Assembly (NCBI GenBank): GCA_003219195.1 | Contig: QHPX01000085.1 | Location: 1 to 42,006, forward strand | Origin: Verrucomicrobiota bacterium | Lineage (GTDB): Bacteria; Verrucomicrobiota; Verrucomicrobiia; Chthoniobacterales; UBA10450 | DNA: 42,006 bases | Direction: 5' to 3' | Part shown: one piece after another, positions 1 through 42,006 of the stretch | Numbering within the stretch: position 1 is the stretch's first letter | Layout: every line of letters starts with the position of its first letter | The notes under the pieces: model-generated | The model's database searches: none | What the model was told of the DNA's origin: nothing | The model's input: only the letters and a program-made list of their open reading frames with translations | Made by a program: the position numbers and the translations under genes

Positions 1-1043
1 AACCAATGGCGCGGGTGCATGTTCGGGGATAAAAGTCGCGCGTAAAATGGCGCGGCAAGCAAGGCCAGCGGCGGAATCAACTGAATATAATAATGGGGGT
101 AAAAGCGGCCGCCGGCCGCCGTGCCAATCGCCGACGCCACGAGCAGCGCAAGCAACGCTACCCGCTCCGCCTCCACGCCTGCCCAGAGACGTTCGTGATC
201 TCGTTGCCCCAGCGCCGCACCGATTACCAGCGGCAAGCAAACGCCCAGGAATGCGAGCGTCAGAAGGAGCGCTTTGGTCCAAAACACGTGCGGCACTGTC
301 TGCGCAGCAATCGTCCAATAGAACGCATCGTCGAGAATGCCTTGCTTCCAGAGTACAATGATGGCGGTAGCCAGTGACCCAAAGAAACCGGCGCAAAGCA
401 TAGCAACCTGAATGATCGAAGCGCTTTGGCTCAATCGGCGACTTGCGCGATAGCTCGGAAGAAGCAAATAGATACCGAGTGGGACTGCCGCGATTGCTGC
501 CGGTTGTTTGAGTAAGAATCCGGCGCAGAGCAGCGCTCCGGAGGCTAAGAGTTCGGGTCGTAACCGCAATGATCTTCGCCTAAAAGCGATGGCCCATGAC
601 CAAACGATAGGAAGATTCATGAGCATCTCACCGTTGAATGCCAGGTTTTTGTAGGTCAGCCACGGCTGGAAGATGCTGTAAAGAAGCGCCGCGACCAGAC
701 CGGTCTCGGGTTCGAACAACTGATCGCCGATCACATAAAGGCCTCCCATTGTGCCAAGCGTCCAAACTAGCGCGGCCGAGTGCAGGCCGTGCCAGTTGAA
801 CTTTCCCAGAGTTTTGAACACAGCCGCATAGGTCCAAAACAACAGCGGAGGTTTGCGCTCGACCGCGTCGATGTAGGGCCGACCGCCGTCCACAATTTCG
901 TTCGCGACTATGGAATATACGGCTTCATCATCGATGGGCCGCGAATGGACCAGCGATGGAAGGCGAGTCGCAACCGTAAGCAGGACAATGCCAAGTACCG
1001 GCAAGCCCAATTGCCGAAACTTATGGTTTAGAACCCGCGCCAT
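1..1043 (-). CDS. GT-C membrane glycosyltransferase (family 39/ArnT-like), C-terminus cut by window edge
   Basis: The minus strand reads open from an ATG at 1043 to the window edge (about 347 codons, no stop), so the gene is 3'-partial here. The N-terminus has one hydrophobic segment, then PIDDEAVYS at about residues 37-45 and ERKPPLLFW at about 62-70. An acidic motif in the first periplasmic loop followed by a KPPL/W segment is typical of lipid-phosphate-sugar dependent GT-C glycosyltransferases (PMT/ArnT group). Several further hydrophobic segments follow, and GGRFYPHYYIQLIPP near the edge matches the late part of these proteins. It probably moves a sugar from a polyprenyl carrier to an envelope acceptor; the substrate cannot be told. 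It is divergent from the metal cluster on its right. Family confidence is good, specificity unknown. Confidence 0.8.
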   Translation of the reverse strand, partial: MARVLNHKFRQLGLPVLGIVLLTVATRLPSLVHSRPIDDEAVYSIVANEIVDGGRPYIDAVERKPPLLFWTYAAVFKTLGKFNWHGLHSAALVWTLGTMGGLYVIGDQLFEPETGLVAALLYSIFQPWLTYKNLAFNGEMLMNLPIVWSWAIAFRRRSLRLRPELLASGALLCAGFLLKQPAAIAAVPLGIYLLLPSYRASRRLSQSASIIQVAMLCAGFFGSLATAIIVLWKQGILDDAFYWTIAAQTVPHVFWTKALLLTLAFLGVCLPLVIGAALGQRDHERLWAGVEAERVALLALLVASAIGTAAGGRFYPHYYIQLIPPLALLAAPFYARLLSPNMHPRHW

Positions 1044-1139
1044 GCCGCTCGCGTGATGACTTAGTCGCGATCTCACTCGTTGTCGATCTTGCAAAAATCT
1101 CTTGCGGAATTTTTGGACCCGACACAAGCTCGCAGCGCA

Positions 1140-1463
1140 ATGAGCACGTTAGCGCGTTCAACAAATCGCGGGCGCGCGTCTATTGCGATTTTCGTCTCCG
1201 CGGCATTTCTCTGGGCGCTCGCGCTGGGTGCTTCCCCGCAATTGCACGAGCGCGTCCACAAGGACGCGAATCGCAGCGAGCACACCTGCGCAGCGACGAT
1301 GGTCGCCTCTGGCGGTTACGATTATTCTGCTCATCCGCCACTGGTCGGCGCTCCGGTTCCCGGCGTGCAATTTTCGAAAATTCCGGCATTGACTCCGCAG
1401 TGGGTCGAATCGCCGTTTCTCGGCGCATGCATCTTCGAGCACGCGCCGCCTGCGCGCGGTTAG
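1140..1463 (+). CDS. Small exported or anchored His/Cys protein A, upstream of TonB receptor
   Basis: A 107-residue protein from the ATG at 1140; an in-frame TTG at 1080 would add 20 residues. A single hydrophobic segment (about residues 16-34) suggests a signal peptide or anchor. It is followed by LHERVH, then EHTCA and ASGG, and ends with WVESPFLGACIFEHAPPA. A second protein at 3880-4206 shares this layout over its whole length, including LHER-H, H/C-A, ASG, SPFLGA-IFEHAPPA. The conserved His and Cys residues suggest metal binding; this is inference. It lies 159 bp upstream of a TonB-dependent receptor. The setting recalls small DUF2946-type proteins found beside metal receptors in proteobacteria, but I do not claim that family. 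Function unknown. Confidence 0.65.
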   Translation: MSTLARSTNRGRASIAIFVSAAFLWALALGASPQLHERVHKDANRSEHTCAATMVASGGYDYSAHPPLVGAPVPGVQFSKIPALTPQWVESPFLGACIFEHAPPARG

Positions 1464-1621
1464 CACGCAGCTGAGCCGCGTTCTCGCGGAGCGCTAGAAG
1501 TCCCACTTCGCCTGAATCGCGGCACGGCCTTCGTGCAAGATGCGCTGCTTTCACCTGGCTTCACGGGAATCGTGGGCCGCAACTTTCACAACTTTGAAAA
1601 ATCCATTTCGAAAACACATCA

Positions 1622-3745
1622 ATGAAAAAATTTCTAAGTGCATCACTTGCACTGTTTCTCGTGCGAAATATTGCAACTGCGCAAGACGCATTACCGAGCC
1701 CCGCACCACCACCGACGGCAACGCCGGGTACCGCCACCGCTGAAAACGTAGTTGTCACCGCGCAGGAGCTCGACATTTCGCGCGAGCAAATTGTGCCCAG
1801 TCTCGGCGCGACGCGTTACACGGTCGGACCCGATCGGCTTGATTCGCAGGCGCAGGGCGAGAACGCTCAGTTCAATCAAACCATCTTGCGCTTTCCCGGA
1901 GTAGCGCAGGATTCATTCGGGCAGCTTCACGTCCGCGGCGAACACGCCAATCTGCAATACCGCATCGACGACGTGCTCCTGCCGGAAAGCATTCCCGGCT
2001 TTGGGCCGGAACTGGCGACGCGCTTTGCCGATAATATCTCGCTCATCACAGGCGCGCTCCCGGCCCAGTTTGGCTTTCGCGAAACCGGTGTCATCGACAT
2101 TCACACAAAGAACGGCCCGGTCTTCACTGGCAACGAAGCGTCCATCTACGTGGGCAGTTTCGACACAATTATGGAAAGCCTCGAGCGCGGCGGCGTGACT
2201 GGAAAGCTCAGCTATTACGTCACGCAAAGTTATTTGCACGACGGCATCGGCATCGAAAATCCAACGCGCAGCAGCAGCCCGATTCACGACGACACGGATC
2301 AATTCAAAGAATTCGGTTATTTCTCTTACATCATCGACAACACCAGCCGACTCTCGCTGCTCGTTGGCGACGATCACAATGATTTTCAAATCCCCAACAA
2401 TCCGGGGCAACCGCCGATGTTTACAGTCGATGGAAGATCGACATTTAACTCGGCCAAGCTGGACGAGAACCAATCGGAAGACAACGCCTACGAAATTTTA
2501 ACTTACCAAAAAAATGCGGGCGATCTCAATTTCCAAGCGTCAGTCTTCAATCGCTTCAGTTCGATCCTTTTTCGCCCGGACGACGTCGGCGACCTCATTT
2601 TTAACGGCGTTGCCTCGCGGGTGGATCGCGACATTCTTTCCAACGGCGTCGAACTCGATTCGAGCTACAAACTCAACGACCAGCATACGATTCGCGGCGG
2701 TCTTATTTTCACCGAGCAGCACGCGACCATCGATACGGCTACGCTTGTTTTTCCGGTCGATGCCAATGGCAACCAAACCAGCACCACCCCGCTGCGCATC
2801 GTCGATAATCACGACAAGTACGGCTACTTCTACGGTTTCTATTTGCAGGACGAGTGGAAGCCTTTCGAACAACTCACGATCAATTTCGGCGGCCGGCTCG
2901 ACTTTGTAAATGCGTTCGCGGACGAGAACCAGCTCAGCCCACGAATTAATGTCGTTTACAAGCCCTTTGACTGGACCACGCTTCATGCCGGTTACGCGCG
3001 CTACTTCACGCCGCCGCCCTTAGAGGCTGTTCCACAAAGTACCATCGCCAAATTCGCTGGCACCACGAACGGCTCCGCGATCACACTGGATTCCGCGGTG
3101 ACCTCGGAGCGCGCGCATTACTTCGATGCCGGCGTAACGCAAAAGATTATGGAAGGATGGAATGCGGGACTGGACGGTTTCTACAAGAGCTCGCATTCGA
3201 CACTCGACGAAGGCCAGTTTGGCCAGGCGCTCATTCTCTCATCGTTCAATTACAATCGCGGCCGGATTTACGGCGGTGAATTCACCACGAACTACGACCA
3301 TGGTCCGTTCTCGGCCTATGGAAATGTGGGTTGGGAATGGGCGCGCGGCGTCCACGTGAGCTCTGCGGAGTTTTTGTTTGATCCAGATGAGTTTGCCTTC
3401 ATCAACAAACACTGGGTGTTTCTCGATCACGACCAGCGATGGACCGCCACAGCCGGCGCTGCCTACACTTGGAACGACTGGAAAGCGGCGGCTGATTTTC
3501 TCTACGGAGCTGGGCTTCGGAGAGGCTTCGCCAACACCAAAAGCGTGCCCGATTACGCAACCGTTAATTTGTCTCTTCAGCGGAATTTGAAGATTCCCCG
3601 AGTCGGCAATTTTAAGGTCCGCTTCGACGTCGTGAACTTGTTCGATAAGATTTACGAGCTGCGCGACGGCAGCGGCATCGGTGTGGGCGCGCCGCAATTT
3701 GGCCAGCGTCGCGGTTTCTACGGCACGGTCGCTTACGATTTCTGA
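1622..3745 (+). CDS. TonB-dependent outer-membrane receptor, probably for metal or metallophore
   Basis: A 707-residue protein with a signal peptide (MKKFLSASLALFLV... cleaved near the AQDA region), a proline-rich linker and a plug domain at about residues 40-170. The plug shows VVVTAQELD (possible TonB box region), the RFPGVAQDSFGQLHVRGEH segment and a RIDDVLLPE loop typical of plugs. The rest is barrel-like with alternating aromatic strands and ends in VAYDF, a terminal Phe usual for Bam-assembled barrels. It would import a ligand too large or rare for porins, using ExbBD-TonB energy. Its neighbours, a ZnuA-like protein, permease, CDF and ZIP, point to zinc or a related divalent metal; this is inferred from context. 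Length is normal for the family. No iron-box or Zur-box was recognised upstream. Confidence 0.88.
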   Translation: MKKFLSASLALFLVRNIATAQDALPSPAPPPTATPGTATAENVVVTAQELDISREQIVPSLGATRYTVGPDRLDSQAQGENAQFNQTILRFPGVAQDSFGQLHVRGEHANLQYRIDDVLLPESIPGFGPELATRFADNISLITGALPAQFGFRETGVIDIHTKNGPVFTGNEASIYVGSFDTIMESLERGGVTGKLSYYVTQSYLHDGIGIENPTRSSSPIHDDTDQFKEFGYFSYIIDNTSRLSLLVGDDHNDFQIPNNPGQPPMFTVDGRSTFNSAKLDENQSEDNAYEILTYQKNAGDLNFQASVFNRFSSILFRPDDVGDLIFNGVASRVDRDILSNGVELDSSYKLNDQHTIRGGLIFTEQHATIDTATLVFPVDANGNQTSTTPLRIVDNHDKYGYFYGFYLQDEWKPFEQLTINFGGRLDFVNAFADENQLSPRINVVYKPFDWTTLHAGYARYFTPPPLEAVPQSTIAKFAGTTNGSAITLDSAVTSERAHYFDAGVTQKIMEGWNAGLDGFYKSSHSTLDEGQFGQALILSSFNYNRGRIYGGEFTTNYDHGPFSAYGNVGWEWARGVHVSSAEFLFDPDEFAFINKHWVFLDHDQRWTATAGAAYTWNDWKAAADFLYGAGLRRGFANTKSVPDYATVNLSLQRNLKIPRVGNFKVRFDVVNLFDKIYELRDGSGIGVGAPQFGQRRGFYGTVAYDF

Positions 3746-3879
3746 CGAGTTCGAACTAATCATGAGTCGGTGTGGGAGGAAACCCAGGCGTCCGGGGCAA
3801 TGCTGCACGGCAGCGCCCGCAGCGGCGCGGTATAGAAAGTCCTTGCGCAACAAATCGCTCGAAAGCAAAGTCGCGCTCG

Positions 3880-4206
3880 ATGCCGTGCCGCGCGCTTCGC
3901 ATTCGATCGGGCTGGTTTGGTGGCGCCACGGCCCTCCTTCTCGCCGCGGCGATTTTGTTAATGCTGGTCCTTTCAGTCGCACCGAATTTACATGAACGAC
4001 TTCATCCCACGGCCGCATCGCTTCATGAATGCGCGGTTACACTGATCGCTTCCGGCAGTTGTCATCACACCGCTGCTGCGCCGCTGATGATTGCGCCGGC
4101 GACTGCCGCACAAATTTCGAGGAGTCCGACACTCAATCGGATCTGGGTCGCATCGCCGTTTCTTGGCGCGCGTATTTTCGAGCACGCCCCGCCCGCGCAC
4201 TCCTGA
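3880..4206 (+). CDS. Small exported or anchored His/Cys protein B, paralogue of protein A
   Basis: A 108-residue protein from the ATG at 3880; an open frame continues upstream to 3772 but reads as low-quality sequence. A hydrophobic segment at about residues 15-32 is followed by NLHERLH, LHECAVT, ASGSCHH and the C-terminal block WVASPFLGARIFEHAPPA. It is clearly a paralogue of the protein at 1140-1463, with nearly the same length and the same motif order. Here the centre is richer in possible ligands (HEC, SCHH). Each copy sits just upstream of an outer-membrane barrel gene, the first before the TonB receptor and this one before the porin at 4343. A role in metal handling at the envelope is inferred from the residues and the neighbours. 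No named family recognised. Confidence 0.65.
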   Translation: MPCRALRIRSGWFGGATALLLAAAILLMLVLSVAPNLHERLHPTAASLHECAVTLIASGSCHHTAAAPLMIAPATAAQISRSPTLNRIWVASPFLGARIFEHAPPAHS

Positions 4207-4208
4207 AG

Positions 4209-4275
4209 CGTTGATTCTTCCCCGCGTCTGCGGGATAGCGGTGGTTAGCGCGTTCCTCACGCCGCTGAATCAACG
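4209..4275. repeat. Palindromic repeat element 1
   Basis: The ends form a perfect 9-bp inverted repeat, CGTTGATTC (4209-4217) and GAATCAACG (4267-4275). Inside is a short hairpin CCCGC-gtct-GCGGG and a second, weaker GCGG..CCGC arm. This three-stem layout matches the elements at 10920, 12646 and 19521. It starts right after the stop codon of small protein B. Confidence 0.6.
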
Positions 4276-4303
4276 TTCGCCGAACGCAGCAGATTTGAAT
4301 CGA

Positions 4304-4327
4304 TCGGGCGCTGACGCCCGAGTTTTT
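4304..4327 (+). terminator. Terminator-like hairpin just upstream of the porin start
   Basis: TCGGGCG (4304-4310), loop CTGA, CGCCCGA (4315-4321), then G and five T. This is an intrinsic-terminator shape on the plus strand. Only 15 bases separate it from the porin ATG at 4343, and an AGGAG ribosome site lies at 4333-4337. There is no room for a promoter between, so transcription of the porin must pass through it. It may act as an attenuator or only weaken read-through. Confidence 0.55.
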
Positions 4328-4342
4328 AATCAGGAGTTTTGA

Positions 4343-5965
4343 ATGAGAAAATTTATTTTGGTAACGCTGGCGATTTTTTCGGTAGCGGCCGCTTCTGCGC
4401 AGGGAGCGGCGTCCGTTTCCACGTCGTCGCCCGGGCCGGCAGTTTCAAAGTCAATGCCAGCCTCGGCGGCGGATGTCGAAGCGCTGCGCCAGCAAGTGCA
4501 ATCGCTCAGCGAGACGGTGAAGACGTTGCAGCAGCAAGTGAAAGATCAGCAGGCCGCGCTGGAAAAGGCGAGCCTCGGGGGTGAATTGGCCTCGCAGCAA
4601 AATCCGGAGCCTTCCCCCATTGCCGGAGCGGCTGGTTCGCCCGCACCCGCTGCGAGCGCACCGCGACGTTTTCCAATCGAAGACACCTCAGTTGTTTCAT
4701 CGACAACTGCGCCGGCCGTAAGCGGCACCCCCGCGCCGGGAAGTTTTCCGACCACGGACACCTCGGTCGTAACATCGACACCGGAAACGATCTCAAGTAG
4801 TGGGGCTGGCGGATCGCTGACGGCGCCGATCGCCATCGGTGGCGGAAAAAATTACATGAACATCTCCTTCGACGGACTGTTCGCCTTGGCTTACTCCAGC
4901 GCGCGCGATCTTAATCATGTCGAAGTCGGCGATCACGATCCGCAGCAGCGCGGGTTCAATGCGCGCAACATCGAGCTCGCCTTTGACGGAGCGGTCGACC
5001 CTTACTTCGAAGGTTTCGCCAACATTGTCTTCAAATTGGACAACGACAACGAAACCGAGGTCGAAGTCGAAGAAGCTTTCCTGCAAACGACCAGCTTGCC
5101 CTTTAACTTGCAACTCAAAGCTGGACAATTCTTCGCCGCCTTCGGTCGTTTAAATCCGACTCATCCGCATACGTGGGACTTCGCCGACGCGCCGCTCGTC
5201 AGCGGTCGCATCCTTGGCCCGGACGGATTGCGCGGCGTCGGCGCGCAAATCTCGTGGATCGTGCCGGTGCCGTGGTATTCGCAGGTAATTTTTGCCGTGC
5301 AAAATGGCCGCGGCGGCACCGGTTACTCATTTCGCAATCCCGGCGATGATGGAATTTTCTTTGGCCGGACGACAACGGATCGGGAAGCGCGCGGTTTGCA
5401 GGATTTCGTCTGGATCCCGCGCTGGGAAAATTCTGTCGATCTTAGCCCGACGCAGGTCGTGCTCGCAGGTGTATCCGGGGCCTTCGGTTCAAATGAGACT
5501 GGCGCAAATGCCCGCACGCAGATTTACGGCGGCGATCTTCTTTACAAATGGAAAAGCTCGCACGCGGAAGGCGGCTTTCCGTTTGTGAAATGGCAAACCG
5601 AGGCGATGTATCGCCGGTTCGAAGCCGGCCGCGGCGTCGATGAATCGTTTCCCGTCGCGGAAACGTTCCATGATTGGGGGATGTATTCGCAATTGCTTTG
5701 GGGGTTCAAGAAAGGATGGGTCGCGGGCGTGCGCGGCGATTACCTGCACATGACCGACTCCGAATTCACCGACGATATGGACCGGCAAACGCGCTCGCGC
5801 GTCAGCGCCAACTTGACCTGGTATCCGACCGAGTTCTCCAAAATACGATTGCAATACAATCACGATTTCTTCGACGAAAATTTCTTCCTCGCCGATCGGG
5901 ATGTCGATTCGGTGTTCCTCCAATTCGAATTCATCCTCGGTGCGCACGGCGCCCACAAATTCTGA
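4343..5965 (+). CDS. Outer-membrane beta-barrel (porin-like) with N-terminal coiled coil
   Basis: A 540-residue protein with a signal peptide (cleavage near AAASAQ), a coiled-coil stretch at about residues 44-75 (heptads of the VEALRQQVQSLSETVKTL type), and a Ser/Pro/Thr-rich linker to about residue 165. A barrel domain follows, starting ISFDGLFALAYSS with features such as FEGFANIVFKLDND and LKAGQFFAAFGRLNP. It ends in GAHKF with terminal Phe. The coiled coil plus barrel layout is seen in porins held to the wall or trimerised. The ATG is preceded by AGGAG. The ZnuA-like gene starts 3 bases after its stop, so the two are surely co-transcribed and this barrel likely delivers the same metal. Similar barrels are sometimes labelled zinc-regulated TonB-dependent receptors, but no plug domain is visible. 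Confidence 0.8.
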   Translation: MRKFILVTLAIFSVAAASAQGAASVSTSSPGPAVSKSMPASAADVEALRQQVQSLSETVKTLQQQVKDQQAALEKASLGGELASQQNPEPSPIAGAAGSPAPAASAPRRFPIEDTSVVSSTTAPAVSGTPAPGSFPTTDTSVVTSTPETISSSGAGGSLTAPIAIGGGKNYMNISFDGLFALAYSSARDLNHVEVGDHDPQQRGFNARNIELAFDGAVDPYFEGFANIVFKLDNDNETEVEVEEAFLQTTSLPFNLQLKAGQFFAAFGRLNPTHPHTWDFADAPLVSGRILGPDGLRGVGAQISWIVPVPWYSQVIFAVQNGRGGTGYSFRNPGDDGIFFGRTTTDREARGLQDFVWIPRWENSVDLSPTQVVLAGVSGAFGSNETGANARTQIYGGDLLYKWKSSHAEGGFPFVKWQTEAMYRRFEAGRGVDESFPVAETFHDWGMYSQLLWGFKKGWVAGVRGDYLHMTDSEFTDDMDRQTRSRVSANLTWYPTEFSKIRLQYNHDFFDENFFLADRDVDSVFLQFEFILGAHGAHKF

Positions 5966-5968
5966 ACT

Positions 5969-6868
5969 ATGAAAAAGATCCTGTTAATTCTGTGCACAAT
6001 TCTGGCATGCGCTGTCTCTGCGAATGCAAAACTTAACGTCGTTGCGACGCTGCCCGATTTCGGATCGCTCGCGCGCGAGATCGGCGGCGACAAGATCGAC
6101 ATCGTCACCCTGGCAAAACCGACGGAAGACCCGCACTTTGTCGATGCACGTCCCAGCTTCGTCGTCTCATTGCGCAGCACCGACGTTTTGATCGACGGTG
6201 GCGCCGAGCTTGAGATCGGCTGGTTGCCGCCGCTCTTGCAAAACGCGCGCAACCCGAAAATCGAGATCGGCAAGCCGGGCCGCGTTCAGGCGTCGCAAGG
6301 AATTCGTCTCATGAACGTGCCGACAAATGTGACGCGCGCGGCGGGCGACGTGCACGCGCTTGGCAACCCGCATTTCATGAGCGACCCGATCATCGCCAAA
6401 GCCGTGGCGCAGCACATCGCACAATCCTTTTCCGCGGTCGATTCCGCCAACGCGGCTGTCTACGACGCGAACTACAAAAAGTTCGAAGCGGCGATTAACG
6501 CAAAATTACAGGAATGGGGCGCGGCGATGCTGCCGTTCAAAGGACAGAATGTGGTCGCATATCACGATTCATGGGTTTATTTCGCGCACCGTTTTGGCGT
6601 GAACATCGACATCTTTCTCGAACCAAAGCCGGGCATTCCGCCGTCGCCGTCGCATTTGACGGAAGTGATCGCGCAGATGAAAGCGCGGCACATCAAAGCG
6701 ATCATTGTCGAGCCGTTTCACGATCGGCGAATCGCCGAGAAAGTCGCGAACGCGACTGGCGCGAAGGTCGTGGAGTTTTCGCAGTTTCCGGGCGGCCTGC
6801 CCGGGACGGACAGTTACGTGAAGTTGATCGACACCCTCGTCTCGCGGCTGGCGGCGGCGCTGAAATGA
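5969..6868 (+). CDS. znuA: Metal ABC transporter substrate-binding protein, ZnuA-like
   Basis: A 299-residue periplasmic protein with signal peptide MKKILLILCTILACAVSANA. Candidate metal ligands at the positions usual for cluster A-I binding proteins are His56 (EDPHF), His135 (GNPHF) and His199 (AYHDSW). Three His ligands favour zinc over manganese, where Glu/Asp replace the later ones. The His-rich loop of many ZnuA proteins is absent; the short GDVHALGNPH stretch is all that remains. The protein should hand metal to the permease at 6968. It is three bases from the porin gene. A decamer copy (6092) encodes DKIDI. The symbol is given by family; metal identity is inference. Confidence 0.85.
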   Translation: MKKILLILCTILACAVSANAKLNVVATLPDFGSLAREIGGDKIDIVTLAKPTEDPHFVDARPSFVVSLRSTDVLIDGGAELEIGWLPPLLQNARNPKIEIGKPGRVQASQGIRLMNVPTNVTRAAGDVHALGNPHFMSDPIIAKAVAQHIAQSFSAVDSANAAVYDANYKKFEAAINAKLQEWGAAMLPFKGQNVVAYHDSWVYFAHRFGVNIDIFLEPKPGIPPSPSHLTEVIAQMKARHIKAIIVEPFHDRRIAEKVANATGAKVVEFSQFPGGLPGTDSYVKLIDTLVSRLAAALK

Positions 6869-6884
6869 AAAACGCATTCATTGG

Positions 6885-6949
6885 TAGGGCGAGTCTCCGT
6901 CGAGCCGAAGAGCCATCGATATTCGACAGCTCCGCAGAGCATCGCCCTA
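6885..6949. repeat. Palindromic repeat element 2, between znuA and znuB
   Basis: TAGGGCGA (6885-6892) and TCGCCCTA (6942-6949) form a perfect 8-bp terminal inverted repeat enclosing about 49 bp with weaker internal pairing. It fills the gap between the binding-protein and permease genes, so it would lie in their common transcript. Confidence 0.55.
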
Positions 6950-6967
6950 TCGAGCGGGGAAAATTTT

Positions 6968-7798
6968 ATGTTTGAAGTAATGTTTTGGCCGATTGTGGCC
7001 TGTGTTCTTTTGCCGTGGCTGCTGGTTTACCTCGGCCTGCACGTCGTTCAGCGCGGAATCATTTTCATCGACATCGCGATGGCACAGATGGCCTCCCTGG
7101 GAATTTGTCTCGCCGTTCTTTTTCATCTCGATCTTGAAAGCTGGACGACGTTTGCGATTGCCCTCGGGTTTACTTTAGTCGGCGCTGGAATTTTTTCTGT
7201 GACCGGAAAACGCACCAGCCAAATTCCGCAAGAAGCAGTCATTGGGATTTCTTATGTGGTCGCGGCGGCCGCAGCAGTTTTGCTGCTTTCGCGCGCAGCG
7301 GAGGGTGACGAAGAAATCAAAAACATGCTCGTGGGCAACATTCTTCTCGTGACACCACACGAAGTTTGGGAACGCTTCGCGCTTTTTGTCGGGGTCGGCA
7401 TTTTCCATTTTATTTTGCGCAGAAATTTCCTGCTGGTTTCATTCGATCGAGACGGCGCCTATCAGAAGGGACTGCGCGTACGTTGGTGGGATTTTTTGTT
7501 TTACGCCGTCTTTGGTCTGGTCGTGACGAGTTTCGTGCGCATCGCCGGCGTGCTGCTCGTTTTCAGTTATCTTATTGTCCCGGCCGTTTGCGGGATCAAT
7601 CTGGCCAATCGAATTGGTAATCGCTTGCTGATTGGTTGGGTCATTGCGTTAATCGGCGGGGTCGGCGGTTTGTTTCTTTCCTTTTGGTGGGACCTGCCGT
7701 CCGGCGCGGCGATTGTCTGCACTTTTGGTGCGTTGCTGATTTTTGTTTCGATATACGCGCTGATTCGAACTCGATCACATGCAGCCGGCAGTGCCTGA
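6968..7798 (+). CDS. znuB: Metal ABC transporter permease, ZnuB-like (ABC-3 family)
   Basis: The ATG at 6968 is chosen, with a GGGGA-type ribosome site about 8 bases upstream; the frame is open 29 codons further up, but that part is encoded by a repeat element. The 276-residue protein has about eight hydrophobic segments. It contains LGLHVVQRGIIFIDIAMAQMASLG and VRIAGVLLVFSYLIVPA in parts; the cytoplasmic EAVIGISYVVAAAAA segment is characteristic of ABC-3 permeases. It forms the membrane channel for the ZnuA-like protein. No ATPase gene (znuC) lies between or near these genes. CDF and ZIP genes follow. Confidence in family is high, in metal moderate. Confidence 0.87.
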   Translation: MFEVMFWPIVACVLLPWLLVYLGLHVVQRGIIFIDIAMAQMASLGICLAVLFHLDLESWTTFAIALGFTLVGAGIFSVTGKRTSQIPQEAVIGISYVVAAAAAVLLLSRAAEGDEEIKNMLVGNILLVTPHEVWERFALFVGVGIFHFILRRNFLLVSFDRDGAYQKGLRVRWWDFLFYAVFGLVVTSFVRIAGVLLVFSYLIVPAVCGINLANRIGNRLLIGWVIALIGGVGGLFLSFWWDLPSGAAIVCTFGALLIFVSIYALIRTRSHAAGSA

Positions 7799-7853
7799 TT
7801 CACTTCCATCTTTTTTTGCTGATGGTTCGATAACTGAGTTATCCTCTCTCGAT

Positions 7854-8807
7854 ATGTCCCCCGTGGATCATTCTCACTTCCGGCACTCGCACGATTTCGT
7901 CCGCGATTTTTCCAGGGGCGAACGTCGCACGCGCTTCGTAATTGTGATCACTGGCGTAATGATGGTGGTGGAGATCACGGCTGGTCTTCTCTCCCACTCG
8001 ATGGCGTTGCTGGCCGACGGCTGGCACATGAGCACGCACGTCAGCGCGTTTCTCATCACCGCGATTGCCTATTACTTCACGCGGCGGCACGCGTCGAATG
8101 TCCAGTTCAGTTTCGGCACTGGAAAAATCGGCGTTCTCGGCGGGTTCGCGAGTGCGGTCGTGCTATCGGTGGTTGCATTTCTCATGGCCGGCGAATCGGT
8201 TCACCGTCTTTTCGTTCCGCTGTCCATTCATTTTAACGAAGCAATCGCTATCGCGTGCATCGCCCTTACCGTCAATCTTGTCTGCGCGTTGCTGTTGAAA
8301 GAGGACGATCATTCACATCCTCGCGGCCAAGATCGACATCGTCATTCACACGACCATGACCTGAACCTGCGCGCCGCATATCTCCACGTGCTGGCCGACG
8401 TGTTCACGACATTTCTTGCCATCATCGCGCTAACTTCGGGCAAGTTCTTCGGCTGGTTCTGGCTCGATCCCGTTGTCGGCTTGGTCGGAAGCGGCGTTGT
8501 TTTCTCGTGGGCTTACAGCCTTTTGCGCGATACGAGCGGCATTTTGCTCGATCGCACGCCGATCTCTTCCGATTTGCCGGAGGAAATTCGCCGCGCGGTC
8601 GAGGCTGACGGTGACTCGATCGTGACCGATCTCCATGTCTGGCAGATGGGCACGGGGAAATTTGCCGCCATCGTCTCGATCGTCGCGCACGAGCCGAAAA
8701 CTTCCGACGCATATCGCGAATTGTTGCGCGAGCACGAAGAGCTGGTCCACCTCACCATCGAGACGCAGCACTGTCGGGAAGATCACGAATCACTCACGAG
8801 CTCTTGA
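7854..8807 (+). CDS. Cation diffusion facilitator, DmeF/CzcD-like metal exporter
   Basis: A 317-residue protein from the ATG at 7854; an upstream in-frame ATG at 7779 overlaps znuB and would add 25 residues. The N-terminus is His-rich (DHSHFRHSHDF). The CDF metal site is visible as ALLADGWHMSTH in TM2 and AYLHVLADVFTT in TM5, both HxxxD. A His-rich loop (HSHPRGQDRHRHSHDHD) lies between, then two more TMs and a C-terminal cytoplasmic domain with LHVWQMGTGK. ADGWHMSTH is typical of the DmeF branch (Co/Ni/Zn export). The protein would export metal from the cytoplasm by proton exchange. It sits next to uptake genes, and its stop overlaps the ZIP start. Decamer copy at 8329. Confidence 0.9.
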   Translation: MSPVDHSHFRHSHDFVRDFSRGERRTRFVIVITGVMMVVEITAGLLSHSMALLADGWHMSTHVSAFLITAIAYYFTRRHASNVQFSFGTGKIGVLGGFASAVVLSVVAFLMAGESVHRLFVPLSIHFNEAIAIACIALTVNLVCALLLKEDDHSHPRGQDRHRHSHDHDLNLRAAYLHVLADVFTTFLAIIALTSGKFFGWFWLDPVVGLVGSGVVFSWAYSLLRDTSGILLDRTPISSDLPEEIRRAVEADGDSIVTDLHVWQMGTGKFAAIVSIVAHEPKTSDAYRELLREHEELVHLTIETQHCREDHESLTSS

Positions 8808-9571
8808 ATGGCCAAATCACGCTGTGGCAGGTCGTCGCGGCCTACGCTTTCGCTCTTGCCGGCGGGTGGATCAGCACGTCGCTGCGATTGGCGCACAAAC
8901 CGCTTTGTGCGTTGATCAGTCTTGCGGCCGGAACACTCCTGGGCGTAACGCTCTTCGCGATTTTGCCCGAGAGTTTGAGCAACAGCAGTTGGTGGGCAGT
9001 AGTGTTGGCGGCGGCTACGGGATACGGGCTGTTCTTCTTCATCAGCAAATACGTCCATCACGTTTGCCCGGCCTGCGCGGCCAGTCACTTCGACGCGGAC
9101 ACAACGCGACATTTCAGCGAAATCGCAACGGCGTTGGTTGTCGCACTGGCAATTCATAGCACAACTGACGGTGTCGCCTTGGGAATCGGACCGGGAGCAC
9201 CTACGGCGGAAGCGGCCCAATGGTCACTGTTCTCTGCGCTCTGCATGCACAAGGTTCCGGAAGGTCTTGCGCTGGGCAGCCTCTTGATTGGCGCGGGATT
9301 GCAACGCGCGAACGCGCTCGGCTGGGTGGCCGCAGTTGAAGCAACTACGCTGCTCGGCGGAGTGATCGGTTTTTTCTTCCTAGCGAAAGCACCGACGTTT
9401 TGGCTCGGCTTAATTATGGCCCACGTCGGCGGCGGATTTTTCTATCTGGCCGCGCACGCCGTTTTAGGGGAAATGATGAGGCATGGAAAGGGACTGGTCG
9501 TGACGAGCTTTTCGATTGGAGTGGCATTGATCGGGGCGCTCAACATCTGCTTGAGAATGCTCGCGCTTTAG
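8804..9571 (+). CDS. ZIP family metal transporter
   Basis: A 255-residue membrane protein with seven to eight hydrophobic segments. The two ZIP signature helices are present: AIHSTTDGVALG (His118 region) and ALCMHKVPEGLALG (His149, Glu153). A cytoplasmic-loop-like stretch VHHVCPACAASHFD adds His and Cys residues. ZIP proteins usually move zinc or other divalent metals into the cytoplasm. The start is a TTG at 8804 overlapping the TGA of the CDF gene by four bases (TTGA), so the two are translationally coupled; an ATG at 8808 is out of frame. Pairing an exporter and an importer in one operon is unusual. Confidence 0.88.
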   Translation: MNGQITLWQVVAAYAFALAGGWISTSLRLAHKPLCALISLAAGTLLGVTLFAILPESLSNSSWWAVVLAAATGYGLFFFISKYVHHVCPACAASHFDADTTRHFSEIATALVVALAIHSTTDGVALGIGPGAPTAEAAQWSLFSALCMHKVPEGLALGSLLIGAGLQRANALGWVAAVEATTLLGGVIGFFFLAKAPTFWLGLIMAHVGGGFFYLAAHAVLGEMMRHGKGLVVTSFSIGVALIGALNICLRMLAL

Positions 9572-9588
9572 CGAATTGCATTGGCATA

Positions 9589-10926
9589 GTGCATTCGTTT
9601 CATTACCGCGAAGGGAAGCTTCATTGCGAAGATGTCGATCTTGCGTGGATCGTGCAGGAATTTGGGACGCCGCTCTACGTCTACAGCGCGGGAACGATTC
9701 TCGATCATTACCGCAGACTCGATGCCGCGTTCGCCGCGGGACGAATCCGCCCGTCCGGCGGACTCGCGCCGCTGGATCATCTGATTTGTTATGCGGTCAA
9801 AGCGAATTCGAATCGCGCAATCCTGAGTTTGTTTGCCAAAGAAGGAGCTGGGTTCGACATCGTTTCCGGCGGCGAACTTTTCCGCGTCGTTGCCGCAGGA
9901 GGCGATCCCGCGAAATGCACCTTTGCCGGCGTCGGAAAGTCGCGCGAGGAAATCGAGTACGCGCTCGAACAACGCGTTTACAGTTTCAACGTCGAGAGCG
10001 AAGTGGAGCTGGATTACATCGACCAGATTGCCGCGAGCAAAGGCGCGCGCGCCCCAGTCGCGTTGCGCGTGAATCCCGATGTCGATGTGGCGACGCACGA
10101 GTATATCTCCACCGGCAAAAGCGAAAACAAGTTCGGGATCGCGCTCGATCACGCGGCCGCGGTTTATGAGCGCGCCGCGAAAATGCGCAACATCGACATC
10201 GTCGGCGTGCAAATGCACATCGGCTCGCAGATCATCGAGACGCGGCCGTTCGTGGACGCGATCAAGAAGGTCACGCCATTGGTTCGCGAATTAAAAAGTA
10301 AATACGGGATCAAGTTTTTTAGCGTTGGCGGAGGAGTCGGGATTGTTTACGAATCGTCGTTCGTGAGCGGCAGCAGCGGCTGGTGGAAGGAAGAAGCGCC
10401 CGCGCGACATCAATTGTCCATCCAACAATATGTCGATGCGATTCTGACGCCGCTGCGCGAAGTGAAATTAAGAATTCTGCTCGAGCCTGGGCGATTGCTG
10501 GTCGGGAACGCCGGTGTTTTGCTCACGCACGTCCGTTACCTCAAGCAAACCGGCCAGAAAAAATTCGCAATTGTCGATGCCGGAATGAACGACCTGATTC
10601 GCCCGGCGCTTTACCATAGTTATCACGAGATCGTTCCGCTGCGTGAATCGCAGCGAGGTGGCGAGCGCGACAAGATCGACATCGTCGGTCCGGTGTGCGA
10701 GACGGGCGATTTTTTCGCGCGTGATCGCGAGATGCCGGAGCTGCGCGAAGGCGATCTGCTCGCCATCATGAGCGCGGGCGCTTACGGATTTGTCATGGCG
10801 TCAAATTACAATTCGCGCCCTCTGCCGGGCGAAGCTTTGGTGCGCGGCGATAAATTCGCGCTCATTCGAAAACGACAAACGAACGAAGATTTGGTCCGCG
10901 ACGAGTTAGCACCGACATGGTTGTAG
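9589..10926 (+). CDS. lysA: Diaminopimelate decarboxylase
   Basis: Converts meso-diaminopimelate to lysine with PLP. The 445-residue reading uses a GTG at 9589, 17 bases after the ZIP stop; the frame is open further up inside the ZIP gene, so the start is uncertain by a few codons. Seen motifs are CYAVKANSN with the PLP lysine near residue 71, the QMHIGSQI segment, a glycine-rich FSVGGGVG phosphate loop, EPGR, and CETGDFFARDR carrying the active-site Cys. Length is normal. Decamer copies lie at 9633 (DVDLA) and 10672 (DKIDI). The stop codon TAG is part of a palindromic repeat (10920-10989), so the last residues come from that element. No other lysine gene is nearby. Confidence 0.92.
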   Translation: MHSFHYREGKLHCEDVDLAWIVQEFGTPLYVYSAGTILDHYRRLDAAFAAGRIRPSGGLAPLDHLICYAVKANSNRAILSLFAKEGAGFDIVSGGELFRVVAAGGDPAKCTFAGVGKSREEIEYALEQRVYSFNVESEVELDYIDQIAASKGARAPVALRVNPDVDVATHEYISTGKSENKFGIALDHAAAVYERAAKMRNIDIVGVQMHIGSQIIETRPFVDAIKKVTPLVRELKSKYGIKFFSVGGGVGIVYESSFVSGSSGWWKEEAPARHQLSIQQYVDAILTPLREVKLRILLEPGRLLVGNAGVLLTHVRYLKQTGQKKFAIVDAGMNDLIRPALYHSYHEIVPLRESQRGGERDKIDIVGPVCETGDFFARDREMPELREGDLLAIMSAGAYGFVMASNYNSRPLPGEALVRGDKFALIRKRQTNEDLVRDELAPTWL

Positions 10927-10989
10927 CTGCCGCTGTCTTCAGCGGCAGTTATCGAAACCTCTGCCGCCAGAGACGGCGCCAGCTACAAC
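10920..10989. repeat. Palindromic repeat element 3, overlapping the lysA stop
   Basis: GTTGTAGCTG (10920-10929) and CAGCTACAAC (10980-10989) are a perfect 10-bp inverted repeat. Between them are two hairpins, TGCCGCTG-tctt-CAGCGGCA and CTCTG-ccgc-CAGAG. The whole can fold as a cloverleaf. The lysA stop TAG is bases 10924-10926 of the left arm. Confidence 0.75.
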
Positions 10990-11060
10990 GTCGACATCTT
11001 CGTCGCCTGCCTCACTTGCGCAATTTCGTCTCCTGCATAAATAGTGCTCTCCTTCACTCG

Positions 11061-11670
11061 ATGAAACGCCCGTTGCTTGTTTTTGCATTGTCGATCATGG
11101 CGGTTGGATCGATGGCGGCCGCCCATCCGCCCGGGGAATGGATCGTGGTGGTGGGCGGACCGTCGCTGCATCAGTGGGAACAATACAAAGCCTATCCGCA
11201 CGATCATTGGTGGGCGAATTTCGTGCATGCAGCCCGCCTGCGCACCGAACAGCTTCGCACTGGCCTTGGGCCGGACGCCAAGATCACCTGGCTGGTTTAC
11301 AAACAAGGCTATCTTGATCGCGCCGCACAGGAGCACCAGGACCTGATTAGCTTCATCGACTCCGTCGCGGACAAGTTTAATCTCAACCTGATCTATTTTC
11401 AGAGCGGCGACGAGGTCATCAATTACCTGAATAATGGGCCGGGACGCGACCGACTGAAGGTTGTCGGTTTCGAATACTTCGGGCACTCGAACCGGGCCTG
11501 CTTCATGTTCGACTACAGCAACCTGTTGGAGCTGCCACACCGGCGAGAGCATGTCGAAGAAATGGTATAGCGCCACCGGCACCCACATGATCGGCGCGAT
11601 CGGCAAAACGCAGTTCATGATGGAAGAACTGCCGATCCTCACTTCCGAAGGCGGGAAGTGGGTGAATTGA
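11061..11670 (+). pseudogene. Exported protein of unknown function, frameshifted near its C-terminus
   Basis: From the ATG at 11061 a signal peptide (MKRPLLVFALSIMAVGSMAAA) precedes GEWIVVVGGPSLHQWEQYK and a soluble domain, through FGHSNRACFMFDYSN. After about residue 155 the frame runs to a stop at 11570. The next frame, overlapping this point and open to 11670, continues plausibly with WSCHTGESMSKKWYSATG, then MIGAIGKT and EELPILTSEGGKWVN. The two parts look like one protein broken by a shift or a deletion at about 11515-11535, where a stretch may also be missing. No named family recognised. It could be a sequencing error. Downstream is bioB, with no shared function apparent. Confidence 0.55.
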
Positions 11671-11700
11671 TTTTGATTTTGATTTTTGATTTTCGATTTA
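11667..11700. repeat. Low-complexity GATTTT repeat
   Basis: A T-rich run built of TGATTTT / TGATTTTCGATTT units fills the gap between the broken gene and bioB. It is a simple repeat; it may hold the bioB promoter, but no clear -35/-10 pair stands out. Confidence 0.6.
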
Positions 11701-11715
11701 ACATCGCGGCACGCG

Positions 11716-12678
11716 ATGAGATTTGACCAACTGCACGCGCTCTATCACCTACCGCTTTTCGATTTGATTTCGCAAAGCCGGGCGGTGCATCTCCAATATT
11801 GGCGCGGTGAAGATGTGCAGCGTTGCAGTTTGCTCAGCATCAAGACCGGCGGCTGCAGCGAAGATTGCGCCTATTGCGCGCAGTCTGCGCATTATTCCAC
11901 CGGCCTCGAACGCGAAGAGTTATTGTCGATCGAAAAAATTACAGCCACAGCGCGACGAGCACGAGCGCAGGGTGCGACGCGTTTCTGCATGGGCGCGGCC
12001 TGGCGCGGCGTGCGGGATGGGACGGAAAAGTTCGAGCGCGTGCTCGAGATCGTGCGAGAAGTGAGCCAGCTCGGCATGGAAGTTTGTGTCACACTCGGCG
12101 AGATCGGTCCGGTGGAAGCGCGCAAACTCAAGGCTGCCGGCGTAACGGCTTACAATCACAACATCGACACCTCGCCCGAATTTTATCCCGAGATTGTAAG
12201 CACGCATTCGTTCGAAGATCGCCTGAACACGATCGCCGCCGTGCAGGAAAGCGGCATGTCGGTTTGCTGCGGTGGAATCATCGGCATGGGCGAATCGGAA
12301 AACGATCGGCTGCGCATGATTGAGATTTTGAGCGAACTCGATCCACCGCCGCAAAGCGTGCCGATCAATTGTTTGATGGCGATGCCGGGCACGCCGCTGG
12401 CCGATCAACCGCCGGTCGATGTTTTTGAGCTAGTCCGCCTCATTGCCGTCGCGCGCGTCGCGTTGCCGAAGGCGCGTGTGCGCCTCGCCGCCGGGCGCAC
12501 CAGAATTTCGCAGGAAGGCCAGGCGCTCTGTTTTTTTTCCGGCGCGAACTCGATTTTTTTCGGCGACAAACTTCTCACCGCAAAGAATCCGGCGGCAGAT
12601 GTCGATCTTGCGTTGTTGCGCGAACTGGGATTGGAAATTGAAGAGGGTGTAGAGGCGGCTGTCCCCAGCCGCAGCTAA
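11716..12678 (+). CDS. bioB: Biotin synthase (radical SAM)
   Basis: Inserts sulfur into dethiobiotin, the last biotin step. The 320-residue protein from the ATG at 11716 has the radical-SAM cluster motif GGCSEDCAYCAQS (Cys47, Cys51, Cys54). It also has the second-cluster and SAM-site segments TRFCMGAAWRG, MEVCVTLGE, YNHNIDTS, and INCLMAMPGTPL, RLAAGRT with the Arg ligand of the 2Fe-2S cluster. Length is normal. An upstream in-frame ATG at 11686 lies in the low-complexity run and is less likely. The last ten or so residues (EGVEAAVPSRS) and the stop come from a palindromic repeat. No other biotin gene is close. Decamer copy at 12600 (DVDLA). Confidence 0.95.
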   Translation: MRFDQLHALYHLPLFDLISQSRAVHLQYWRGEDVQRCSLLSIKTGGCSEDCAYCAQSAHYSTGLEREELLSIEKITATARRARAQGATRFCMGAAWRGVRDGTEKFERVLEIVREVSQLGMEVCVTLGEIGPVEARKLKAAGVTAYNHNIDTSPEFYPEIVSTHSFEDRLNTIAAVQESGMSVCCGGIIGMGESENDRLRMIEILSELDPPPQSVPINCLMAMPGTPLADQPPVDVFELVRLIAVARVALPKARVRLAAGRTRISQEGQALCFFSGANSIFFGDKLLTAKNPAADVDLALLRELGLEIEEGVEAAVPSRS

Positions 12679-12713
12679 ATAATTCTACGCGTGAGGACAC
12701 GCGCCTCTACACC
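12646..12713. repeat. Palindromic repeat element 4, overlapping the bioB 3' end
   Basis: GGTGTAGAGGCG (12646-12657) and CGCCTCTACACC (12702-12713) form a perfect 12-bp inverted repeat. Internal hairpins are GCGGCTG-tccc-CAGCCGC and CGCGTG-agga-CACGCG. It has the same three-stem plan as the element at 10920 and supplies the final residues and stop codon of bioB. A related half-element (TTTTGTAGGGCG) lies near 12890. Confidence 0.75.
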
Positions 12714-12919
12714 AGCGCGACCTTTGTGCGATCGAATTTTTCACTTTCGCATTTACGCTGCATTCAATCGCTTTCTAAATGGCCGACATGAAAAGCCTGT
12801 ACGCCAATCTCACTATGTTGTGTTAGCCGGGCACGCTGGAATCGATTCAGGCGAGGAGATTGTAAGGCGGTTGACTTGCCCTCGGATATTTTGTAGGGCG
12901 TTTCTGTGAAATTCCTGAA

Positions 12920-13129
12920 ATGAAAATCGCCAGCGACACCGGAAAAGCGATCGGTTTAATTTTGATCTACACCGCGCTGCTGTTTTTTTTGGTCGGAGTG
13001 GCTGCTCACTCGAAGAGCGATTTCCACTCGCGCGCGCTCATCTTTCGGACCGGGCTCTTCACTGCGGCGGTGCTCGCCGCGCTGGGAGTGACTACGCTTC
13101 TGTTTTCCCGGAGAGGAAAACAAGGTTGA
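12920..13129 (+). CDS. Small membrane protein, two hydrophobic segments
   Basis: A 69-residue reading frame from the ATG at 12920. Two hydrophobic helices (about residues 10-28 and 46-62) are separated by a polar loop HSKSDFHSR, and the C-terminus is basic (SRRGKQG). No family recognised. It stands alone between bioB and the stress cluster, and a palindromic repeat follows at 13137. The start region has no strong ribosome site. It may be a real small inner-membrane protein; shortness keeps the confidence low. Confidence 0.45.
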   Translation: MKIASDTGKAIGLILIYTALLFFLVGVAAHSKSDFHSRALIFRTGLFTAAVLAALGVTTLLFSRRGKQG

Positions 13130-13136
13130 AGCGCTT

Positions 13137-13194
13137 TTGTAGCCACGCACCTATGGCGCGTCGCCGGAACGGTCCGCAGGGCAGGGGGCTACAA
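13137..13194. repeat. Palindromic repeat element 5
   Basis: TTGTAGCC (13137-13144) and GGCTACAA (13187-13194) form a perfect 8-bp inverted repeat with a GC-rich interior. It belongs with the TGTAG..CTACA elements elsewhere in the window. Confidence 0.6.
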
Positions 13195-13205
13195 TCCCGT
13201 TTTGC

Positions 13206-13248
13206 AAAAAAGGAACGCGGCGGCGACTCTTCTCCTGATCGCCGCCGC
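13206..13248 (-). terminator. Intrinsic terminator of the Spy-like gene
   Basis: GCGGCGGCGA (13217-13226) and TCGCCGCCGC (13239-13248) form a perfect 10-bp stem with a 12-base loop. On the minus strand it is followed by a run of six T (13206-13211). It lies about 22 bases beyond the stop of the gene at 13271-13651, the right place for its terminator. Confidence 0.8.
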
Positions 13249-13270
13249 TCCTCTCTCCGAATAACCGGGG

Positions 13271-13651
13271 TTATTCCTTCGTGGCGTCGTGAAGTTCCTT
13301 GCGAGCGTTGCGCATGTCTTCGTGAGCTTTGCGCATGGTATCGAGTTTCTGCTGCTGTTCCGGCGTGAGCAGGGGCCGGATTTGCGACATCGTCTTGTCC
13401 ATCACCGCTTTTGTTTTTTCCATCGCCTCCTGTTGGATGGCGACGATCTGCGGTTTGGTTTGATCGAGGATCGGCTGGACTTTCGCCTGTTGGTCCGGTG
13501 TTAGTTTCAATGTTTCAGTCATATGCTCGAGCGGATTGCCGTGACGATGCCATCCGCCTTTGCCACCGGGGTCATCTTCCGGTTGCGCAACGGCGAAGCC
13601 GCCGAGCGCGATTGCTCCTACAGCTGCAATTGCAAATAAGTTTCGTTTCAT
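13271..13651 (-). CDS. Periplasmic Spy/CpxP-like (LTxxQ) protein
   Basis: A 126-residue protein from the ATG at 13651, with signal peptide MKRNLFAIAAVGAIALGGFAVAQ. The mature part is all-helical and charged, with two LTxxQ-type motifs: LKLTPDQQAKVQPIL and LLTPEQQQKLDTM. A Gly/His stretch (GGKGGWHRHGNP) follows the signal peptide. The family includes Spy, CpxP and ZraP, which act as periplasmic chaperones or metal-linked stress proteins. It is divergent from an ECF sigma operon and carries the same promoter sequence as that operon, so it is probably a target of that sigma factor. An intrinsic terminator follows. Confidence 0.82.
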   Translation of the reverse strand: MKRNLFAIAAVGAIALGGFAVAQPEDDPGGKGGWHRHGNPLEHMTETLKLTPDQQAKVQPILDQTKPQIVAIQQEAMEKTKAVMDKTMSQIRPLLTPEQQQKLDTMRKAHEDMRNARKELHDATKE

Positions 13652-13708
13652 AGTTTTTGTTCTGTTTGGTGTTTTGCCAGGCGCTTCTGCGCCTCGTTCA
13701 TAATTGGT

Positions 13709-13736
13709 GACCGGAGGAAGACATCGCCGGTTACAA
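13709..13736 (-). promoter_or_regulatory. ECF-type promoter of the Spy-like gene
   Basis: On the minus strand TTGTAACCG (complement of 13728-13736), 14 bases, then CGGTC (complement of 13709-13713). The same elements with the same spacing occur on the plus strand at 13767-13794. The form (TGTAAC -35, CGGTC -10) is typical of ECF sigma promoters. The gene start is 57 bases downstream. Confidence 0.7.
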
Positions 13737-13766
13737 TTTTCTCTTGTCGATTTAACGGAGGCATAC

Positions 13767-13794
13767 TTGTAACCGCAACGCACTCATGCCGGTC
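13767..13794 (+). promoter_or_regulatory. ECF-type promoter of the sigma factor operon (autoregulatory)
   Basis: TTGTAACCG (13767-13775), 14 bases, CGGTC (13790-13794), then 35 bases to the sigma ATG at 13830. It is a copy of the promoter on the opposite strand at 13709-13736, while the spacer sequences differ. This suggests that the sigma factor drives its own operon and the divergent gene. Confidence 0.7.
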
Positions 13795-13829
13795 TTAGTT
13801 AATAGTGTGGATGCGATCTCGACTACTGC

Positions 13830-14411
13830 ATGGATGATAATGATGCACGCGCGCTGGTTGAAGCTGCGCTCCAGCATGACGATGAAGCGGCTCGCGAACT
13901 GGTGCGGCGGCTTTATCCGTTTGTCGCAAAAATGGTGCGCGCCCATCGAGCGCGACGAACTTCGGAGGAGGATCTTTGCCAAATGATTTTTATCAAAGTA
14001 TTTCAAAAGTTATCCCAATTTTCCGGCAAAGTGCCGCTCGAGCACTGGATCTCCCGCATTGCCGTTAACACCTGCCTCAATCAAATCGCAGCCGAAAAAG
14101 TGCGGCCTGAGCTGCGACAGGCCGATTTGAGCGAGGAAGAACAGGCGGTCGTGGAAAATCTCGCGGCATCATCCGACGAGCTGTCTCCAGACCGGCGGTT
14201 TGCTTCGCGCCAATTGGCTGAACATCTTCTCGATCTTCTGAAACCGGCCGAACGCCTCGTAATCGATTTGCTTTACCTGCAGGGGCGTTCCGTGGAAGAG
14301 ATTCGCAAGATCACTGGCTGGAGCACGTCCCTGATCAAAGTGCGGGCGTTTCGCGCGCGGCAGAAAATGAAAAGTCAATTGATCACAATTACGGCAAAGG
14401 AAAATTCATGA
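13830..14411 (+). CDS. ECF sigma factor (CnrH-like arrangement)
   Basis: A 193-residue sigma-70 family protein of the ECF type. Region 2 is at about residues 20-90 (DLCQMIFIKVFQKLSQFSG, then LEHWISRIAVNTCLN) and region 4 at about 130-185 (LLKPAERLVIDLLYLQG, then SVEEIRKITGWSTSLIKVRAFRARQKMK). There is no region 3. It would direct RNA polymerase to the TTGTAACCG-N14-CGGTC promoters just upstream. Its stop overlaps the start of a one-TM protein (ATGA), which in turn overlaps a periplasmic sensor gene. This trio has the sizes of CnrH, CnrY and CnrX of Cupriavidus, a cobalt/nickel-sensing set, though gene order differs. The actual signal is not shown. Confidence 0.88.
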   Translation: MDDNDARALVEAALQHDDEAARELVRRLYPFVAKMVRAHRARRTSEEDLCQMIFIKVFQKLSQFSGKVPLEHWISRIAVNTCLNQIAAEKVRPELRQADLSEEEQAVVENLAASSDELSPDRRFASRQLAEHLLDLLKPAERLVIDLLYLQGRSVEEIRKITGWSTSLIKVRAFRARQKMKSQLITITAKENS

Positions 14412-14716
14412 ACGATGTCGATGGAAAAATCGCGCGGTTGCTGCGATCGGCGGCGCTGACCAACAAAGATGTTTCGCTGCAAGCGCCGTTTGGATTCGAT
14501 ACGCGCGTCGTCGCACAGTGGCGCGCCAGGGAGGAGGCCACAGCGCTTAGCCTTGCGCGGCTCATTCGGCGCGTCGTTCTTGTGGCCGCAGCCGTGACGA
14601 TTGTCGCAACCGCCGGCGCCTACCGTGAATCTAATCAAAACCTGGAAAAGAGCGAGCCATTCGCCAATGAATTTGCGATCGCGGATTCGGCGATTCAAGA
14701 AGAGTTTTTACAATGA
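14408..14716 (+). CDS. Single-TM protein, probable anti-sigma factor
   Basis: A 102-residue protein with a cytoplasmic N-terminal part of about 55 residues, one TM (about 57-76, IRRVVLVAAAVTIVATAGAY) and a short periplasmic tail. The start overlaps the sigma stop by four bases and the end overlaps the next start by four. There is no zinc anti-sigma motif. Size, topology and position match CnrY-type anti-sigma factors, which hold an ECF sigma with their short N-terminal part. No sequence homology is claimed; the role is inferred from context. Confidence 0.65.
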   Translation: MNDVDGKIARLLRSAALTNKDVSLQAPFGFDTRVVAQWRAREEATALSLARLIRRVVLVAAAVTIVATAGAYRESNQNLEKSEPFANEFAIADSAIQEEFLQ

Positions 14717-15126
14717 ATCGGATGTTGAAATGGAAATTGATCGTCGGCTTCGTCCTCGTCTTCCTTGCCGGCGGAATGACCGGCGCTTTCTTCGGCGCTT
14801 CGCACGCGCGCCATCTCTTTTTCGGACCGCAGCGGACACTCCTCGGCGAAAGGATGCGGAATCACCTGCGCTGGCAGCTTCATCTCACCGACGAACAGGT
14901 CGCGAAAATCTCCCCGATTGCCGATAAAGCTGCTGCTCAACTTGAAGAAATCCGAAGGAGCACCGGGCGCCGCGTCCACGAAACGATCGCGGAAGCGCAT
15001 CGCGAAATGGCGGCGGATCTCACCCCGGAACAGCGTGCCAAACTCCAGGAAATAGAATCGCATCACCAACATCGGCGCGGTTTTCACAAAGCGCAGTCCT
15101 CTCCGACTGGAACGCCCGAATTATAG
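14713..15126 (+). CDS. Membrane-anchored periplasmic metal/stress sensor, CnrX/ZraP-like
   Basis: A 137-residue protein with an N-terminal TM anchor (residues 8-29) and a helical periplasmic domain. Motifs are LHLTDEQVAKI at about 56-66, and AHREMAADLTPEQRAKL at about 95-111, the LTxxQ hairpins of the metal-resistance/Spy superfamily. Histidines at 31, 34, 51, 57, 89 and 96 and Met99 could bind metal, and the tail is His-rich (HHQHRRGFH). CnrX binds Co/Ni with a comparable His and Met set and then releases the sigma factor through CnrY. The four-base overlap with the upstream gene supports one functional unit. The metal is not determined. Confidence 0.75.
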   Translation: MNRMLKWKLIVGFVLVFLAGGMTGAFFGASHARHLFFGPQRTLLGERMRNHLRWQLHLTDEQVAKISPIADKAAAQLEEIRRSTGRRVHETIAEAHREMAADLTPEQRAKLQEIESHHQHRRGFHKAQSSPTGTPEL

Positions 15127-15154
15127 CAACGACGGACGCCGCGAATTAGCGAAT

Positions 15155-15898
15155 CTATTTCTTGCTTGGCGGCCTCGCCACGGTCGAGTGCGATGTCCAC
15201 GGTCGCAAGCCATTCGAGAAAAATACTCGGTCGCGCTCCACGGTTGCACCGCGACTCAAGAAAAACTCGCGCAGTTCGGGCGTGTAATAATCTCCTTCTC
15301 GGCGCCTTCGGTTTAAGGAAAAAAATACTTGGCTTCCCGGCGCCAGATATTGTTCCAAGTCATTCAGGAAAAAATTCCACTCGGAAGGGCCCCAATACCA
15401 GTCGCGTTCGGCGCTCCGATTAAAGCGGGTCGCGAAGGCGGTGATATAATCAAACCGTGCCCCCAGATCGGGCAGCGCTTTGAACGCTTCGATCGCCCAG
15501 ACAACGCACGGTACGCCGAAAAGATTGATAAGATCTCCAAAGAGCGGGAACTCGTCGATGTCGAGACCGACAACTTCGTGTCCCAGCTGCGTGAGAAGAT
15601 AAAGAAAGAATCCCCCGCCGCATCCAAGGTCCAGAACGCGCTTGCCCGTGCAACGATGCAGCCCCAGGTCCTGGATGCGTTTGCGGTTTTCGCGCCAAAA
15701 TCGGTCAACCTCGGTATACTTCACGTAATGATTTGTCGAAGTGGCGTAACGCGCTTGAATCTCGCGGAGCCGGTCTTGATCGAGATTTGCCAGCAGCGGC
15801 CCCAGTGGCAGCGGCCAGAGTAAACGGCGCGTTCTTCGCCAGCCTCGCCGATATGACAAAGGATTGAGGACTTTTTTGATCTTTTGCCCGAGTTTCAA
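15155..15898 (-). CDS. SAM-dependent class I methyltransferase
   Basis: A 247-residue protein with the Rossmann motif I KRVLDLGCGGGFFLYLL at about residues 85-101 and the acidic end of strand 2 (VVGLDIDEFP) at about 108-117. A Tyr/Trp-rich C-terminal half (WYWGPSEWNFF, YYTPELREFFLSRG) follows. The N-terminus is basic (MKLGQKIKKVLNPLSYRRGWRRTRR), which may favour membrane or nucleic-acid contact. The substrate is unknown; proteins of this kind often act in surface polysaccharide or lipid modification. It stands alone on the minus strand, convergent with the sensor gene. Confidence 0.78.
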   Translation of the reverse strand: MKLGQKIKKVLNPLSYRRGWRRTRRLLWPLPLGPLLANLDQDRLREIQARYATSTNHYVKYTEVDRFWRENRKRIQDLGLHRCTGKRVLDLGCGGGFFLYLLTQLGHEVVGLDIDEFPLFGDLINLFGVPCVVWAIEAFKALPDLGARFDYITAFATRFNRSAERDWYWGPSEWNFFLNDLEQYLAPGSQVFFSLNRRRREGDYYTPELREFFLSRGATVERDRVFFSNGLRPWTSHSTVARPPSKK

Positions 15899-16011
15899 AG
15901 CAACATGACGTTTGGAGGAGATCGCCTTTCCTAAAGCGATCGCCGGTCAAACGCTTCTCATGACAAAAACCAGCTACAGTTCTTTCGCAACCGAAATGCC
16001 GAGGATTGGCC

Positions 16012-17022
16012 TCACAAACTTTCAACAATTTCCCGGATGAGATTCGGTCCGCGATAAATGTAGCCCGTGTAAACCTGAAGAAGGTGTGCGCCGGCCTCGA
16101 ATTTTTCGCGGGCGGATTGCGCATCGACAATTCCGCCTGACGCGATCACCGGGATTGTCGATCTCGCTGCGATCGCGCGCACCAGGGTGGTTGATTTTTC
16201 GCGCAACGGCGCGCCGCTCAACCCGCCAGGTTGATCATACGTCGGCGGAATCGACGAGTGATCGAGGGTTGTGTTGGTCGCGATGATCCCTGCGGTTTCA
16301 TTTTCTTCGCAGGTGGCAATCACCTCGTTCAATTCGTCAGAGGAAAGATCGGGTGAGATTTTTATCAGCACCGGTTTACGTGCGATTTGGTTTTTTTCGC
16401 GAACCGCACGAAGCAATTGCGCCAGTGCCTCGCGTCCCTGCAACTCGCGCAAACCCGGCGTGTTGGGCGAGCTCACATTTAACACAATGTAATCGGCAAA
16501 TTCCCGAAGCAGCCGGAAAGAGTAGAGGTAATCGTCCGTCGTCTGCTCCAACGGTGTCTCCCTTGACTTGCCGATGTTGATGCCGAGGGGAACATCGGGC
16601 CAGCGCTTGCCGCTACGCAATTTGCGCAGCCGTTCGGCGATCGCGACCGCACCGTCGTTGTTAAATCCAAGGCGATTGATCAAGGCTTCTTGTTCGGCAA
16701 ACCGAAAGATGCGCGGCTTTGGATTGCCCGGCTGCGCTTTTGCGGTCACGGTGCCGATCTCGATGAAACCGAAGCCAAGCGCCGCCCATGCCGGCAAAGC
16801 CACGCCGTTTTTGTCCAAGCCCGCGGCCAGTCCGATTGGATTCCGAAAGGTCAGCCCGAAAACTGTTTTCGGCTTCGGCGCGACCTGAAAAGACTGGAGC
16901 GCGCGCAACGCAAGATCGACATGGGAGGCGCCGCGCAGCAGCGCGATGGCCAGATGATGCGCCGCTTCGGCGTCGAGAGAAAAGAGCAATGGCCTAACCA
17001 GTCGCTCGTAGGCACTTCTCAT
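16012..17022 (-). CDS. pyrD: Dihydroorotate dehydrogenase, quinone type (class 2)
   Basis: Oxidises dihydroorotate to orotate in pyrimidine synthesis, passing electrons through FMN to the quinone pool. The 336-residue protein starts at the ATG at 17022, which overlaps the mnmE stop (ATGA). The N-terminal helices (MRSAYERLVRPLLFSLDAE) are the membrane-associated part of class 2. Motifs are GLAAGLDKNG, IGTVTAKAQPGNPKPR, NRLGFNN, LNVSSPNTPGLRELQ with the catalytic Ser of class 2, VKISPDLS-like strand, ASGGI and QVYTGYIYRGP. Length is as expected. Decamer copy at 16912 (HVDLA). Confidence 0.95.
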   Translation of the reverse strand: MRSAYERLVRPLLFSLDAEAAHHLAIALLRGASHVDLALRALQSFQVAPKPKTVFGLTFRNPIGLAAGLDKNGVALPAWAALGFGFIEIGTVTAKAQPGNPKPRIFRFAEQEALINRLGFNNDGAVAIAERLRKLRSGKRWPDVPLGINIGKSRETPLEQTTDDYLYSFRLLREFADYIVLNVSSPNTPGLRELQGREALAQLLRAVREKNQIARKPVLIKISPDLSSDELNEVIATCEENETAGIIATNTTLDHSSIPPTYDQPGGLSGAPLREKSTTLVRAIAARSTIPVIASGGIVDAQSAREKFEAGAHLLQVYTGYIYRGPNLIREIVESL

Positions 17023-18422
17023 TTGCCGATGCAGAACTGGCCAAAGACAGAATCGAGAATCTGTTCGACATTCACCGCACCGATTACTTCGCCCACCGCG
17101 CGCAACGCGCCGTTCAGATCGACTGCCGCATATTCGGGCGCGAGCCCATTGTCTATCGTCGCATGCGCGCGATCGCACGCGTCCAGTGCGCGCCGCAGGC
17201 AATCGCGGTGTCGCGTGTTAATTGCGACCGCGCTCTCGGCTCGCAAATTTTGCCCGGCGACGCGCGCGAGAATTTCATTCTCCAGCTCCGGCAAACCTTC
17301 GCCCGTTACGCAGGAAATGCGCAGCGCGTCGGAGTTTTTCCAGTCGGTGTGCTCGGCCAGATCGCTTTTGTTGAGCAAAAGAATTTCGTTCCCATTCGCG
17401 TTTTGCTTTTCGAAATGCGCAGGCCGCGGCGCGTTTCGATCGACAATGTGAAGACGCAAGTCGGACATTTGCAAGGATCGTTCCGTGCGCTCGATTCCTT
17501 CGCGCTCGAGGTCGCAAGCCGACGGGCGCAAGCCGGCGGTATCGAGCAACCGGATTGGTACCCCGCGGAGGTTGATCATTTCCTCAATGGTGTCGCGCGT
17601 CGTCCCATGCGTTTCGCTTACGATCACACGGTCGTATCCGAGGAGCCGGTTGAGCAAACTCGACTTGCCTGCGTTGGTCGCGCCGTAAATGACAACGCGA
17701 ACGCCTTCGCGCAAAATGCGGCCCTGGTCGGCCGTGGCAAGAAGTTCGGAGATGTCTCGGCGGATCGAATCAAGTCGCGCGCTTAACTTTTTCCCTTCAT
17801 CCGGCGCGATATCCTCTTCCGGAAAATCGATCGATGCTTCGATGTGCGCGACAAGATCGACAAGTGCGTCGCGGATGGATTGGATTTTGCGGCCGAGCCT
17901 GCCTTCGAGTTGCTCGGTGGCGGAACGCAAAGCAAGATCGGTTTTGGCGCGAATTAGATCGATGACCGCTTCGGCTTGGGTAAGGTCCATTTTGCCGTTG
18001 AGGAACGCGCGTTCGGTAAATTCGCCGGGTCGCGCGGCACGGGCGCCGGCGCGCAGACAAGCGTCGAGCACTTTCGCGCTGACCAATGTGCCGCCGTGAC
18101 AACTGATCTCGACCAAATTTTCGCCGGTGTAACTGGCAGGCGCGCGATGAATCGACATCATCACTTGATCGATCAATCGGCCCGTTTCATCGACAATCTC
18201 GCCGAGATGCTGGACCTGCGGCGCAAATTCCGATGGCTTTTCTTTGCCGCGAAGAATTTTGTCGGCGACGATGATGGCATCGCCGCCCGAAAGACGGACG
18301 AGAGCGATGGCGCCTTCACCGGCGGGCGTGGAGATGGCCGCGATCGTGTCGCCGGCGATCGATTGTCGATCTTCGACGCACGTCGATCTTACGAGAGAAC
18401 TTCCTTCAGCGCTGCGATGCAT
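17019..18422 (-). CDS. mnmE: tRNA modification GTPase MnmE (TrmE)
   Basis: With MnmG it makes the cmnm5 modification at the wobble uridine of certain tRNAs. From the ATG at 18422 it is 467 residues. It has an N-terminal folate-binding domain (DTIAAISTPAGEGAIALVRLSG), GEFTERAFLNGKMDLTQAEA, a G domain with P-loop GATNAGKS at 247-254, DTAG and NKSDL, and the C-terminal FGQFCIGK with the conserved Cys. The start overlaps the 3' end of hisC by about 34 bases; no start codon is available in frame after the hisC stop before the conserved DTIAAI. The stop overlaps the pyrD start. Decamer copies at 17853 and 18364. Confidence 0.95.
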   Translation of the reverse strand: MHRSAEGSSLVRSTCVEDRQSIAGDTIAAISTPAGEGAIALVRLSGGDAIIVADKILRGKEKPSEFAPQVQHLGEIVDETGRLIDQVMMSIHRAPASYTGENLVEISCHGGTLVSAKVLDACLRAGARAARPGEFTERAFLNGKMDLTQAEAVIDLIRAKTDLALRSATEQLEGRLGRKIQSIRDALVDLVAHIEASIDFPEEDIAPDEGKKLSARLDSIRRDISELLATADQGRILREGVRVVIYGATNAGKSSLLNRLLGYDRVIVSETHGTTRDTIEEMINLRGVPIRLLDTAGLRPSACDLEREGIERTERSLQMSDLRLHIVDRNAPRPAHFEKQNANGNEILLLNKSDLAEHTDWKNSDALRISCVTGEGLPELENEILARVAGQNLRAESAVAINTRHRDCLRRALDACDRAHATIDNGLAPEYAAVDLNGALRAVGEVIGAVNVEQILDSVFGQFCIGK

Positions 18423-19483
18423 TTTTTGTTTTGTTCCATTGTCCCGACGGAGATGCGGACCCATTCCGGCAAGTTGTAGCCTTTGAGCGGACGCACGATG
18501 ATTTTGTGCGCCAGCAACTTTTTAAAAACAGCGGCGCCGTCGCGGACGTTGACCATGACAAAATTGGCTGCGCCCGGCACAAAGCCAAGCTGCATGTCGC
18601 GGAATTGTTCTTCCAGGTAAGCGCGCCCGGCATCGACAACCTCTTTCGTTTTGCGTTGATACGCCCGATCGGTGAGCGCGGCCAAGGCGCCGGCCTGGGC
18701 GATGCCGTTGACGTTGAACGGTTGTCGCGTTTTTTGCAGCACGTCGATCAAGTCGCGCGATGCGATGCCATAACCAACCCGCAAGCTGGCCAGGCCGTGA
18801 ATTTTTGAAAAAGTGCGCAGCACGACGATGTTTCGCCCTTCGCGAACGTAGCGAAGCGCGTCTGGCGGGTCGTTCAGGAGCTCGAAATAAGCTTCGTCGA
18901 AAATCGTGACGATGTTCTCCGGCACGCGTGCCATGAAGTTGTCGATCTTATCCTGCGCGAGCAAGGTGCCGGTGGGATTATTCGGGTTGGCGATGAAGAT
19001 CATTTTCGTTTTTGGCGTGATCGCGTCGAGCATCGTGTCGAGATTGTGGCGATAATCCGGGCTTGGCGTTTCAATCGTGCGCGCGCCGAAAAGGATCGCG
19101 ATCAGTTTGTAGGCGATGAAGGCGTGCTCGGAGGTGATCACTTCATCATCGCGATTGAAAAAGGCATGGCCGAGAAACTCGATTATTTCGTTCGAGCCAT
19201 TTCCGAGAATGATGTTCTCGGGGGCGAAATCCAGTTTGGCCGCGAGCGCGTTCCGTAAATAAAAACCGCCGCCATCGGGGTAAAGCTGCGCGTTCTCCAG
19301 CGCGTCGCGCATGGCGTCGAGCGCTTTCGGCGACGGCCCGAGTGGGTTTTCGTTTGAGGCGAGCTTGATGATGGCGTTTGGATCGACATCGAGTTCGCGC
19401 GCCGTTTCCTCGATCGGTTTCCCCGGTTCGTAAACGACCAGATCGCGCAATTGCGGATTTGCGTGGTCCCAGATCGAGGTCAT
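18389..19483 (-). CDS. hisC: Histidinol-phosphate aminotransferase
   Basis: A PLP enzyme of histidine synthesis, 364 residues from the ATG at 19483; an in-frame extension to 19783 crosses a repeat and is not used. Fold-type I motifs are LASNENPLGPSP, GNGSNEII, ANPNNPTGT, DEAYFELL (about 196-203) and TFSKIHGLASLRVGYG with Lys227 as the likely PLP lysine. The C-terminal NLPEWVRISVGTMEQN segment is characteristic. It is the first gene of an overlapping hisC-mnmE-pyrD run. No other histidine gene is here. Decamer copy at 18940 (DKIDN). It could also serve aromatic amino-acid transamination, as some HisC proteins do. Confidence 0.93.
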   Translation of the reverse strand: MTSIWDHANPQLRDLVVYEPGKPIEETARELDVDPNAIIKLASNENPLGPSPKALDAMRDALENAQLYPDGGGFYLRNALAAKLDFAPENIILGNGSNEIIEFLGHAFFNRDDEVITSEHAFIAYKLIAILFGARTIETPSPDYRHNLDTMLDAITPKTKMIFIANPNNPTGTLLAQDKIDNFMARVPENIVTIFDEAYFELLNDPPDALRYVREGRNIVVLRTFSKIHGLASLRVGYGIASRDLIDVLQKTRQPFNVNGIAQAGALAALTDRAYQRKTKEVVDAGRAYLEEQFRDMQLGFVPGAANFVMVNVRDGAAVFKKLLAHKIIVRPLKGYNLPEWVRISVGTMEQNKKCIAALKEVLS

Positions 19484-19520
19484 GGCGCAATTTAGACAGA
19501 ATTTAAGAGAATGAACAAAA

Positions 19521-19585
19521 TTGTAGGGCGGTTGTGCCAACCGCCGTCGTGAGATTATGCGGCGTCTCACAGAGACGCCCGACAG
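19521..19585. repeat. Palindromic repeat element 6
   Basis: Imperfect ends TTGTAGGGCG (19521-19530) and CGCCCGACAG (19576-19585) flank two good hairpins, GCGGTTG-tgc-CAACCGC and GGCGTCTC-aca-GAGACGCC. It has the same cloverleaf plan as elements 3 and 4 and lies between the divergent hisC and lipid-A-domain genes. Confidence 0.65.
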
Positions 19586-19643
19586 ACTCCCGAGAACAAA
19601 AGGCTGTTCAGGTCGCGTGATCTGTCTCAACGTTCCCGCCGTT

Positions 19644-19985
19644 ATGAACAGCTTACGTTTTCTGGCCGAGACGAAATTCTTCGGGCTCGCGCTGACCCCG
19701 TGGAAAATTATCGGCCTGAGCGGCAGCCTCATTTTCGGCCTGCGCTTCTTGATCCAGTGGATCGCTTCGGAGCGGGCGCGCAAGAGTGTGATTCCTTTTG
19801 GATTCTGGGAGTGCAGCGCTCTTGGATCGTTTTTGTTACTCGCCTATTTCGCGATCTACCGGCACGACTCCGTGGGCGTGCTGCAAAGTTTTCTTCCGCT
19901 CCCGATTTATCTCCGCAATTTGTATTTCCGCTACACCCACCATGAGGCGAAGCACGCCGGGAGTGAGCCACGGGTGGAAGAATGA
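19644..19985 (+). CDS. Lipid-A-disaccharide synthase N-terminal domain (LAB_N) protein
   Basis: A 113-residue membrane protein from the ATG at 19644. It has about three hydrophobic helices and the block GLSGSLIFGLRFLIQWIASE, followed by RARKSVIPFGFWECSALGS and YLRNLYFRY, characteristic of the LAB_N family. Such proteins occur alone or fused to lipid A or polyprenyl-sugar enzymes and are often next to glycosyltransferases. Here no such partner is adjacent. Function is not established for stand-alone forms; an envelope-lipid role is likely. A degenerate repeat fragment follows its stop. Confidence 0.82.
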   Translation: MNSLRFLAETKFFGLALTPWKIIGLSGSLIFGLRFLIQWIASERARKSVIPFGFWECSALGSFLLLAYFAIYRHDSVGVLQSFLPLPIYLRNLYFRYTHHEAKHAGSEPRVEE

Positions 19986-20064
19986 TAGGCTGGAAATTGC
20001 GGCAGCTAGTTTGTTTGCGCGGAGACGGCGCCAGCTTTGAAGCTCGCCCCATTTCGATCTTGAG

Positions 20065-20139
20065 GTAGCGGCGGCTGTGTCAAGCCGCAGAGGCCAGGTT
20101 TGCGCGTGAGGACACACCTGCACTGGCCTGTAGCGCTAC
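20065..20139. repeat. Palindromic repeat element 7 (degenerate)
   Basis: GTAGCG (20065-20070) and CGCTAC (20134-20139) enclose GCGGCT..AGCCGC and the inverted pair AGGCCAG / CTGGCCT. The segment GCGTGAGGACAC is shared with element 4 at 12646, showing common ancestry. A further fragment of the same type (GGAGACGGCGCCAGCT) lies at about 20018-20035 and matches the right half of element 3. Confidence 0.55.
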
Positions 20140-20157
20140 GAGGTCAAATCTCGCAGT

Positions 20158-20385
20158 TCAGTAAGTGATGCCGCGGCTCGGGTCGGAATTGTCTTCGAAC
20201 CAGCTTGCGAACGCGTAATTACCGACAGAGCTGCTACCACCATTTTTGTTCAGCGCCGTGGTACTGGCGTTTTGCCACATCGTAATGGCTGTTGGTCGAT
20301 TTGAACGGATCGGTGGAATCGAAGCTATCGATAAAACCCCCGCCGTTCAGAAAATGACGCCGCCCCGGCGATTGCAAGGCTTGTC
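20158..20385 (-). pseudogene. Decayed gene remnant, prepilin/PilX-like in part
   Basis: Minus-strand translation gives RRHFLNGGGFIDSFDSTDP and KSTNSHYDVAKRQ in one frame, then a stop. The next frame gives MWQNASTTALNKNGGSSSV, then NYAFASWFEDNSDPSRGITY and a stop at 20158. Both stretches look like protein rather than noise, but in different frames and without a start. Strings of the form DSFDS..P..STNG.YD...R recall PilX-like proteins of Verrucomicrobia; this is from memory and uncertain. A widespread intergenic repeat (CTTGTCCTGAGCTTAGTCGAA) adjoins it at about 20380-20400. The 19986-20439 gap otherwise holds only repeats. Confidence 0.4.
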
Positions 20386-20439
20386 CTGAGCTTAGTCGAA
20401 TAGATCGACAATTTCGATCTCGCGAATATTGTCCGGCAC

Positions 20440-21093
20440 ATGTTGGAGACGCCACATGATCCTGCCCCTTCGCGTTATGAACATGCTGCGCATGGCCTGC
20501 GCCGTCGCGATCTCGATCCCGATCCAATCAAACAATTCTCAAACTGGTTCACCGCCGCGATTGAAGCTGGTATTCGCGACGTCAATGCCATGAGTCTCGC
20601 CACCGCCGGGCCGGATGCGAGGGCGTCTGTGCGCGTCGTGTTATTAAAAGGATTCGACCAGGACGGCTTTGTCTTCTTTACCAATTATCAAAGTGAAAAA
20701 GGGCAGCAGCTCGAGGCAAATCCGTACGCCGCGCTCGCTTTTTATTGGATCGAACTGGATCGGCAAATCCGTATCAACGGCAAAGTGGAAAAAACTTCGC
20801 GTGAGGAATCGGCGCGTTATTTTCATTCGCGCCCGGTTGGGAGCCAGCTCGGCGCCTGGGCCTCGCGTCAAACCGAAGTGCTTGATGCGCGTCGCGTGCT
20901 CGACGCGCGCATGGCGGAAATGACCGAGCGCTTCGCCGACAAACCAATCCCACTGCCACCGCATTGGGGCGGTTATCGGCTGATACCGGACACGATGGAA
21001 TTTTGGCAGGGCCGGCCGGACCGTCTGCACGATCGATTTCGTTATACGCGTCAGGCGGACAGTTCCTGGTTGATTGATCGGCTCGCGCCGTAA
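20440..21093 (+). CDS. pdxH: Pyridoxamine 5'-phosphate oxidase
   Basis: An FMN enzyme that oxidises PNP/PMP to PLP, 217 residues. The N-terminal part [18 protein letters not shown], then [25 protein letters not shown] (FMN-binding) and [18 protein letters not shown] are all classic. The C-terminal domain [24 protein letters not shown] ends the protein in the usual RLAP. Length is as expected. The macrodomain gene starts two bases after the stop, so they share a transcript; a functional link is not obvious. Its PLP product serves LysA and HisC, also encoded in this window. Confidence 0.95.
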
Positions 21094-21094
21094 A

Positions 21095-21607
21095 ATGAAG
21101 CGGCCGGCCGCGGAGATCGACATCGTCCGTGGAGACATTACCAAACTTGATGTCGATGCAATTGTGAACGCGGCCAATAGCACACTGCTCGGCGGCGGCG
21201 GAGTCGATGGTGCAATTCATCGCGCAAGCGGGCCGAAACTGCTCGCTGAATGCAGAACACTCGGCGGTTGCGCGCCCGGCGAAGCAAAAATCACCCACGG
21301 TTATAATCTGCCCGCGCGTTACGTCATTCACACGGTGGGTCCGGTTTGGACGGGCGGGAGCCGCGGCGAGGCAGAAACATTAGCGAATTGTTATCGCAAC
21401 TCGCTCCGGGTCGCGGTTGAAAACAAAATCAAGACGATCGCATTTCCAGCGATCAGTTGTGGCGCGTATCGCTATCCGGTGGAAAAGGCGGCGCAAATTG
21501 CGCTCGAAACTACTCGCGACTTCCTCACAACCGGGGACAAGATCGACAAAGTCATCTTCGTGATTGCCAGCGAAGATATCCATACCGTTTATCGGCGGCT
21601 TCTGTAG
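21095..21607 (+). CDS. Macro domain protein, O-acetyl-ADP-ribose deacetylase (YmdB-like)
   Basis: A 170-residue stand-alone macro domain from the ATG at 21095. Motifs are [52 protein letters not shown] and [14 protein letters not shown], all typical of the MacroD/YmdB branch. These remove acetyl from O-acetyl-ADP-ribose and mono-ADP-ribose from proteins. It is in one transcript with pdxH. Decamer copy at 21539 (DKIDK), and a one-mismatch copy at 21113. Confidence 0.92.
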
Positions 21608-21682
21608 CGACGCTCTGTCAACGCCGATTTCTTTTTTTCCCAATTGGATTCAACGGTCATGGATCGCCGCTGAAACAACGGT

Positions 21683-21991
21683 CTAAATCCCGCCGCGGAT
21701 GCCGCGGTCGGGATCGCGCGGCGCAACGTCTTGACTCAGCTTGGCCCACGCGGCACGCACTGCATGACGGGCGTGGTCCCACGGGAGTGCGGCCCCCGCG
21801 TTGGTCCGTTGATAGTTGAGGGCCAGGTCGTCTTCGATTTCTTCGTAGGCTTTACCCGGATAATTGTGGAAACCTTCGTAACCCGTGCGATACGCTGCCG
21901 CATAGTCGTCGTAGGAAAGCTCTTTTTTCGCATACGGTTGTTTCGTATGATGTTCGCGCCAATAGGACTCTTCTTTCGTTATGTCTGCCAT
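21683..21991 (-). CDS. Conserved hypothetical soluble protein
   Basis: A 102-residue acidic and aromatic protein with SYWREHHTKQPYAKK, SYDDYAAAYRTGYEG and WDHARHAVRAAWAKL. Proteins of this layout (YWRE..., YDDY..AYR.G, W.HA..A.R.AW) occur in many soil bacteria next to stress genes; I know no function. No signal peptide or TM. It is divergent from a DUF883-like gene, and that pairing with membrane-stress proteins fits a general stress role, which is inference. Confidence 0.7.
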   Translation of the reverse strand: MADITKEESYWREHHTKQPYAKKELSYDDYAAAYRTGYEGFHNYPGKAYEEIEDDLALNYQRTNAGAALPWDHARHAVRAAWAKLSQDVAPRDPDRGIRGGI

Positions 21992-22097
21992 GTCGTTCCT
22001 TTCGTTATTCCGTTAAGGTTTCGCGATTCGCTAGTGCGCTGGACGTGAAGAACCGATCCGAGAAACGCAAGGTCGCCCCGAGTTGCGAATTAATTGT

Positions 22098-22595
22098 ATG
22101 ATCAATCCAAACAACGACGATTTTGTCGAAGATGAGCCTCTTTCGGCCCCGCCGCTATCGGGCGAAGAGGAGATTGAATCCGGGGCGAGACGGCGTTTGC
22201 GGCAAACGGCTCGCAAAGTTTCGGCTGCGGCAGGCGATACCTGGGAACAGACGAAAGAAAGAGCGGGTCATGCTCGAGCGCGCACGGAATTTTTTCTGCG
22301 CGAGAATCCGGTGCCGACCATTCTCGGCGCACTTGCCATCGGCCTCGCCATCGGATTAGCGATCCGTTACGCCTCAACTGCCGAGGAAAGGGAAATCAAG
22401 ATAAAGCCTTCTCTCGAAAACATGCACTGGAGCTTTCTTTCATTGCCATTTCTTTGGCCGTTCTTCAAATCGGTGAAGGGGAAGTACGAAGACTCCGCCG
22501 AAGCGATGAAGGAAGGCGTCGACCGCGTCAGAAACATCGACATCCACCGTTATACGAAGCCGATCCGGAAACGCTGGAAAGCGTGGGCGGATTGA
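22098..22595 (+). CDS. DUF883/ElaB-YqjD-like membrane protein
   Basis: A 165-residue protein from the ATG at 22098; another ATG lies 15 bases upstream. A long, charged helical part (RRRLRQTARKVSAAAGDTWE) is followed by FFLRENPVPTILGALAIG and a TM with LAIRYA, the REhPv..l..a..lGl.iG plan of ElaB/YqjD-type proteins that bind ribosomes or membranes in stationary phase. Unlike those, which end soon after the TM, this one has a further 70 residues (HWSFLSLPFLWPFFK...). Function not shown. Family membership is probable. Confidence 0.65.
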   Translation: MINPNNDDFVEDEPLSAPPLSGEEEIESGARRRLRQTARKVSAAAGDTWEQTKERAGHARARTEFFLRENPVPTILGALAIGLAIGLAIRYASTAEEREIKIKPSLENMHWSFLSLPFLWPFFKSVKGKYEDSAEAMKEGVDRVRNIDIHRYTKPIRKRWKAWAD

Positions 22596-22668
22596 CCGGC
22601 TGTTCTGGGCTATGCTCGCGCGTTAGACTCCTGCGCCCTTCGCAGAGCGAAGCGGCTGCAATGGCGAA

Positions 22669-22755
22669 CTGTAGCGGCGGTCTAATGACCGTCGAAGATT
22701 GAATTGTGCGAGGCGTCGCGGGCGTCCCTTGGTGAAGCGAACCGCTCCCCTACAG
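22669..22755. repeat. Palindromic repeat element 8
   Basis: CTGTAGCGG (22669-22677) and CCCCTACAG (22747-22755) pair over eight of nine bases. Inside is CGGTC-taat-GACCG and a GGGCG/CGTCCC segment. It lies in the leader of the resB gene. Confidence 0.5.
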
Positions 22756-22820
22756 AATCGGACACTGATAACTCCGCGATTGAACGCGGCATTATCCTCG
22801 CGGAAGATGTCGATCTTCGC

Positions 22821-24812
22821 ATGGGCAATTCGAATTCATCCGCGCGGCCGGTTTGGCAAAAAAATCCGCTCTTTCGTTTTTTTGCGTCGCTCAAACTCGC
22901 CGTTGTTCTGCTCGCGGTTTTGATTGTTGCAGCGATCATCGGCACGCTTTACGAATCGAGTTTCGACGCGAACGTGGCGCGGGCCTACGTTTACGGCGCG
23001 CCGTGGTTCAATCTTTGGTTGATTTTGCTCGGCGCGAACCTCGCCGTCTCCGCGATCTCACGCTGGCCGTGGCGCAAACATCACGTCGCCTTTCTCATCA
23101 CGCATCTCGGCATCATCACCTTGCTCACCGGCTCGCTCATTGGCCGGATTTTGGGAACGGAAGGCACGATCACGCTTTTCAAAGGCGAGCCGCCAACCAA
23201 CCGGCTGCTTGTCAATCAACATCAGCTCCGCGTCCATGACACCGACGGCATCGTCAAGGGTTACACCGCGGAATTTTTGCATCATCCGCCGAATCCGGAT
23301 CATCCGAAAGAACTTGGCGTGCTCGCAAGTGGCGCGCGCTTGAGCATTATCGATTACGCGGCTGCGATTGAAGGGAAGTTGAACCCAAGACCACTCGCTG
23401 ACGGCGGCGCGCCCGCGCTGCATTTCACGATCTCTACCGCGCTGATGAATCAGCAACTCGAAAGCTGGTTACTGGCCGACGATCCGCAGCATGGAAATTT
23501 CTCGATGGGACTCGCGAACATTGAACTTAAGCGCGGCGTTGCGCGAGATGCAGGTAGGGGCGATTCGCCGAATAGCCCGTCGAGCACGAGTCACCAACCA
23601 GATGTCGATCTTGAGGAGTCGATCTTTGCGTTCAGCAAAGCGCCCGATGAACAAATTGGCCGTGTCGCGAAAGGAGGCAGCATCGGCGCAAAAGTGCAAT
23701 TGCTCGCGCCAGAAAAGGGAAACAAAGGCCGTGTGGCGATTTTGTTAAACGGGAAAGAAGCGAGTTTCGATGTCGCGGAAAATCTTGGGCGCGAAGTCGC
23801 GATCTATGGCACGTCATTCACGCTCAAGATCGACAATTATTGGGCGGACTTCCGCATTCAGGACGGCAAACCGGATTCGCTAACCGAGCAGCCAAATAAT
23901 CCGGCGGTGCTCGTCACAATTCATGGCAAAGGCACTCCCGCGGCAGCGCCCGCGAGCAAAAATCCACATGGCGGCACGGAATTAACCACCAATGGCGGTC
24001 CGCCCACCATGCCGCCAGCCGGCAGCGACACACCAAATCGGCTTACCCTTTTTGTGGCCGAGGACGGATTGCTCAGTTACGAACTTGTTTCACGCAAAAC
24101 CGGTGCTTCAACCGGCAAGATCGACATCAACAAGCCGCTCGCCACCGGTTGGGCCGATTGGCAACTCAAGATCGACAAGACGATGCCGCACGCCGAACCG
24201 TGGATGGATTTCGCGCCGATGAAGACATCGGCATCTTCGCCGGGGGCGGATTTACCCGATGGCGTTCGCGTTCGTCTCGAGCAAAACGGCGAAACGTTCG
24301 AGCAATGGGTTCCGGCTGGCTGGCAGATCGCGGTCCCAACTTCGCCGAACGAGACTCAGATCGCTTACGGTTGGAAAGTGATTCGACTGCCGATCGCTCT
24401 CGAATTGCTCGATTTCGAAGTGAAACGCAACGAAGGCAGCGATAGTCCCGCCGGGTTCAAGAGCACATTGCGCATTTCCACCGCAGAGGGCGAAAGCGCG
24501 ACCGGCCAGTGTTGGATGAACAACCCGTTTAGCTTTCCTGGCGCGTGGTTGCACACCTGGACTGGCCTGACCTACAAAATCTCCCAGGCCTCGTGGAATC
24601 CGGACAATCTCGGTCAAAGCACCGTGCAAATTTTGCGCGATCCAGGCTGGTTGTTGAAATGGATCGGCTCGCTGCTCGTTGTCAGCGGCGTCTTTCTCAT
24701 GTTTTACGTGCGCGGTTTTCGCAGAGGAACTGCGGTCGCGCCGGTGATTGCGCCGGCTCCCTTGAAAAGTCAAAAGCGCGAGCCCGCTCCCGAAGAGGCG
24801 ATTGCTTCCTAG
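22821..24812 (+). CDS. resB: Cytochrome c biogenesis protein ResB (Ccs1)
   Basis: A 663-residue protein from the ATG at 22821. It has TM helices at about residues 25-48, 60-80 and 88-110 (LAVVLLAVLIVAAIIGTLYES; WLILLGANLAVSAISRWPW; FLITHLGIITLLTG), a long periplasmic domain, and a final TM near 625-645 (WIGSLLVVSGVFLMFYVRG). This is the System II ResB plan; with CcsA (encoded at 30623) it attaches heme to apocytochromes c. The periplasmic domain is longer than usual and contains a low-complexity insert (RGDSPNSPSSTS, from 23555) that looks like an in-frame repeat fragment. Four exact decamer copies lie in this gene and one just before it. Confidence 0.85.
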   Translation: MGNSNSSARPVWQKNPLFRFFASLKLAVVLLAVLIVAAIIGTLYESSFDANVARAYVYGAPWFNLWLILLGANLAVSAISRWPWRKHHVAFLITHLGIITLLTGSLIGRILGTEGTITLFKGEPPTNRLLVNQHQLRVHDTDGIVKGYTAEFLHHPPNPDHPKELGVLASGARLSIIDYAAAIEGKLNPRPLADGGAPALHFTISTALMNQQLESWLLADDPQHGNFSMGLANIELKRGVARDAGRGDSPNSPSSTSHQPDVDLEESIFAFSKAPDEQIGRVAKGGSIGAKVQLLAPEKGNKGRVAILLNGKEASFDVAENLGREVAIYGTSFTLKIDNYWADFRIQDGKPDSLTEQPNNPAVLVTIHGKGTPAAAPASKNPHGGTELTTNGGPPTMPPAGSDTPNRLTLFVAEDGLLSYELVSRKTGASTGKIDINKPLATGWADWQLKIDKTMPHAEPWMDFAPMKTSASSPGADLPDGVRVRLEQNGETFEQWVPAGWQIAVPTSPNETQIAYGWKVIRLPIALELLDFEVKRNEGSDSPAGFKSTLRISTAEGESATGQCWMNNPFSFPGAWLHTWTGLTYKISQASWNPDNLGQSTVQILRDPGWLLKWIGSLLVVSGVFLMFYVRGFRRGTAVAPVIAPAPLKSQKREPAPEEAIAS

Positions 24813-24831
24813 GGACCGCCGGATCGAGCCC

Positions 24832-26523
24832 CTATAATTTTCCCGGCCCCCAAAGCGCGCGGCCCGGTTTGGCGCCAGTGTGCTCGCCGTCTTTGATTAC
24901 TTGCACGCCATTTACAAAAACCTGCTTCACGCCGATGGCGTACTGGTGCGGTTTTTCGAACGTCGCACGGTCCGCGATTGTTGCCGGGTCGAACATGACT
25001 ACATCGGCGAACATTCCTTCCTTGATGAAACCGCGGTGATCGAGCCCGAGGTTCGTGGCGGGCAAACCGCTTAAGCGGCGCACCGCTTCCGAAAGCGAAA
25101 TCACTTTTTCATCTCGGGCATATTTGCCGAGCACGCGCGCAAAACTGCCATACGCGCGCGGATGCGGATTCGATTTCAGGAAAACGCCTTCCGGCGCTTG
25201 TGACGCTTCATCGGAACAAAAAGAAATCCAAGGCTTGGCCATCTCCTTTTTTACGTTCTCTTCTGACATCAAAAGGTAAATCGTGCCGATGCGCGACTCG
25301 TCTTCCGCGATCAAATCCATAATGGTGGTGATTGGATCTTTGCCACGCATCTTCGCGACTTCGGTGAGCGATTTGCCGGTGAGCGGTTTCAGTTTGTCTG
25401 ATTTGAATCCGACCAGCAAAATGTTGTTGGGCGAACCGGCGCCGATATAAAGATTTTCCCATTGGTCGCTATCCTTGCCAACTTCGGCGGCAATTTTTTC
25501 TCGGGTCGCCGGGTCGCGCAACCGTTTGAACAACGCCGGGTAACCGCCGTCTTCAGTCCAGGGCGGCAAACAGGCATCGAGCCCAGTCCCGGCTGCGGTG
25601 TAAGTGTACATGTTGGCGCGGATATTGAGCCCCTCTTTTTGCGCCGCTTCGATCCGCGAAAGGAGGTTGTCGATCTTGCCCCAGTTTTGTCGTCCGGCGG
25701 CTTTGATGTGGTAAACCTCGGCCGGAATTTTTGCTTCCCGGCTGATCCGGACCAGCTCGTCGAACGCTTCCAGCAATCGATTTCCCTCGCTGCGCATGTG
25801 CGAGATGTATTTGCCTTTGTATTTCGCTGCCACTTTGCAGAGCTCGATCAACTCATCCGTCTTTGCGTAAAACGCCGGCGGATAAATCAACGCCGTGCCG
25901 ATCCCGAGCGCGCCTGCTTCCATTTCCTTGCGCACCAGCTCTCGCATCTCGTCGAGTTGCTGCGGCGTCGGCGCTTTGTCGTCGAAGCCGATCACATTTT
26001 CGCGTATCGTGGCCGCGCCGATGAAGGAGGCAACGTTACAGGAGACGCCGCGATTCTCGAGATAACGCAGATATTCGGCCAACGTGTTCCATTTAATCTC
26101 GTATTTGATGTCGGTTTGCTGACGTAGCATGTGTTCGCGGACGCGGTCGTTCACCGGGCCCATCGATTCGCCTTCACCCATGATCTCGGTCGTGACGCCT
26201 TGCCGGATCTCGCTCTGGGACCGGCCGTCCTGGATGAGCGACTCGTTCGACCACGAAAGCATGTTGATGAACCCGGGCGCGACCGCGAGCTCGGCCGCAT
26301 CGACAATCATTTTGGCCTTCGCCGTTTTGAAATCGCCGATGCCGGCAATGCGATCATTGCGAATGGCAAGATCGACATGTTGCGGTTCGCCACCGGCCCC
26401 GTCGTAAACCGTACCTCCTTTGATCAGCACGTCGAACTGCGCAGGACTTGAAGGCGGAGGCGAATTCTGCGCGAGAACGCAGATCGCAATCGTCGAAGCA
26501 AAAATAACGGCAATGCGCTTCAC
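24832..26523 (-). CDS. D-aminoacylase / N-acyl-D-amino-acid deacylase-like amidohydrolase
   Basis: A 563-residue exported protein (signal peptide MKRIAVIFASTIAICVLAQ). The amidohydrolase frame is clear: DVLIKGGTVYDGAGGE, VDAAELAVAPGFINMLSW, GVTTEIMGEGES, ISHMRSEGNRLLEAFDE, VYHIKAAGRQNWGK, WISFCSDEA and FADVVMFDP. It should hydrolyse N-acyl-D-amino acids or related amides in the periplasm. Two metal-site elements differ from known D-aminoacylases: the usual HxH after PGFID is replaced by NMLSW, and the Cys of the NCG segment is replaced by Glu (EGES). The two later His (SHMRSEG, YHIKAAG) are kept. Such variants are known as a subset; activity is uncertain. Decamer copies at 25668 and 26368, and one 30 bases upstream of the start. 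Confidence 0.8.
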   Translation of the reverse strand: MKRIAVIFASTIAICVLAQNSPPPSSPAQFDVLIKGGTVYDGAGGEPQHVDLAIRNDRIAGIGDFKTAKAKMIVDAAELAVAPGFINMLSWSNESLIQDGRSQSEIRQGVTTEIMGEGESMGPVNDRVREHMLRQQTDIKYEIKWNTLAEYLRYLENRGVSCNVASFIGAATIRENVIGFDDKAPTPQQLDEMRELVRKEMEAGALGIGTALIYPPAFYAKTDELIELCKVAAKYKGKYISHMRSEGNRLLEAFDELVRISREAKIPAEVYHIKAAGRQNWGKIDNLLSRIEAAQKEGLNIRANMYTYTAAGTGLDACLPPWTEDGGYPALFKRLRDPATREKIAAEVGKDSDQWENLYIGAGSPNNILLVGFKSDKLKPLTGKSLTEVAKMRGKDPITTIMDLIAEDESRIGTIYLLMSEENVKKEMAKPWISFCSDEASQAPEGVFLKSNPHPRAYGSFARVLGKYARDEKVISLSEAVRRLSGLPATNLGLDHRGFIKEGMFADVVMFDPATIADRATFEKPHQYAIGVKQVFVNGVQVIKDGEHTGAKPGRALWGPGKL

Positions 26524-26581
26524 GAGCGCGATTCAAAGAAGCCAAATTGCCAATGTCGATCTTAAAACGCTGCGAGCGAGG

Positions 26582-27067
26582 CTAAACCGCGCAGCATGAC
26601 TCACTCGGCGCGCAGCATGATGGTGTTGCTGGCGCCATTGACGTGGCGATCCGACGATCGCGCGCCTTGCAGGCGGTTGCCGGCGGTGCCAGCCAGACAC
26701 GCGTTGTATCTCTCTCGTGGGTAACTGAGCGAACCTGATATGTTGATGGAAAGAAATTTTCGTTGCCATATTCGACGCGCATTTCTGCGTCGAGGTTGAT
26801 CGGCACCATGCCGCGCACTTTGTCGAAGATTTGGAGAAACTTTCCCGCCGTCATGTAATCATCATCTGCATCCGGCGGCACCCAAAGCTGCACAATTGTT
26901 TCCTGCCAACAATTAATTTGGCCGCCGCAATCGACCGTATCGAACAAGGCCGTTTTTAATTCCGTAAGATGATAGCCGCCGTGTACGGCATGGCCGTCAC
27001 CATCGACAAAAATCAATTGGTTGGTCAGCGCGGCCCGCAAAGCAGAGATAAATTCGATCGTCTTCAT
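26582..27067 (-). CDS. DUF6428-type protein with Cys-rich tail, arsR operon
   Basis: A 161-residue soluble protein from the ATG at 27067, overlapping the arsR stop (ATGA). It starts MKTIEFISALRAAL, with GYHLTELKTALFDTVDCGG, CWQETIVQLWVPPDAD and FFPSTYQVRSV. I recall this layout as DUF6428, often beside ArsR-type regulators. The C-terminus is odd: after VWLAPPATACKAR comes TPSCCAPSESCCAV, with two CC pairs that could bind arsenite or soft metal. The arrangement suggests a small arsenic-responsive unit, yet no arsC, arsB or acr3 is present. Function unknown. Confidence 0.7.
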   Translation of the reverse strand: MKTIEFISALRAALTNQLIFVDGDGHAVHGGYHLTELKTALFDTVDCGGQINCWQETIVQLWVPPDADDDYMTAGKFLQIFDKVRGMVPINLDAEMRVEYGNENFFPSTYQVRSVTHERDTTRVWLAPPATACKARDRRIATSMAPATPSCCAPSESCCAV

Positions 27068-27441
27068 TTGTTTTTCATTTTTCTCGGTTTTCTTCGGCTC
27101 ACGCGGCAGCAAACTTTTCGGCGTCTGCGACGCTCACCCTTCAATTGATTGTCTTCCGCCATCCAATCGCGCAATCCGATCAACACGTGACGCACGAGCG
27201 GGTCGCCATGTTGTGTCCAGCGATAATGCGTCCATTTGCCATTACGCCGCGCCTCGACCAAACCTGCGCGCTTGAGATACCGCAGGTGCCGAGAAACTTT
27301 CGGCTGGACGACGCGCAGCGTATCGGTCAACTCGCAAACACAGGTCTCGCCGCAGGCCAGTAGGTTGAGCAAACGCAATCGCGTTGGATCAGCCAAAGTT
27401 TTGAACAAGGCGGCGGGCTCGTCCTTTCTCGGTTTGTTCAT
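27064..27441 (-). CDS. arsR: ArsR/SmtB family repressor, arsenic type
   Basis: A 125-residue winged-helix repressor. From the ATG at 27441 it reads KPRKDEPAALFKTLADPTR, LLACGETCVCELTDTL (the CxC pair of the ELCVCDL arsenite site), then the recognition helix VVQPKVSRHLRYLKRAGLV and the wing RRNGKWTHYRW. The C-terminus is basic with a CC pair (RRKVCCRVSRRK). Arsenite binding would release it from the 22-bp palindrome directly upstream. A second ATG at 27450 lies inside that palindrome; the promoter position favours 27441. The gene is coupled to the DUF6428-type gene by a four-base overlap. Confidence 0.9.
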   Translation of the reverse strand: MNKPRKDEPAALFKTLADPTRLRLLNLLACGETCVCELTDTLRVVQPKVSRHLRYLKRAGLVEARRNGKWTHYRWTQHGDPLVRHVLIGLRDWMAEDNQLKGERRRRRKVCCRVSRRKPRKMKNK

Positions 27442-27447
27442 GACATT

Positions 27448-27475
27448 CATATACGTTTAAACGTATATGTGTCAA
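27448..27475 (-). promoter_or_regulatory. arsR promoter with 22-bp palindromic operator in its spacer
   Basis: CATATACGTTTAAACGTATATG (two 11-base halves, 27448-27469) is a perfect palindrome of the kind bound by ArsR-type repressors. Reading the minus strand, TTGACA (complement of 27470-27475) is followed by 16 bases and TATATG (complement of 27448-27453), a good -35/-10 pair. The operator covers the spacer and the -10. The expected +1 falls at about 27441, the A of the arsR ATG, so the mRNA may be leaderless. Confidence 0.75.
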
Positions 27476-27614
27476 GAGCTCTGAAGGGTGGAGCCGGCTA
27501 GTTCGCGCGCAGATGTTCTAATGGCCGCCATCACGGCAGGAGTGGTTCTGCACTGCATCAAAGTTGAAACGTCCCGGTTGCGGCCGCCCGACAGCGCTGG
27601 CCAGTAAACCCGGC

Positions 27615-28700
27615 TTATCTCGCTGATTCCTGCGGCTCGGATTCCTTCAGCAGCTTCGCCAACTCATCTTTCCACAACGCCGCTCTGGTGTGACTGCCGT
27701 GTCCGCGCGTCTTGTCGCTGAACGGAATTACAATGGCGCGGCCGTGCGGGACGCGTTTGATCTCGCGCTCAAGAATGCCGAGCTCAGGAGGATTGATCAA
27801 GTCATCTGCAGAATTGATCGCGAGCAATGGTGCGCGGATTTTTTCCAAGTCCGGACCGGGATCATAATCGTGCGATGCTTCCAGCGCGTAAAGTACGTCA
27901 TTCGTGTCGGCGGTCTTCATGTAATCGGCTACGAACTCGTCGATCTTATCGTCGGCCTCGTGGAGCGTCGGCGCTTCTTTTTGTCGAATGACCGGATTGC
28001 TGCTCATGAACCAGAGCATCTCCGCCGCCGTGCGCAGACTCATCGGCTGCGTGATGTAATCGCCGCCCTTCCACGTCGGGGAGTTGTGGATTGCGTCGAT
28101 GATAATGCGGCGCCAGGCGCGGTTGCGCCCGGAGATCTGCGTGGGCAAACTGGCCAGCGGCATGAGCGCATCCATGAAATCGGGATGCATTTCGCCCCAG
28201 AGCCACGTGTGCATTCCGCCCATCGACGTGCCCGTGACAAGCCGCGCATGGTTCGCGCCCAGCCCGTCGATGAGCAATCGATACTGCGCTTCCACCATGT
28301 CGATGTACCCGTAGTGCGGAAACTTCGCGTGCATTGCATCGCTCGGCTTGCTCGATCTGCCGTGACCAATCCCATCCGGCAACACGATGAAAAATTTCGC
28401 TGCATCCAGCGGTTGATCTTTCCCGAAAAGTTCGCCTGCAAACTCCGGTCGGATAAATTGTGCGCCGCTGCCCGTCGTCCCGTGCATGATAAGCACGGCA
28501 TTACGGGTCTTGCCTTGCGCATCGCGCTCGGCTTTCCCGAGCGTCCGATAATGAATCCGCAATTCTGGCAACGTCTCACCCGAGGTGAACTTAAAATCGC
28601 GAATCGTGTAATCGTCTTCCCTCGGCGCTGGATAATCGGCCGCGCTTAACACAAACATCATCGCGAGCGCCGCGACGAGTCGAAAAAACTGACTGCCCAT
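27615..28700 (-). CDS. Exported alpha/beta hydrolase, MetX-like fold
   Basis: A 361-residue protein from the ATG at 28700 with signal peptide MGSQFFRLVAALAMMFVLSA; an ATG at 28721 is also possible. It follows the homoserine O-acetyltransferase-like hydrolase plan: YTIRDFKFTSGETLPELRIHY, AVLIMHGTTGSG, PDGIGHGRSSKP, nucleophile elbow VTGTSMGGMHTW with the catalytic Ser, then Asp in INSADDLINPPE and His in TRGHGSHT. Secretion argues against a methionine-synthesis role, so an esterase or acylase is more likely. It is divergent from a membrane-protein gene with decamer copies in between. Confidence 0.82.
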   Translation of the reverse strand: MGSQFFRLVAALAMMFVLSAADYPAPREDDYTIRDFKFTSGETLPELRIHYRTLGKAERDAQGKTRNAVLIMHGTTGSGAQFIRPEFAGELFGKDQPLDAAKFFIVLPDGIGHGRSSKPSDAMHAKFPHYGYIDMVEAQYRLLIDGLGANHARLVTGTSMGGMHTWLWGEMHPDFMDALMPLASLPTQISGRNRAWRRIIIDAIHNSPTWKGGDYITQPMSLRTAAEMLWFMSSNPVIRQKEAPTLHEADDKIDEFVADYMKTADTNDVLYALEASHDYDPGPDLEKIRAPLLAINSADDLINPPELGILEREIKRVPHGRAIVIPFSDKTRGHGSHTRAALWKDELAKLLKESEPQESAR

Positions 28701-28765
28701 CGATGTGATATTATCAAGCATTACGAAGTTCGCATGTCGATCTTGGCATGTTATAGCTGTGCGGC

Positions 28766-29425
28766 GTGACTGAGCCGACTGGTAAGATCGACAAGCCCGA
28801 GCCACGGTGGCAGGCCCTTCTGGCATTGCTCGCGGTAGGCGGGATTTATTTGGCGTTGCCGCGGACGTTAATTGTCGGTCCGACCTGGCTGTTGCCAGCC
28901 GTGATCGTGATTCTGGTTACGCCAACCATTGTCGCCCATCGCATGGGGAAGCATTCGTTAAATCACGCGCTCGGCATCATCATCAGCAGCGTGATTACGC
29001 TGGCACTGATTGCGTCGGTCGTTTTGCTCGTCGTGGCCGTGCCGGCGCGCAAGGAAGCACCGGTCGCGCTTTTGTGTTCCGGCGCCGAGCTTTGGCTAAC
29101 GAACGTGTTGGTCTTCGCGCTTTGGTACTGGCGGCTGGATGGCGGCGGGCCCACGCTCCGGCATCAACGGCGGGAATTCGGCAGCCGCAGTTTTGTTTTT
29201 CCGCAAATGCAGATTGAGAAGATAGAGCGCGGTCGCTTCGGCATCGACGGATGGCGCCCGCGCTTTGTCGATTACCTCTTCGTCGCGTTTACGCAGAGTT
29301 CCACGTTCGGTCCGACCGATGCGCCGCTGCTCGGGCGCTGGTCCAAATGTTTAACGATGATGCAAATCGCCATGTCACTGACCATCGTTATCGTCCTGAT
29401 CTCGCGCGCTGTCGGCGTGCTCTGA
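28766..29425 (+). CDS. Integral membrane protein of unknown function
   Basis: A 219-residue protein from a GTG at 28766. It has about five hydrophobic segments: residues 18-36, 40-58, 68-92, 105-120 and 190-215. The C-terminal part FVDYLFVAFTQSSTFGPTD, then PLLGRWSKCLTMMQIAMSL is well-formed and recalls widespread uncharacterised membrane proteins with a YL..AFT....F..TD signature (DUF1345-like), which I cannot confirm. A decamer copy (28784) sits just after the start and encodes GKIDK. No partner genes suggest a role. Confidence 0.7.
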   Translation: MTEPTGKIDKPEPRWQALLALLAVGGIYLALPRTLIVGPTWLLPAVIVILVTPTIVAHRMGKHSLNHALGIIISSVITLALIASVVLLVVAVPARKEAPVALLCSGAELWLTNVLVFALWYWRLDGGGPTLRHQRREFGSRSFVFPQMQIEKIERGRFGIDGWRPRFVDYLFVAFTQSSTFGPTDAPLLGRWSKCLTMMQIAMSLTIVIVLISRAVGVL

Positions 29426-29459
29426 ATTTGCCGGCCGGGCACGCCGAGGGCGTCGGCGG

Positions 29460-29678
29460 TCACCGCGCGAGGACGACGTCTTTTTTTGTCCAGGTGTGGA
29501 CTTGGCGGCAATGCGGGCAGGTCATTTTGCTGCTTTTGATTTTTGCGTTTGCCCAGAGTTCTTCGCGGATGGTTTGGCCGCTCGGCGTCAGCTTCGCGGT
29601 CGAGGGGCAGCGAATGAGCAGGCGTTTAATAACTGGTCCCTTTGTTTTCGGCGCGGTGGGTGGTCCAAAAAAGTTCAT
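29460..29678 (-). CDS. Small Cys-motif (putative zinc-ribbon) protein
   Basis: A 72-residue protein. After a short lead come IKRLLIRCPSTAKLTPSGQ and MTCPHCRQVHTWTKKDV, giving C-x(n)-CPHC-x2-H-W. Small proteins with RCP.T...T and CP.C...H.W.. occur in many bacteria without a known function; the Cys and His residues suggest one zinc site. It lies 14 bases downstream of infA on the same strand and is probably co-transcribed. Confidence 0.6.
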   Translation of the reverse strand: MNFFGPPTAPKTKGPVIKRLLIRCPSTAKLTPSGQTIREELWANAKIKSSKMTCPHCRQVHTWTKKDVVLAR

Positions 29679-29692
29679 AAATAAAATTCCAT

Positions 29693-29911
29693 TTAGCCGA
29701 GTCGATAAACGATGCGCGCTTTATCGATATCGTAGGGTGACATTTGCATTTTGACGCGGTCGCCGATGGTGAGGCGAATAAAGCGTTTCCGCATCTTACC
29801 AGAAATATGCGCGAGCACGAGATGTTCGTTCGTGAGCGCGACCCGGAACATGGTACCGGGAAGAACGGACATGATCGTTCCTTCCACCTCGATGGCTTTT
29901 TCTGCATTCAT
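29693..29911 (-). CDS. infA: Translation initiation factor IF-1
   Basis: A 72-residue S1/OB-fold protein, the standard IF-1 length. It reads [56 protein letters not shown] and [11 protein letters not shown]-1 binds the 30S A site during initiation. It is not in a ribosomal-protein operon here. A one-mismatch decamer (29915-29924) ends three bases upstream of the ATG, so it lies over the ribosome-binding region. Confidence 0.95.
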
Positions 29912-30010
29912 GATTGTCGATCTAACTGCGGATTACAAAGATTGACTTTCCATCGACCGGGCGAGCCGGCCCCGAAACTTTTCGAGGCCGACTGCGCGCG
30001 ATCAAATTGT

Positions 30011-30289
30011 TTACCGGCGATTTCCGGCAAAGGGACGCGGACGCTCTTCGCGTGCGCGGGCTTCGTTGACGGTGAGCGTGCGCCCACCGACTTCCTTGCC
30101 GTTGAGCGCGGTCATAGCGGCACTCGCCTCGGCGTTGTCGCCCATGGTGACGAACGCAAAGCCGCGCGATTTGCCGGTCATGCGGTCCATCATCAGCGCG
30201 ACTTCGCTGACTTTGCCGTGTTGCTCGAAAAGATCCTGAAGATCGTTCTCGGTAGTCTCAAAGGAGAGATTTCCTACGTATAGTTTCAT
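30011..30289 (-). CDS. RRM-type RNA-binding protein
   Basis: A 92-residue protein made of one RNA recognition motif and a short basic tail. RNP2 is KLYVGNLSF (residues 2-10) and RNP1 is KSRGFAFVTM (about 40-49), followed by ALNGKEVGGRTLTVNEAR. The tail ERPRPFAGNRR resembles the Gly/Arg tails of cyanobacterial Rbp and other bacterial cold-related RRM proteins. Likely role is RNA chaperoning or post-transcriptional control. The region 30290-30622 between it and ccsA holds no convincing gene. Confidence 0.92.
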   Translation of the reverse strand: MKLYVGNLSFETTENDLQDLFEQHGKVSEVALMMDRMTGKSRGFAFVTMGDNAEASAAMTALNGKEVGGRTLTVNEARAREERPRPFAGNRR

Positions 30290-30622
30290 TGTGATTTGAT
30301 TTGGAAAAACTGCCAGCTACAGAGCCGTTCCCGGGAATCGGGTTTCAAATCACCACTGAGGAAATCTCAGCCGACGATCTACCATGCTACGAACAGAACA
30401 GAACAATCCAATAACGGCGGTAGTATCGCCTGGTTTTGACAAAACACAACTGGTCCTTTCGCGAATCGCAATTTCCGGCCGGCTCAGATCAAGCGCATGG
30501 AACATTCCACTTGGCGCCAGCCAGCATCTCGGTGCCACCGTCAATCGCTCTTTCGCGAACGAGGGATCTGTTTGTCGAAAGCGGCAGTCTCGGATAAAGT
30601 GAGGCACAAATTGAAACCGCGA

Positions 30623-32311
30623 ATGATCTGTCGTCTCGCATTTCTGATGGTTGTTTTCGCCGGCCAGGTTGGTCATGCGCAGCAGGCGGCCGGCGACAGC
30701 AGCGCGCTCAATTTCAAACAATTCGGTCTGCTCGCCATTCAAGATAACGGAAGACGCAAACCGATCGACACCTTCGCCAAAGAAACGCTGATCCGAATCA
30801 CGGGAAGATCGACATATACCAGCGGCGCCAGGAAATGGTCGCCGAATGATTTCGTTTTGTCGGCATTACTTGAAACGCATGACTGGAAAACCGAGCCGAT
30901 GGTTCTGGTTTCGTTTGGCGAATTGAAGGAGAAGCTGGGCCTGGATAAAACCCAACGACGATTTTCCTTCGCGCAATTGATCGCGCTGCCGGAGTTGAAC
31001 CGGCTGGCGAACGAGGCGCACGAATTGCGCAGAGCGGAAAAGCCATTGGACCGGTTGCAGCAGGAAGTGATGAGCGTGAGCGAGCGGCTCGCGCTTTTCG
31101 CGCACGTGATGGACGGAAGCGCGTTCCTTATCCTCCCTACGGCGAAGGACGAAACGGACGCTTGGGTGGTGCCGACGGAATCTTCCCGGTATTATACCGA
31201 CGCGCAATTCGCGCCCATCCAGATCCAGTTGCAAACGGTGGCCACCGCCTATTTTCAGGGCGATGAATTCAATTTCAGCCGCGCCTCGAACCAGCTCCGG
31301 GAAAATTTGCGCGCTCTCAGTCCGTCAATTTATCCGCAAGATCGACAATTGCGCCTCGAATATTTCTACAATCATTTTGACGGCTTTTATCGTGCCATTT
31401 GGTCTTATGGCCTGGCATTTCTTATTTTGCTCATCGCGCATCTGCGCAAACATGGCGGCGTATTGCGCAAGGTTGGCGTAGCGATTGCCGTCCTCGGCCT
31501 CCTCTTCCACGCGAGCGGGATTGCGATGCGGTGCATGATCGCCGGCCGCCCGCCGGTCACGAACATGTATGAGTCGATCATCTGGGTCTCGTTCGCCGTC
31601 TCGTTTTTCGGGATGATTTTCTTTTCTCGCTATCGCACGCCGGTCTATCTGCTCGCGGCCCTGCCGGTCACGCTCACCGCACTGTTGCTTGTGCATCAAA
31701 TGCCGATCGCGATGCCGTCGAGTATCGATCCGCTCGTGCCTGTATTGCGCGACAATTTCTGGCTGACGGTGCACGTGTTAACGATCACGTTGAGTTACGC
31801 GGCCTTTGCGCTCGCGATGGGTTTCGGGCATATCTTGCTTTTTCGCTACGCGCGCAATCCGAGCGGCGCGCGCGCGGATGCGCCGATGCATTTCTGGTTG
31901 TATCGCGTGTTGCAGCTCGGCGTGCTGTTGCTTGCGACAGGCACGATTCTCGGCGGCGTCTGGGCGAATTACTCCTGGGGAAGATTCTGGGGGTGGGACC
32001 CGAAGGAAACCTGGGCGCTGATCGCCTTACTTTGTTACATCCTCACTTTGCATGGCCGACTTGCTGGTTGGTGGACGCAATTCGGTCTGGTGGTGGCGAG
32101 TGTCGTCTGTTTTCTAGCGGTCTTAATGGCGTGGTACGGTGTGAACTTCGTGCTCGGAAAAGGACTTCACTCCTACGGGTTCGGCATCGGCGGCGAGACC
32201 TATGTGGCGGCCTTCGTGATTGTCGATCTTTTATTCGTCGCCTTTGCGATCTGGCGCTACCGGATGAGCAAGCGCGCGGTAATGATAGCCGGGGAGATCG
32301 TCCCCGGTTGA
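30623..32311 (+). CDS. ccsA: Cytochrome c biogenesis protein CcsA with N-terminal periplasmic domain
   Basis: A 562-residue protein from the ATG at 30623. A signal peptide (MICRLAFLMVVFAGQVGHAQ) is followed by about 240 residues of periplasmic domain (QFGLLAIQDNGRRKPIDTFA...). The heme-handling membrane part has about eight TMs and the WWD signature WGRFWGWDPKETWAL. Conserved His are in HVLTITLSYAAF and LHSYGFGIGGE. With ResB (22821) it forms the System II cytochrome c synthase. The long N-terminal domain is typical of Bacteroidetes/Verrucomicrobia/Planctomycetes forms. Decamer copies at 30805, 31338 and 32221. Confidence 0.9.
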   Translation: MICRLAFLMVVFAGQVGHAQQAAGDSSALNFKQFGLLAIQDNGRRKPIDTFAKETLIRITGRSTYTSGARKWSPNDFVLSALLETHDWKTEPMVLVSFGELKEKLGLDKTQRRFSFAQLIALPELNRLANEAHELRRAEKPLDRLQQEVMSVSERLALFAHVMDGSAFLILPTAKDETDAWVVPTESSRYYTDAQFAPIQIQLQTVATAYFQGDEFNFSRASNQLRENLRALSPSIYPQDRQLRLEYFYNHFDGFYRAIWSYGLAFLILLIAHLRKHGGVLRKVGVAIAVLGLLFHASGIAMRCMIAGRPPVTNMYESIIWVSFAVSFFGMIFFSRYRTPVYLLAALPVTLTALLLVHQMPIAMPSSIDPLVPVLRDNFWLTVHVLTITLSYAAFALAMGFGHILLFRYARNPSGARADAPMHFWLYRVLQLGVLLLATGTILGGVWANYSWGRFWGWDPKETWALIALLCYILTLHGRLAGWWTQFGLVVASVVCFLAVLMAWYGVNFVLGKGLHSYGFGIGGETYVAAFVIVDLLFVAFAIWRYRMSKRAVMIAGEIVPG

Positions 32312-32372
32312 TCGCGCTCAGCGAACGCAGCTACAGGAACGTCCCTACCGGTCCACGCATGCGAATCATTAG

Positions 32373-32651
32373 TATGGCAGGACAAAAAACGATGCATCGA
32401 CGCCGTTCGCTCCGGCCGCAATCACCGCCAGCGCGCCCCGGCGAAAACATTCAGACCGGTGGAATAAAGATTGGCATGAAGAGCGGGGCGCAAAAATCTG
32501 CGACCACTCGTGCCAAACGGCGTTCAGCGGGCGTGCGTTGACGTTGGAAGATCGTTCGCTTGTTCCGTGGCAGCGAGATTTATTGGATTATCCGGGCAAA
32601 GCAGTTATCCAGTTAAGCTCAGAACCGTGGCAACCGAAAACATCGCGCTAG
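32373..32651 (+). other. Possible small or 5'-truncated gene
   Basis: An open frame without ATG or GTG from 32373 to the stop at 32649-32651. It reads protein-like toward the end: DRWNKDWHEERGAKICDHSC, TAFSGRALTLEDRSLVPWQ, DLLDYPGKAVIQLSSEPWQP. A TTG at 32538 could start a 37-residue product. It overlaps the DUF2270 start at 32627 by 25 bases in another frame. It may be a remnant of a longer gene or a real small one. The rest of 32312-32626 shows nothing. Confidence 0.3.
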
Positions 32652-33346
32652 CTCCGACCGATGAAGCGACCGTTTCGCTCCAGCGCAGCATCTACGATCC
32701 GGGCTACGTCAATGCGATGTCCCATTTCTATCGCGGCGAGATGGGGCGCATCATGGTTTGGCGGCAGCGGCTCGACATTACGACCAACTGGGCCATCACC
32801 AGCAGCACCGCCATCATCACTATCGCATTTGCCAATCGCGAGGTGCCGCACATCATTTTCTTTTTCAACCTCGCGATTGTCTGGGTGATGCTTTGGATCG
32901 AAGCCCGGCGCTATCGCTTTTATGACGCGTTTCGCGCGCGCATCCGCATGCTCGAAGCGCATTTCCTTGTTCCAATGGTGATGGAGAACCGCGACTTGCT
33001 ACAAGGCGAATGGAAGAAGCTCGTCTGCGAAGATTTGATCCTGCCCTGTTTCAAAATCAGCAAGTTGGAAGCGATCGGCCGCCGCTTGAAACGCAATTAC
33101 GTTTTTATTTTCATCCTCATCCTGGTGGCGTGGGTGACGAAAATCTTCCTGCACGCCCCAATGGCGATGGATAACGTGCCCGCTTTTTATCGAGCGCTGC
33201 GCGTTGGTCACATTCCTTCCTGGCTGGTGGCGTTCGTTTTCGTCGGCACGTTCATTAGCGTCATTGCGATTACGATTTACGTCAGCAAAAAATCTTCCGG
33301 CGAAATTTCCGAGTTCGGGACACACCGTTCGCTCTGGCGGATTTGA
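32627..33346 (+). CDS. DUF2270 family membrane protein
   Basis: A 239-residue protein from a GTG at 32627. It reads MSHFYRGEMGRIMVWRQRLD, TTNWAITSSTAIITIAFA and VWVMLWIEARRYRFYDAFRA, RIRMLEAHF, then two C-terminal TMs. MSHFYRGE-R---WR-RLD-TTNWA is the hallmark of DUF2270. Four hydrophobic segments in all. Function is unknown. Its TGA overlaps the mazG ATG (TGATG), so the two are translated in coupling. Upstream in-frame sequence without ATG is not used. Confidence 0.85.
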   Translation: MATENIALAPTDEATVSLQRSIYDPGYVNAMSHFYRGEMGRIMVWRQRLDITTNWAITSSTAIITIAFANREVPHIIFFFNLAIVWVMLWIEARRYRFYDAFRARIRMLEAHFLVPMVMENRDLLQGEWKKLVCEDLILPCFKISKLEAIGRRLKRNYVFIFILILVAWVTKIFLHAPMAMDNVPAFYRALRVGHIPSWLVAFVFVGTFISVIAITIYVSKKSSGEISEFGTHRSLWRI

Positions 33347-34149
33347 TGAGCGAATTTGGGAAGTTGTGCGAAATCGTCGCGCGCTTGCGCGCACCCGGCG
33401 GTTGTCCGTGGGACCGCGAGCAAACGCATGAGTCGCTCTTGCCGGGATTGATTGAAGAAGCTTACGAAGTGGCCGGGGCGGTGCGGGCGGACGACAACGC
33501 AAATTTTCGCGAAGAATTGGGCGATCTTCTCCTTCTCATCGTGATGCACGCCGAGATCGCGTGCGAAGGCGGCCAATTTAACATCGGCAATGTTGTTCGG
33601 GACGTGACGGAGAAACTGATCCGGCGTCATCCGCATGTCTTTGGCAAAAGCGACGCACGCGACGCCGGTGCGGTTTTAAAACAGTGGGAAGCGATTAAGC
33701 GCGATGAAAAGAAGAGCGACCAACATTATCTGGCGAGTTTGCCGGACGCGCTTCCGGCATTGATGCGCGCGCAAAAAGCGCAAAGCAAAGTTGCCCGCGT
33801 TAATTTCGATTGGACCGAGCTGACTGACGTGATTGCAAAGGTTGAAGAAGAACTCGAGGAAACGAAATCGGCGATGGCGTCGCGAGATCGACAACAAATT
33901 GAGGACGAGATCGGCGATTTGCTTTTTGCGGTCGTCAATCTGGCGCGCAAATGCAAACTCGATGCGGAGAGCGCGCTGCAAGCCGCAACTGACAGATTCG
34001 TCGCGCGTTTCAATCGGCTGGAGGATGAGCTTCAGGCGCGCGGCAAACGGCTGGGAAATGTCGATCTTGCGGAGATGGACGCGATTTGGAACCGGATTAA
34101 GAAAACGCCGAACGTCCAACGCCCAACGCCCAACGCCGAATGTTTCTGA
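33346..34149 (+). CDS. mazG: Nucleoside triphosphate pyrophosphohydrolase MazG
   Basis: A 267-residue tandem MazG protein. The first domain has GGCPWDREQTHESLLPGLIE, EEAYEV and EELGDLLLLIVMHAE (the EExxE-type metal site). The second has KVEEELEETKSAM and EDEIGDLLFAVVNLARK. It hydrolyses NTPs to NMP and PPi, as house-cleaning and in stringent-response recovery. The last residues (TPNVQRPTPNAECF) come from an intergenic repeat and are not family sequence. The start overlaps the DUF2270 stop. Decamer copy at 34059 (NVDLA), near-copy at 33884. Confidence 0.93.
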   Translation: MSEFGKLCEIVARLRAPGGCPWDREQTHESLLPGLIEEAYEVAGAVRADDNANFREELGDLLLLIVMHAEIACEGGQFNIGNVVRDVTEKLIRRHPHVFGKSDARDAGAVLKQWEAIKRDEKKSDQHYLASLPDALPALMRAQKAQSKVARVNFDWTELTDVIAKVEEELEETKSAMASRDRQQIEDEIGDLLFAVVNLARKCKLDAESALQAATDRFVARFNRLEDELQARGKRLGNVDLAEMDAIWNRIKKTPNVQRPTPNAECF

Positions 34150-34167
34150 GTTCGATATTGGACGTTC
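34110..34167. repeat. Inverted repeat forming the mazG C-terminal tail
   Basis: GAACGTCCAA (34110-34119) and TTGGACGTTC (34158-34167) are a perfect 10-bp inverted pair, with CCAACGC repeats between. Its translation NVQRPTPNAE is seen at gene ends in several bacterial groups. It overlaps the last 13 codons of mazG, including its stop. Confidence 0.65.
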
Positions 34168-34224
34168 GACGTTGAGCGTTGAATGTTTGCTTCTCCTTCG
34201 CCTTTGGCGATATTCGCCATCCCG

Positions 34225-34710
34225 ATGTCGATCCTGATTAATTTGCTCCTGGGTCTTTGGATATTCGTGGCGCTGCTCATGGTGCTCGTGATCCTGATGC
34301 AGCGGCCAAAAAGCGAGGGTTTGGGCGCCGCGTTTGGTGGAGCCGTGACGGAAAATATTTTTGGCGCGCAAACCACGAATGTGCTCGTGAAATTTACGGC
34401 GTGGCTGGCGGGCTTCTTCTTTGTCCTGACATTCGCGTTGTCGATCCTCTACGCCCGCAAAGCGAGCGGCGATAGCACATTGCGGCGCGAGCTGATGAAA
34501 CAGCAAACTGCTCCCGTAGGTGCAGCTTCGCCGGCGACTTCGGCGACTCCAGCAGCACCTGCTGGTTCGCCATCGTCTTCGCGCGCGCCTGATTCTGGCG
34601 CAGGCGTGCTGCCCGCAGGCAGCGCGACACCAGTGGCCGCGTCGTCCGCAAAAGCGCCAGCTGCGCCTTTACTTTCTCCTGCGGCTTCCGTGAGCCCGAA
34701 ACCACGCTAA
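34225..34710 (+). CDS. secG: Preprotein translocase subunit SecG
   Basis: A 161-residue protein from the ATG at 34225. Two TMs flank LMQRPKSEGLGAAFGGAVTE, then NIFGAQTTNVLVKFTAWLA, the classic SecG core. It binds SecYE and helps SecA-driven export. The usual SecG is about 75-110 residues; here an Ala/Pro/Ser-rich tail of about 70 residues (AAPAGSPSSSRAP...) is added, probably cytoplasmic and disordered. A near-copy of the decamer (TGTCGATCCT) forms its start codon region. Confidence 0.9.
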   Translation: MSILINLLLGLWIFVALLMVLVILMQRPKSEGLGAAFGGAVTENIFGAQTTNVLVKFTAWLAGFFFVLTFALSILYARKASGDSTLRRELMKQQTAPVGAASPATSATPAAPAGSPSSSRAPDSGAGVLPAGSATPVAASSAKAPAAPLLSPAASVSPKPR

Positions 34711-34722
34711 GGGATACCTCGG

Positions 34723-36156
34723 TCAGCGACCCGCCTCAGGCGGGCTGCGATCGTCTGGCGCGGAAAGCCGACCGAGGGCTCGGAGCAACGCGTATTGGGT
34801 TTTGTTGTAGTCGGTGACGATGTTGAGATAATCGTTCCGAACACGCGACAACTCCTGTTGCGCTTGAATCGTCTCAAGAACGACTCCAACGCCGAACTCT
34901 TTGCGTTCCTGACCGAGACGCAACGCTTCCTCGGCATCGGAAAGCGATTGCTTGGCGGTGGCAATCTGGTCGGCGAGCGACTGGACGCGCGTCTGGCTGG
35001 TGATCACCTCGTTAGCAACTTGATCGATCACTTTGTCGGCCGTGAGTGCGGCGCCGCGTCGGCGCGCCTGCCGGCCATGAATATTTCCGAAATCGAACAG
35101 GCCGCCCGGTCCGACGCGCCAGTTGAGCAACGCCACGTAGTCCTCCGATCCGCCGAAGTGTCCGGTCTCGCTGTCTTTTCCGCCGCCAAGCTTGCCGAAA
35201 AACGCCTGGCCGCCGACGCTCGGAATCAGCGGACCGTAAATCGCGCCGTTCTTCGCTTGCTGAGCGGCGCTGAGAAACGCAGCGCTCTGTTGTGTTTCCG
35301 GCCGCATCGCCAAAGCCTGCGAGACAAGGTCACCGAGCGGCTCTTTCGGAGAAACAATCGAGAACGGCACCACGCTCGGATCGCGCGGCATCAGTTCGAT
35401 GATTGGATCGAGATGCAAAATCTGAACCAGCCTCGCGGAAGCGAGGCGCACATTTTCTTCCGCTCGCCGCAATGCAATCTCGTCGCGCTGTTGCTGTACT
35501 TTGACGCGAAGCGCGTCGCCTTTGAAGGCGATACCCGCGTTCACGGCACGCTCGATCTCCGCCGCGTAATCGGTCGAGGCCCGCAACGCTTCACGCGCAA
35601 CTCCTACCGCTTCATGCGCCGCGGCCAAATCGAAATAGCTGCGCGCGGCCGCGAGGATTGTTTCCTGTTGCTGCGCGTCGACGCCGTGGCGAGCGGCTTT
35701 CGTAAGCTGATGGGCTTCGAGCGATTTGAAAATCGCGTCGCCGATGTCGGTCTGCGCTGCGATTATCGATCCTGGCGCGTAACTTTGCTTGTGGACTTCT
35801 TCGATCGAGCCTTCGGTGTTTTGAATCAGGTTGTCGTGCCGGCGATACGTCACGCCCGGCGCGACCCACGGGAAAAACCGCTCGATCGCGCTCTCCTCTG
35901 CCGCATATGCCTCGGCCACCTTTCCCCGCGCGAGTTGGATGTCGATGTTGCGGGCACCGGCCAACCGCAGCGCCGAAGGCAGGTCGATGGTCAGGAATTG
36001 TGATTCGACCGCGCCGGCCGTGAAACAAGTCAAAATGGCAAACAACCCAACATGAAACACGACTTGGAGGGCGGAGCTCCTGCGACGCCGGGCTCGCTGG
36101 AGCTCGCCCCTCCATAAATTCAGCTCACCCAACGTAGCGAAACACCAGCCCTTCAT
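34723..36156 (-). CDS. TolC-family outer-membrane efflux protein
   Basis: Up to 477 residues, with the outer-membrane factor plan: ESQFLTIDLPSALRLAGARN, coiled-coil helices (RLASARLVQILHLDP, QSLADQIATAKQSLSDAEEAL), and a second repeat with QAQQELSRVRNDYLNIVTDY. It forms the trimeric exit duct for the RND-MFP pump encoded upstream. The ATG at 36156 overlaps the MFP stop (ATGA), like the other junctions of the operon, and is used here. A palindromic repeat (36065-36114) encodes the Arg-rich start (ELQRARRRRSS), so a GTG at 36060 could be the older start. The 3' end is also within a hairpin (PPEAGR). Confidence 0.88.
   Translation of the reverse strand: MKGWCFATLGELNLWRGELQRARRRRSSALQVVFHVGLFAILTCFTAGAVESQFLTIDLPSALRLAGARNIDIQLARGKVAEAYAAEESAIERFFPWVAPGVTYRRHDNLIQNTEGSIEEVHKQSYAPGSIIAAQTDIGDAIFKSLEAHQLTKAARHGVDAQQQETILAAARSYFDLAAAHEAVGVAREALRASTDYAAEIERAVNAGIAFKGDALRVKVQQQRDEIALRRAEENVRLASARLVQILHLDPIIELMPRDPSVVPFSIVSPKEPLGDLVSQALAMRPETQQSAAFLSAAQQAKNGAIYGPLIPSVGGQAFFGKLGGGKDSETGHFGGSEDYVALLNWRVGPGGLFDFGNIHGRQARRRGAALTADKVIDQVANEVITSQTRVQSLADQIATAKQSLSDAEEALRLGQERKEFGVGVVLETIQAQQELSRVRNDYLNIVTDYNKTQYALLRALGRLSAPDDRSPPEAGR
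34730..34744. terminator. GC hairpin between convergent secG and tolC ends
   Basis: CCCGCCT (34730-34736), one base, AGGCGGG (34738-34744). It sits where the plus-strand secG and minus-strand tolC genes meet and overlaps the last tolC codons. No T-run follows on either strand, so termination may be weak or Rho-dependent. Confidence 0.4.
36065..36114. repeat. Palindromic repeat element 9, inside the tolC 5' end
   Basis: TGGAGGGCGGAGCTCC (36065-36080) pairs with GGAGCTCGCCCCTCCA (36099-36114) over 14 of 16 bases. On the plus or minus strand it translates as GRAPASPAS or GELQRARRR, strings common at gene ends in Verrucomicrobia and Planctomycetes. Here it is between the tolC ATG and its signal-peptide core. 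Confidence 0.65.
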
Positions 36157-37214
36157 TTGCTTTCGGTGGCCTGAACTCTTTGGCCGTCCGTGACGGATTG
36201 TTTGCCTGCGACGATGACGGCGTCGCCGGGTCCGCAGCCTTTGAGAATTTCCACGTTTACGCTGTCGTCGAAGCCGGTGGTGAGAGCGACCTTGAGCGCT
36301 TTCTTGTCGCGCACGACAAAAACGCTGTTCTTGTTCTTCTCAGTAACGAGCGCTTCGGCGGGAATGAGCAGCGCGTTTTCTTTTTTTTGCAGCTCGATCT
36401 CGACACTCGCCCACATCCCGGGACGCAACGCGAGATCTGGATTGGAAATTTCAATTTCGGTCGCCATTGTTTTAGTCGATTCATCCAGCGCGTAGGAGAA
36501 ACGCGTGATCGTGCCGGCAAACGTGCGGCCCGGCAGCTCGTCCACGGTCACTTTCACCGGTAAATCTTTTTTCACGGACGGCGCTTCCGTATCCGGGATT
36601 GCCACGTCTATGCGCACCGTGCTGAAATCCATCAACGTCACCACGGCCGCGCTTTTGGACGTGCTGCTTGAGGTGGGCGCAGGAATAAGCGCGCCAGGAT
36701 CGACCCAGCGCTTCGTGATCACTCCGGAAAATGGGGCGGTGATCTTCGCATAAGTCAGCAGCGTCTCGATCCGTTGGACGCCTGCCACCGCAACGCTCGA
36801 TTTCGCTTTCGCAGCGTCCACGGTCTGAGGCATGACCAAATCGGAAGCCTTTTTCTGCGCTTCAGTCACCCGCTTGTAATCGAGCTGCGCCGCTTCCGCT
36901 TCCGCCCTCGCTTTCACGAGATCCGCCAGCATTTCGGGCGCCTCGATCTCAGCGAGCGTATCGCCTTCCTTCACGCTGTCGCCCTTGTCCACGTTGATCG
37001 TTTTCAAATAACCCGCGACCTTGGCATAGAGCGTCGCTTCTTGATAAGCCGTCACGTTTCCCGGAAGCGTGACTCTGCGAACAATTTCGCCATGTTTCGG
37101 ATGAATTGTTTGCACCGGCGTAGCCGGATTTTGCGGTCCTCGGAACCAATCGCAGCCAGCCAGCGCCGCGACGCTGAACACGACTGTGCAGACTTTCGTC
37201 GCGATTCTCTTCAT
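36153..37214 (-). CDS. RND efflux membrane fusion protein (HlyD/AcrA type)
   Basis: A 353-residue lipoprotein. The signal VVFSVAALAGC ends in a lipobox with Cys24 region. The plan is GEIVRRVTLPGNVTAYQEAT, lipoyl half KVAGYLKTINVDKGDSVKEG, a short coiled hairpin (KARAEAEAAQLDYKRVTEAQ), the second lipoyl half ITAPFSGVITKRWVDPGAL, then the beta-barrel and membrane-proximal domains. It bridges the RND pump and the TolC duct. Both ends overlap neighbours by four bases. The family does not reveal the substrate. Confidence 0.92.
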   Translation of the reverse strand: MKRIATKVCTVVFSVAALAGCDWFRGPQNPATPVQTIHPKHGEIVRRVTLPGNVTAYQEATLYAKVAGYLKTINVDKGDSVKEGDTLAEIEAPEMLADLVKARAEAEAAQLDYKRVTEAQKKASDLVMPQTVDAAKAKSSVAVAGVQRIETLLTYAKITAPFSGVITKRWVDPGALIPAPTSSSTSKSAAVVTLMDFSTVRIDVAIPDTEAPSVKKDLPVKVTVDELPGRTFAGTITRFSYALDESTKTMATEIEISNPDLALRPGMWASVEIELQKKENALLIPAEALVTEKNKNSVFVVRDKKALKVALTTGFDDSVNVEILKGCGPGDAVIVAGKQSVTDGQRVQATESK

Positions 37215-40200
37215 GAAACGGCGACTGCTTTCTCGCGCTTGAACAAGACGTAAAGCACGGGCACAACGAAGAGCACGAGTGCGAGGGCCGCGAGAATTCC
37301 GCCGACGACAGCGCGGGCGAGCGGGATGTTCGGGCCACCAAACATCGCCATCGGCGTGAGACCGAGGATCGCGGCCAGACCCGTCATCAAAATCGGGCGC
37401 AGACGGATCGCGGCGGCCTCGGTGATAGCGTCGCGCGGAGATTTGCGCTCACTTTTTTCGACGGCCTCAGCGAGAATCCGATTGGCGAAATCGACCATGA
37501 GCACGCTGAAACTCACCACGATGCCGACCATCATGATAATGCCCATCACTGATTGGATCGACAAGTAGGTGCGCGTGAGAAAGAGCATCCAGGCAACGCC
37601 GATTAGCCCGAGCGGCACCGCGAACATGACGATGAACGGATCGAGAAAGGAGCGAAACTGCACGATCATGACGAGATAAACGAGCACCACCGCAAGCACG
37701 AAACCGAAGCCGAGCGATTTGAACGACTCGCGCATCGACTGCACTTCGCCCCGCATTTGAATGGAGTAGCCCTCGGGAACTTGCGCGCGGTCGTTCGTTA
37801 TCTTGTCGATGTAACGCTCAATGTCGCCCGCGACCGAGCCGACATCGCGACCGCGCACGTTCACGAAAACGTCCGTGACGCGGGTGATGTTGAGGTGATT
37901 GATTTCCGAATAGGCCGTGCCGCGCGAAAATTTTGCAACCGTCCGTAACGCCACCGGCACCGGCTGCTTTTTCCCGGTGATCGGAATGTCGAGCACGGTG
38001 TTGATCGATTGAATGTCATTCTCGCGATATTGCGCGCCGATGAAATAGTGGTTGCCATTTTTCTCGTCGATCCAAAACGAGGGCGCGAAGTTGGTCGAGC
38101 TGTTGAGCGCAGTGACGATGTTTTTGACAATCTCTTCCTGGGTCAGCCCGACTTGTGCGGCTTTGACGCGATCAACGTCGATGTTGATTTGCGGCGCGTC
38201 GAGCCGCTGCTGAATGCGCGCATCGACGGCGCCGGAGACGGTTTCGGCGAAGCGCTTAATTTTTTCCGCGATGTCGTGAGCGACCTCGAGTTTGTTGCCT
38301 TCAATTTGAATGTTGATGGGCGACGGCAGACCGCCGTTGAGCGCGGCGCTGAGCATCCCGCCAGTGTCGAAGTTGAACTCGGTGCCGGGAAATTGCTGCG
38401 GCAGTTTTTTTCGCAACTCATCGACATAGGAAAAAGTCGAGCGCCCATGATGCTGGGCGAGTTGGACAAGAATGAACGTGTCCTGCGGCCCGGAGTTGGG
38501 CGTGTAAGCAGCCGGCCAGTCGAGCAACACGCCGAGATTCGAAATGATGATCTTGCGGTCCTTTTCGGGAACGACAGCCCCGATCGCTTTCTCGACCTGC
38601 GCCACAAGCTCTTCCGTCTTCTCGATCCGCAATCCGGTCGTGGCGCGCATCTTCACGGTGAACTGTCCGGCATCGGTCTGCGGGAAAAGTTCCGTGCCGA
38701 CGGTTTTCAAAACAAACATCGACAAAACGAAGAGCGCGGCCGTTCCGATGAGCACCGGCCAGCGCAAATCGAGCGCGCGCTCGAGCGCACGTGAGTAGCG
38801 ACCGCGCAGACGTTCGAACCAGCTTTCCTGTTTAGGTTTTTGCTCGTCAGTCGCGCGGAAAAACTTCGCCGAGCACGTGGGCACGAGCGTGAGCGCCAAC
38901 ACGTAGCTCGTGCCGAGCGCCATGATCACCGCCTTGGCCAGCGGCGTGAACAAAAATTTGCCGATGCCGGTGATGAAGACGAGCGGAAAAAAGACAACCG
39001 CCAATGTGATGGTGATGATAAGCAGCGGTTTGCCGACCTCGATCGCGCCGTCGCGCGCCGCTTCGAACGCGGACTTGCCCATTTCCAAATGGCGCTGGCT
39101 ATTCTCGATGACCACAATTGACTGGTCGATCAGCAGTCCGATCACGAGCGCAAGGCCGCCGAGCGTCATGGCGTTGAGCGTTTCATGCGTGAAATACAAC
39201 CCGACCAAGGCGCCAAGACAGGCGAGCGGGAGCGAGATCAGCACAATCGCCATCGGCCGCGCGCTGCGGAGAAAGATCAGCACCAGAACGGCGGCGAGCA
39301 CGGCGCCGATCACCGCTTCCTGGACGAGATTGCGAATCGCCTGGCGCACGTAAACCGACTGGTCCATCACCACGTCGAGGTTAATGCCTTTGATGCGCTC
39401 GAGGATCGGTTTGAGCTGGGCTTTGATTCCTTCAACAACCGCGATCGTGTTTGCGCCCGGCTGCCGGTAGATCGGGACGTAAACCTGCCGCTTGCCTTGC
39501 ACGCGGACGATGTTCGTTTGGATTTGATGCGAATCTTCGACCTTCGCGACGTCACGGATATAGGTCGTCGGGCCGTTGCCAACACGAAGCGGCAGGTCGT
39601 TAAGCTGCGCAACGGCCGGCACCATGCCGTTGGCGTTGATCTGGTAATCGAGCGCGCCAAACTTGGCGTCGCCGGTCGGGATCATCACGTTGAAATCACG
39701 GACGGCATTGATGACATCGAGCGGCGACAGACCGCGCGCCTGCGCCTTCAGTGGATCGACATAGGCGAGAATGCGTCGCAATCTCCCGCCGTAAACCGCA
39801 GGCGCGATGACGCCGGTGATCGATTGCAAACGATTGCGCAAATCGAAATAGGCGACGTCGTAAAGTTTCGTTTCATCAAATGTCGGGCTCGAAACGCTGA
39901 TGAGGGCGAGCGGGATCGACGCGGTCGGATCGAACGGCATCACCATTGGCGGGATAGTGCCCGGCGGCAGATAATAGAGGTCGCTCATCGCTAGCGAGGT
40001 GACCTGCGACATCGCCGTGTTTGGATCGACATCTTCACGAAAGAAATCTTTCAGGATGCTCACGCCGACCATCGATTTTGCCTCCTGCCGCGCGATGCCG
40101 TTCGATTGTCCCGTCCAACGCTCTAGCCGCGTGGTGATGTCTTTCTCCATCACTTCTGCCGGCATGCCGGGATAGAAGGTGAGAATTTGCACCGCCGGCG

Positions 40201-40318
40201 TTTTGAACGTCGGCAAAATGTCGGTTGGCAATTTCGAGATCGCCGTCAGCCCGATGACGAGAATCGCCAGCGCGAGCACGATGACGGCGTGCGGATTTTT
40301 GAGCGCAGCTTTAACCAT
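37211..40318 (-). CDS. RND-type efflux pump permease with altered proton-relay residues
   Basis: A 1035-residue inner-membrane pump with the 12-TM, two-loop RND plan, full length. It starts VKAALKNPHAVIVLALAIL and has TM4 GGLALVIGLLIDQSIVVIEN. Compared with AcrB (Asp407-Asp408, Lys940), the first Asp is kept (about residue 398), the second is Gln, and the TM10 Lys is Ser (about 936, GIVVSFSVLMVDFANR). The CzcA-type heavy-metal signature is also lacking. It probably exports hydrophobic compounds, but coupling may differ. The operon is led by an ECF sigma and anti-sigma pair, and the start overlaps the anti-sigma gene by eight bases. No exact decamer occurs in this 3.1-kb gene. Confidence 0.92.
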   Translation of the reverse strand: MVKAALKNPHAVIVLALAILVIGLTAISKLPTDILPTFKTPAVQILTFYPGMPAEVMEKDITTRLERWTGQSNGIARQEAKSMVGVSILKDFFREDVDPNTAMSQVTSLAMSDLYYLPPGTIPPMVMPFDPTASIPLALISVSSPTFDETKLYDVAYFDLRNRLQSITGVIAPAVYGGRLRRILAYVDPLKAQARGLSPLDVINAVRDFNVMIPTGDAKFGALDYQINANGMVPAVAQLNDLPLRVGNGPTTYIRDVAKVEDSHQIQTNIVRVQGKRQVYVPIYRQPGANTIAVVEGIKAQLKPILERIKGINLDVVMDQSVYVRQAIRNLVQEAVIGAVLAAVLVLIFLRSARPMAIVLISLPLACLGALVGLYFTHETLNAMTLGGLALVIGLLIDQSIVVIENSQRHLEMGKSAFEAARDGAIEVGKPLLIITITLAVVFFPLVFITGIGKFLFTPLAKAVIMALGTSYVLALTLVPTCSAKFFRATDEQKPKQESWFERLRGRYSRALERALDLRWPVLIGTAALFVLSMFVLKTVGTELFPQTDAGQFTVKMRATTGLRIEKTEELVAQVEKAIGAVVPEKDRKIIISNLGVLLDWPAAYTPNSGPQDTFILVQLAQHHGRSTFSYVDELRKKLPQQFPGTEFNFDTGGMLSAALNGGLPSPINIQIEGNKLEVAHDIAEKIKRFAETVSGAVDARIQQRLDAPQINIDVDRVKAAQVGLTQEEIVKNIVTALNSSTNFAPSFWIDEKNGNHYFIGAQYRENDIQSINTVLDIPITGKKQPVPVALRTVAKFSRGTAYSEINHLNITRVTDVFVNVRGRDVGSVAGDIERYIDKITNDRAQVPEGYSIQMRGEVQSMRESFKSLGFGFVLAVVLVYLVMIVQFRSFLDPFIVMFAVPLGLIGVAWMLFLTRTYLSIQSVMGIIMMVGIVVSFSVLMVDFANRILAEAVEKSERKSPRDAITEAAAIRLRPILMTGLAAILGLTPMAMFGGPNIPLARAVVGGILAALALVLFVVPVLYVLFKREKAVAVS

Positions 40319-41075
40319 CGGCGCGGCGCAACGTTTTCAATAGATCTTCGAGTACCGGCCGCGGCGTGTCCCCGACGACGCAGACAACATGATCATCGAC
40401 GAGGCGTGCCGCGAATTGATAAGGGCCGGAATGTCCGCAGACAATCGGATCGCCGGATTCGAGCCGCTGTTTCATATTTGGAAAATGATCGAGCTCGCTT
40501 TTCTTGAGCACGATCAGCGACACCGGCGTCGGTCCGTTGCGCCCTAAGATGAGCGCAACCGGCACGCCTTCGACATGGCACAACCGCGCGCCGCTGGAAA
40601 CGAACGCTGGCTCGGAAGGACGGTAGGCGAAAGCCGCCGCATCCAGTTGCCCGCCGAATTGTTGCGCGATTTTGTCCGGCACCGCGCCGGTGAACTCAGG
40701 CGTGGTGAGCTGATGGACGTAAGCGCTGTGACACTCCTCGACCGCGTCCGCAAGATCGAGTTTTCTCGATTTCGCGAAGAAAACGACGCCCGCGACGATG
40801 ATGAGTGAAGCAGCCAGCGCGACCGGCCAAAGCGCTTTGACCCCGCGACTGCGGGACGGCGCGATCGTTGTCTCGACTTTTCCCCAAAGCGCGCTTGTCG
40901 GTCGACCGCTTCGTAAAAATCGGCTGAGGCGCGCGTCGAATTTTTTCTCCGCCTCAAACAGACCCGCGCACTCCGCGCACGATTCGAGATGCTGCTCGAC
41001 TTCAAAGCTGTTTCTGGCGTCCAGCTCCGAGTCGAGATAGAGCCGAACGAATTTTCTGACTTCCGCGCATTTCAT
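40311..41075 (-). CDS. Transmembrane anti-sigma factor with zinc-binding (ZAS) motif
   Basis: A 254-residue protein from the ATG at 41075, overlapping the sigma stop by four bases. The N-terminal domain has KCAEVRKFVRLYLDSELDA, then EVEQHLESCAECAGLFEAE, the H-x3-C-x2-C ZAS motif. One TM (ALWPVALAASLIIVAGVVFF) is followed by a periplasmic domain of about 140 residues with three further Cys (ECHSAY, ARLCHVEG, IVCGHSG), and VVCVVGD. These could form a redox or metal sensor. It holds the sigma factor at the membrane and should release it on an envelope signal, switching on the pump operon. Confidence 0.88.
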   Translation of the reverse strand: MKCAEVRKFVRLYLDSELDARNSFEVEQHLESCAECAGLFEAEKKFDARLSRFLRSGRPTSALWGKVETTIAPSRSRGVKALWPVALAASLIIVAGVVFFAKSRKLDLADAVEECHSAYVHQLTTPEFTGAVPDKIAQQFGGQLDAAAFAYRPSEPAFVSSGARLCHVEGVPVALILGRNGPTPVSLIVLKKSELDHFPNMKQRLESGDPIVCGHSGPYQFAARLVDDHVVCVVGDTPRPVLEDLLKTLRRADG

Positions 41076-41665
41076 AGCGATGACCTCCCGCCTTCGCCCC
41101 GCGGTCGCGGGGCTGCGGCGCGGCCCGGCCGTCGCGCGCGCAGAATCGCGTCGCGCATTTTTTGGCGGGCGCGTGAAAGATTTCCCATCACGCTGCCGAG
41201 CGGGATGCCGAGGCATTCGCTGATTTCGCGATAACGCAAATCGCCAATCGCGCGCATGAGCAGGGCGGCGCGCTCGGATTGATTCAAGTTTTGCAGGGCA
41301 GCGAGCAATTCTTCGTCAAGCGCGTCGGCCAGTGAATCCCACGACAGCGGCGCTTCGTTCGCAAAGTCGAGGCCGGCGAATTCCTCCATCTCCTCCGGTT
41401 CAACCGCGATCTCAAATTCCGCAACGCGGCCGCGCTTGCGATTGATCGCAAAAATTTCGTTCGTCAGAATCCTGAACACCCAGGCGCGGAAACTGGCGTC
41501 ATCGTGATAACGATCAAACGCTCGAAAGGCGCGTAGCACCGCATTTTGCAGCGCATCCTCGAAATCGCGCCGATCAGACACCATCCGGCGCGAATAATTC
41601 TCGAGATCGCGCTCGATCGGCTGAAGCAGGCTTAAAAATCGAACCCTTTGTTCGTCTCGATCCAT
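41072..41665 (-). CDS. ECF sigma factor of the RND operon
   Basis: A 197-residue protein: region 2 at about residues 20-85 (DFEDALQNAVLRAFRAFDRY, ASFRAWVFRILTNEIFAINR) and region 4 at about 118-175 (LQNLNQSERAALLMRAIGDL, YREISECLGIPLGSVMGNLS). The C-terminus is a basic tail (RRPGRAAAPRPRGEGG). It heads a five-gene operon (sigma, anti-sigma, RND, MFP, TolC). A decamer copy (41672-41681) ends seven bases before the start codon, in the ribosome-site region. The promoter is in 41682-41860; I could not define it. Confidence 0.92.
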   Translation of the reverse strand: MDRDEQRVRFLSLLQPIERDLENYSRRMVSDRRDFEDALQNAVLRAFRAFDRYHDDASFRAWVFRILTNEIFAINRKRGRVAEFEIAVEPEEMEEFAGLDFANEAPLSWDSLADALDEELLAALQNLNQSERAALLMRAIGDLRYREISECLGIPLGSVMGNLSRARQKMRDAILRARRPGRAAAPRPRGEGGRSSL

Positions 41666-41756
41666 CGGAGATGTCGATCTTAGCTAAGTAAAGTCGCAGC
41701 GGCCGCGTTTTATTACAAAAGAATGGTTTCGCGTTTTCGCGCCAAAGTTTGCCTGA

Positions 41757-41785
41757 TTGTTACTTCAACGTCATAAGGCTGTAAC
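41757..41785 (+). promoter_or_regulatory. Possible PHO box (three 7-mers at 11-bp steps)
   Basis: TTGTTAC (41757-41763), TTCA, ACGTCAT (41768-41774), AAGG, CTGTAAC (41779-41785). The PhoB half-site is CTGTCAT/C in direct repeats every 11 bp; these match 5, 5 and 6 of 7 bases. The same stretch is also a perfect inverted repeat, GATTGTTAC (41755-41763) and GTAACAATC (41781-41789), so another regulator is possible. It is about 80 bp upstream of the porin-like gene at 41867. Confidence 0.4.
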
Positions 41786-41866
41786 AATCGGCTTTTAGCT
41801 TCCATCACGTTTGCTGGAGGCGAATCGCCCAGAAACTGACAAACCTAACCACAAAAGGAGAAACTC

Positions 41867-42006
41867 ATGTTCATCAAGAAGTTCGTCTTACGGGCAGCGG
41901 GCGGGAGCCTGGCTGCGATTGTTTTGCTGGCGGTGCAACCGCTTGGCGCGCAGACAACCTCCGACTCGGAGCGGCTTCAGAAACTGGAGCGCGCAGTCGA
42001 GCAACT
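41867..42006 (+). CDS. Outer-membrane porin-like protein, N-terminus only
   Basis: From the ATG at 41867, preceded by AAAGGAG at a good distance. The frame is open to the window edge (46 codons). It shows a signal peptide (MFIKKFVLRAAGGSLAAIVL...PLGAQ) and then TTSDSERLQKLERAVEQL, the start of a coiled coil. A signal peptide followed by a coiled coil resembles OprP-type or SLH-less porins and the porin at 4343. A phosphate-selective porin is suggested by the possible PHO box, but the barrel is outside the window. Confidence 0.6.
   Translation, partial: MFIKKFVLRAAGGSLAAIVLLAVQPLGAQTTSDSERLQKLERAVEQ

Follow-up and report, generated by a model that had tools for sequence, protein, structure and literature searches.

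A probable DNA uptake sequence in one family of Chthoniobacterales and an unrelated second word among its members

The window analysed here is a 42-kb stretch (42,006 nucleotides) of a draft genome (G000; 2.82 Mb in 183 contigs, 87% complete) from the Chthoniobacterales, which NCBI taxonomy places within Spartobacteria, Verrucomicrobiota. Along this stretch one decamer, AAGATCGACA (reverse complement TGTCGATCTT; hereafter motif A), recurs in znuA, lysA, bioB, pyrD, mnmE, hisC-type, resB, ccsA and mazG genes and also between genes, as the first-pass annotation had described. Reading of the plus strand gave 28 exact copies (14 of AAGATCGACA and 14 of TGTCGATCTT; Table 1), which makes motif A the 10-mer with the highest count in the window, where an order-3 Markov model predicts 0.34. 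Another 21 copies carry one mismatch. These numbers replace the earlier counts of 27 exact (14 + 13) and about ten one-mismatch copies. Of the extension to WTGTCGATCTTG proposed at that stage, the W was retained, as it follows 27 of the 28 window copies, while the terminal G is found at only ~50–60% of copies and represents a preference.

The longest motif-free stretch of the window (34149–41671, i.e., 34.1–41.7 kb) is occupied by an RND efflux operon (OEP, HlyD, AcrB-type) together with ECF sigma and zinc-finger anti-sigma-like genes. Taken alone, this gap is only mildly unusual, and the operon is possibly a later acquisition.

Table 1. Exact copies of motif A in the window, with strand and location.
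Position	Strand	Location or remark
1081..1090	-	intergenic
2434..2443	+	TonB-dependent receptor-like gene
5434..5443	-	sole window copy followed by G instead of W
6092..6101	+	ZnuA gene
8329..8338	+	cation efflux gene
9633..9642	-	lysA-type decarboxylase gene
10672..10681	+	lysA-type decarboxylase gene, same as for 9633..9642
12600..12609	-	bioB-type gene
16912..16921	+	pyrD
17853..17862	+	mnmE
18364..18373	-	mnmE
18940..18949	-	aminotransferase (hisC-type) gene
21539..21548	+	
22808..22817	-	ResB-like gene
23603..23612	-	ResB-like gene
23826..23835	+	ResB-like gene
24117..24126	+	ResB-like gene
24168..24177	+	ResB-like gene
25668..25677	-	amidohydrolase gene
26368..26377	+	amidohydrolase gene
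26554..26563	-	intergenic
28735..28744	-	intergenic
28784..28793	+	
30805..30814	+	cytochrome c assembly (ccsA-type) gene
31338..31347	+	ccsA-type gene
32221..32230	-	ccsA-type gene
34059..34068	-	mazG
41672..41681	-	intergenic

In the whole G000 genome we found 1,419 copies of motif A, divided between the strands as 693/726, and the reversed word used as a control gave 0 copies. Markov tests were performed on 395 kb of G000 and on 400 kb of a second genome, G013 (Centralia_MAG_126). In the G000 part 285 copies were present vs. 3.25 expected, an 88-fold excess that makes motif A the most extreme 10-mer there. The first-pass annotation had named genome-wide counts close to the Markov expectation as the outcome that would speak against its reading; the comparison was made and the counts are far above chance. 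The core of the word is AAGATCGACAW. At the position following the decamer, A or T occurs in 97% of 668 copies in the 400-kb stretch of G013, in 97% of copies in G000 and in 94% of 46 copies in a third carrier, G015. Weaker preferences, derived from the 668 copies of G013, widen the site to approximately SGC-AAGATCGACA-W-BKWCAWTT.

Motif A was denser between genes than within them, 1.2 times in G000 (0.86/kb in non-coding vs. 0.70/kb in coding DNA) and 2.8 times in G013 (4.10/kb vs. 1.44/kb), and its two orientations relative to genes occur in near-equal numbers. Spacing of the copies is close to random (CV 1.0–1.2). A polar chromosome-organising or recombination site was considered, as Chi, KOPS and AIMS are also short, frequent and intragenic words. 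Such words, however, are biased to one strand per replichore, whereas motif A shows no strand polarity over the 400-kb stretch of G013 (331/337, balanced in every 50-kb bin) and no link to GC skew in the same bins. Adjacent copies share a strand in 280 of 611 cases. We regard a site of this polar type as very improbable.

An arrangement of another kind was seen in G013, where 39 direct pairs of motif A lie at a distance of exactly 15 bp (26 pairs) or 16 bp (13 pairs), at an expectation of about 0.6 per distance. Inverted pairs gave no peak at 15/16 bp in the 400-kb stretch (G013:C4:1-400000), the G000 sample holds one direct 15/16-bp pair, and no tandem pairs were found in the viral contigs scanned for them. 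Neisseria DUS are known as inverted terminator-like pairs; such pairs are rare here, and G013 has the direct pairs instead.

Within genes motif A uses five of the six reading frames, the sixth (Cys-Arg-Ser) being nearly never used, and the K-I-D and V-D-L frames dominate. In G013, AAG ATC GAC accounts for 145 of the 156 Lys-Ile-Asp tripeptides, where codon use predicts 18.6; GTC GAT CTT accounts for 196 of 219 Val-Asp-Leu (5.5 predicted) and AGA TCG ACA for 40 of 57 Arg-Ser-Thr (about 0.1 predicted). The effect was absent or weak when the same codon test was applied to the non-carrier G027. The K-I-D tripeptide itself occurs 156 times in 121,488 codons of G013 vs. 9 times in 68,397 codons of G027, which is without motif A, a difference of ~10x per codon. 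This excess, together with the codon bias, indicates that in G013 motif A shapes proteins as well as codons. The dominance of two frames is what codon usage or a repeated protein domain could produce. Yet the words stand 8- to 36-fold above the codon expectation in G013, and far more for R-S-T, motif A occurs also between genes, and it is absent from a sister genus. The chance that codon usage or a domain accounts for the word is thus negligible, in agreement with the earlier statement that protein sequence is not the cause.

Carriers have 422–612 one-mismatch copies of motif A per Mb, the non-carrier G027 has 80. Relative to perfect copies, near copies increase from 0.25 in G013 through 0.73 in G000 to 2.1 in G015, which reads as a gradient from strong upkeep to decay. 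We also compared orthologous places around mnmE. One motif A site there is shared intact by 9 genomes representing at least five genera; other sites are intact in some genomes and one base off in others. These data bear on the possibility that a short mobile repeat (RIME, BIME or MITE-like) spread by transposition and left the copies behind, a reading in line with the higher density between genes and with the 15–16-bp tandem pairs of G013. Against it, conservation is limited to ~11 bp with weak preferences out to ~22 bp, a longer conserved unit is absent, and the copies, which inside essential genes occupy five frames, originate from point changes at orthologous sites. A mobile origin is therefore hardly credible.

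A search with a conserved protein of the window returned matches in soil MAGs (AV112, AV134, AV11, AV18, UBA10877, palsa_1382 and Centralia_MAG_126; Spartobacteria/Verrucomicrobia records) belonging to one family of Chthoniobacterales, here termed f1. Motif A is abundant in seven genera of this family (g1, g5, g8, g11, g12, g13 and g14), is at background in g2, g3, g6, g7, g9 and g10, and has left no more than slight remnants in g4. It is at background also in the other Chthoniobacterales families sampled. Among 289 sampled Verrucomicrobiota genomes only members of f1 stand out, the highest count outside the family being 57 copies in 6.4 Mb.

Genomes of f1 without motif A were found to over-represent another word, the 9-mer GCCTAACGA / TCGTTAGGC (motif B), which is unrelated to motif A in sequence, shares no common core with it and is scattered evenly on both strands. 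Motif B reaches 1,410–4,605 copies in g10 and 2,147 in g2, and G013 holds both words (4,653 copies of A and 1,802 of B). Every f1 member has at least 19 copies of motif B, usually 50–500, vs. 0–30 in other Chthoniobacterales families; as the genomes outside the family hold merely this number, the reversed-word control over-estimates the motif B background. Judged by this distribution, motif B has the appearance of an ancient trait of the family, traces of which persist in almost all members. For motif B the near/perfect ratio (raw, background included) is 1.35 in G013 vs. 0.55 in G027, and motif B would thus be the more eroded in G013.

In the MnmE tree the strong-B genera g10 and g2 split off first (98/92), followed by the weak-B genera, and all motif A genomes form one clade together with g4 (95/88), which is placed inside this clade on a long branch. 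The simplest history suggested by this single-gene tree is that B came first, A arose later in one clade, both were lost in g4 and both were kept in G013. We find it reasonably probable that the family swapped its self-recognition word, with an ancestral B giving way to A in one clade, one lineage losing both and one species having A in force and B eroding. Two candidates for a third word in g4 were rejected: AAAGCTGAA because it is repeated locally at a single locus, and GAGTACG/TGAGTAC because its enrichment is no more than weak and seems to reflect Glu-Tyr codons.

The presence of GATC in motif A, together with family-wide conservation of some of its sites, would fit a word that is bound or methylated inside the cell (by an orphan methyltransferase, mismatch repair or a nucleoid protein) and kept for this intracellular role and not by uptake. 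HIP1 of cyanobacteria (GCGATCGC) resembles motif A in its very high iteration and in the GATC inside it, and is linked to methyltransferases (PMC4390886). HIP1 is, however, a palindromic octamer with GATC, and motif A is not palindromic. GATC outside motif A is not enriched in carriers (ratio 1.02–1.05), and the sister motif B contains no GATC; these observations, with the lack of a palindrome, weaken a methylation or HIP1-like role. The near-random spacing likewise argues against it, and a decay gradient with a swap for an unrelated word is readily understood in a recognition dialect but fits a housekeeping site poorly. A HIP1-like role is in our opinion unlikely. The two alternatives offered by the first-pass annotation, a chromosome organiser and a methylation-linked site, thus fit worse than an uptake sequence, given the absence of strand polarity, the unenriched GATC and a sister word without GATC.

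The largest gap in the 400-kb stretch of G013, 13 kb without motif A, belongs to a mobile island at G013:C4:53.8–74.7 kb (L052, L053), which holds 3 copies in 20.9 kb vs. about 35 expected. Its genes include a tyrosine integrase, a replication-protein-like gene and ABC-3C-type defence genes. Motif B is present there in 8 copies vs. about 14 expected, as if the island had come through a B-carrying background. This is the one clear case of motif A depletion in acquired DNA.

The first-pass annotation had proposed a check for dprA, comEC and type IV pilus genes. ComEC (76 of 83) and DprA (74 of 83) were detected in most genomes of the family; the genomes in which they were missed are mostly incomplete drafts. 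PilB/PilT-type (pilus/T2SS) ATPases and secretins were present in 12 of 12 genomes tested, and prepilins, several per genome, in 6 of 6. ComEC, DprA and pilus genes occur also in bacteria without uptake sequences. Within the family, genus g4 (G018, G006, G024 and others) has ComEC and DprA with almost no A or B; the machinery is thus compatible with the word and does not require it.

Taken as a whole, the sequence evidence makes it quite probable that this one Chthoniobacterales family uses AAGATCGACAW as its DNA uptake (self-recognition) sequence. The first-pass reading, that the word serves DNA uptake or recognition in a lineage of Verrucomicrobia, is a strong inference that gains support from the density, strand symmetry, asymmetry and family restriction of the word, and it fits also the five-frame pressure, the cloud of near misses, the turnover at orthologous sites, the depleted island and the competence and pilus genes. 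Motif A has several features expected of an uptake sequence: it is a short asymmetric word whose copies number hundreds to thousands, well beyond what composition would give (1,419 vs. 0 for the control in G000), equal on the two strands, found in and between genes, restricted to a clade with competence genes, and depleted in recently acquired DNA in the single clear case. An uptake sequence would explain jointly the asymmetry, the lack of polarity, the random spacing, the DNA-level drive, the changing words of the family and the island.

Under the uptake reading, some component of the type IV pilus or pseudopilus would recognise and bind the word on free double-stranded DNA, and the marked DNA would be pulled in via the secretin and passed by ComEC and DprA to recombination. 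Because uptake and recombination would favour marked alleles, the word would accumulate by molecular drive along the whole chromosome, irrespective of strand and in genes as well as outside them. Motif B may have had the same role in the family ancestor until its replacement by A in the later-branching clade, with one genome still carrying both.

To our knowledge, the well-studied uptake sequences belong to two proteobacterial families. Pasteurellaceae USS have a short core and a weaker conserved one-sided flank, occur at about 1 per 1–2 kb and are mostly intragenic. Motif A is similar in all these respects (for USS, see PMC1626085 and PMC7811141). It differs in phylum and sequence, and its flank is weak (-3 to +21), with no clear AT-tract pair. 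Neisseriaceae DUS are asymmetric 10–12-mers that occupy about 1–2% of the genome on both strands and exist in several dialects in one family, all sharing a CTG core; Simonsiella muelleri is the one reported two-dialect genome, and its two DUS differ by one base (PMC3630211). The system described here resembles DUS in having an asymmetric short word on both strands at a comparable genome occupancy, several words in one family and a two-word genome. Unlike DUS, it belongs to another phylum and is unrelated in sequence, its two words have no common core, and CTG is absent on either strand from A (AAGATCGACA/TGTCGATCTT) and from B (GCCTAACGA/TCGTTAGGC). In kind the element would be a known one, while the word, the phylum and the proposed replacement by an unrelated word differ from Neisseriaceae DUS. 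No report of uptake sequences in Verrucomicrobia (Verrucomicrobiota) or Udaeobacter, or of the word itself, was found in the open-access (PMC) literature.

If the uptake reading is true, sequence-marked DNA exchange evolved independently in abundant, mostly uncultured soil Verrucomicrobia, and transformation would be a route of recombination for these bacteria in soil. With two unrelated words in the family, their remnants and a species that carries both, it would also become testable how a population changes a word of which each genome has thousands of copies. The word could also be of practical use in transforming these organisms and in tracking foreign DNA within their genomes.

The receptor in Neisseriaceae is ComP, whereas here there are several candidate PilA-like paralogs. 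When these were compared and the prepilins of six genomes listed, none was found to track A or B. In some genomes a gene for a PilA-like prepilin is placed next to sucA or between the two 2-oxoglutarate dehydrogenase genes, sucB and sucA (L104:7544-8011, L155:2841-3239, L228:915-1329); its product in G015 is basic (pI 9.4). This pilin, intact only in G013, G015 and G018 and truncated in G012, was rejected as the receptor because it occurs across A, B and no-motif genomes alike. A distinct 151-aa prepilin is encoded at L103:7833-8288 in G013, which has both words, and at L109:6470-6925 in G027, a motif B genome, and in these two only among the six genomes scanned.
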